From the NCBI GenBank assembly GCA_025937115.1, contig JAICSB010000001.1:1-34504 (forward strand): a stretch of 34,504 nt of DNA. The letters run 5' to 3'. Each line of letters starts with the position of its first letter. Position 1 is the first letter of the stretch. Positions 1 to 34,504 of this stretch are shown one piece after another. The stretch is from Pseudonocardiaceae bacterium (GTDB lineage Bacteria; Actinomycetota; Actinomycetes; Mycobacteriales; Pseudonocardiaceae). The translations under genes and the position numbers were made by a program. Below the pieces are notes generated by a model, which was given only the letters and a program-made list of their open reading frames with translations, was not told where the DNA came from and did no database searches.

Positions 1-330
1 CTCGGTCAGGGTATGCCGGGAACCGGGGTCCCGGTGGCGGACAGACCTGGGTGCGTCCAGGTCGCGAGTTGATCCGAGAACGCTCGTAGTCACTGTGCGG
101 CCGGAAGTTCGCCTCTAGCACTACTGAGGGGAAAGTCTCAGCGAGTACCCACAGCAGCTGCATGGCCGCCGCGCCGGCGCGTCGCGATGCCACAAGGTCG
201 CCGGCGGGGAAGTCCAGGGCGTCGAAAAGGGTCTCTTTGATCTGATCCTGGGACAGCAGCGGGCAGTCCCAAGGCCGCAGCGAGCGGAACTGCAACCGTC
301 GTCTCGCCCGCCCGATGACACCTGGCTGAT
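1..330 (-). pseudogene. Frameshifted remnant of a P-loop kinase-like (AAA/phosphotransferase-type) gene, cut by the window edge
   Basis: Reading the minus strand and joining frames gives a recognisable small P-loop kinase. One frame holds AGETTVAVPLAAALGLP (about 311-261), matching the usual GKTT...LAAALGLP start of such proteins. A second frame, beginning near 262, continues with LLSQDQIKETLFDALDF, then LLWVLAETFPSVVLEANFRP and SDYERSR, the usual helix and LEANFRP core. The Walker A lysine appears as glutamate (GETT for GKTT). A further shift seems needed upstream of the P-loop, and another near the left edge. No single frame spans the gene, so it is probably dead. What it phosphorylated cannot be told. 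Sequencing error could mimic one shift but hardly several. Confidence 0.55.
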
Positions 331-369
331 GGAGGTCGTGTGGTGATGGTCAGGCTGCAGACGTCTAAC

Positions 370-399
370 TTGTGCCCCATGTCTTATTAATCCTATTTT
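370..399 (+). promoter_or_regulatory. Candidate promoter of the SARP regulator gene
   Basis: The stretch around 380-405 is clearly AT-rich compared with its surroundings. TTGTGC (370-375) and TATTTT (394-399), 18 bases apart, make a weak sigma-70-like pair. If real, the transcript has a leader of about 130 bases before the ATG at 540. Nothing else is evident between the kinase remnant and the regulator gene. Confidence 0.3.
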
Positions 400-539
400 T
401 ATCTGGGCGCAGGTTAACCTATCGTCAATGGCCACGCACCGCGCATACTGGACGACCCATCGTGGCGGCTGACTCCGGCGGATCACGAGGGGAAGCAACG
501 TACGCGACAAGGTCCGACCAAAACGATCAAGGCCGAGGG

Positions 540-3500
540 ATGGGAACTGGGGCGCGCAGATTAGCCGAGATTACGCACTTGGCGCGCCCTCTGAATGATC
601 GGTCCTCGGGCGGTATTCAGTGGCGAGCGTTGGGCCCGGTGGAGGCCGTGGTGGATGGGCGGCTGGTCGATTTGGGACCGCCGAAGCAGCGTGCGCTGTT
701 CGGATTATTGCTGAGTCGGGTAGATCAGCTGGTCGCCGTCGATGCGCTGATCGAGGAGCTGTGGGCCGCGGATCCGCCAGCAGCGGCGACGAAGTCACTG
801 CGAGTGTATGTGTCGAACCTACGGCAGGTCTTGGAACCAGGCCGGTCGGCCCGGTCGCCGACTGCCGTCCTGCATACCCGCCCACCGGGTTATCTGTTGG
901 ACAGTCGTGGTGTCGACTTCGACGTGCACCGGTTCATCGAATACGCCACGGCCGGTAGGGAAGCGCTGGGCGGAGCCGACCCCGGGCGGGCCGTGAACGA
1001 GTTCGACAATGCGCTGACGCTGTGGCGCGGGCCGCCTTATGCCGATATGGGCGACGCCAGTTGGGCCGTGCCGGAGGTGGCGCGGTTGACGGAGCTACGA
1101 CTGTCGGTGGTCGAGGGGCGCTGCGCAGCGCAGCTGCAAGTGGGTGACCATCGCGGCGCGATAGCCGAACTAGACGTCCACGTACAGGCTCATCCGCTCC
1201 GCGAACACGGCTGTGAGCTACTAGCTCTGGCGTTGTATCGAGCCGGCCGGCAGGTCGAGGCGCTGGCGGCGCTGCGGGGCAACCGTAAGCGGCTGACCGA
1301 GGAGCTGGGCCTTGACCCGAGCGCCGCCCTGCAACGGTTGGAAGGCGACATCCTCGCTCAGGCACCGGCGCTTGACTGGTACTCACCCAGCTCGACGCCC
1401 ACCACTTCGGCTACCGCGGCAGCGACCACCCTGCCGTCGCCCGAGCACGGCCACGCCGGAGCATCGACCGGCCACGGGGAAACAGATCCCCGACCGCCAG
1501 GGGTGTTTCCGGCGGTGTGGAATGTCGGTCCGCGTAACCCACGGTTCGTGGGTCGCGACGACACGCTGGAACACCTGTGGGATCGGCTGCGGTCGGGGGG
1601 AAATGCCGTGGTGCAGGCCCTACACGGCACGGGTGGGGTGGGAAAAAGCCAGCTGGCGATCGAGTACGCGCACCGCCATACCGGGGCCTACGACCTGGTG
1701 TGGTGGGTCAGCGCCCAGAAGACCGGCCTGATCGGCGAGCAATACGCAACGCTGGCAGCCGAGTTGAACCTGATCCCGCCAGGCGCCGACACGGCGAGCG
1801 CGGTCGGAGCGCTACGTGCCTATCTCCGGGGGCAGGGCCGGTGGCTGCTGGTGCTCGACAATGCCGAGTCACCCGCTGATCTGCGTGCCTGGCTGCCCGC
1901 CGGACCGGGCCACACTCTGATCACCTCCCGCAACCCCGGTTGGAGTGAGCTCGCCACCAAGGTTGAGATCGATGTACTACCCCGCGTTGAGTCACTGGAG
2001 TTGATCCGCCTCTCCCGGCCGGGCGCCAGCGAGGCCGAGGCCAGCCGCCTCGCCGAAGCCCTCGGCGATCTACCACTGGCCCTGGCCCAGGCCGCCGGGT
2101 TCCTCGCCGAGACCGGGATGCCAGTCGAGCACTACCTACGCTTGCTCGACACCCGGGCGGGAGAGCTACTCGATCAGAGCCCACCGGCGAGCCATCCGCT
2201 CTCGCTTGCCGCGGCGATCCAGGTGTCCACCGACCGCCTCGCCAAGGCCGACCCGGTCGCGCTCGCGCTGGTGCGCATCGGCGCATTCCTCGCCCCGGAA
2301 CCCATTCCCGCCGATATCTTGACCCGCCCCGTCCCCGCCCACAGCCCCGATCGTCCACCGGAACTGGAAGCTCTGATCGCCACCGTGACCAGTCCGGTCG
2401 CGGCGCACCGCAGCCTCGGCTGGGTCGGAAGCTACGGCCTGGCACGCATCGACCAAGGACTACAGCTACATCGGCTCACCCAAACCGTCCTGCGCGATCA
2501 GCTCGGCCCCGTCTCCACCACCGCGTACCGTGCGTACGCCCAGGCGCTGCTGGTCGCAGCGGGCCCTGGGGATGAGCGGGATCCAGCGAGCTGGCCATGC
2601 TGGGCGCGGATGCTCCCGCATCTGCTGGCCACCGACCCAGCTACCAGTCCCAGCCCTGCTCTGCGGGAACTGGCCTGCCGCACACTCTGGTACCTGTATT
2701 ACCGCGGTGACATCCACCCGGCCCGTGACTTCGCCGAGCACCTTCACCAGCAGTGGCGTGAACACCTCGGACCGGACGACCAGCACACTCTGCGGGCTGC
2801 TCACAACCTCGTCCTTCTCGTCGCCTGCATCGGCCCATATCGCCACATCCGCGAGCTCGCCGAGGACACCCTCGCCCGGTGCCAGCGGGTTCTCGGCGAC
2901 GACCATCCCGACACCTTGCACGCAGCGTTTCACCTCGCCGTCTGCCTACACCATCTAGGTGCATTCGAGCAGGCCCGGCGGCTTAATGCCGACACCTTCG
3001 CCCGCCGGCGACGAGTGCTCGGTGACGACCACTTCGACACCCAGTGCGCGGCCCATCACCTCGGCCGCGACCTGCGCGAGCTCGGTGAGGTCGAGGCGGC
3101 CCGGCAGTTGCACGAGGGCCGCAACGCTTACGGACAGCGAGTTCTCGGCGAGGAAAATCCCGCCACCATCTTCGGGGCCAACGACCTCGCTCTCGACCTG
3201 CACGCGCTCGGCCGGATCGACGCCGCACGGCAGTTGCATGAGGACATCCTGACCCGAGCGCGGCGGATCCTCGGCGAGGACCATCGCTACACCATGATCA
3301 ACGCTGACGGCCTCGTCAGTGACCTGCTCGCGCTCGGTGAGGCCGAGGCGGCACGGCGCCTCGCCGAGGACACTCTCACCAGGGCACGGCGGGTACTCGG
3401 CGACGAGAGCTACCTCACTGTGGATATCGCGAACAATCTCGCGGCTGCGCTGCGCGCAGAGGGCAAGGTCGAGGAATCCCGGCAACTCAGCGAGGACACG

Positions 3501-3590
3501 CTCACCCAGGCACGGCAGGTGTTCGGCGAGGACCATCATCGCACCCGCAAGGCGGCTTACAACCTCGCTGCGGCGCGCTCGAGCAGGTAG
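540..3590 (+). CDS. SARP-family transcriptional regulator with NB-ARC and tetratricopeptide repeats
   Basis: Large AfsR-like regulator of about 1016 residues. Domain order: winged-helix DNA-binding domain (about 27-115), bacterial transcriptional activation domain (about 120-270), a Pro/Ser/Thr-rich linker, an NB-ARC ATPase with P-loop GTGGVGKS near residue 363, then about seven degenerate ~42-residue TPR units from about 720 to the end, each with an RVLGDDH-like motif. SARPs bind direct repeats near -35 regions and activate secondary-metabolite genes; the NB-ARC/TPR part is thought to gate this by nucleotide and ligand binding. The frame is open from 372, but the first recognisable domain begins just after ATG 540, so that start is preferred. 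Codon 56 is the rare leucine codon TTA (705-707), within the winged helix, suggesting bldA-type control. The 3' end overlaps the convergent methyltransferase gene by 34 bases. Likely target: the heptad array at 16851-16916. Confidence 0.9.
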   Translation: MGTGARRLAEITHLARPLNDRSSGGIQWRALGPVEAVVDGRLVDLGPPKQRALFGLLLSRVDQLVAVDALIEELWAADPPAAATKSLRVYVSNLRQVLEPGRSARSPTAVLHTRPPGYLLDSRGVDFDVHRFIEYATAGREALGGADPGRAVNEFDNALTLWRGPPYADMGDASWAVPEVARLTELRLSVVEGRCAAQLQVGDHRGAIAELDVHVQAHPLREHGCELLALALYRAGRQVEALAALRGNRKRLTEELGLDPSAALQRLEGDILAQAPALDWYSPSSTPTTSATAAATTLPSPEHGHAGASTGHGETDPRPPGVFPAVWNVGPRNPRFVGRDDTLEHLWDRLRSGGNAVVQALHGTGGVGKSQLAIEYAHRHTGAYDLVWWVSAQKTGLIGEQYATLAAELNLIPPGADTASAVGALRAYLRGQGRWLLVLDNAESPADLRAWLPAGPGHTLITSRNPGWSELATKVEIDVLPRVESLELIRLSRPGASEAEASRLAEALGDLPLALAQAAGFLAETGMPVEHYLRLLDTRAGELLDQSPPASHPLSLAAAIQVSTDRLAKADPVALALVRIGAFLAPEPIPADILTRPVPAHSPDRPPELEALIATVTSPVAAHRSLGWVGSYGLARIDQGLQLHRLTQTVLRDQLGPVSTTAYRAYAQALLVAAGPGDERDPASWPCWARMLPHLLATDPATSPSPALRELACRTLWYLYYRGDIHPARDFAEHLHQQWREHLGPDDQHTLRAAHNLVLLVACIGPYRHIRELAEDTLARCQRVLGDDHPDTLHAAFHLAVCLHHLGAFEQARRLNADTFARRRRVLGDDHFDTQCAAHHLGRDLRELGEVEAARQLHEGRNAYGQRVLGEENPATIFGANDLALDLHALGRIDAARQLHEDILTRARRILGEDHRYTMINADGLVSDLLALGEAEAARRLAEDTLTRARRVLGDESYLTVDIANNLAAALRAEGKVEESRQLSEDTLTQARQVFGEDHHRTRKAAYNLAAARSSR

Positions 3591-4603
3591 TGCGAGACCA
3601 TCCATTCCTGACCCGCACGCCAGCCCCAGACCTCAGTCGTTGAGATCAGGAACAGGCGCCATGTCGCCAGTAGCCGCCGCGCCTCACGCTCGGAGTGTTC
3701 GGCGCGCAGGATGGCCAGCGCCCGGTCGGCGTTGGCGTCGAGCCGTTGCTGCCACACCGCGATCGTCTTGGCGTAGTGCGTGCCGCCGAGCGCCCACCGT
3801 TGCGTCACGACCAAGTCGTCGGTGAAGCGCAACAGCAGATCGTGCGAGGGCATCGTGCCGGCGGCGAAGAACCGCTCAGCCGCCCAGGTGCCCTCGAAGC
3901 GGTACGCGAGGCGGCGATGGGAGAACGCGTGGACAAATGCCTTGCCGTCATCTTTCAGCCAACCCGCGACGCACGCCAGCAACGCCGCCCAGTTGCGCAT
4001 GTGCTCGAACATCCCGGTCGAGAGCACACGGTCGAACGTGCGGCCCGGGTCGAAGTTGTTGATGTCGGCGTTGACCACCTCAATGCGGTCGATCAGCCCA
4101 CGGCGGTCGCGCTCAGCTTGGAACCACTCGCACTGGCGGCGGGAGTTGGACACGCCCATGACTCGGACGTCGTAGCGCTCCGCGAGCCAGATGCCCATCG
4201 CTCCCCAACCGCAGCCGAGGTCGAGCACGTCCATGCCGTCCCGCACGCCGGCCCGGCGGCAGGTGAGGTCGAGCATCGCCTCCTCGGCCGCCGCCAGGTC
4301 CGCGACACCGTCGGGCCACCAGCAGCAGCTGTACTTGCGTCGCGGACCGAGCAGTAGGCTGAAGAACTCGGCCGGCAGATCGTAGTGCTGCTCGTTCGCC
4401 TTCGACGGCACCTCCGCGATCGGCCCGCTCGACATGCGTGCCACAAGTGCGGCTAGGCGCTTTTCCTGCGCCTCCACGCCGCCACACTCCTCCCGGCGCT
4501 GACGGGCGGCTGTGGCGTAACGACACCCGGCGCGCAAAACGCCGTCGGGAACCAGGCCGGTGGCGAGAGCATGGTCGAGCAGGGCGTAGCGCAGCGAGGT
4601 CAT
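3557..4603 (-). CDS. SAM-dependent methyltransferase of the cyclopropane-fatty-acid synthase type
   Basis: About 348 residues. The SAM-binding motif VLDLGCGWGAMG and the upstream HYDLPAEFFSLLLG segment are those of the cyclopropane synthase/mycolic-acid methyltransferase family, which adds a methylene or methyl group to an unsaturated acyl chain. The KYSCCWWPDG segment parallels the MMYSCAIF segment of the second family member at 6673-7869, but overall the two differ considerably and need not share a substrate. The frame is open further upstream, but the conserved protein starts at MTSLRYALLDHAL (ATG 4603); a longer start would run across the divergent promoter region. It is divergent from the FAD oxidoreductase gene and convergent with the SARP gene. 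It probably acts with the three genes on the other side of 4604-4673 on membrane lipids. Substrate position unknown. Confidence 0.85.
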   Translation of the reverse strand: MTSLRYALLDHALATGLVPDGVLRAGCRYATAARQRREECGGVEAQEKRLAALVARMSSGPIAEVPSKANEQHYDLPAEFFSLLLGPRRKYSCCWWPDGVADLAAAEEAMLDLTCRRAGVRDGMDVLDLGCGWGAMGIWLAERYDVRVMGVSNSRRQCEWFQAERDRRGLIDRIEVVNADINNFDPGRTFDRVLSTGMFEHMRNWAALLACVAGWLKDDGKAFVHAFSHRRLAYRFEGTWAAERFFAAGTMPSHDLLLRFTDDLVVTQRWALGGTHYAKTIAVWQQRLDANADRALAILRAEHSEREARRLLATWRLFLISTTEVWGWRAGQEWMVSHYLLERAAARL

Positions 4604-4673
4604 GGCACCGGAGCCCGTCCGAACTGTCGACCGACCTTGACAACAGGTTGCCTGAAGCGGCCATCCTAGCTGA
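4604..4673. promoter_or_regulatory. Divergent promoter region of the fatty-acyl modification genes
   Basis: Seventy bases separate two divergent starts. A perfect TTGACA lies at 4637-4642 on the plus strand, but no convincing -10 stands 16-19 bases downstream of it. The plus-strand GTG (4674) has no clear ribosome-binding site, so a leaderless or very short-leader transcript is possible. Confidence 0.35.
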
Positions 4674-5921
4674 GTGGATGTTGCGGTTATCGGTGCCGGA
4701 GTCTCGGGACTCGTCGCCGCTTCTCTACTGTCACGCACGCACAACGTGACAGTCTTCGAGGCCAACGACTACGCGGGCGGCCACACCAATACCGTCCGCG
4801 TCGACACCGAGTGCCAGACGCACTGGGTCGACACCGGATTCATCGTTTTCAATGACCGTAATTACCCCAACTTCGAACGCCTGTTGAAGAGATTGGGCGT
4901 CGCCTGGCAACCGTCGAACAGCAGCTTTGCGATCACCGACGAGGCCGGTGACTTCGAGTACTCGAGCGCCTCGGTCAACGGCCTGTTCGCCAAGCGAACC
5001 CACCTCGCGAGGCCATGGTTTTATCGCATGGTCGTCGATGTTGTGCGCTTTCAGCGCGACGCACGCGAGTTGCTGGCCAGCGACGGCGCGGGCCCCTCGA
5101 TGGGCCACTGGCTCGAGCAGCAGCGCTACTCGAGCCCGTTCATAGACCGTATGATCATCCCGGTGGCCTCCGCGGTGTGGTCGGCAGACCCCCGTCAGAT
5201 GTGGAGCTTTCCGGCCCGTTTCATGGCCGAGTTCTTCGACAACCACGGGCTGCTCGGCCTGCGCAACCGCCCGCAGTGGCGGACTGTAGTCGGCGGCTCG
5301 CGTCGCTACGTCGAGGCGCTGGCGCGGCAGCTCGGCGACCGTCTGGTCCTGTCGACGCCGGTCCGAGCAATCCGCCGCCAGGACGACCACGTGACGGTCA
5401 CCCCGCACGGTGGCCAGCCGACTCGCTTCGACGAGGTCGTGATCGCCGCGCATGCCGACCAGGCGCTGACGATGCTCGCCGACGCCGATGCGCGCGAGCG
5501 TGAGCTGCTGGGGTCGATTCCCTACCAGCCCAACGAGGCGGTGCTGCACACGGACGTGCGCATGTTGCCGCGCCGCCGCCGAGCGTGGGCCAGCTGGAAC
5601 TATCGCCTGCTCGCCGCCCCCACCGGCAAGGCGACCGTGACCTACCACATGAACCGCCTGCAGACGCTGCGCGCCGACCGAGAATTCTGCGTCACGCTGA
5701 ACCACACCGCGGCAATAGACCCGGCCAAGGTAATTCGCGCGATTTCTTACGCGCACCCGGTCTACACTCTTGAGGGGTACGCCGCGCAGGCCCGTCACGG
5801 TGAGATCAGCGGTCACAATCGCACACATTTCTGCGGCGCGTACTGGGGCTGGGGCTTTCACGAGGATGGCGTCGCAAGTGCTGTCCGGGTCGCCGAGCGT
5901 ATGGGCGTCGGAGGTATCTGA
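4674..5921 (+). CDS. FAD/NAD(P)-binding amine-oxidase-like oxidoreductase
   Basis: 415 residues starting at GTG with MDVAVIGAGVSGLVAA, the Rossmann dinucleotide motif, and FEANDYAGGH as the glutamate that binds the ribose of FAD. The C-terminal FCGAYWGWGFHEDGVASA segment is the second FAD contact of flavin amine-oxidase-fold proteins. These are found upstream of DUF1365 and cyclopropane synthase genes in many bacteria; the M. tuberculosis Rv0449c-Rv0448c-Rv0447c arrangement is the same as here, as far as I recall. In such operons the flavoprotein is taken to desaturate or reduce the acyl chain before or after methylation, but its exact chemistry is not shown by the sequence. It is followed without gap by DUF1365 (TGATG overlap). 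Confidence 0.85.
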   Translation: MDVAVIGAGVSGLVAASLLSRTHNVTVFEANDYAGGHTNTVRVDTECQTHWVDTGFIVFNDRNYPNFERLLKRLGVAWQPSNSSFAITDEAGDFEYSSASVNGLFAKRTHLARPWFYRMVVDVVRFQRDARELLASDGAGPSMGHWLEQQRYSSPFIDRMIIPVASAVWSADPRQMWSFPARFMAEFFDNHGLLGLRNRPQWRTVVGGSRRYVEALARQLGDRLVLSTPVRAIRRQDDHVTVTPHGGQPTRFDEVVIAAHADQALTMLADADARERELLGSIPYQPNEAVLHTDVRMLPRRRRAWASWNYRLLAAPTGKATVTYHMNRLQTLRADREFCVTLNHTAAIDPAKVIRAISYAHPVYTLEGYAAQARHGEISGHNRTHFCGAYWGWGFHEDGVASAVRVAERMGVGGI

Positions 5922-6673
5922 TGAACAGCGCGATCTACGAAGGCATGATCTACCACCGCCGCGTCGCCGAGCGGGCACACGAGTTCCGCCACCGCATTGC
6001 GATGGCCTACATTGACCTGGGCGAGGTCGACGATGTTGTTGGGGGGGCTCTGACCCGGGCGCGTCCCGGCATCGCGCACTTCCGCCGCAGCGACTACCTC
6101 GGCGACCCCGACGTTCCGCTCATCGAAGCAGTTCGTGCGCTGGTCACCGGGCGGCTCGGCGCCGCGCCGCAAGGACCCATCCGCCTGCTGACGCATCTGC
6201 GCACCTTCGGACACTGCTTCAACCCGGTCAGCTTCTACTACTGCTACGCACCCGGCGGCGAACGGCTGGAGGCGATCGTCGCCGAGGTTACCAACACGCC
6301 CTGGGGCGAGCGCCATGCCTACGTCCTGACCGGGGACGAGAATCCCCCCGACACCGCGGTGCTGAGCGGCAGCTTCAACAAGGCGCTGCATGTCTCCCCT
6401 TTCATGGGAATGAACCAGCGCTACGCCTGGCGCGCAACCCTTCCGGGCCCGATGCTCTCGATGCGCATCGAAAGCATCGAGGATGGCGCGCGCGTATTCG
6501 ATACGACGCTTTGCCTGCGGCGCAAACCGCTGGACCGCCGGACGCTGGCATGGATCACCGCGCGCTATCCGGCGGCGACGCGACGCCTGCTCGTTTTCAT
6601 CTATGCCCAAGCCGTGGCGCTCAAGCTCAAAGGCGTACGCGTGAAGCCCCATCCGGGAGCGCAGCCGTCGTGA
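5921..6673 (+). CDS. DUF1365 family protein
   Basis: 250 residues, ATG overlapping the preceding TGA (TGATG), with GGAGG seven bases upstream (5910-5914). Family hallmarks are the start IYEGMIYHRRV.ERAHEFRHR, LLTHLRTFGHCFNPVSFYYCY and the Asn/Trp-rich TNTPWGERHAYVL segment. DUF1365 proteins almost always sit between an FAD oxidoreductase and a cyclopropane synthase homologue, as here. Their biochemical role is unsettled; an accessory or acyl-handling role in lipid modification is inferred from context only. No signal peptide is apparent. Confidence 0.85.
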   Translation: MNSAIYEGMIYHRRVAERAHEFRHRIAMAYIDLGEVDDVVGGALTRARPGIAHFRRSDYLGDPDVPLIEAVRALVTGRLGAAPQGPIRLLTHLRTFGHCFNPVSFYYCYAPGGERLEAIVAEVTNTPWGERHAYVLTGDENPPDTAVLSGSFNKALHVSPFMGMNQRYAWRATLPGPMLSMRIESIEDGARVFDTTLCLRRKPLDRRTLAWITARYPAATRRLLVFIYAQAVALKLKGVRVKPHPGAQPS

Positions 6674-7869
6674 TGCAAACTACTACCCGTGCCGTGATCC
6701 TGGCCTTGGCCCAGCGGATCAGCTTTGGTGAGCTGACCGTTCACGAGGGTGGCCGTACGCACGTACTAGGCCCCGGCGGACCACCGAGCGCCACGATCGA
6801 GATTCGTTCGCCGCGCGCCTGGCCGATGTTCGCTGGCGGCCGTCGCAGGTGCCTGGAGGCCTACCGCGAAGGCCTGTGGGACTCGCCCGACCTCGTGACG
6901 CTCTTTCGCGTCGCAGTGGGCAACATCACGAAGATCGACTCGATCCGTCGTCCCATCGCCTTCGTCCGCGCGCCTTGGCAGCGTCGCAACACCCCAACAC
7001 GCAGCCGCAGGGACATTTCGGCGCACTACGACCTCGGTAACGAGCTATTTTCACTGATGCTCGACCCGGCGATGATGTACTCCTGCGCCATCTTCGAGCA
7101 TCCGGAGTCCACGCTGCAGCAGGCACAGCTGCGCAAGCTCGAGATGGTCTGCGAGAAGCTCAACCTCGGCCCTGGCGACCGCGTGATCGAGATCGGTTCC
7201 GGTTGGGGCGGCTTCGCCATCCACGCCGCGACGACGCGCGGGTGCCACGTCACGGCGACGACCATCTCGGCTGAGCAGCACCACCTGGCGATCGAGCGAG
7301 TGCGCGGCGCTGGTGTACAGCACCTGGTCGACGTGCGCCTAGACGACTACCGCGAAGTGCGCGGTACCTACGACAAGCTCGTCTCTCTGGAGATGATCGA
7401 GGCCGTCGGCCACAAGGACTTCGGCAACTTCTTTGCCTGCTGCTCAAACCTGCTCGCGCCGCATGGGACCATGCTGCTGCAGGCGATCACTATCGACGAC
7501 CGCGCCTATGACATCTCAAAGATCTCGCGCAGCTTCATGCGCACCTACATGTTCCCCAACGGCTGCCTGCCCTGTCCCCGGGCGATCGCCGACAGCATCG
7601 CCCGACGCACCGACATGCGCACCGTGCACCTCGAAGACTTCACTCCCCACTACGCCGAAACACTGCGGCGCTGGCGTGCCAACATCGACGCGGTCGATGC
7701 GGAGCTCGAGCTACTCGGCTATGACGAATACTTCCGCCGGCTGTGGCAGCTGTACCTGGCCTACTGCGAGGCGGGCTTCGAGGAGCGGCTCATCGCAGTC
7801 GTCCAGATGGTCATGGCCAAGCCGCGGCACCGCATTGACCGCTCGGTCTGGTCAAGGACCACCGTCTGA
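6673..7869 (+). CDS. Cyclopropane-fatty-acyl-phospholipid synthase family methyltransferase
   Basis: 398 residues from ATG 6673; the GTG immediately before it (6670) is an equally good start, and the gene is translationally coupled to DUF1365. The protein has the full family architecture: an N-terminal lipid-binding part, ISAHYDLGNELFSLMLDP, the SAM motif VIEIGSGWGGFA, and MIEAVGH with the conserved glutamate. Members transfer a methylene or methyl from SAM to the double bond of phospholipid acyl chains, giving cyclopropane or 10-methyl-branched chains. In mycobacteria the related UfaA1 (Rv0447c) is linked to tuberculostearic acid, so a branched-chain product is as likely as a cyclopropane. 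Third gene of a tight three-gene unit; ends 13 bases before a convergent thioesterase. Confidence 0.9.
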   Translation: MQTTTRAVILALAQRISFGELTVHEGGRTHVLGPGGPPSATIEIRSPRAWPMFAGGRRRCLEAYREGLWDSPDLVTLFRVAVGNITKIDSIRRPIAFVRAPWQRRNTPTRSRRDISAHYDLGNELFSLMLDPAMMYSCAIFEHPESTLQQAQLRKLEMVCEKLNLGPGDRVIEIGSGWGGFAIHAATTRGCHVTATTISAEQHHLAIERVRGAGVQHLVDVRLDDYREVRGTYDKLVSLEMIEAVGHKDFGNFFACCSNLLAPHGTMLLQAITIDDRAYDISKISRSFMRTYMFPNGCLPCPRAIADSIARRTDMRTVHLEDFTPHYAETLRRWRANIDAVDAELELLGYDEYFRRLWQLYLAYCEAGFEERLIAVVQMVMAKPRHRIDRSVWSRTTV

Positions 7870-7882
7870 CGAGCACGCTCCA

Positions 7883-8398
7883 TTAGCACGGGGCCGGTCC
7901 TGAACCGTCCGGTCGGTGCGGAATGTTGCACAGGCGGCTGCGTAGCGCCTCCGTGATCGGGGTCTTCTGGCCAGTGCTGGTGGCCAAGGCAACGTACCTG
8001 ACCCAGGCGGCCACCACCGGCCGGTCGGCCACCCGGCCGTCGAAGTCAACGACCATCGAGGTGGTCCCTAGTTCCCGCAAGGACACCGTGATGGCCAGCA
8101 GATCGTCGAACCGCGCGGGAGAGAGATACCGTATGTTGATCTCGGCCATCACGAAGTAGCTGCCGCTTTCGATTATCACGTCGTATGAACCGACGACCGC
8201 GCGCGTCGCCTCGATCATCGCCGCTTCGAAGAAGGCGCCGTAGCGGGCGGCGTGCACAATGCCCTGGTAATCGGTGTCGACAGGACGCACCCGCAACGTG
8301 TGAACATAGCCCTGCGGGTGCGCGCCCTGCTCCTGGGAACTCCTCGTCACCCGGAGATTGTCCCGCAGCAAGAACTGCCGGCGCACACCGGTCACCAT
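7883..8398 (-). CDS. 4-hydroxybenzoyl-CoA-type hotdog acyl thioesterase
   Basis: About 171 residues with one hotdog domain. RVRPVDTDYQGIVHAARYGAF corresponds to the 4HBT/YbgC active-site loop, with the Asp (DTDYQG) that hydrolyses acyl thioesters. The conserved part begins about 30 residues in, so an internal GTG (8350) is a possible alternative start. It is the last gene of the minus-strand train that starts with the flavoprotein at 16750. In a type II polyketide setting it would release the chain from the ACP or remove stalled chains, but the UbiD branch and the KASIII-like proteins offer other release routes. The gap to the preceding gene is 42 bases. Confidence 0.8.
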   Translation of the reverse strand: MVTGVRRQFLLRDNLRVTRSSQEQGAHPQGYVHTLRVRPVDTDYQGIVHAARYGAFFEAAMIEATRAVVGSYDVIIESGSYFVMAEINIRYLSPARFDDLLAITVSLRELGTTSMVVDFDGRVADRPVVAAWVRYVALATSTGQKTPITEALRSRLCNIPHRPDGSGPAPC

Positions 8399-8440
8399 TT
8401 CGGGCCGCTCCGCGTGACCGGTGTTGAGCTGGTGGCCTGG

Positions 8441-9238
8441 TCACAGCGGCTTTCGTCCCCAGGCTGATACAAAGCTCATCGTGGTGAGGACACTACCGAG
8501 ATCGTCGCTGACGCTTTGTATCAAGTTTGCGTCTGCTTCCCCGTATATGCCAAGCTCGATCATGACTGGCACGGTAGCCACCGCGCTCACGCGCTCGAAC
8601 TCGTAATGAGCTTCTCCCGGCCGGGCGATCCTCGTCTCGACCTCGCCGCCGTGCAGTTCTAGGCCGGTTGCCAGGACCAGACCAGGCAGTCTGCGCCCGA
8701 ACCACGGATCAGCTATTTTGGCTTCCGCCAACCCGCTGAGCGCGCGTGCCACCAATGTGTTCATGCGCGAGGCGTCCGCAGGCCCACCGTAGTTCCACAA
8801 CCCGTAATCGCCCTCCTCGATCAGAAACAGGCCGCCGGGTCGCAGGGCAGCGACCATTCGAGCGAGAGCCGCGGTGGGATCAGGCAAATGCATGAGCACT
8901 GCCCGGCAGTGGACCAGATCATAAGTGTCCACCTCGAGGTCGTCGTGTCGGATATCGAGGCGGCGGACCTCCACGCCGACCGGCATCGTTGTCAGGAAAC
9001 GGAGATCGATGTCGGCGGCCAGCACCGAGCCGGTGGAGCCGACTCGCTCATCGAGCCACCTCGCGATAGACCCGTTTCCCGCTCCTACCTCAAGACAGCG
9101 CCATCCACGTGAGACGCCAAGCCGGTCGAGTCGACGGGTGGTCCCCGGATCGTGACAGGCCTCCAGCAGTTGCAGGCGACCGAGTTCCGTGTCGGCATCT
9201 ATGTCAGCGGCTACATACTGCCGCTCGTCACCCTGCAT
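8441..9238 (-). CDS. Class I SAM-dependent methyltransferase
   Basis: About 265 residues. LEVGAGNGSIARWL is SAM motif I, VLAADID carries the acidic residue that binds the ribose hydroxyls, and YDLVHCRAVLMHLPDP and LRPGGLFLIEEGD are motifs of the small-molecule (UbiE/Methyltransf_11-like) group. The frame extends 12 codons upstream, but ATG 9238 (MQGDERQYV) has AAGGG eight bases before it and is preferred. It lies in the tailoring part of the cluster behind the P450, and would methylate an oxygen, nitrogen or carboxylate of the product. The target atom is unknown. Confidence 0.85.
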   Translation of the reverse strand: MQGDERQYVAADIDADTELGRLQLLEACHDPGTTRRLDRLGVSRGWRCLEVGAGNGSIARWLDERVGSTGSVLAADIDLRFLTTMPVGVEVRRLDIRHDDLEVDTYDLVHCRAVLMHLPDPTAALARMVAALRPGGLFLIEEGDYGLWNYGGPADASRMNTLVARALSGLAEAKIADPWFGRRLPGLVLATGLELHGGEVETRIARPGEAHYEFERVSAVATVPVMIELGIYGEADANLIQSVSDDLGSVLTTMSFVSAWGRKPL

Positions 9239-9434
9239 CGGTTTACCCTTCATCGAAGGCCGTAGATGTAGCACCCGTGGGCAGACCGAATCGCGTACCC
9301 GGCCGCGGGCCCGGCGAGGACGACGATCACTCAGATTAGTGCCGCGGACCAGCGCGCCCGACGCCGCGACATCGGTGAAGGCTACCCGGATCCAAGCGGT
9401 GGTGTTCGTCGCGCATCGGGGCCGGCCCGGGTGG
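9239..9434. other. 196-base gap between P450 and methyltransferase genes
   Basis: The longest break in the minus-strand gene train. It contains the perfect palindrome GGGCCGGCCC (9419-9428) just past the P450 stop, and GC-rich self-complementary sequence near 9300, but no T-run and no convincing open frame. It may hold a weak terminator or internal promoter; nothing firmer can be said. Confidence 0.4.
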
Positions 9435-10625
9435 TCAGTGCAGAAGCACAGGCAGCGCGTCCAGCCCGTTCATCACCACACCCGGTCGCCAGGTCATTTG
9501 CTCGTTGGGCACCGCCAACCGTAGCCGGGGGAAGCGCGTCAGCAGGGCGCCTAGTGCGATTCGGCCTTCCAATCGGGCCAGTGACGCGCCGAGGCAGTGG
9601 TGGATGCCGTGACCGAAGGCCAGGTGGAGGTTGTCCGAGCGGGTGATGTCAAGCGTGTTCGGTTGCGCGATGCGGGCCGCGTCGCGGTTGGCGGCGAGCA
9701 AGCCGGGGACGACGATGCCACCCGCTGGGATGGTGACCCCGCCGATGTCGATCGGCTCAGTGGCCAGCCGGAAGGGTGTCGCGTGGACCGGGCCGTTGAA
9801 TCGCAGCAGTTCTTCGACCGCGGCGTCCAGCCGATGTGGTTCCGCACGCAGCAGCGCTAACTGCTCGCGGTTGATGAGCAACGCGTGCACTCCGTTACCG
9901 ATGAGGTTGACCGTAGTCTCGTGGCCGGCGACGAGAATGAGGAATACCATCGAGGTGAGTTCGTGCTCGGAGAGCTGGTCCTGACCGTCGCGGACCGCCA
10001 CCAGCGCGGAGAGCAGGTCGTCGGTGGGGGCGGCGCGCTTGATCTCGAGCAGCTCGCGCAGGTATCGCACCAATGCGGTCGCAGCCGAACTGTATGCGTC
10101 CGGGTCGGCGAATGGACCAGTCACCAGGGTGGCGGACCAATTATGAAAATCTGTGTGGCGGTCGGCCGGCACGCCGAGTAGCTCACAGATCACGGTAATC
10201 GGTAGTGGGAGCGCAAACGAGCGGATCAGGTCGACCTGCACCTCGCCGGCCATCCCATTGAGCAACCCATCGGTGATCTGCTGGATGCGCGGTGCGAGCT
10301 GCTCGACGCGACGACGAGTGAACGCAGCGGTGACCAGCCGGCGCAACCGGGTGTGATCCGGCGGATTTCGGTTGAGCATGTGACTGGCCACCGCCGCGAA
10401 CACGTCAGCAGACAGGCGATCCGGGGACAGCATCGCCAGCGACGCGTCGCTCTTGACCAGTCGCGGATCGTGCAGAGCCCGGCGCACCTCGTCGTGGCCT
10501 GTGATCAACCAAGCCGATTGCCCGGTGGGCAAAACGATGCGGTGTACTGGCGCGATCGCCGCGAGCTCAGCGTGCCTGATGTGCCGCTGCGACCCGTTTG
10601 CGGTGGTGAACAGCGCCTCGGTCAT
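9435..10625 (-). CDS. Cytochrome P450 (bacterial CYP107-like, class I)
   Basis: 396 residues, a normal length for a soluble bacterial P450. Hallmarks: I-helix oxygen-activation motif AGHETT (233-238), K-helix ExxR (E272-R275) and heme-binding FGHGIHHCLG with the ligand cysteine at 344. The best overall impression is the CYP107 type used in polyketide tailoring (hydroxylation or epoxidation), with electrons from ferredoxin/reductase encoded elsewhere. Codon 256 is TTA (plus-strand 9858-9860). The start ATG is preceded by AAGAGGA. It lies 54 bases after the MFS gene. Confidence 0.92.
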   Translation of the reverse strand: MTEALFTTANGSQRHIRHAELAAIAPVHRIVLPTGQSAWLITGHDEVRRALHDPRLVKSDASLAMLSPDRLSADVFAAVASHMLNRNPPDHTRLRRLVTAAFTRRRVEQLAPRIQQITDGLLNGMAGEVQVDLIRSFALPLPITVICELLGVPADRHTDFHNWSATLVTGPFADPDAYSSAATALVRYLRELLEIKRAAPTDDLLSALVAVRDGQDQLSEHELTSMVFLILVAGHETTVNLIGNGVHALLINREQLALLRAEPHRLDAAVEELLRFNGPVHATPFRLATEPIDIGGVTIPAGGIVVPGLLAANRDAARIAQPNTLDITRSDNLHLAFGHGIHHCLGASLARLEGRIALGALLTRFPRLRLAVPNEQMTWRPGVVMNGLDALPVLLH

Positions 10626-10637
10626 AACCGCCGTCCT

Positions 10638-10664
10638 CTTGATAGATAGTGGTTAGTAGATAAG
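10638..10664. promoter_or_regulatory. AT-rich element upstream of the P450 gene
   Basis: The 54-base MFS-P450 gap holds an AT-rich stretch ending in AGATAGT (10644-10650). In the gene direction it reads ACTAACCACTATCT and matches 11 of 14 positions with AGTTACTACTATCT upstream of the MFS gene. A shared operator or internal promoter is possible. Confidence 0.3.
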
Positions 10665-10679
10665 CGTGCGCAGACCGGA

Positions 10680-12146
10680 CTACGCGGATGCGGTGTGGCC
10701 GGTTGCGCGCCTCCGGTGAAGCATCAGGGCAATCACCATCGAGCAAACCCCTAATGCCGCAGCGACTATCCAGCCGTGCTGGAAGGCCGCCTTCACCTCC
10801 TCCGCGCCGCGCGGTGCGCCAAGTATGGCGATGAACACCGAGATGCCGATCACGAAGCCCACCTGCCGGACCATCAGGTTGATGGCGGATCCGGTAGCGA
10901 ACGAGGCTGCGGGCAGGTCCCGGGTGACAATCGTGACCAGGGTGGTAGTGGCGAGGATGGAGCCGACGGCGGTGAGCAGCAGCCCGGGAAGCAGCATCAC
11001 GGGATAGTCGGGCGTCACCTGCGCGGTGATTGCCCACCAGGCGGTTCCGGCGGTGAGAAGTCCGCACCCGAGCGCGGCGACGACCGGCGCCCCAAGGCGT
11101 TTCACCAGGGCCCCGGAGCGCAGTGCCACTACGGGCATGAGGAAGGTGCCGGGGGCCATGGCCAGGCCGATCTGTAGGGCGGAGTAGCCCCAGACGTTCT
11201 GGCTCCACAGCATGAGAGAGAACAACATCACAGAGAAGCAGGCGCTAAAGACCAGCGCGGCGAGGTTGGCCATGCTAAACGAGCGGATGCGTAGCAAGCT
11301 GAATGACACCACCGGGCTGGGATGTCGTGCCGACCGACCGAAGAACGCGGCCGAGACAACGAGCCCGCCGACGAGACAGCCGATAACCTGAGCAGAGTTC
11401 CATCCCCAGTCCGGCGCCTTGACTAGGCCAAGGGCGATGAGACTGACGCCAACAATCAGCAGCAGCGAGCCGAACAGGTCGGGTAGCGGCCCCTGGGAGC
11501 CCTTCGGTGTCTCGGGCAAGACGCGACGACCCACCACGAAGCTCACCACCCCGACCGGAAGATTGATGAGGAAGATCCAGCGCCAGTCAAGATAGGCCAG
11601 GGCTCCACCGATGATCGGCGCCAGTGCCGCGGCCACCGCGCCCGCAGCCGTCCAGGCGCGCACCGCGCCGCCGCGCCGTTCCTCGGGATAAGCCGCGAGC
11701 AGCAGGCCGAGCGAAGTAGGGACGAGCGCAGCGGCGCCGGCGGCCTGCAGCACGCGCGCGGCCACCAGCATCGCGACGTCCTGCGATACGGCGCACAGGA
11801 CGGAAGCGAAGGTGAACAGGGCGAGTCCCAGCAGGAAGCCGTTCTTCCGGCTGGCGCGATCAGACAGCCGCCCCGCCGGTACGAGTAGCGCGGCGAACAC
11901 GATCGAGTAGGCGTTGAGAGTCCAAGACAGGCCTGCGGCTGTGCTACCCCGGAACTCATGTTCGATCACCGGGAACGCGACGTTGACGATCATCATATCC
12001 AGGCTCGACATGATGAAACCGGCGCAGACCACTCCAAAGATCAGCCTTCGAGTCCGGACGGTGGCCGGCGTTTCCCGAGCCTCCTCGATGGCGGATGCGG
12101 GCGGGTCAGGCCTAGTGGCCATCGGTGCAGGTTCAGCATGAGTCAT
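10680..12146 (-). CDS. MFS drug/metabolite exporter (DHA2, EmrB/QacA type)
   Basis: 488 residues with about 14 hydrophobic helices, the DHA2 pattern. After a short cytoplasmic N-terminus, the first helix runs into NVAFPVIEHEF, followed by SWTLNAYSIVFAALL and the loop motif GRLSDRASRKN between helices 2 and 3. QxxGAAALVPTSLGLLL matches the helix-5 region of drug:H+ antiporters. In a biosynthetic cluster its likely job is proton-driven export and self-resistance. Start ATG with an excellent AAGGAGG 10 bases upstream. Codon 465 is TTA (10752-10754). It lies directly behind the sigma gene, with an inverted repeat in between. Confidence 0.92.
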   Translation of the reverse strand: MTHAEPAPMATRPDPPASAIEEARETPATVRTRRLIFGVVCAGFIMSSLDMMIVNVAFPVIEHEFRGSTAAGLSWTLNAYSIVFAALLVPAGRLSDRASRKNGFLLGLALFTFASVLCAVSQDVAMLVAARVLQAAGAAALVPTSLGLLLAAYPEERRGGAVRAWTAAGAVAAALAPIIGGALAYLDWRWIFLINLPVGVVSFVVGRRVLPETPKGSQGPLPDLFGSLLLIVGVSLIALGLVKAPDWGWNSAQVIGCLVGGLVVSAAFFGRSARHPSPVVSFSLLRIRSFSMANLAALVFSACFSVMLFSLMLWSQNVWGYSALQIGLAMAPGTFLMPVVALRSGALVKRLGAPVVAALGCGLLTAGTAWWAITAQVTPDYPVMLLPGLLLTAVGSILATTTLVTIVTRDLPAASFATGSAINLMVRQVGFVIGISVFIAILGAPRGAEEVKAAFQHGWIVAAALGVCSMVIALMLHRRRATGHTASA

Positions 12147-12183
12147 CTTTCGACCTCCTTCACTCGGCAGAGACCAGATATTA

Positions 12184-12204
12184 AGATAGTAGTAACTAAC
12201 TACT
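12184..12204. promoter_or_regulatory. Operator-like inverted repeat in front of the MFS gene
   Basis: AGTAGT-AACTA-ACTACT (12188-12204) is a perfect 6-5-6 inverted repeat in an AT-rich island, overlapping the sigma-factor stop codon and about 40 bases upstream of the MFS ATG. It is the size of a small dimeric regulator's site. The cluster's TetR protein is the obvious candidate ligand, by inference only. Confidence 0.45.
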
Positions 12205-12769
12205 TAGTCAACGCCAGCAACAGCGTGCGTAGCCGGGCCAGCGCCCGTTGCCGTAGCGGCCCGATCGAGCCGCGTGGCAGGCCGAGAGTGAGGCTGACCT
12301 GGTCATAACTCGGGGCCGGGTCGACCATCAGGACACCCAGCAGCGTCTGATCCCGCTCTGGCAGCTTGCGGAACGCGGCGAGCACTTCGACGTGGTACGC
12401 GCGACTCACCACCAGGTCGTCTAGGCCGGCATCACCCAGCTCGGGCCGGTCCAGCACGGCGCTCTCACCGACGGGCACGTGCCGACGTTCGCGCTCGATG
12501 TGCTTGAGGCACTCCCGCCGGGCAGCAGTGGTGATCCATGCGGCCATCCGGTCCGGCGAGCGGACTTTGTCCAGGTGCTGCACGGTTCGCATCCAGGTCA
12601 TCTGGTACACGTCGTCCCGGTCGGCTGATGACAGCCGATATGACCGCACAATGGTCCAGACCAGAGGTGAGAACTGGTCCACCAAGGTGCGCCAAGCCTG
12701 CTGGTCGCCTGTTCGACAGGCGGCAACCAGATGAGTGATGTCGTTGTCCAAGTACGCGGATTTCACCAC
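12200..12769 (-). CDS. ECF-type RNA polymerase sigma factor
   Basis: 189 residues. Region 2 is seen in FSPLVWTIVRSYRLSSADRD and VYQMTWMRTVQHLDKV; region 4 in FRKLPERDQTLLGVLM and YDQVSLTLGLPRGSIGPLR, the helix-turn-helix that reads the -35. Short linker, no C-terminal extension. Two tandem GTG codons (12764, 12767) could serve as start; AGGAG stands eight bases before the first. It lies 22 bases after the KS-beta gene, inside the biosynthetic train, with no anti-sigma gene next to it. It may direct transcription of cluster promoters; its own recognition sequence could not be identified. Confidence 0.9.
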   Translation of the reverse strand: MVKSAYLDNDITHLVAACRTGDQQAWRTLVDQFSPLVWTIVRSYRLSSADRDDVYQMTWMRTVQHLDKVRSPDRMAAWITTAARRECLKHIERERRHVPVGESAVLDRPELGDAGLDDLVVSRAYHVEVLAAFRKLPERDQTLLGVLMVDPAPSYDQVSLTLGLPRGSIGPLRQRALARLRTLLLALTK

Positions 12770-12791
12770 GTGAGGCTCCTATCGACGGTGA

Positions 12792-13946
12792 TCATCTCAG
12801 TGATCCACAGGCCCAGCGGGTGTGGTGGCTCACGTCATCGGCTGCTCGGCGGACGACCAGGCAACCAACGTTGCCGTCGTGCCCGGCCGACGTGACCAGC
12901 GCGACGCCGCCCGCGGTCGGATCGGCCCGCCAGACCGCCAGCAACCCGGCGATTTGTAGCGCCCCGCTCGCACTAAAGGTTTCACCGATCACTTCGGCCA
13001 CTCGAATCTGCCGGATAGGCAGGCCACCGAGCGCGGCCTCGACGCCGCGTTCCTCGATTCGCTCCAGTCCCCTTTGCCCGGTGGCACCCAACGAGACGGT
13101 GGTGACCCCGTCCGCACCCACGCCACTTCGTCGCAACGCGCGCTCGATGCACTTGGCCAATCCGCCGGTCAGGCTGGTTCGCTCATCCGCGGCGCCGCCC
13201 GATCCGACTTCACAGGCCAGCAACTCGGCCAGCGGCGGCCGACCGGCGGCCGCTGCAGCCTGTGGTGTCTCCACGACGAATACCGCGCAGCCCTCGCCCA
13301 GCGATGCATTCGGCGCGAGCTTGGCCGACAGGTGCCACGCCCACGCCGACTGGGCCGACAGTTCCTCAACCCCGCCGACCAGCGCTCGATCGACATGGCC
13401 GGCCGTGATGACGTTGCGGGCATACCGGATTGCGGCAAGGCTGGACACCCGGCCACCGGCGAGGGTGGCGTTCACCCCGCGCAGGGAGTTCCAAATCGCG
13501 ATCTGGCTGGCGCAGCAGTTCATCACCGAGTTGGGAAACAGGTTCGCTCGCACCAGGTATGGCTTGTCCTGCACCAGCGTGTCGCGGCAGAACTCGCTGG
13601 AGCTGCGAATGCTGCCGGTGCTGGTACCGATCATCACGCCGGTGCGATCTCGATGTTCATCGGCGAGCGGATGTGCCAGTCCGGCCAGTGCCCGGTTGCA
13701 GGCGATGAGCGCGAGCTTGGTTGTCCGGTCGAGGTGCCGGACGCCCTTGCGACCCAGGTACTTCTCGACGGTGAGTTCAGGCACCGCGGATAGCTGGATC
13801 GACGGCAGGTCCTCAGCGATCGCGGCGAAGTCGGCCCGCTGGTGGAATGCACCGCCACCTAGCGCGGCCAGGCCGATGCCCGCCGGCGAAACCACCCCAC
13901 AGCCAGTGATCATGAGCGGTTGAATCGCCGTCACTGGAGCGGTCAC
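12792..13946 (-). CDS. Ketosynthase-beta / chain-length-factor-like protein
   Basis: 384 residues with a thiolase-fold ketosynthase body (MITGCGVVSPAGIG at the N-terminus, VMIGTSTGS, LAGGRVSSLAAI at the nucleophile elbow). By alignment to FabF, the active-site cysteine position is arginine (AGGRVSS for ATACTSG), the first catalytic histidine is absent (LGATGQRG for HGTGTPTN), and the second is glutamate (IGETFSAS for IGHTMGAA). It therefore cannot condense, and should be the KS-beta partner that forms a heterodimer with the upstream ketosynthase and sets chain length. Its GTG start overlaps the KS-alpha stop (GTGA), as is usual for KS-CLF pairs, giving equal synthesis. Confidence 0.85.
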   Translation of the reverse strand: MTAPVTAIQPLMITGCGVVSPAGIGLAALGGGAFHQRADFAAIAEDLPSIQLSAVPELTVEKYLGRKGVRHLDRTTKLALIACNRALAGLAHPLADEHRDRTGVMIGTSTGSIRSSSEFCRDTLVQDKPYLVRANLFPNSVMNCCASQIAIWNSLRGVNATLAGGRVSSLAAIRYARNVITAGHVDRALVGGVEELSAQSAWAWHLSAKLAPNASLGEGCAVFVVETPQAAAAAGRPPLAELLACEVGSGGAADERTSLTGGLAKCIERALRRSGVGADGVTTVSLGATGQRGLERIEERGVEAALGGLPIRQIRVAEVIGETFSASGALQIAGLLAVWRADPTAGGVALVTSAGHDGNVGCLVVRRAADDVSHHTRWACGSLR

Positions 13947-15166
13947 GATGCCCTCCCGAGGATGGTGATCGCGTTGTTGCCACCGAAGGCAAACCCGTGG
14001 TTCTGCACGATTCGCGGCGTGGCAGGGCGTGCCTGCCCGCAGATCGGGTCCACACCCGGCCCCAGAGCCGGATCAATCTCAGTGACGTTCGCGGTGGGCG
14101 GCAGAAACCCATCGGACAGCGCGAGACAGCAGATCAGGGCGCCGAATCCGCTCGCCGCGCCCATCGTGTGGCCGATCATCGATTTGATCGAGCTGATCGG
14201 TGGAAGGCGATCGCCGAACACCTCACGCACGGCCTTGATTTCGGTGGCATCGTTGGTCGGGGTACCGGTGCCGTGCGCGCAGATGTAGTCGATCTCTTCG
14301 GGCCGCACCCCAGCGTTGCGGTGCGCCGCCCTGATGCACTCGGCGATGCTGGTGGGATCCGGTGAGACGGGGTGCGTGGCGTCGCAGTTGATGCCATAAC
14401 CGAGCACCTCGGCGTAGATCCGCGCGCCGCGGGCCACGGCATAATCGAATGGTTCGAGTAACAACGCGACGCCACCTTCGGCGGTCAGGATGCCGGACCG
14501 GTTGGCGTCGAATGGCCGGCATACCGATTCGGCGAGCGCGCCGAGCCGGTAGAAGCCGGCGTGCGCCCACCGGTTGATCGAGTCGGCGCCCCCACTGATC
14601 ATGAAGTCCGCCTCCCCGGTGCGGACCATGTCGTAGGCATAGCCCAGCGCGTAGTTGCTCGCCGAGCACGCCGTTGCGATAGTCTGCGCGTCGCCGGTAA
14701 GACCGAGTTCCGCGTTGACCGCCGTGGCGATGTTGCTGGCCGGGACCTGCTGGATCAGCGCTGGGTCGAGCCCTTTGAAGCCCCCTCGCAGCCATTCCCG
14801 AGTAAGCGCTTCGATGACTCCGGATTCGCCGCTGGTGGTTCCGATCGCGGACCCGGCCTGCACGGTGGACAGCTGCGCTGGGTCAATGTCGGCGTCTTGG
14901 ACCGCGAGCCTGGCAGCCGAGGCCGCGAAGAGGGCACTGCGGCCCCACCTCGCCACGTCGAGCCTGCATAACAACCGTTCCGGTGCGAAGTCGTGGACCT
15001 CACCGGCAACGGTGTAGGGGAATCCGCTGGCGTCGAACCCGCGGATCTCCGACACTCCGCTGCGTCCCTCACGAATCGCCGCCGCGAAGGCTTGGGCGCC
15101 GGTCCCCAGGCTGCTCACTGCGCCGAGACCGGTGACCGCGACCGCTCGAGGCGCGCTGTCAAGCAT
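13943..15166 (-). CDS. Beta-ketoacyl-ACP synthase (KS-alpha of a type II PKS, FabF-like)
   Basis: 407 residues. Complete catalytic set: Cys167 in TACSASNYA, His298 in HGTGTPTND, Lys328 in SSIKS and His333 in GHTMGAASG. It performs decarboxylative condensation of malonyl-ACP with the growing acyl chain. The nucleophile motif TACSASNYALG is not the CTSG type of aromatic polyketide ketosynthases, which together with the neighbouring ketoreductase and dehydratases points to a reducing, polyene-forming type II system. ATG 15166 overlaps the ACP stop by eight bases and has GGAAGG just upstream; an upstream in-frame extension is not conserved sequence. Pairs with the KS-beta gene. Confidence 0.92.
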   Translation of the reverse strand: MLDSAPRAVAVTGLGAVSSLGTGAQAFAAAIREGRSGVSEIRGFDASGFPYTVAGEVHDFAPERLLCRLDVARWGRSALFAASAARLAVQDADIDPAQLSTVQAGSAIGTTSGESGVIEALTREWLRGGFKGLDPALIQQVPASNIATAVNAELGLTGDAQTIATACSASNYALGYAYDMVRTGEADFMISGGADSINRWAHAGFYRLGALAESVCRPFDANRSGILTAEGGVALLLEPFDYAVARGARIYAEVLGYGINCDATHPVSPDPTSIAECIRAAHRNAGVRPEEIDYICAHGTGTPTNDATEIKAVREVFGDRLPPISSIKSMIGHTMGAASGFGALICCLALSDGFLPPTANVTEIDPALGPGVDPICGQARPATPRIVQNHGFAFGGNNAITILGRAS

Positions 15167-15452
15167 CAGAGGCCTTCCAGTCCGCGTTGCGCGCGACAAT
15201 GGAGTACACGGTGGACAGGTTGATCATCTCCGGCAGCGCGTCCTGCGGGACGTTCACCCCTAGGTCGCGTTCGATACGGGCGAGGATCTCGATGGCCAAC
15301 AGCGAGTCGGCTTCGTGGTCATCGACGAAGCTGCTGGTATCGGTGAGCTCACCGGGCTCCAGCTCTAGAACTTCGGTAACAATGTTTCGCAGCTGCTCGC
15401 GACGCCGGACGTCGATGGTGGTGGTGGTGGTGGTGGTGGTCGTCTGAGGCAT
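15159..15452 (-). CDS. Acyl carrier protein
   Basis: 97 residues, one carrier domain. The phosphopantetheine serine is Ser50 in EADSLLAIEILARIE; the residue before Asp is alanine, where many ACPs have glycine. Helix I (REQLRNIVTEVLEL) and helix III are in the expected places. The oddity is the N-terminus MPQ followed by nine threonines, encoded by a trinucleotide repeat, which is presumably a flexible tail. It lies between the flavoprotein and KS-alpha genes, and is the only ACP in the window, so it should carry the polyketide chain for the KS, ketoreductase and dehydratases. Confidence 0.9.
   Translation of the reverse strand: MPQTTTTTTTTTIDVRRREQLRNIVTEVLELEPGELTDTSSFVDDHEADSLLAIEILARIERDLGVNVPQDALPEMINLSTVYSIVARNADWKASDA
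15416..15440. repeat. Trinucleotide (TGG/ACC) microsatellite inside the ACP gene
   Basis: About eight uninterrupted copies of a 3-base unit encode the poly-threonine tract of the ACP N-terminus. Slippage here would change the threonine number without breaking the frame. Confidence 0.9.
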
Positions 15453-15469
15453 GACGGTTCCTCTCGTCG

Positions 15470-16750
15470 TTATCGGTAATTGCGGTCAGGGACGACTTCG
15501 ACCAGGTTCGACTTCGGTCGTAGCCGATATCGGCAGTTCACGGTCACGGCGCGGGCGATCGAGATCGGGGACAAGAACGTCCGCACACCGATTAGCCGGG
15601 AGCCAAAGGCGTGAAAGAGCTGCGCCATCCCGTCGTCGCGCGCGGCGGCCGAGAACATGAGCCTCTCGATGTGGTTGAACGGGCGCCCAGATGCGTAGTC
15701 GGAGATGAGGAACTGGTGGCCTCTGAGCTTGGCGTGCTGCTTGCGATACCTACTCAGGGCGTGGTCCAGGTCGGCGGCACCTTGGACCGCTGCGGAGGTC
15801 GCCTCGACCAGCCACTGCGCCGACTGAAAGGCCCAGCCGCATCCGACGCCCCATAGTGGGTCGCTGGTGAGCGCGGCATCACCGATCAGCGCATATCCCC
15901 GGCCAACTGGTTCGCGGATGATCAGCGGGTAGTTGGTTGTGCCAACGATCTTGCCTACCTGTTCGGCATCGTTGATGTCGGGGCCTCCCGGCAGCGACCG
16001 CACGAATTGTCGGAAGGCGCCCACGACGTCATTTTTAAACTCACCGATCCGGTCCTTGGACGGAATCACGGCGACGACGGTGATGTTACCGTCGTTGGGC
16101 ATCGCATAGGCGATGTCGGGCTCCCGAAACCAGGACAATGTCACGTCGTGTTCCGGTCGTGGCAAGCCGCGGAACTGTGCGAAGTAGCTGAAGCGCTCGT
16201 TTTTGACGATCCTGGTCGGCGTATTCGCGATCTTCGCGACCCGCGAGTCCTTGCCGTCAGCACCAACAACCAGCCGGGCGCGTAACTCGAAGGCGTCTTT
16301 GCCGGCGGTACCCGCCACGCCGACTACCCGGTCTCCGCGGGTGATCAACCGGTCGACGGTGTACCCGACGAATACGTCGACGCCGTCGGTTCCGACTGCC
16401 AACCTGCGCAGCATCGGGTCCAGAGTCTGCCGGCGAACGTTGTACCCGTGCGGCAGCGAACCGAATCCGCCCGCCGCCTCCGGGCGGATCCAGCCCCAAC
16501 GGGTCCAGTAGTGGGCCGAGTTGCGCACCGCCCCGGCTGCTTCTAATTCATCGACGAGCCCCAGCTCGGCGATAGTCGGGCGGGCGCACGGCTGGATATA
16601 GTGCGTGCACAACACCTTGTGCGCGGTCACATCGGAACGTCGCTCCACCAACGCGACTTTGGACCCGCGGCGGGCATACAGGACCGCCGCGGTGCATCCG
16701 GCGATACTGGCCCCGCTGATGATGACGTCATACATGTCGGTGTCAGCCAT
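15470..16750 (-). CDS. FAD-dependent oxidoreductase (PHBH-fold monooxygenase / reductase-like)
   Basis: 426 residues. N-terminal FAD motif DVIISGASIAGCTAAVLYARRG, second motif LVVGADGKDSRVA and third motif ALIGDAALTSDPLWGVGCGWA, the order seen in class A flavoprotein monooxygenases and in geranylgeranyl-reductase-like proteins. It could hydroxylate or epoxidise the polyene chain, or act on an ACP-bound intermediate; the sequence does not separate these. There is no transmembrane segment, and the tryptophan-rich WxWxIP motif of flavin halogenases is not present. It is the first gene of the minus-strand train, 17 bases before the ACP gene, and is transcribed from the divergent region that carries the heptad repeats. 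Confidence 0.82.
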   Translation of the reverse strand: MADTDMYDVIISGASIAGCTAAVLYARRGSKVALVERRSDVTAHKVLCTHYIQPCARPTIAELGLVDELEAAGAVRNSAHYWTRWGWIRPEAAGGFGSLPHGYNVRRQTLDPMLRRLAVGTDGVDVFVGYTVDRLITRGDRVVGVAGTAGKDAFELRARLVVGADGKDSRVAKIANTPTRIVKNERFSYFAQFRGLPRPEHDVTLSWFREPDIAYAMPNDGNITVVAVIPSKDRIGEFKNDVVGAFRQFVRSLPGGPDINDAEQVGKIVGTTNYPLIIREPVGRGYALIGDAALTSDPLWGVGCGWAFQSAQWLVEATSAAVQGAADLDHALSRYRKQHAKLRGHQFLISDYASGRPFNHIERLMFSAAARDDGMAQLFHAFGSRLIGVRTFLSPISIARAVTVNCRYRLRPKSNLVEVVPDRNYR

Positions 16751-16850
16751 CTCTCATCTTTCCTGTTCCGTGGAGCGACGAGCCGAGCAGAGGCAGAGCA
16801 GGAGGTCGTTTAGCCTTCGGTGTTTCGGGTGCGCTCACCGTCGCGTACCT

Positions 16851-16916
16851 GGATTGGTCTGAGGCTGGCGGCGGGCTGTCGCCGGATTGGTTCGCGGCTG
16901 GTGGCACCCTGATCCG
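16851..16916. promoter_or_regulatory. Tandem 11-bp-spaced heptads, candidate SARP-binding array
   Basis: Six consecutive 11-base units: GGATTGGTCTG, AGGCTGGCGGC, GGGCTGTCGCC, GGATTGGTTCG, CGGCTGGTGGC, ACCCTGATCCG. All six have TG at positions 5-6; five share the frame NG(G/A)(C/T)TG(G/T). Units 1-2 and 4-5 are near copies with a 33-base period. SARP regulators are known to bind heptad direct repeats spaced by one helical turn. The array lies in the 295-base divergent region between the flavoprotein gene and the ketoreductase gene, so it could control both trains at once. Confidence 0.6.
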
Positions 16917-17045
16917 CTACGCGGTTCCCCCGGTGCCGCTCCGCACAACCGGCCCCGACCCGGGCGTATCTGATGGACACCGGCCCCGATCTGTCTCGTA
17001 GGGCATCCGCCCAGCGGTACCTCGACTCCTGCCGGAGAGCTCACC

Positions 17046-17786
17046 ATGTCGCACCGAAGAAATGCCTTGGTCACCGGTGGCTCCCGCGGCATTGGCGCCG
17101 CGGTGGCCATCCGGCTCGCCGACGACGGATTCGATGTCGGATTCTGCTACCGCGCGGATCGAGCAGCGGCCGACGTGGTTGCCGCCGCGATCAGGCAGCG
17201 CGGCGCGGCCTGCTTCTACGGAATGTGTGATGTGGCGGATTTCGGCGCCGTGACCACCTTTGTGGAGAAAGCAGAAGCAGAGCTGGGACCGGCGCACGCT
17301 CTAGTCAACTCGGCAGGCATCGTCCGGGACAACCCGATGGTGCTGATGCCGGTGCCGGACTGGTCTGCGGTAATAGACACGAATCTGACCGGCACCTTCA
17401 ACTTCTGCAAGGCCACAGTGTTCGGTCTGATGAAACGCAAGTCAGGGGTAATCGTCAACATGTCATCGGTCGCCGGCGTGTACGGGAACGCCAGCCAGAC
17501 GAACTACTCAGCAGCCAAGGCGGGCGTGATTGGCATGAGCAAAGCACTCGCCAAGGAGGTCGCCCGCAGCGGAGTTAGGGTCAATGTCGTCGCCCCCGGT
17601 TTCATCGAAACAGACATGATCGCAGAACTTACCGTCAGAGCACGCGAACATGCCCTGACGGCCATTCCGATGCGCCGGTTCGGCACGGCGGAATCGATCG
17701 CCGAAATGACCTCATTTCTCGTCTCGGATCGTGCCGACTACATCACCGGACAGACCATCCAGGTCGACGGCGGCATCGCTCTGTAG
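17046..17786 (+). CDS. 3-oxoacyl-ACP reductase (FabG-like ketoreductase)
   Basis: 246 residues, the usual FabG length. TGGSRGIG (10-17) binds NADPH, NSAG (88-91) stabilises the central sheet, and the catalytic set is Ser141, Tyr154 and Lys158 (YSAAK); the tail DYITGQTIQVDGGIAL is typical. It reduces the beta-keto group after each condensation. First gene of the plus-strand train, with GGAGAG before the ATG, divergent from the flavoprotein gene. Because it is encoded with the dehydratase pair and the carboxylase genes, it belongs to the polyketide pathway rather than to primary fatty-acid synthesis. Confidence 0.93.
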   Translation: MSHRRNALVTGGSRGIGAAVAIRLADDGFDVGFCYRADRAAADVVAAAIRQRGAACFYGMCDVADFGAVTTFVEKAEAELGPAHALVNSAGIVRDNPMVLMPVPDWSAVIDTNLTGTFNFCKATVFGLMKRKSGVIVNMSSVAGVYGNASQTNYSAAKAGVIGMSKALAKEVARSGVRVNVVAPGFIETDMIAELTVRAREHALTAIPMRRFGTAESIAEMTSFLVSDRADYITGQTIQVDGGIAL

Positions 17787-17806
17787 CGACAACAAGGAGG
17801 CCCTGA

Positions 17807-18229
17807 ATGTCCATCACTGCAACCATGCACCGGGCGACGCCACTTACCGCAATCGACGAGGCCGAGAGCACACCCGGTGTCGGTGTCACCGCACGGAAGG
17901 CGATCTGCGCTACCGACCCTTACCTGCAGGGCCACTACCCGAACTTCACCATCTATCCAGGAGTCTTCGTCATAGAGTCGGCGCAGCAGGCAGTCGACCG
18001 GTATGTCACAGATACCCGAAGCGAGAGCTGGGAGACCCACATAACGCGCATCGACTCGGTGCGTTTCATCAAGCCCCTACTACCGGGGGACACCCTGCAC
18101 CTGGCCCTCGACTGCGCCGAAGATGGCAACAAGATTATCGCCAAGGCCAGGTGCACCGACGACGACGGCGCGTTGGTCGCCAAGATGATCGTGCGGTTCA
18201 TTCTCACCGAAAAGCCAGACCATGAGTGA
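17807..18229 (+). CDS. FabZ/FabA-like hotdog dehydratase, catalytic subunit
   Basis: 140 residues, one hotdog fold. The active-site loop GHYPNFTIYPGVFVIESAQQ holds His43 and Glu57, fourteen residues apart exactly as in E. coli FabZ (His54, Glu68). It removes water from 3-hydroxyacyl-ACP to give the trans-2-enoyl chain. It lies 20 bases after the ketoreductase gene with AAGGAGG before its ATG, and overlaps the next hotdog gene by eight bases. That neighbour lacks the histidine, so the two are likely to form a heterodimer in which this one supplies catalysis. Confidence 0.85.
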   Translation: MSITATMHRATPLTAIDEAESTPGVGVTARKAICATDPYLQGHYPNFTIYPGVFVIESAQQAVDRYVTDTRSESWETHITRIDSVRFIKPLLPGDTLHLALDCAEDGNKIIAKARCTDDDGALVAKMIVRFILTEKPDHE

Positions 18230-18701
18230 CAGCATCGAGGTGTTTGGGTTGCTGCCGCACAGGTACCCGATCCTACTCGTCGACCACGTGCTGGAAAGCG
18301 CGCCGCCACACCGGGTGGTCACCGCCAAAACGATCACCTGCACTGAACTTTGCTATTCAACGCAGCCCGAGGGGTCGGGCCGCCGTTCCCGATGTGCCTA
18401 TCCACCCACGCTGCTACTGGAATCGTTCATTCAGAGTTGCGGGATCCTCTGGCGACTTGACCTTCAGTACCGCGGCGAGGACCTGACCGGGTTGCTCATC
18501 TTCGGGTCCGCCCGGGATGTGGTCTTTCATCGTCCCGCATTTCCGGGGCAGACCGTCCGGCACGAGGTCCGGCTGGACGATGTCCGGGGCAACAGCGCCT
18601 TCATGTCCGGGGAGTCGTGGGTGGACGACAAAAAACTCGCCACCATCGGCGGCGCCGTCACCGTTGCCCGGCCGACGAAGGTCCTGGAAGGTGCCCGGTG
18701 A
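18222..18701 (+). CDS. FabZ-like hotdog protein lacking the catalytic histidine, probable dehydratase partner
   Basis: 159 residues. The N-terminus GLLPHRYPILLVDHVLES is plainly FabZ-like and the glutamate is kept (Glu67 in TLLLESFIQS), but at the histidine position, fourteen residues before it, there is glycine, and the GHFP motif is missing. Its loop between helix and strand is longer and arginine-rich. Known precedents for unequal hotdog pairs are mycobacterial HadAB/HadBC and the ApeI/ApeP pair of aryl-polyene synthesis. A structural or substrate-binding role next to the catalytic subunit is therefore inferred. The stop overlaps the next gene's GTG start (GTGA). Confidence 0.8.
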   Translation: MSDSIEVFGLLPHRYPILLVDHVLESAPPHRVVTAKTITCTELCYSTQPEGSGRRSRCAYPPTLLLESFIQSCGILWRLDLQYRGEDLTGLLIFGSARDVVFHRPAFPGQTVRHEVRLDDVRGNSAFMSGESWVDDKKLATIGGAVTVARPTKVLEGAR

Positions 18702-20422
18702 CCACGGTCGATGCGGCCAACCCGCAGAGCCTGCGGCGCTGGCTGGCAGATCTGCCCGACGACGCCTGGACCTGTTGCCCATCCTGCGGTCAGTTCATCT
18801 ACCACCGCAGATTGCGGCAACACTGTGCCACCTGCCCTGGCTGCGGCAAGCACTTCCGTCCGTCCACGGATGATCGGATAGCGTGGACGGCTGACCCGGG
18901 TAGCTTCACCGAGCTCGATGCCGCGATGGCTTCCGGTGATCCACTCGAGTTCGTCGACTCCCGGCCCTACCCGCAGCGCCTCGCCGACCTGCAACGCAAG
19001 ACCGGTCGCACCGAGGCCGCTCGGTATGGCCCGGCGACCATCAGCGGTCACCCCGTCGTGCTGTGCCTGCTGGACTTCTCGTTCCAGGGCGGCAGCATGG
19101 GCTCCGTCGTCGGAGAGAAAGTCACCAGGGCGGCCGAGCTTGCCGCGAGCACATCCGCCGCGCTGGTCGTGTATGCGACCTCCGGAGGCGCCCGGATGCA
19201 GGAGGGCTTGTTCTCGTTGATGCAGATGGCCAAGACATCTGCGGCGATCCATCGCCTGCGCCAGGCCGGTGTGCTGTTCGTGTCTGTGCTCTGCGACCCG
19301 GTGTACGGTGGCGTCTCCGCGTCCTTCGCCACCCTCGGTGACGTGATCGTCGCCGAGCCGGGCGCCCGAATTGGTTTCGCGGGCCCTCAGGTGATCGAGC
19401 AGACAATCCGGCAGAAGCTGCCCAAAGGCTTCCAGACGGCGGAGTTCCTACTGAGCAACGGGCACATCGACGCGGTGGTACCGCGCGGGGAACTGGGTGG
19501 CTACCTCGGTGGGCTGCTCGCCGTCCACGCGGGTCGCCCGGATGACAACAGCCCAGCTGTGGTGCGGATCGCCGCGCCTCGCACGCTTGATGAGAACACC
19601 TGGGAAACGGTACGGCTGGCGCGCGAGCCCCGTCGCCCGAATCTCGGCGACTACGCTGTGCACGTCCTTGACGCGTTCGTCGAGTTGCACGGCGACCGGT
19701 GGCACGAAGACGATAAAGCGGTCGTCGGCGGCCCGGCCCTGCTGGCTGGTCGGTCGGTGATGGTCATCGGGCACCGTAAGGGCCGCGGCACGCAGGACAA
19801 CCTGACGCGCAACTTCGGCATGCCGCATCCTTCCGGTTATCGCAAGGCCGCCCGGCTGATGCGCTATGCGGAACGGTTCGGTATGCCGATCGTCACGTTC
19901 ATCGACACACCGGGCGCTTATCCGGGGATCCGCGCAGAGGAGGAGAACCAAAGCGGCGCGATCGCAGAGAACCTGGCCATGATGACCGGCCTGCGCACGC
20001 CGATCATCAGCGTGGTGATCGGCGAAGGTGGGAGCGGGGGCGCGCTCGCGCTCGGCGTGTGCGATCGGCTGCTCATGCTGGAAAACAGCATTTACTCCGT
20101 GATTAGCCCGGAAGGTTGTGCCACCATCCTGTTCCACGACGCGCACCGCGCGGCCGAGGCAGCTGCCGCGCTGCGGCTAACCGCTGCGCATTTGAACCGG
20201 CTCGGATTCGTCGACGAGATCGTGCCCGAGCCCCGCGGCGGCGCGCACACCAATCACTCGGCGACCGCTGCGGCCGTGCGAGACGCACTGGTCCGGCGGC
20301 TCGACGAGTTGTCCGCACTGCCCATCGACGCCCTGGTGGCGTTGCGATATCAGCGACTACGCGGGTACGGCGTGTTCCACGAGTCGCCGCCGGGACGTCC
20401 CGACGATTCGAAGACGGAGTGA
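18698..20422 (+). CDS. accDA: Acetyl-CoA carboxylase carboxyltransferase, fused beta and alpha subunits
   Basis: 574 residues carrying both carboxyltransferase halves. The N-terminal half is AccD-like: a CxxC...CxxC zinc ribbon (Cys27, 30, 46, 49, the same numbers as in E. coli AccD), SGGARMQEG and GFAGPQVIEQTIRQKLP. The C-terminal half (from about residue 310) is AccA-like: RKAARLMRYAERFGMPIVTF, IDTPGAYPG and VIGEGGSGGALALGV. It moves the carboxyl group from carboxybiotin to acetyl-CoA, giving malonyl-CoA. GTG 18698 overlaps the dehydratase stop; the open frame further upstream lies wholly inside that gene and is not conserved. In this cluster it would feed extender units to the type II synthase. 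Confidence 0.9.
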   Translation: MTTVDAANPQSLRRWLADLPDDAWTCCPSCGQFIYHRRLRQHCATCPGCGKHFRPSTDDRIAWTADPGSFTELDAAMASGDPLEFVDSRPYPQRLADLQRKTGRTEAARYGPATISGHPVVLCLLDFSFQGGSMGSVVGEKVTRAAELAASTSAALVVYATSGGARMQEGLFSLMQMAKTSAAIHRLRQAGVLFVSVLCDPVYGGVSASFATLGDVIVAEPGARIGFAGPQVIEQTIRQKLPKGFQTAEFLLSNGHIDAVVPRGELGGYLGGLLAVHAGRPDDNSPAVVRIAAPRTLDENTWETVRLAREPRRPNLGDYAVHVLDAFVELHGDRWHEDDKAVVGGPALLAGRSVMVIGHRKGRGTQDNLTRNFGMPHPSGYRKAARLMRYAERFGMPIVTFIDTPGAYPGIRAEEENQSGAIAENLAMMTGLRTPIISVVIGEGGSGGALALGVCDRLLMLENSIYSVISPEGCATILFHDAHRAAEAAAALRLTAAHLNRLGFVDEIVPEPRGGAHTNHSATAAAVRDALVRRLDELSALPIDALVALRYQRLRGYGVFHESPPGRPDDSKTE

Positions 20423-20428
20423 CCGGAG

Positions 20429-20959
20429 ATGGCTGAAGACCTCCCGCAGAACACGAAAAAATTGTTAGCTGACCCATTTGCGGTGCTCGCCGGGCGCGAG
20501 TTCCCCACCGGTGCGGAGCTCGCCCGCGCCATCGACGGCGCTCGCGAACTCGCTGACATCCTCAGCACCGCACCAGTTGGCAAACTCGTGGTGTCGGTCG
20601 GCCTCGTCCGTTGGGAGGTGGAGCGCCGCGAAGCGCCCGGTACCGCCACCCAAAGCGTCCGCGCACACCCGGTGCCGATGGCCGAAGTCACGATGGTCGA
20701 ACCGGCGCCGGTCGTCACCGATCAGTTGATCACTGCGCCGATGGTCGGTGTGTTCTACCCGGCACCCGGTCCGGGGCAGCCCACCTTCACCTCGCTGGGC
20801 GCGCGGGTGCAGGACGGACAGCAGGTCGCGATCGTCGAGGCGATGAAGATGATGAACGCAGTGATCGCGACCTGCTCCGGAACCATCGCTTCGGTGCACG
20901 TAGGCGCCGGGGACATCGTCGAGCACGGTCAGGCACTGTTCACCGTCCAGCCGGACTGA
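20429..20959 (+). CDS. accB: Biotin carboxyl carrier protein of acetyl-CoA carboxylase
   Basis: 176 residues. The C-terminal biotinyl domain has the sequence EAMKMMN with the biotin-accepting lysine at 140, and the TAPMVGVFYPAPGP start of the domain; a variable, Pro/Ala-rich linker precedes it. It carries carboxybiotin between AccC and the carboxyltransferase. The gene begins six bases after accDA and is followed by accC 20 bases later. Codon 13 is TTA (20465-20467), in an unusually AT-rich lysine/leucine stretch at the N-terminus. Confidence 0.93.
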   Translation: MAEDLPQNTKKLLADPFAVLAGREFPTGAELARAIDGARELADILSTAPVGKLVVSVGLVRWEVERREAPGTATQSVRAHPVPMAEVTMVEPAPVVTDQLITAPMVGVFYPAPGPGQPTFTSLGARVQDGQQVAIVEAMKMMNAVIATCSGTIASVHVGAGDIVEHGQALFTVQPD

Positions 20960-20979
20960 CCTACCAAGCGGAGGCTGAC

Positions 20980-22401
20980 ATGTTCAACAAGGTGCTGGTC
21001 TGCAATCGCGGCGAGATCGCCCTGCGGATCATCCGGACCTGCAAGGATCTCGGGATCGCCACGGTGGCCGGGTACTCCGAGATTGATCGTGACTCGCTCG
21101 CCGTACGGTTGGCCGACGAAGGCGTATGCATCGGGCCGGCCCCGGCCGCGAAGAGCTACCTCAACGTCCCGGCGATCATGTACGCCTGCGCGCGAACCGG
21201 AGCGGATGCGGTGCACCCGGGCTACGGGTTCCTGTCCGAGGATCCGTTCTTCGCCGAGGTGTGCGCCGAGGCCGGGATCACCTTCATCGGTCCGCCGGCC
21301 GACGTGATCACGCTGATGGGGGACAAGTCAGCGGCCCGGCGCACGATGGCTGCGGCCGGGGTGCCGGTCTGTCCCGGCATCGATCGGCCCCTGGTCGGCA
21401 TCGCCGACGCGAGCGAGCTGGCTGGCGAGATCGGCTACCCGGTGATTGTCAAAGCGGTGGCGGGCGGCGGCGGACGCGGGATGCAGGTCGTGTGGGACAG
21501 CGCCGAACTGCCCGCTGCGTACACCGAGGTACAGCGGGTGGCCCGGACGATCTTCCACGATGACCGGATCTACCTGGAGAAATTCATCAGCTCAGCTCGC
21601 CATGTCGAGATCCAGTTGCTCGGCGACCAACACGGCGCAGTGGTTCACCTTGGCGAGCGGGACTGCTCGATACAACGCAGGCAGCAGAAATTGGTCGAGG
21701 AGTCACCGTCCACCGCGCTCGATCCGGAGTTGCGCGAGCAGATGGGGCAAGCGGCGATCGCCGGCGCCAGGGCGGTCGGATACCACAGCGCGGGCACCAT
21801 GGAGTTCCTGCTCGACCGTGACGGCAACTTCTACTTCATGGAGATGAACACCCGAATCCAGGTGGAGCACCCGGTTACCGAGGTGCGAGCCGGGTTGGAC
21901 CTCGTGGAGTGGATGCTCCGGGTGGCCGCGGGCGAGCCACTGACATTCACCCAACGCGATATCACCCTCACCGGACATAGCATCGAATGCCGGATCAACG
22001 CAGAGGATCCGGCTAACGACTTCACCGGCTCGCTCGGTGTGCTCGATCGGTTCACGCCCCCCGGTGGCCCGCGGGTCCGGGTCGACACACACGCCCATGC
22101 CGGCTATCGCGTCCCGCCGCACTATGACTCCCTGTTGGCTAAGGTGATCGTGCACGGGCCGACGCGGGAAGCGGCCATTGCGACGATGACCAGGGCGCTT
22201 GCCGAGTTCGACTGCGCGGGGATTGCCACGACCATTGCCTTTCACCGTCAACTCATGACCCATCCAGAGTTCGTGGACGGCACGCATCGGCTGGACTTCG
22301 TGCGGGCCCACCTCGGCGCGGACGGTGTGCTGCGCGGTCCAGACACCGCGCCGCTGGTCCATGAGTCGCTGGCCCACGATGGGATCGCGGGCGCGGCGTG
22401 A
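20980..22401 (+). CDS. accC: Acetyl-CoA carboxylase biotin carboxylase subunit
   Basis: 473 residues, slightly longer than E. coli AccC. N-terminal KVLVCNRGEIALRIIRTC, ATP-grasp glycine loop KAVAGGGGRGMQ, and FMEMNTRIQVEHPVTE with the Mg-ATP and catalytic residues, followed by the C-terminal domain (IECRINAEDP). It carboxylates biotin on AccB with ATP and bicarbonate. The ATG has AAGCGGAGG upstream. It is a stand-alone biotin carboxylase, not the BC-BCCP fusion that most actinobacterial acyl-CoA carboxylases use. Last clear gene of the plus-strand train. Confidence 0.95.
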   Translation: MFNKVLVCNRGEIALRIIRTCKDLGIATVAGYSEIDRDSLAVRLADEGVCIGPAPAAKSYLNVPAIMYACARTGADAVHPGYGFLSEDPFFAEVCAEAGITFIGPPADVITLMGDKSAARRTMAAAGVPVCPGIDRPLVGIADASELAGEIGYPVIVKAVAGGGGRGMQVVWDSAELPAAYTEVQRVARTIFHDDRIYLEKFISSARHVEIQLLGDQHGAVVHLGERDCSIQRRQQKLVEESPSTALDPELREQMGQAAIAGARAVGYHSAGTMEFLLDRDGNFYFMEMNTRIQVEHPVTEVRAGLDLVEWMLRVAAGEPLTFTQRDITLTGHSIECRINAEDPANDFTGSLGVLDRFTPPGGPRVRVDTHAHAGYRVPPHYDSLLAKVIVHGPTREAAIATMTRALAEFDCAGIATTIAFHRQLMTHPEFVDGTHRLDFVRAHLGADGVLRGPDTAPLVHESLAHDGIAGAA

Positions 22402-22445
22402 ACCGTCATCTGTCATGGATGCACACCAGCGACGTTGGAGTCACG

Positions 22446-22625
22446 ATGAGAGCCGTGGAAGCCACCGAGCCGGCAGACGATGAGTTGCTGGCAGACCTGC
22501 AAGCGGCCGCCGGCCAGGTGCCGACCGAGCTGCGGGAGACGGTCCTTGGTTTGCTGACGGTTACCAGCTTAGGCTCGCCACCGGATCTCCGGGTCGGAGC
22601 ATGGGGTCCAGCGCACCGAAGGTGA
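22446..22625 (+). CDS. Possible small protein downstream of accC
   Basis: A frame of 59 codons from ATG 22446, with GGAG five bases upstream; the same frame is open from GTG 22398, which overlaps the accC stop as GTGA. The middle ([16 protein letters not shown] and [10 protein letters not shown]) could form two amphipathic helices. I recognise no family; it does not look like the acyl-CoA carboxylase epsilon subunit. It overlaps the 3' end of the convergent polymerase gene by 65 bases, which weakens the case. Confidence 0.25.
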
Positions 22626-23919
22626 GCATGGGGCCGGGTCCGGAGATCCGCGTTTCGAACCGCACCGTGACGACGCCGCCCCCCACGCCCTGAACCCAAC
22701 CGTGACCGTGCTCGGAGTGGTTCACATCCCGGCCGACCCACCAATCGATATCCGGCCTGTCTCCAGGCGTTGCCCGCGGCTGGTCAGGCTGCGACTCCTG
22801 GACAGCCGTAGCCTCCAAGTCAGAAAACAACGCGCGCTGCTCCCCGCAAGACAGGCCGGCCATCGCCACGCCGACCAACCGGATCGGACCAAGCTCGGCC
22901 GAGTCAGGCAGCAGACCCTGCGCTATCCCGGCGAGCGTCTGCTTGTCCGCGACCGCGTGCGGAAGTGTCTTCGACCGGGTCACCGTCCTCATGTCCGCGG
23001 TACGCAGCTTGAGCACCACTGTGCGAGCGGCTCGACCGTCCGCGGTCAGCCGCACGTGCGCGGCTTCCGCGCTGGCCAACACAGCAGCGCGGAGATCGGC
23101 CGTGGTCACCAAATCAGTCGGGAAGGTGGTCTCCGCACTGATCTGCTTGGTCTCGCCGCGTTCGGCCACCGGGCGATCGTCGATGCAACGGGCCAACCGG
23201 AGCAGGCTCACGCCGACGACCTGGCCGAGCAGCGAGCCGATCTCAGCTTCATCCATAGCGGCCAGGCTGCCAATCGTGTCGATGCCCAGCCGGCGCAGTT
23301 TCGCCTCCGCTACCGGCCCTATTCCCCACAGCGACCGAACCGGCAGCGGCGCCACAAGCGTGCGCTCGGTGCCATGCCTGACTACCAGCAGACCATCTGG
23401 TTTGGCCAAGCCAGAGGCGATCTTGGCGAGCTGCTTGCCCGAGCCGCCGCCGATCGACGCCACCAAGCCGGTCTTGGCCAGCAATCGCGCCCGCAGCACC
23501 CGGCAGAATGACTCGACCTCGGCCGCGCTGGCGCCGGCCAGTTCGACCGGCTCGCCAAACGCCTCGTCCAGCGCGACCTGCTCGAGCGCTGGGACCACCT
23601 CGCGGACCAGCGTGAACACTCGCTCGCTGACCAACTTGTACACGCCGAACCGGGGCGGCAGCACCACCGCACTGGATCCGACCAACCGGCGGGCCTGCCG
23701 CATCGGCATAGCCGAGCGGGCCCCGAAACCGCGGGCCTCGTAGCTCGCGCCAGCCACTACCCCGCGCGGCCCGGTGCCACCCACCAGTACCGGGCGACCG
23801 CGCAGGGTCGGCCGGGTGAGCTGCTCGACCGAGGCGAAGAACGCGTCCATGTCCAGGTGAAGCACCCACCGCCGGCTCCGGCCTGGCGCTGACACCTCTT
23901 GATCCGACTGGGCGCCCAT
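22561..23919 (-). CDS. dinB: Y-family DNA polymerase (DNA polymerase IV, DinB-like)
   Basis: 452 residues. [13 protein letters not shown] supplies the first metal-binding aspartates, QVALDEAFG the catalytic Asp-Glu pair, and [21 protein letters not shown] and [17 protein letters not shown] the palm/thumb and HhH parts. The long C-terminus contains the little-finger domain and a glycine-rich tail. It copies across damaged bases with low fidelity. It lies four bases after a thioesterase gene and converges with the carboxylase operon. It has no obvious role in the polyketide pathway; either it is a resident gene trapped between cluster parts or it marks a junction. The usual SIDEAY motif reads ALDEAF, but the acidic pair is intact. 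Confidence 0.92.
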
Positions 23920-23923
23920 GACT

Positions 23924-24409
23924 TCAGTCTGGACCTCGGGCGCCAGGGCGCGGACGGATCATGCAGGTCACTCGGCACGAGCAGAGGAGGCGGTCTCGCC
24001 CGTCGACCACCTGGATATCGTAGGTCGCCAGTGTCGAGCCGAGGTGCAGAGCGGTCGCCACGCCGTGTACCACGCCCGATCGTGCCGACCGGTGATGAGT
24101 TGCGCTCACTTCGGTACCCACCGCGATCCGATGCGGACCTGCATGCAGCACGGCTGCGGTGGAGGCGAGCGTCTCGGCAAACGCGATGGAAGCTCCGCCG
24201 TGCAGCAGGCCATACGGTTGGGTATTTCCGTCCACCGGCATCGTGCCGACGACTCGAGGTGCCCGGGCCTCGACAATCCGAATGCCGAGCTTCCAGTAGA
24301 GTCCGCCGGCGCCGAGACCGCTGGCGCGCATGAGCGTCTCCAGCTCCGCAGGAAGACCATCGGGCAACCCATGGATGGGCTGCAGTAGCTGCTCAGTCTG
24401 GGTAATCAC
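23924..24409 (-). CDS. PaaI/EntH-type hotdog acyl-CoA thioesterase
   Basis: About 161 residues. The loop [20 protein letters not shown] is the signature of the PaaI/MenI/EntH group, with the conserved His-Gly-Gly and the catalytic glutamate (AET). Members cleave aryl- or acyl-CoA (DHNA-CoA, for example) or proofread carrier proteins. GTG 24409, with GAGAGGAAG upstream, is chosen because the conserved part begins soon after; ATG 24442 in the same frame is possible. It lies between the TetR gene and dinB on the same strand. It may be a second release or editing enzyme for the cluster, or unrelated housekeeping. Confidence 0.82.
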
Positions 24410-24500
24410 GCGCTTCCTCTCCCTTCCCACTTCTACGAACATAGATCCGAGTCGGGTCGTGCAGATACACCGGAGCAGGCTACGGACCCTAGAATCCTGC

Positions 24501-25046
24501 TTACCAGTTTTCCCGGGGCGTCGAGGTGAGCAGGGCAGCGGCCCATGGTTGGTCAAAATTCTCGAGATCCATCGCGGCAGCGGCATTGAGCAGCATGCCT
24601 ACGGCGATGAATCGTTTGACTCGCTCAGGTGAAACTCCTGATAGTCTTTCCGCCGTTTTCCACAGCTCGCCAAACTCTTCCCGAACTGTTTTCTGAATCT
24701 CCGGATCGTCACATGCGGCGAATCCGTGCAACATGACGAGCAGGAGCGTGCGATCTTTGAGCAACTCAACATACGTGGTTCCCATGGCGAACAGGGCGGC
24801 TCCCCCGGAAAGTCCCGCCGCGGACTGGACGAACGACCTGATTATCCGACGGTAGACGTTCTGCACACATTCGATGAAGAGTTGCTTCTTTGTACCGAAT
24901 ATCCGGAAGACATACGGTTGGCTGATGTCCGCACGGCGAGCGATTGTCTCCGCCGATGTGCCGTGCATGCCGTTGAGTGCGAACTCCTCCGACGCAATCG
25001 CGAGCAATTGCTCTCGTCGAGCTTGAGCGGTCATCCGACGGGTCAT
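24501..25046 (-). CDS. TetR-family transcriptional regulator
   Basis: About 181 residues. The N-terminal helix-turn-helix is ARREQLLAIASEEFALNG, then TSAETIARRADISQPYVFRI and FGTKKQLF, the canonical TetR DNA-binding pattern; the rest is an all-helical ligand-binding part. Three in-frame ATGs (25055, 25046, 25034) are possible and none has a strong ribosome-binding site; the middle one is given. It is divergent from KASIII-1 with only 90-100 bases between them, so it probably controls that promoter and its own. The gene has a somewhat lower GC content than its neighbours. Confidence 0.88.
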   Translation of the reverse strand: MTRRMTAQARREQLLAIASEEFALNGMHGTSAETIARRADISQPYVFRIFGTKKQLFIECVQNVYRRIIRSFVQSAAGLSGGAALFAMGTTYVELLKDRTLLLVMLHGFAACDDPEIQKTVREEFGELWKTAERLSGVSPERVKRFIAVGMLLNAAAAMDLENFDQPWAAALLTSTPRENW

Positions 25047-25145
25047 GCAAGACATGAAAGCACGACCGGCGGCGGCCGCTGTATCTGCGGTCCCCGAGGC
25101 CGGATCTGTATGACCGAAACACCACCACACACCTGAAGGACTGCC

Positions 25146-26180
25146 ATGCGACTTGGCGACGGCCTGGCCCTCGATGCGGTCGCTACCTGGACCCCGGCGC
25201 GCCGAGAGACGGTGGCTGACATGGTCGCGGCTGGCCGTGTGACGGTCGACGAGGCTGCCGATTTCGGCCTCACCGAGGTTCCGGTATCCGATTTGGCCGC
25301 ACCGGACATGGCGGTTCGCGCCGCCCGGCGAGCGCTCCTGGCGGCGGCATACGAGCCGGCGCGGCTCGGACTTGTCGTGCACGCGTGGACCTACCACCAG
25401 GGCCACGACTTCTGGTCACCGCCGCACTACATCGCAAAGAGTCTCGGCGCGCGCAACGCCCTACCTTTCGGTGTGCAGCAAATGTGCAACGCCGGTGCGA
25501 TGGCGCTCGGCATCGCGGCCGGTCGACTGATCGTCGATCCGGATCTGGACGTTGCCCTGATCACAACGGCAGATCGGTTCGGTCTGCCGGGGTTCGACCG
25601 GTGGAGAGGTGACTACGCGGTGGTGTACGGCGATGCAGGTACCGCAGCGCTGTTGCGCCGTCGCGATCCCGGTGAGTCCGGTGGGCTGGTCCTGCGGGCA
25701 CTAGCCTTCGCCACCGCGGCCGACTTCGAGGTGATGTACCGGGGCCGAGACGAATTCAGCCCGGCACCAGGGTGGCACAGCAAGCACATCGACGTCCGGC
25801 GGACCAAGAAGGCCTACCTTGAAACTTACGGCAACATGGACAACTTCAAGGTTGCAGCCACGGAATGCATAAGAAACGTAGTAACGCAGGCTGTAGGCGA
25901 TGCCGGCATCGCCACCACTGATTCACGGATTCGCTATGTAGTGCTGCCCAGGCTAAGTGACAGCGTGCTCAACCTCATGTACGTCCCCATCCTAGAGGGC
26001 TGGGTCAAGGGCGACGTGCTGAAACTGCGCGAGTGCAGCGGACACCTCGGCGCCGGAGATATGATCGCGAATATCGCCTACATTTCGGATTCTGCGTTGT
26101 TAAGGGCCGGCGATATCGCCCTCGCGATCGGCGGGGGCGGCGGTTTCACCTGGTCGTGCGCCGTCATCCAAGCCGGCTGA
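25146..26180 (+). CDS. KASIII-like acyltransferase with Cys-His-Asp residues (CerJ type), copy 1
   Basis: 344 residues, thiolase fold, with the family hallmark WTYHQGHDFWSPPHYIA. The nucleophile is Cys114 in QQMCNAGAM. The HQAN histidine of true KASIII is replaced (LPRLSDS), and where KASIII has the catalytic asparagine there is SGHLGAGD, giving His300 and Asp305. This Cys-His-Asp set with a His-Asp spacing of five is that of CerJ-type KASIII homologues, which transfer acyl groups to hydroxyls or carriers rather than condense. The ATG has GAAGGA upstream. Codon 319 is TTA (26100-26102). It is followed 46 bases later by a SnoaL-like gene, and is paralogous to the protein at 29395-30435. Substrate unknown. 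Confidence 0.85.
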   Translation: MRLGDGLALDAVATWTPARRETVADMVAAGRVTVDEAADFGLTEVPVSDLAAPDMAVRAARRALLAAAYEPARLGLVVHAWTYHQGHDFWSPPHYIAKSLGARNALPFGVQQMCNAGAMALGIAAGRLIVDPDLDVALITTADRFGLPGFDRWRGDYAVVYGDAGTAALLRRRDPGESGGLVLRALAFATAADFEVMYRGRDEFSPAPGWHSKHIDVRRTKKAYLETYGNMDNFKVAATECIRNVVTQAVGDAGIATTDSRIRYVVLPRLSDSVLNLMYVPILEGWVKGDVLKLRECSGHLGAGDMIANIAYISDSALLRAGDIALAIGGGGGFTWSCAVIQAG

Positions 26181-26226
26181 CGGTGCGTGTGCTCCGGCGG
26201 ATCAACAACTGATGGGTGGACTACCG

Positions 26227-26685
26227 ATGTCTTTACCGAGCGGGAACACCGAAAACACCGTACTTCGCCAAAATGCTGCTGCCCTGTGGGACCGCTGGCT
26301 GGTCATGTGGAACGAGAATCCAGAAATAGCGCACGAAATCATCGGTCCCGGTTATCGGGTACATCTGCCCACCGTGGGAGCGACTATCGACCCAGCACAG
26401 ATACGAGACGCCGCCACGATGGCTGACTGGGTTCGCGCCTTCACTGGCAAGTTCGCTGATCTCCGATATCGAACTGACTTCGGCCCTGTGTCGGACGGTA
26501 ATCTGGCGGTTTTCCGCTGGTCTGGTACCGCGATCTGCCTTGGCCGGACCGGATGGCCCATGGATATGGCAGGCGAGCCGATCACCTTCGTAGGAGTGGA
26601 CATCCTGCGAATAGCAGACGGTCGAATTGTCGAGTGCTGGACGCAGGGATCGGTAACCGATCGCGCGGGTCACTCGCCCGCGTGA
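26227..26685 (+). CDS. SnoaL-like (NTF2-fold) protein, copy 1
   Basis: About 152 residues, a single SnoaL/ketosteroid-isomerase-like domain. Segments such as ALWDRWLVMWNENPEIAHEI and VGVDILRIADGRIVECW are the family's opening helix and closing strand-turn. The family includes polyketide cyclases, hydroxylases and isomerases, and many members of unknown function. ATG 26227 has GGTGGA upstream; ATG 26212 in frame is also possible. It is paralogous to the convergent protein at 26710-27174 (matching ALW..W...WN, RLHLP/RVHLP, IRD, GVDILR..DGRI.E.W). A hairpin at its stop codon separates the two. Confidence 0.82.
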   Translation: MSLPSGNTENTVLRQNAAALWDRWLVMWNENPEIAHEIIGPGYRVHLPTVGATIDPAQIRDAATMADWVRAFTGKFADLRYRTDFGPVSDGNLAVFRWSGTAICLGRTGWPMDMAGEPITFVGVDILRIADGRIVECWTQGSVTDRAGHSPA

Positions 26686-26695
26686 CCGAGTGACC
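26668..26695. terminator. Hairpin between the convergent SnoaL-like genes
   Basis: A perfect 9-bp stem (GGTCACTCG at 26668-26676, CGAGTGACC at 26687-26695) with a 10-base loop spans the stop of copy 1 and lies 15 bases before the end of copy 2. There is no T-run. It could serve as terminator for both directions. Confidence 0.5.
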
Positions 26696-26709
26696 GCCCG
26701 AACGCTGGG

Positions 26710-27174
26710 TCAGGGTGTCGGGAGCGACGCGCTCAGCTGCACGTATACATCGAGTAGGTCGTCGGAGAGCCAGTACTCTGCGATGCGCCCGTCTTCCAGA
26801 CGCAGGATGTCCACGCCACGTAGGGTGACACGCGTGCCTGGTGCGGCCGACGCGCTCGCCGGTCTGCCCGACTGCCAGATCCCTTGGTAGATCCACCGGC
26901 AAATGATGTGCTCATCTGTGACAAACGGTCCCAGCTCAGTGGCGATCAGGGAGCCGTCGGCGTAGGAGGAGCGATAGGCTGCGATCCACGCCACGAGGTC
27001 CACGCGGTCTCGTATCGTCGCAGGATCCGGCATCCCGTACTTGGGCAGGTGTAGCCGAACTTTGTCGGCGACAATCTTGTCGGCTATCGCGTAATTACCG
27101 TTCCAGAGCTCCATCCAATGTTCCCACAGCGCGACCTGTGGTTGTGTTGTCGGAGAATTTCCGGTTTCAATCAC
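26710..27174 (-). CDS. SnoaL-like (NTF2-fold) protein, copy 2
   Basis: About 154 residues. The frame is open to 27234, inside the UbiD gene, but GTG 27174 with GGGGAGGA immediately upstream is the convincing start, 20 bases after the UbiD stop. ALWEHWMELWNGNYAIADKI, RLHLPKYGM and RGVDILRLEDGRIAEYW match copy 1 along the whole length. It is last in the train KASIII-2, UbiX, UbiD, SnoaL-2. It could act as a cyclase, dehydratase or isomerase on the substrate of its KASIII/UbiD neighbours; catalytic residues are not evident to me. Confidence 0.82.
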   Translation of the reverse strand: MIETGNSPTTQPQVALWEHWMELWNGNYAIADKIVADKVRLHLPKYGMPDPATIRDRVDLVAWIAAYRSSYADGSLIATELGPFVTDEHIICRWIYQGIWQSGRPASASAAPGTRVTLRGVDILRLEDGRIAEYWLSDDLLDVYVQLSASLPTP

Positions 27175-27194
27175 GAGTCCTCCCCGTGAGCGTT

Positions 27195-28691
27195 TTAGTC
27201 GAGCCCCGCCGACGTGGCGGAAGATGTGTCCCACACAGCGAGCGCCCGCCGCTGGATCTCAGGGGAGAAATTCTCTTTGAACGCTGTACTGCGTGGGCGC
27301 TTCGCCGCATCGTGGTCCTGCAGGCAGTCGTAAGCGACCTTGGGTCCACCGGCGCCGAATTTTTCCTCGTCAGAGTAGAAGATATGCAGCGGTGTAACGC
27401 GCTGGTCTTCAATGAGCAGCTGCCCGCGGGTGGGATGATTACGGGTGTGGAAAGCCCAGAGCAAGTCTCGCAGATCGGTGGGGTCGATGTCATCGTCGAG
27501 CACCATGATCCGGGTGATCCAGTAGCCCACTTTCGGGCGAAGCACGGTCTGGGCGATGGCCCGAGTCAGCATCCGGGTACTGGTGTACGGACTGCGCCTC
27601 TTCCAGTCGCGTGGCACGGTGACCACAAGTAGGTTGATGGCGCTCTCCGGGACGATCCATACGTTGGTGATCGGCAGATCTGCGGAACGTAGGGTGCACA
27701 GTGCCTCGGCAGCGTAACTGATCCCGACTGCGGTGTGGTCCTCCTCGACTGGCTTTCCAGCGGACACCACTGGTAGAATTGGATCATCGCGATGAGTGAT
27801 CGCACTGATGTGGAAAACTGGCCACGGTGCAGGTTTGCCCGTGAGGTAGCCAAAGTATTCACCCATCGGCCCTTCGAGCGCGGTTTCATCGCACGCTACA
27901 TGGCCCTCGATGACGATTTCGGCGGTCGCGGGGGCCTCCAGATCGACCGTCTTGCAACGCACAACTTCGAGTGGCTCGCCGAAGTAGGCACCGAGATAGC
28001 CGGCTTCGTCCACGCCGGAGGGTAGGCCCATTCCGCACGCGAACGGGATGGCCGGCTCGCATCCCTGGACAAGCGCGAACGGCATCGGCTCACCGCGGTC
28101 CCGCCACATCTGAAAGATTTTTCCGACATCCTGCAGTGGGCGTATCATGCCTACCATGGTCTGCCCGTCCAGCATCATCACCCGAGCGATCGACCAGTTC
28201 GTCCACGTCCCGTCGGGGGTGCGGACCACAATTGCGCCCCAGGTATTGATGTAGCGGCCTCCGTCCCCGTCATGAATGAGTGGCACCGGAAATTTTTTCA
28301 AGTCGGCCTCTGTACCCGGTAACACGTTCTGCTGGCACGGGCCAGAATCCACAATGACCGGCGGTATCGGGATCAGCTGCTTGGCCGTCGCCAGTTCCTC
28401 GACGATCTCCAACGGGTGCGTCGCCGGGTCCAGGCCCAGCGCCATCGCCACGCGGGCGTAGCGAGCTTCGGGAAGCGAGCTCAGCGCGCCAGGCGCGCCG
28501 AGCACCCGGAAACCGGGCTCGTACCCGCGAATGTTGGTAAACAGTGGTGCCGGGTCGCGGTTCTCGACACTCCATCGGATCACCGCGCCGATCTCGAGAT
28601 GCGTGTCGACCTCGGCGCGGACCTCGCGCAGATCGCCCAGACCGGCCAGTGCGGCTAGGTGCTCACGCAGGCTCTTCACGTGCTTTTTCAT
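27195..28691 (-). CDS. ubiD: UbiD-family prenyl-FMN-dependent decarboxylase
   Basis: 498 residues, a full-length UbiD/Fdc1-type enzyme. Asn165 and Arg170 (TNWSIAR) and Glu273/Glu278 (EGPMGEYFGY) have the same spacing as the prFMN-binding and catalytic residues Asn168, Arg173, Glu277 and Glu282 of Fdc1. These enzymes reversibly decarboxylate alpha,beta-unsaturated or aromatic acids by 1,3-dipolar cycloaddition with prFMN. The ATG overlaps the ubiX stop (ATGA), so cofactor and enzyme synthesis are coupled. In this cluster the expected substrate is a conjugated polyenoic or aromatic acid, whose loss of CO2 would leave a terminal alkene or unsubstituted ring position. TtnD of tautomycetin is a precedent for a polyketide UbiD. 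The menaquinone pathway is unlikely from context. Confidence 0.92.
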   Translation of the reverse strand: MKKHVKSLREHLAALAGLGDLREVRAEVDTHLEIGAVIRWSVENRDPAPLFTNIRGYEPGFRVLGAPGALSSLPEARYARVAMALGLDPATHPLEIVEELATAKQLIPIPPVIVDSGPCQQNVLPGTEADLKKFPVPLIHDGDGGRYINTWGAIVVRTPDGTWTNWSIARVMMLDGQTMVGMIRPLQDVGKIFQMWRDRGEPMPFALVQGCEPAIPFACGMGLPSGVDEAGYLGAYFGEPLEVVRCKTVDLEAPATAEIVIEGHVACDETALEGPMGEYFGYLTGKPAPWPVFHISAITHRDDPILPVVSAGKPVEEDHTAVGISYAAEALCTLRSADLPITNVWIVPESAINLLVVTVPRDWKRRSPYTSTRMLTRAIAQTVLRPKVGYWITRIMVLDDDIDPTDLRDLLWAFHTRNHPTRGQLLIEDQRVTPLHIFYSDEEKFGAGGPKVAYDCLQDHDAAKRPRSTAFKENFSPEIQRRALAVWDTSSATSAGLD

Positions 28692-29329
28692 AACCGGCTT
28701 CCGGCCTCTTTGGCGGACGGCACCGGCCAACGCGGGAAAGCCTCGGTGTCGATATCGAACAGGTCCAACACCCTGCCGATGGTCTGGTCCACCAGCTCGT
28801 CGACGGTGGCCGGACGAGTGTAGAAGGCCGGTACCGGGGGCGCGATGATGCCACCGTTCTCGGTGACCGTGGCCATGTTGCGCAGGTGGGTCAGTGTCAA
28901 CGGAGTCTCGCGGACCATCAACACCAGTCGGCGCCGCTCCTTCAGCGTCACATCCGCGGCCCGGGCAATCAGCGTGTCGCAGGTGCCGGTCGCGATCTCG
29001 GCAAGGGTCTTCACTGAACACGGCGCGACGACCATCCCTCGGGTGCGAAACGAGCCGCTGGCCAGCGACGCGCCCACGTCGTCGGGGGAGTAATAGGTAT
29101 CCGCCAGGGCGAGTACCTCTCTCGCAGTCATGTCGCTTTCGTGCGCCAGGGTCAGCCGGGCCGCACGCGACATCACCAGATGAGTCGTTACTTCAGTGGC
29201 GCGGAGCGCTTGAAGTATCCGAATACCGTAGACGATACCCGTTGCGCCACTTATCCCCACGATGATCCTCGGCGAGGCCGGCGACCATCGATGATTGCCG
29301 AGCAGGGACCTGTCCCGAATCATGAACAT
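28688..29329 (-). CDS. ubiX: UbiX-family flavin prenyltransferase
   Basis: About 213 residues. RIIVGISGATGIVYGIRILQAL is the FMN-binding start, and VVAPCSVKTLAEIATGTCDTLIARAADVTLKERR and LVLMVRETPLTLTHLRNM are the prenyl-phosphate and flavin contacts of UbiX/Pad1. It joins dimethylallyl phosphate to FMN to make the cofactor of UbiD. ATG 29329 follows GGAGGAACGA; the GTG at 29341 lies inside that ribosome-binding site and is less likely. Relative to most UbiX proteins there are about 20 extra N-terminal residues. It sits between KASIII-2 (53-base gap) and ubiD. Confidence 0.93.
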   Translation of the reverse strand: MFMIRDRSLLGNHRWSPASPRIIVGISGATGIVYGIRILQALRATEVTTHLVMSRAARLTLAHESDMTAREVLALADTYYSPDDVGASLASGSFRTRGMVVAPCSVKTLAEIATGTCDTLIARAADVTLKERRRLVLMVRETPLTLTHLRNMATVTENGGIIAPPVPAFYTRPATVDELVDQTIGRVLDLFDIDTEAFPRWPVPSAKEAGSRL

Positions 29330-29394
29330 TCGTTCCTCCACCGGTTAACCGTCGCAGTATTCGGCGACTCACTCGACGCTGTCGTCCAGCTGTC

Positions 29395-30435
29395 TTAGTT
29401 CCCGGGCTTTTCGACGATCGCGGTGGACCAACCAAAGCCGCCTCCCGCGCCAGCGATGATCGCAATCTCACCGGGACGGAGCATTCCACTTTCCACGATG
29501 TCTGCCATGTTTGCGAGCATGTCTCCTGAGCCCAGGTGTCCGGTCCGGCCACCGAGCAGGATGTGCTCGGCTTTGAGATCGCTCTCCACAACGTTGAGGT
29601 ACATCAACTCGATGAGCCGGGGACCCATACGAGGCACCGCGACAAACCGGATCCGTGGATCGTCCGCCTCCAGTTCCGCCTCGACCAACGCCTGATTCAG
29701 CGACGCGCGGACATGTAAACGCGATGCTGCACCGAAGGAGTCCTTGCCGTGCACGTCATAAAATTGTTTCCTCTGGTCGTTTGTGTCCCAGTTGTCTTTA
29801 CCGAGCATCGGTGATGGCGTAAACGGCGCATCTCCGCGTTCCATCCCCTCGAGCCAGCTCGCCGAGGAGTGGGTCATCGAGAGCAGGAGAAGATCGTCCG
29901 AGGTCCCGTCCCGACGGTGCAGCAACGCGGCGGTGGCGCCGTCGCCGTATCCGATGTCGGGGTGCATCGTCCATCGATCCCAGACTGGCGCGCCGTACTT
30001 CTCCGCGGTGGTGACCAGCGCGGCGGACGTTTCTTCATCGGCGAGGAGGCCGGTCGCCGCCAGGTAAAGGCCCGTTGCGCCGCCCGTGCACATTGCCTGG
30101 ATGCCGAACGGGAGGGCCGAAGCCGGGAGGTGAAGTTCATTCGCGATGTAGTGAGCAGGTGACCACTTGTCATGGCCCTGGTGGTAGACCCACGCATGCG
30201 CCAACATGCCGATCTTAGCTGAGTCCCAGCGGGCCCGAGTCAATGCCTTACGCCCGGCTAGGACGGCCATCTGAGGTGGGGCCAGATCCGCGGACACCGG
30301 AAGCGCGGTCACTCCCTGCCGTCCAACCGCGCTCGCATTCAACAGACCGGCGCGGACCGCATATTCCACGGTCTCACAAGTTTCCGGAATCCAGGTGGTT
30401 ACCGCCTTGATTCCCAGGCCGCCGTCGAACCTCAT
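29395..30435 (-). CDS. KASIII-like acyltransferase with Cys-His-Asp residues (CerJ type), copy 2
   Basis: 346 residues, closely similar in plan to the protein at 25146-26180: AWVYHQGHDKWSPAHYIA, nucleophile Cys116 in QAMCTGGAT, and TGHLGSGD with His300 and Asp305 at the same numbers. The HQAN position again reads VPRMGPR, without histidine. It is therefore expected to transfer an acyl group rather than condense with malonyl-ACP. ATG 30435 has GAGGAG upstream; an upstream in-frame extension crosses an inverted repeat and is not conserved. It heads the train with ubiX, ubiD and SnoaL-2. Whether copies 1 and 2 work as a pair on one substrate or on two substrates is not known. Confidence 0.85.
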   Translation of the reverse strand: MRFDGGLGIKAVTTWIPETCETVEYAVRAGLLNASAVGRQGVTALPVSADLAPPQMAVLAGRKALTRARWDSAKIGMLAHAWVYHQGHDKWSPAHYIANELHLPASALPFGIQAMCTGGATGLYLAATGLLADEETSAALVTTAEKYGAPVWDRWTMHPDIGYGDGATAALLHRRDGTSDDLLLLSMTHSSASWLEGMERGDAPFTPSPMLGKDNWDTNDQRKQFYDVHGKDSFGAASRLHVRASLNQALVEAELEADDPRIRFVAVPRMGPRLIELMYLNVVESDLKAEHILLGGRTGHLGSGDMLANMADIVESGMLRPGEIAIIAGAGGGFGWSTAIVEKPGN

Positions 30436-30502
30436 GGTCCAACTCCTCGCTCGTCGGGGGCGTCGCCGGCCCGTCCTGTGCCCGTCACACAGGTACAGAT
30501 CT

Positions 30503-30602
30503 CCTAGTCGCACGAACGGATACAGGGCGGAGGTCGGGCAACCGGACTGGCCGGCGAGCTACCTAGCTACTACTGAGTAACTGGCCGTAGGGTGCGACTA
30601 GG
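30503..30602. promoter_or_regulatory. Divergent region between KASIII-2 and the iron-sulfur gene with a widely spaced inverted repeat
   Basis: CCTAGTCGCAC (30503-30513) is repeated exactly in inverted form as GTGCGACTAGG (30592-30602), with 78 bases between the arms. Between them lies an AT-rich stretch with CTACTACTGAGTAACT (30568-30583), which contains the palindrome TACTCAGTA on the other strand and resembles the element before the MFS gene. Two operator sites flanking a promoter are likely. Confidence 0.45.
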
Positions 30603-30667
30603 CACTCGAATGGTTCCCGGTTACGTTGCATGCCAGGCCGGGACACCGTGGGGAGGTGGACGCCGTG

Positions 30668-32875
30668 ATGGCAGCGCGACTGGTGATCGGCCTGGGGCTG
30701 ACCGTCCTGACGCTTGTCTTCGCCGGCCGCCGGGTGCGGTGGCTGTACACCCTGATCCGTTCCGGGCAGCCGACGGGCGGCCGCGCCGCGGACCTGGGCG
30801 CGCGGCTACGGACCCAGCTGGTGGAGGTGTTCGGGCAGCGACGGTTGTTGCGCTGGACGATCCCGGGTCTGGCGCACTTCTTCACCTTCTGGGGATTCGT
30901 CGTCCTGATCACCGTCTACATCGAGGCCTACGGGGTGCTGTTCGACGAGAACTTCGCCATCCCGCTGATCGGGCACTCGCCAGTGCTGGGCTTCCTGCAG
31001 GACTTCATCGCACTCGCCGTCCTGGCGTCGATCATCACGTTCGCGGTGATGCGGGTGCGGCAGGCTCCGGAGCGCAGGCAGCGGGCGTCGCGATTTTACG
31101 GCTCGCACACCAGCGGCGCGTGGCTGATCCTATTCATGATCTTCAACGTGATCTGGACGTTGTTCCTGTTCCGGGGCACCGAGGTGAACAACGGCACGTT
31201 CCCCTACCGCTCCGGCGCGTTCGCCTCGGACGGTGCAGCCGCGCTGCTGGCGCCGCTGGGCGCGGTGACCAACCAGGTACTGGAGACAGTGGGCCTACTG
31301 CTGCACATCGGCGTCATGCTGGCATTTCTGATGATCGTGCTGTACTCCAAGCACCTGCACATCTTCATCGCGCCGATCAACGTGGCTACCAAGCGGATGC
31401 CCAAGGCGCTGGGCCCACTGCTGCCGATGGAGTCCGGTGGCAAACTGATCGACTTCGAGGACCCGGGCGAGGACGACGTCTTCGGTCGCGGCAAGATCGA
31501 GGACTTCACCTGGAAGGGCATGCTGGACTTCGCGACCTGCACCGAGTGCGGTCGCTGCCAGAGCCAGTGCCCGGCGTGGAACACCGGCAAGCCGCTGTCC
31601 CCCAAACTGGTGATCATGGATCTGCGGGATCACCTGTTCGCCAAGGCGCCCTACCTGATCGGTGACCAGGCAGTACCTGACCACAGCGACGTCGATGTGC
31701 TGGCGCTGGCCGCGGGCAACGGGCACCACGTGCCCGAGTCGGGCTTCGGCCGGGTTCCCGGATCGGGTCCGGAGCAGGCCGCCCGCCCGCTGGTGGGTAC
31801 CGCCGAAACCGGCGGGGTGATCGATCCGGACGTGCTGTGGTCCTGCACCACCTGCGGGGCCTGTGTCGAGCAGTGCCCGGTGGACATCGAGCACGTCGAC
31901 CACATCGTCGATATGCGGCGCTACCAGGTGTTGATCGAGGCGGAGTTCCCCACCGAGCTGGGCACGCTGTTCCGCAATCTGGAGAACAAGGGCAACCCGT
32001 GGGGGCAGAACCAATCCGCCCGGATGGCTTGGGCGAAGGGTCTGGACTTCGAGGTCCCGCAGTTGACCGAAGAGACGCTGCCCGACGACGTGGAGTACCT
32101 GTTCTGGATCGGCTGCGCCGGTGCCTATGACGACAACGCCAAGCGGACGGTGCGGGCCACCGCCGAGCTGCTGCACATCGCCGGCGTCAACTACGTGGTG
32201 CTCGGGGACGGTGAGACCTGCAACGGCGATCCGGCCCGCCGATCGGGCAACGAGTTCTTGTTCCAGATGCTGGCGCAGCAGAACGTGGAAGTGCTCAACA
32301 CGGCTTTCGAAGGCAGAGAGCCGGGCCGTCGCAAGATCGTGACGACGTGCCCGCACTGCTTCAACACGCTGGGCCGGGAGTACCCGCAACTCGACGGGCA
32401 CTATGAGGTGGTCCACCACACTCAGCTGCTCAACCAGTTGGTTCGGGACAAGCGGCTAGTGCCGGTCCCGGCTGCCGACGGGCCCGCGGTGACCTACCAC
32501 GATCCGTGTTACCTGGGCAGGCACAACGAGGTCTACTCACCGCCCCGCGAGCTGGTCGGCGCGTCCGGTGCGCAGCTGACCGAGATGCCGCGCCACGGTG
32601 ACCGTTCGATGTGCTGCGGCGCCGGGGGCGCCCGGATGTGGATGGAGGAGCGCATCGGCAAGCGGGTCAACCTCGATCGGGTCGACGAGGCGATCGCCAC
32701 CGGGACGTCCGCGATCGCCACCGGCTGCCCGTTTTGCCGGGTCATGCTCACCGACGGCCTCACCACCCGCGCCTCCGAAGGCACCGCCGCCAACCAGACC
32801 GAAGTCCTGGACGTAGCCCAACTCCTACTCACCAGCGTCAAGCGGGGGTCGACACCGCCAAAAGGTTCCGAATAG
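30668..32875 (+). CDS. Membrane-bound iron-sulfur reductase (heterodisulfide-reductase-related, Rv0338c-like)
   Basis: About 735 residues. The N-terminal third has about five membrane helices (for example LVIGLGLTVLTLVFAG and VLITVYIEAYGVLF). It is followed by two 4Fe-4S motifs, CTECGRCQSQCP and CTTCGACVEQCP, and a C-terminal half with two CCG-type domains (WIGCAGAYDDNAKR, CPHCFNTLG, DPCYLGRHN, MCCGAGGARMW). It resembles the actinobacterial Rv0338c group, thought to pass electrons between a membrane carrier and an unknown partner. ATG 30668, with GGGGAGGTGGA upstream, is preferred; GTG 30665 is equivalent. Codon use is even and GC-rich, as in housekeeping genes. I take it as flank rather than part of the cluster, though it could supply electrons. 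Confidence 0.85.
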   Translation: MAARLVIGLGLTVLTLVFAGRRVRWLYTLIRSGQPTGGRAADLGARLRTQLVEVFGQRRLLRWTIPGLAHFFTFWGFVVLITVYIEAYGVLFDENFAIPLIGHSPVLGFLQDFIALAVLASIITFAVMRVRQAPERRQRASRFYGSHTSGAWLILFMIFNVIWTLFLFRGTEVNNGTFPYRSGAFASDGAAALLAPLGAVTNQVLETVGLLLHIGVMLAFLMIVLYSKHLHIFIAPINVATKRMPKALGPLLPMESGGKLIDFEDPGEDDVFGRGKIEDFTWKGMLDFATCTECGRCQSQCPAWNTGKPLSPKLVIMDLRDHLFAKAPYLIGDQAVPDHSDVDVLALAAGNGHHVPESGFGRVPGSGPEQAARPLVGTAETGGVIDPDVLWSCTTCGACVEQCPVDIEHVDHIVDMRRYQVLIEAEFPTELGTLFRNLENKGNPWGQNQSARMAWAKGLDFEVPQLTEETLPDDVEYLFWIGCAGAYDDNAKRTVRATAELLHIAGVNYVVLGDGETCNGDPARRSGNEFLFQMLAQQNVEVLNTAFEGREPGRRKIVTTCPHCFNTLGREYPQLDGHYEVVHHTQLLNQLVRDKRLVPVPAADGPAVTYHDPCYLGRHNEVYSPPRELVGASGAQLTEMPRHGDRSMCCGAGGARMWMEERIGKRVNLDRVDEAIATGTSAIATGCPFCRVMLTDGLTTRASEGTAANQTEVLDVAQLLLTSVKRGSTPPKGSE

Positions 32876-32906
32876 CGCTTCCAGCAAGGCCGAAACCGCT
32901 ATTCGG
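32868..32906. terminator. Bidirectional hairpin at convergent gene ends
   Basis: A perfect 10-bp stem (CCGAATAGCG at 32868-32877, CGCTATTCGG at 32897-32906) with a 19-base loop. Each arm contains the stop codon (TAG) of one of the two convergent genes. No T-run follows, as is common in actinobacteria. Confidence 0.6.
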
Positions 32907-33636
32907 TTCCGGATGGCGGCTCGGCCCGATCGAGCAGAATGAGTACGTTGTCACGGAGCTGGTTGAGGTTTGCGCCCAGCTTGACGAGCACTTGGGCAGC
33001 CAGGCCCTCATCCTCGCGGATCATGCCGAGTAGGACGTGTTCGGTGCCGAGGAAGTTGTGGCCTAGCCGCAGGGCTTCGCGCAGCGCCAGCTCCAGCACC
33101 TTTTTGGCCTGCGGCGTGAACGGTATGTGACCTCGCGGAGTCGCCTCACCGCAACCGACTGTCTCCTCGACCTCGGTGCGGACAGCATTCAGCGTGACGC
33201 CAGCCTGCTGGAGAGCTTGCCCAGCGACGCCCCCACCTTCGGCAAGCAGACCTAGCAGAAGGTGCTCAGTGCCCATGTAGTCATGGCGCAACGTCCGGGC
33301 CTCCTCCTGGCCGAGCACAACGGCCTGTCGCGCTCGGGAGGTGAACCGCTTGAACGCATGCCCCTTGGCGGCCTCGACACCGCTGACGAATTTGCCGATG
33401 AATGAGCGCAGCGCGGAATGACGCTGCTGGGCCGCCTGCTTGCTGACGCCGAGCGCGGCGCCGATCTGGGACCACGAGCACCCGACGGACCGGGCTTGCT
33501 GGACGAAGTGGTCGAGCAGCTTCTCCCCGACGTCGGCCAACTCCTGTTGCCGGCGCGCCGCTCCGGCCAGCAAGTCAAGCGGGTCAAGGCTCTGCGTTTG
33601 AGCCCGAGTCTGGCTGATGAGTTCGTCGAGCGTCAT
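32899..33636 (-). CDS. HTH protein with two Clp N-terminal repeats, no ATPase domain
   Basis: 245 residues. The N-terminal third carries a helix-turn-helix (SWSQIGAALGVSKQAAQQRH, about 54-73). The rest is two Clp_N repeats, FTSRARQAVVLGQEEARTL...HDYMGTEHLLLGLL and FTPQAKKVLELALREALRL...HNFLGTEHVLLGMI, as in ClpC/ClpA N-domains. There is no Walker motif, so it is not a chaperone itself. DNA binding combined with a Clp-type adaptor domain suggests a regulator whose activity or stability is linked to the Clp system; this is inference. Two copies of an inverted repeat lie just upstream of its start. Its ATG lies next to the first operator, so the transcript may be leaderless. The 3' end is convergent with the iron-sulfur gene. 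Confidence 0.85.
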   Translation of the reverse strand: MTLDELISQTRAQTQSLDPLDLLAGAARRQQELADVGEKLLDHFVQQARSVGCSWSQIGAALGVSKQAAQQRHSALRSFIGKFVSGVEAAKGHAFKRFTSRARQAVVLGQEEARTLRHDYMGTEHLLLGLLAEGGGVAGQALQQAGVTLNAVRTEVEETVGCGEATPRGHIPFTPQAKKVLELALREALRLGHNFLGTEHVLLGMIREDEGLAAQVLVKLGANLNQLRDNVLILLDRAEPPSGTE

Positions 33637-33685
33637 GCGTCAACTATCACTTGACGCGGGCCGTCTCGTCAAGGGCTGGTTGACG
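33637..33685 (-). promoter_or_regulatory. Tandem inverted-repeat operators and promoter of the HTH/Clp-N gene
   Basis: CGTCAA-N7-TTGACG occurs twice: at 33638-33656 (extended to 7-bp arms, 33637-33657) and 33667-33685, with centres 29 bases apart. In the gene direction, one arm of the distal site supplies a -35 (TTGACG), and 18 bases later GATAGT, in the spacer of the proximal site, fits a -10. The start codon follows directly. Autorepression by the gene's own HTH protein is the simplest reading. Confidence 0.6.
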
Positions 33686-33691
33686 CTCCGG

Positions 33692-34273
33692 TCAGCGATG
33701 GGTGTCGACGCGCTGGAAATTGAGGTACGCCCTCGACGGGGTGGGCCCGCGCTGCCCTTGGTAGCGGGAGCCCACGCCGGCACTGCCGTAGGGATGCTCG
33801 GCGGGGCTGGACAGCCGGAACAGGCACAGCTGCCCGATCTTCATTCCGGGCCACAGCGTGATCGGCAGGTTCGCCACATTCGACAGCTCCAGAGTGATGT
33901 GACCGCTGAAACCGGGATCGATGAAGCCAGCCGTGGAGTGGGTCAGCAACCCGAGACGGCCCAGGCTCGACTTGCCTTCAAGCCGCCCGGCCAGATCGTC
34001 AGGCAAGGTGATCTGCTCGAACGTCGACCCGAGCACGAACTCGCCGGGATGAAGCACGAAGGGCTCGTCACCCTGCGGCTCCACCAGTGAGGTCAGCTCG
34101 TCCTGCTGCAACGACGGGTCGATGTGGGTGTACTTGGTGTTGACGAACACGCGGAAGTAGCGGTCCAGCCGGACGTCGATGCTGGAGGGCTGGAGCAACT
34201 TCATGTCGAACGGCTCGATACCCAGGCGTCCAGCATCGATCTCGGCCCGCAGATCCCGATCGGACAGCAACAC
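33692..34273 (-). CDS. dcd: dCTP deaminase
   Basis: 193 residues, normal length. [17 protein letters not shown] and [12 protein letters not shown] at the N-terminus, [31 protein letters not shown] as the nucleotide-binding and catalytic core (Ser, Arg and Glu), and a [15 protein letters not shown] tail. It deaminates dCTP to dUTP. The M. tuberculosis homologue Rv0321 is bifunctional and goes on to dUMP, which may hold here too. Standard housekeeping gene on the right flank, 55 bases upstream of the HTH/Clp-N gene on the same strand. Confidence 0.97.

Positions 34274-34504
<231 letters not shown>

Follow-up and report, generated by a model that had tools for sequence, protein, structure and literature searches.

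A reducing type II polyketide synthase gene cluster with a UbiX/UbiD pair, two DpsC/CerJ-type KASIII proteins and its own carboxylase in a Pseudonocardiaceae bacterium

Overview

The stretch of Pseudonocardiaceae DNA analyzed here (34,504 nucleotides; hereafter, the window) contains at positions 7883-30435 a gene cluster whose parts were recognized by a scan with Pfam and NCBIfam models: the KS-alpha, KS-beta and acyl carrier protein (ACP) of a type II polyketide synthase (PKS), a ketoreductase (KR), a FabZ-type dehydratase pair and an acetyl-CoA carboxylase, together with two KASIII proteins of the DpsC/CerJ type, two SnoaL-fold proteins, a UbiX/UbiD pair, a flavoprotein and a cytochrome P450. 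The gene families named in a first-pass annotation of this DNA were recovered at or close to the positions it gave, and its description of a reducing type II PKS with a dedicated carboxylase is supported; the KS-alpha falls outside both the aromatic-type and the FabF sequences. There is, in our estimate, about an even chance that this PKS builds a polyenoyl chain that undergoes late decarboxylation to a terminal alkene, with the KASIII proteins moving acyl groups. A literature search on the gene set and its parts, with many subscription papers outside its reach, found no paper describing the set, and the cluster is apparently undescribed so far. The set had been called unfamiliar; this holds for the literature searched, whereas uniqueness was dropped because 13 of the window genes recur in Paractinoplanes deccanensis. 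Related clusters are present in other soil actinobacteria.

Eleven clusters were compared, the window and 10 relatives, of which five were collected with one KASIII protein (K3a, see below) as the query and five with the flavoprotein (FAD), so that the sharing of KASIII or FAD among them is partly due to selection. The sharing of KS, sigma factor, KR, UbiX, UbiD and the second KASIII protein (K3b) is independent of how the relatives were picked. Absences are weak evidence in the partial loci, namely the G1085 contig (a Streptomyces genome; 27 kb) and the clusters of S. mangrovisoli, S. macrolidinus, S. sulphureus and S. kronopolitis, for which the comparison covered the surroundings of the KASIII gene or stopped where the contig ends.

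Ketosynthase, chain length factor and carrier protein

The KS-alpha (13943..15166, minus strand) and the KS-beta, or chain length factor (CLF; 12792..13946, minus strand), have 6kxd_A (363 bits) and 6kxd_B (164 bits) as their best matches among solved structures. In a pairwise alignment, KS-beta has Arg at the column of the KS-alpha active-site Cys, i.e., the Cys is absent. The ACP (15159..15452, minus strand) matches the Pfam PP-binding model (2.6e-12) and carries a DSL motif. The entry 6kxf, which holds the same sequences as 6kxd, is the ishigamide KS/CLF according to a figure legend in PMC7949117.

In the KS-alpha phylogeny that the first-pass annotation had proposed as a check, the window protein groups (99/99) with Iga11, from the reducing PKS of ishigamide, with FabF apart, and the aromatic-type KS-alphas, a label that is our own and derives from DpsC-like neighbours and 32-36% identity, form a separate 100/100 clade. 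Membership in the aromatic type II PKSs was rejected on this ground. The tree omits 12 near-duplicate or partial rows (L085, L074, L081, L080, L077, L073, L078, L079, L076, L003, L099 and L102) and matches that were shorter than 300 residues or contained a stop. Iga11 is a sister line and not the nearest clade; the nearest KS-alphas come from Streptosporangiaceae (80-83% identity), and close KR or DH1/DH2 homologues were not found in the stretches compared around them. The KS-alphas of G132 and G105 are nested near the window's family, and the stretches compared there yielded no FAD, KASIII, SnoaL or UbiD homologues.

Ketoreductase, dehydratases and carboxylase

The FabG-like KR (17046..17786, plus strand) scores above the cut-off of NF009466 and slightly below that of TIGR01830 (288.9 bits). 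It is followed on the same strand by two FabZ-like dehydratase subunits: DH1 (17807..18229; Pfam FabA, 7.6e-12), with GHYP and ES motifs whose residue roles we presume, and DH2 (18222..18701; Pfam FabA, 1.5e-6; FabZ model 65 bits, below cut-off), which has no GHYP motif. Homologues of all three occur in two highly reducing (HR) clusters, G541 and G299 (KR 59-60%, DH1 42-43%, DH2 37-45%), and the G541 pair has the same motif pattern, GHYP and ES in one subunit and ES only in the other. No enoyl reductase was seen among the scanned window proteins, the KR itself aside, which as an SDR protein also matches the Pfam family named 'Enoyl-(ACP) reductase'.

Among the 11 clusters the dehydratase pair is confined to the window; no DH1/DH2 homologue was found in the other 10, including the two that have UbiX/UbiD, where the UbiD substrate would need another dehydratase. 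A search with E values up to 1 in P. deccanensis and the four Streptomyces relatives named above gave only short stretches of 25 and 27 residues (E 0.34 and 0.91), in S. sulphureus and S. kronopolitis. The gene holding them is weakly hotdog-like (4HBT and MaoC below cut-off in the S. sulphureus piece) and could therefore be a dehydratase. MaoC-type dehydratase genes (PF01575) are present in the genomes of all 10 relatives; of the eight genomes other than G003 and G004, seven have none on the cluster contig, and in G837 one lies about 49 kb away from the compared cluster stretch. PF07977 has no match in genomes G001-G004, and the four matches in G005 lie away from its cluster contig. The earlier expectation that a KR with two dehydratases predicts a conjugated polyene rests on genes that are present in the window, but it is not a rule for the family, of which one cluster in 11 has the pair, and it is further weakened by the nearest KS-alphas, whose clusters lack close KR or DH1/DH2 homologues.

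The carboxylase comprises a beta-alpha fused acetyl-CoA carboxyltransferase (18698..20422; accD and accA models both above cut-off), a biotin carboxyl carrier protein (20429..20959; Pfam Biotin_lipoyl; BCCP model 90 bits, below cut-off) and a biotin carboxylase (20980..22401; accC 650.7 bits, above cut-off), all on the plus strand. All functions of the four-part enzyme postulated earlier are accounted for, in three open reading frames because beta and alpha are fused. This carboxylase type is found in the window only among the 11 clusters. An E. coli-type carboxylase nevertheless stands near the closest KS-alphas in four of five Streptosporangiaceae clusters (the StrACC clusters; fusion protein 48-53% identical), and the idea of the carboxylase as a hallmark was dropped. 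A carboxylase of the beta+epsilon type is present in the strains NBC_01296 and ADI95-16, and G1085 has a carboxylase-like frame at the contig start.

UbiX/UbiD, KASIII and SnoaL-fold proteins

The UbiX flavin prenyltransferase (28688..29329, minus strand) scores above the cut-offs of NF004685 and TIGR00421. The UbiD protein (27195..28691, minus strand), a prFMN-dependent decarboxylase by profile models, is nearest to 6da6, which we take to be TtnD (494 bits); the next solved group, at 381 bits, includes PA0254/HudA, and Fdc1 follows at 358. Among profile models BagN/FevL (NF041219) leads with 528.4 bits, far short of its cut-off of 1000, followed by phenylphosphate carboxylase alpha (279) and VdcC (195). 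The substrates of TtnD and SmdK are 2,4-diunsaturated acids according to part of PMC6644310, and these kin suggest a putative TtnD-like decarboxylase of alpha,beta-unsaturated polyketide acids. HudA, a pyrrole-2-carboxylate decarboxylase according to PMC7976604, ranks ahead of Fdc1, so that a heteroaromatic substrate is possible.

Three of the 11 clusters combine UbiX, UbiD and K3b: the window, P. deccanensis and G1085. The UbiX/UbiD genes lie inside the cluster in P. deccanensis and sit among the PKS genes of G1085, where UbiD adjoins the KR, which speaks for one cluster rather than two neighbours. A further locus, on a plasmid of YIM 121038 (L129), has UbiX and UbiD (UbiD 57%); no KS homologue was found in the stretch compared.

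K3a (25146..26180, plus strand; DpsC/CerJ type, Cys-His-Asp) and K3b (29395..30435, minus strand) both retain the Cys and the GHLGxGD motif. Their best solved match is DpsC (151 and 147 bits, respectively), followed by CerJ (120 and 124) and ChlB3 (115 and 116); the label 'CerJ-type' given to them earlier was right as to the subfamily, with DpsC as the closer solved relative. A tree built with 61 KASIII rows of the compared loci has K3b in a clade (100/100) consisting solely of the three UbiX/UbiD clusters, and K3a groups there with KASIII proteins of type I PKS cassettes and not with those of other type II ones (100/98). The combination of KASIII, FAD and SnoaL genes is also found beside a type I module, KS-AT-DH-KR-ACP-TE. 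The SnoaL-fold proteins are SNa (26212..26685, plus strand; Pfam SnoaL_2, 6.4e-11) and SNb (26710..27234, minus strand, start uncertain; SnoaL_2, 2e-9).

Tailoring, release and transport

The product of 15470..16750 (minus strand) is a group A flavoprotein (FAD) with a halogenase-like fold, close to ChlB4 and other halogenases. It has Asn at the column of CndH K76, presumably the halogenase catalytic lysine, and CTHY in place of GES, which we take to be a halogenase motif; with both absent, identity as a flavin-dependent halogenase was rejected. FAD homologues at 1e-110 occur in 46 of 394 Streptomycetaceae and two of 350 Micromonosporaceae genomes, and 11 of their neighbourhoods comprised five type II sets, one type I set and five without a KASIII homologue; FAD alone is thus no marker.

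The P450 (9435..10625, minus strand; PF00067) is confined to the window among the 11 clusters and has relatives of 40-41% in four of the five StrACC clusters. Also on the minus strand are a SAM methyltransferase (8441..9274; Pfam Methyltransf_11), an MFS exporter (10680..12146; Pfam MFS_1; 47-73% in eight of the 10 relatives) and a hotdog thioesterase (4HBT) at 7883..8398 (PF03061, 4e-14), which may act in chain release. In place of this thioesterase, all 10 relatives have a homologue of an alpha/beta hydrolase (query from S. kronopolitis).

Comparison with known systems

Among solved structures, KS-alpha and KS-beta are nearest to those of the ishigamide highly reducing type II PKS (6kxd-6kxf), and the KR and FabZ-type dehydratases extend the likeness. 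Beyond the gene content known for ishigamide, the window has its own carboxylase, two KASIII proteins, the SnoaL pair and UbiX/UbiD. Tautomycetin (TtnC/TtnD) and 9-methylstreptimidone (SmdK) offer a parallel in the decarboxylation of unsaturated polyketide acids, with 6da6 nearest to the window UbiD; their PKSs are type I, whereas that of the window is type II. In the chlorothricin pathway ChlB3 and ChlB6 hand on an acyl group; unlike the ChlB3/ChlB4/ChlB6 relay, the window has a flavoprotein without the halogenase lysine and GES motif. The cinnamoyl-lipid type II PKSs, including those of globisporamic acid and youssoufene, share KS/CLF, KR and a DH subunit pair with the window, whereas the portion of PMC9381841 describing them gives generally two or three KS/CLF pairs plus an isomerase. 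A single pair is present among the scanned window proteins, and membership in this type was rejected; the Pfam scan recognized no polyene isomerase.

An orphan cluster on a plasmid of Streptomyces sp. NBC_01296 (NZ_CP130721.1) shares hydrolase-FAD-ACP-KS-alpha-KS-beta-sigma, FabG and two SnoaL-type proteins, and also has one annotated KASIII with a second KASIII-like frame, MFS, TetR and an acyl-CoA carboxylase. It differs in the beta+epsilon type of the latter, and homologues of UbiX/UbiD, the DH pair and the P450 were not found.

Proposed pathway and alternatives

In the pathway that we propose, the cluster's own carboxylase would provide malonyl-CoA for the ACP, and cycles of condensation, reduction and dehydration by KS-alpha/KS-beta, the KR and the two-subunit dehydratase would yield a polyenoyl-ACP. 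The hotdog thioesterase may release the acid, and UbiD, with prFMN supplied by UbiX, would decarboxylate it at its alpha,beta-unsaturated end, which gives a terminal alkene. Acyl groups would be carried to or from the ACP by the two Cys-His-Asp KASIII proteins, and tailoring of the chain could fall to the flavoprotein, SnoaL-fold proteins, P450 and methyltransferase. The polyene call is made less sure by the 10 relatives without a DH-pair homologue and by the nearest KS-alpha clusters without close KR or DH1/DH2.

The lack of the dehydratase pair in 10 of the 11 clusters would also suit a small ring or aromatic acid, for which the KR would act once, the SnoaL proteins cyclize, the flavoprotein oxidize, the KASIII proteins hand the acyl group on and UbiD decarboxylate the ring acid. 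The kinship of the KASIII proteins with ChlB3, CerJ and DpsC, the ChlB4-like fold of the flavoprotein, the KASIII-FAD-SnoaL set beside a type I module and the rank of HudA are in keeping with such a product, which we regard as unlikely, given a KS-alpha outside the aromatic-type clade, a UbiD nearest to 6da6 with a low VdcC score, and a dehydratase pair that does exist in the window. Rather unlikely is incomplete dehydration, with a pair that is active in only part of the cycles or was gained recently and plays a minor role, a partly hydroxylated chain, and an unsaturated acid end made by a host MaoC-type or a SnoaL-fold dehydratase. The relatives retain KR, SnoaL and KASIII proteins without the pair, and the distribution of PF07977 and MaoC-type genes agrees with this; the window pair, however, directly follows the KR and resembles the HR pairs, and in the relatives full polyene cycles could equally be finished by a host MaoC enzyme.

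The DNA polymerase IV gene inside the cluster (23919-22561, minus strand) raises the case of two neighbours, in which the reducing type II PKS and its carboxylase make up the left one and a KASIII/SnoaL/UbiXD block unrelated to them the right one. The grouping of K3a with type I cassettes and the StrACC clusters, which have the core and, in four of five, the carboxylase without the right block, point the same way, but P. deccanensis and G1085 each have a single cluster that mixes genes from the two blocks, and the TetR gene next to K3a has counterparts in seven of the 10 relatives, leaving this arrangement improbable. Even more improbable is that the product is a polyene or polyketide already known from a cluster outside the literature searched; the search on the gene set and its parts gave no match.

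The polyene reading can be extended to a lineage in which K3b and a TtnD-like UbiD would form a dedicated release branch toward terminal-alkene polyenes, with SnoaL-fold proteins dehydrating in clusters that lack the FabZ-type pair (P. deccanensis, G1085). We hold this extension to be quite unlikely, our estimate having been lowered slightly by the MaoC-type genes in all 10 genomes. To our knowledge, the reducing type II systems described so far give polyenoic acids or amides as end products. If the proposal is true, prFMN decarboxylation as the last step of a type II system would provide a genetic route to terminal polyenes, with K3b as a marker for such systems. The way in which these chains are dehydrated can be tested clearly in relatives without the FabZ-type pair, and the named strain P. 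deccanensis NBRC 13994 carries the core set.

Regulatory and additional genes

Three genes were absent from the first-pass annotation. An ECF-sigma-like regulator (12200..12769, minus strand; Pfam Sigma70_r2; TIGR02937 above cut-off) has homologues of 45-60% in all 10 relatives. The other two occupy 23.9-25.1 kb, an apparent gap that is consequently not empty: a second hotdog thioesterase-like gene (23924..24586, minus strand, start uncertain; 4HBT, 1.1e-13), for which the searched loci gave no match at 1e-4, and the TetR regulator (about 24501..25055, minus strand, start uncertain; TetR_N, 3.3e-10), which is 39-56% identical in the seven relatives that have it. An Rfam search gave no family at its gathering score. 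A SARP-type regulator with BTAD, NB-ARC and TPR regions (372..3590, plus strand; BTAD, 1.7e-40) is possibly part of the cluster. A cfa-type operon separates the two, and SARP-like genes recur in the relatives.

Gene content and integrity of the cluster

The genes at 7883..30435 form a real, single cluster whose general kind is known and whose end step is unusual. As far as our searches reach, the cluster is undescribed: no published account of the gene set was found in the literature searched, with many subscription papers and the cluster databases beyond reach, and a search for type II polyketides together with UbiD returned one, unrelated paper. The gene families named in the first-pass annotation were recovered by Pfam and NCBIfam scans. 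The leftmost block, on the minus strand, encodes a hotdog thioesterase, a methyltransferase, a P450, an MFS exporter, an ECF-sigma-like protein, KS-beta, KS-alpha, ACP and a flavoprotein (FAD). It is followed on the plus strand by a ketoreductase (KR), the FabZ-type dehydratase pair DH1 and DH2, a carboxyltransferase beta-alpha fusion, BCCP and biotin carboxylase, and then on the minus strand by DNA polymerase IV, hotdog and TetR genes. The right block holds the KASIII protein K3a and the SnoaL-fold protein SNa on the plus strand, and a second SnoaL-fold protein (SNb), UbiD, UbiX and a second KASIII protein (K3b) on the minus strand. To the left of the cluster lie a cfa-type operon and, beyond it, a SARP gene; the genes to its right encode an iron-sulfur, a Clp_N and a dCTP-deaminase-like protein.

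The left and right blocks belong to one cluster, because two relatives hold both sets together. In G1085, whose contig starts with a carboxylase-like frame, the order is K3a, SNa, TetR, MFS, K3b, UbiX, UbiD, KR, phosphopantetheinyl transferase, sigma, KS-beta, KS-alpha, ACP, FAD, hydrolase, SARP, TetR and SNb. In P. deccanensis (G001), about 18 kb contains K3b, a hydrolase, FAD, ACP, KS-alpha, KS-beta, sigma and KR, as well as SNa, K3a, SNb, an AMP-binding protein, MFS, UbiX and UbiD.

Two further features of the window were noted. The four genes at 3557-7869, which part the SARP gene from the cluster, encode a pair of cyclopropane-synthase-like enzymes, an amine-oxidase-like flavoprotein and a DUF1365 protein, and apparently form a lipid-modifying operon of their own. 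The DNA polymerase IV (IMS family) gene at 22561-23919 lies within the cluster, between the biotin carboxylase and hotdog/TetR genes; used as a query, it had no homologue in the loci scanned.

Comparison with related clusters

The window cluster was compared with ten relatives, five found with a K3a query and five with a flavoprotein query: P. deccanensis, G1085, S. mangrovisoli, S. macrolidinus, S. sulphureus, S. kronopolitis, G990, G837, G900 and G940. Homologues of FAD, ACP, KS-alpha, KS-beta, the sigma-like gene and KR are common to all 11 clusters, each of which also has one or more SnoaL-fold proteins and one or more KASIII proteins. UbiX, UbiD and K3b occur together in the same three of the 11 clusters. 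Of the 11, only the window was seen to have DH1 and DH2, a P450 of this kind and an E. coli-type carboxylase, absences being weak where a contig end truncates the cluster or where it was viewed within ~10 kb of one gene. In G837, G900 and G940 (L088/L099, L091/L100 and L090/L102), the type II core adjoins genes for an AMP-binding protein and a LuxC-type acyl reductase, of which one example each was tested; this suggests product release as an aldehyde.

Phylogeny of the ketosynthases

The closest solved matches of KS-alpha and KS-beta were 6kxd_A (363 bits) and 6kxd_B (164 bits), the ishigamide pair; both sequences recur in 6kxf, the ishigamide KS/CLF according to PMC7949117. In a 59-row tree the window KS-alpha and Iga11, the ishigamide KS-alpha, share a clade (supports 99/99), and seven KS-alphas whose clusters carry a DpsC-like gene form a separate clade (100/100), whose label "aromatic" is our own, based on the DpsC-like neighbour and 32-36% identity. 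The grouping with aromatic-type or FabF enzymes that the first-pass annotation had named as contrary to its reading was therefore not found. When Streptosporangiaceae rows were added, the nearest kin were the KS-alphas of G1322, G1142, G1274, G1360 and G1281 (98/94), with that of P. deccanensis next (85/70); without these rows, the P. deccanensis KS-alpha is the sister of the window's (99/91).

The KS-alphas of the five Streptosporangiaceae clusters (L111-L119) are 80-83% identical to the window KS-alpha. An E. coli-type carboxylase occurs in four of the five, biotin carboxylase alone being found in G1274; the two clusters read in detail, G1281 and G1322, have a glycosyltransferase-like gene, an ABC transporter and a flavoprotein, all assigned by eye. 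Related KS-alpha/KS-beta clusters were also seen in L065, L066 and L130. AfsA and HAD genes, a feature of butyrolactone pathways, are present in L065 and in the annotation of L130, a linear plasmid of Streptomyces sp. ADI95-16.

Dehydration and product class

A conjugated polyene, as proposed at first pass, would be the likely product class. In its favor, the window DH1/DH2 and KR resemble those of the highly reducing type II clusters G541 and G299. Against a firm assignment, the ten relatives keep KR and lack the DH1/DH2 pair, and in the fetched stretches of the clusters nearest in KS-alpha (L111-L119) neither a DH1/DH2 homologue nor a close KR homologue was found, only distant SDR proteins, 28-33% identical to KR, and none of these in G1281. 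The case for a polyene is therefore made by DH1, DH2 and KR of the window itself.

A PF07977 search gave zero matches in G001-G004; among the ten genomes searched, matches came from G005, off its cluster contig, and G007. MaoC-type dehydratases, often in adjacent pairs, are encoded in all ten relatives' genomes. Dehydration in these relatives could therefore fall to a host enzyme, which weakens the idea that their SnoaL-fold proteins are required as dehydratases.

Candidate substrates of UbiD

The top solved match of UbiD was 6da6 (494 bits), which we take to be TtnD of tautomycetin biosynthesis, followed by 7abn and 4ip2 (PA0254/HudA) at 381 bits and Fdc1 at 358 bits. Among NCBIfam models BagN/FevL scored highest, its 528 bits lying below a cut-off of 1000 bits, against 279 bits for the phenylphosphate carboxylase alpha model and 195 bits for VdcC. 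According to PMC6541611, TtnD-TtnC is the UbiD-UbiX pair of the tautomycetin pathway, and PMC6644310 gives 2,4-diunsaturated acids as the substrates of TtnD and SmdK. These similarities favor an enoic acid as the putative UbiD substrate. Kinship with HudA, a pyrrole-2-carboxylate decarboxylase according to the title of PMC7976604, makes a heteroaromatic acid a possible alternative.

Origins of the KASIII proteins

The window K3a falls among KASIII proteins from type I PKS cassettes (100/98) and K3b in a separate clade (100/100); on these positions the cluster parts are of mixed origin. A set of K3, FAD and SnoaL genes was observed in L001-L004, L071 and L092, and in L003 it lies beside a type I module (KS-AT-DH-KR-ACP-TE); this set therefore pairs with both PKS types. 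KASIII pairs also occur in L013, L016 and L021 near a flavoprotein judged DAAO-like by eye, with a small gene judged ACP-like by eye in the latter two; one L016 protein gave a weak class II tRNA-synthetase match, under the cut-off. These three loci are a separate orphan system.
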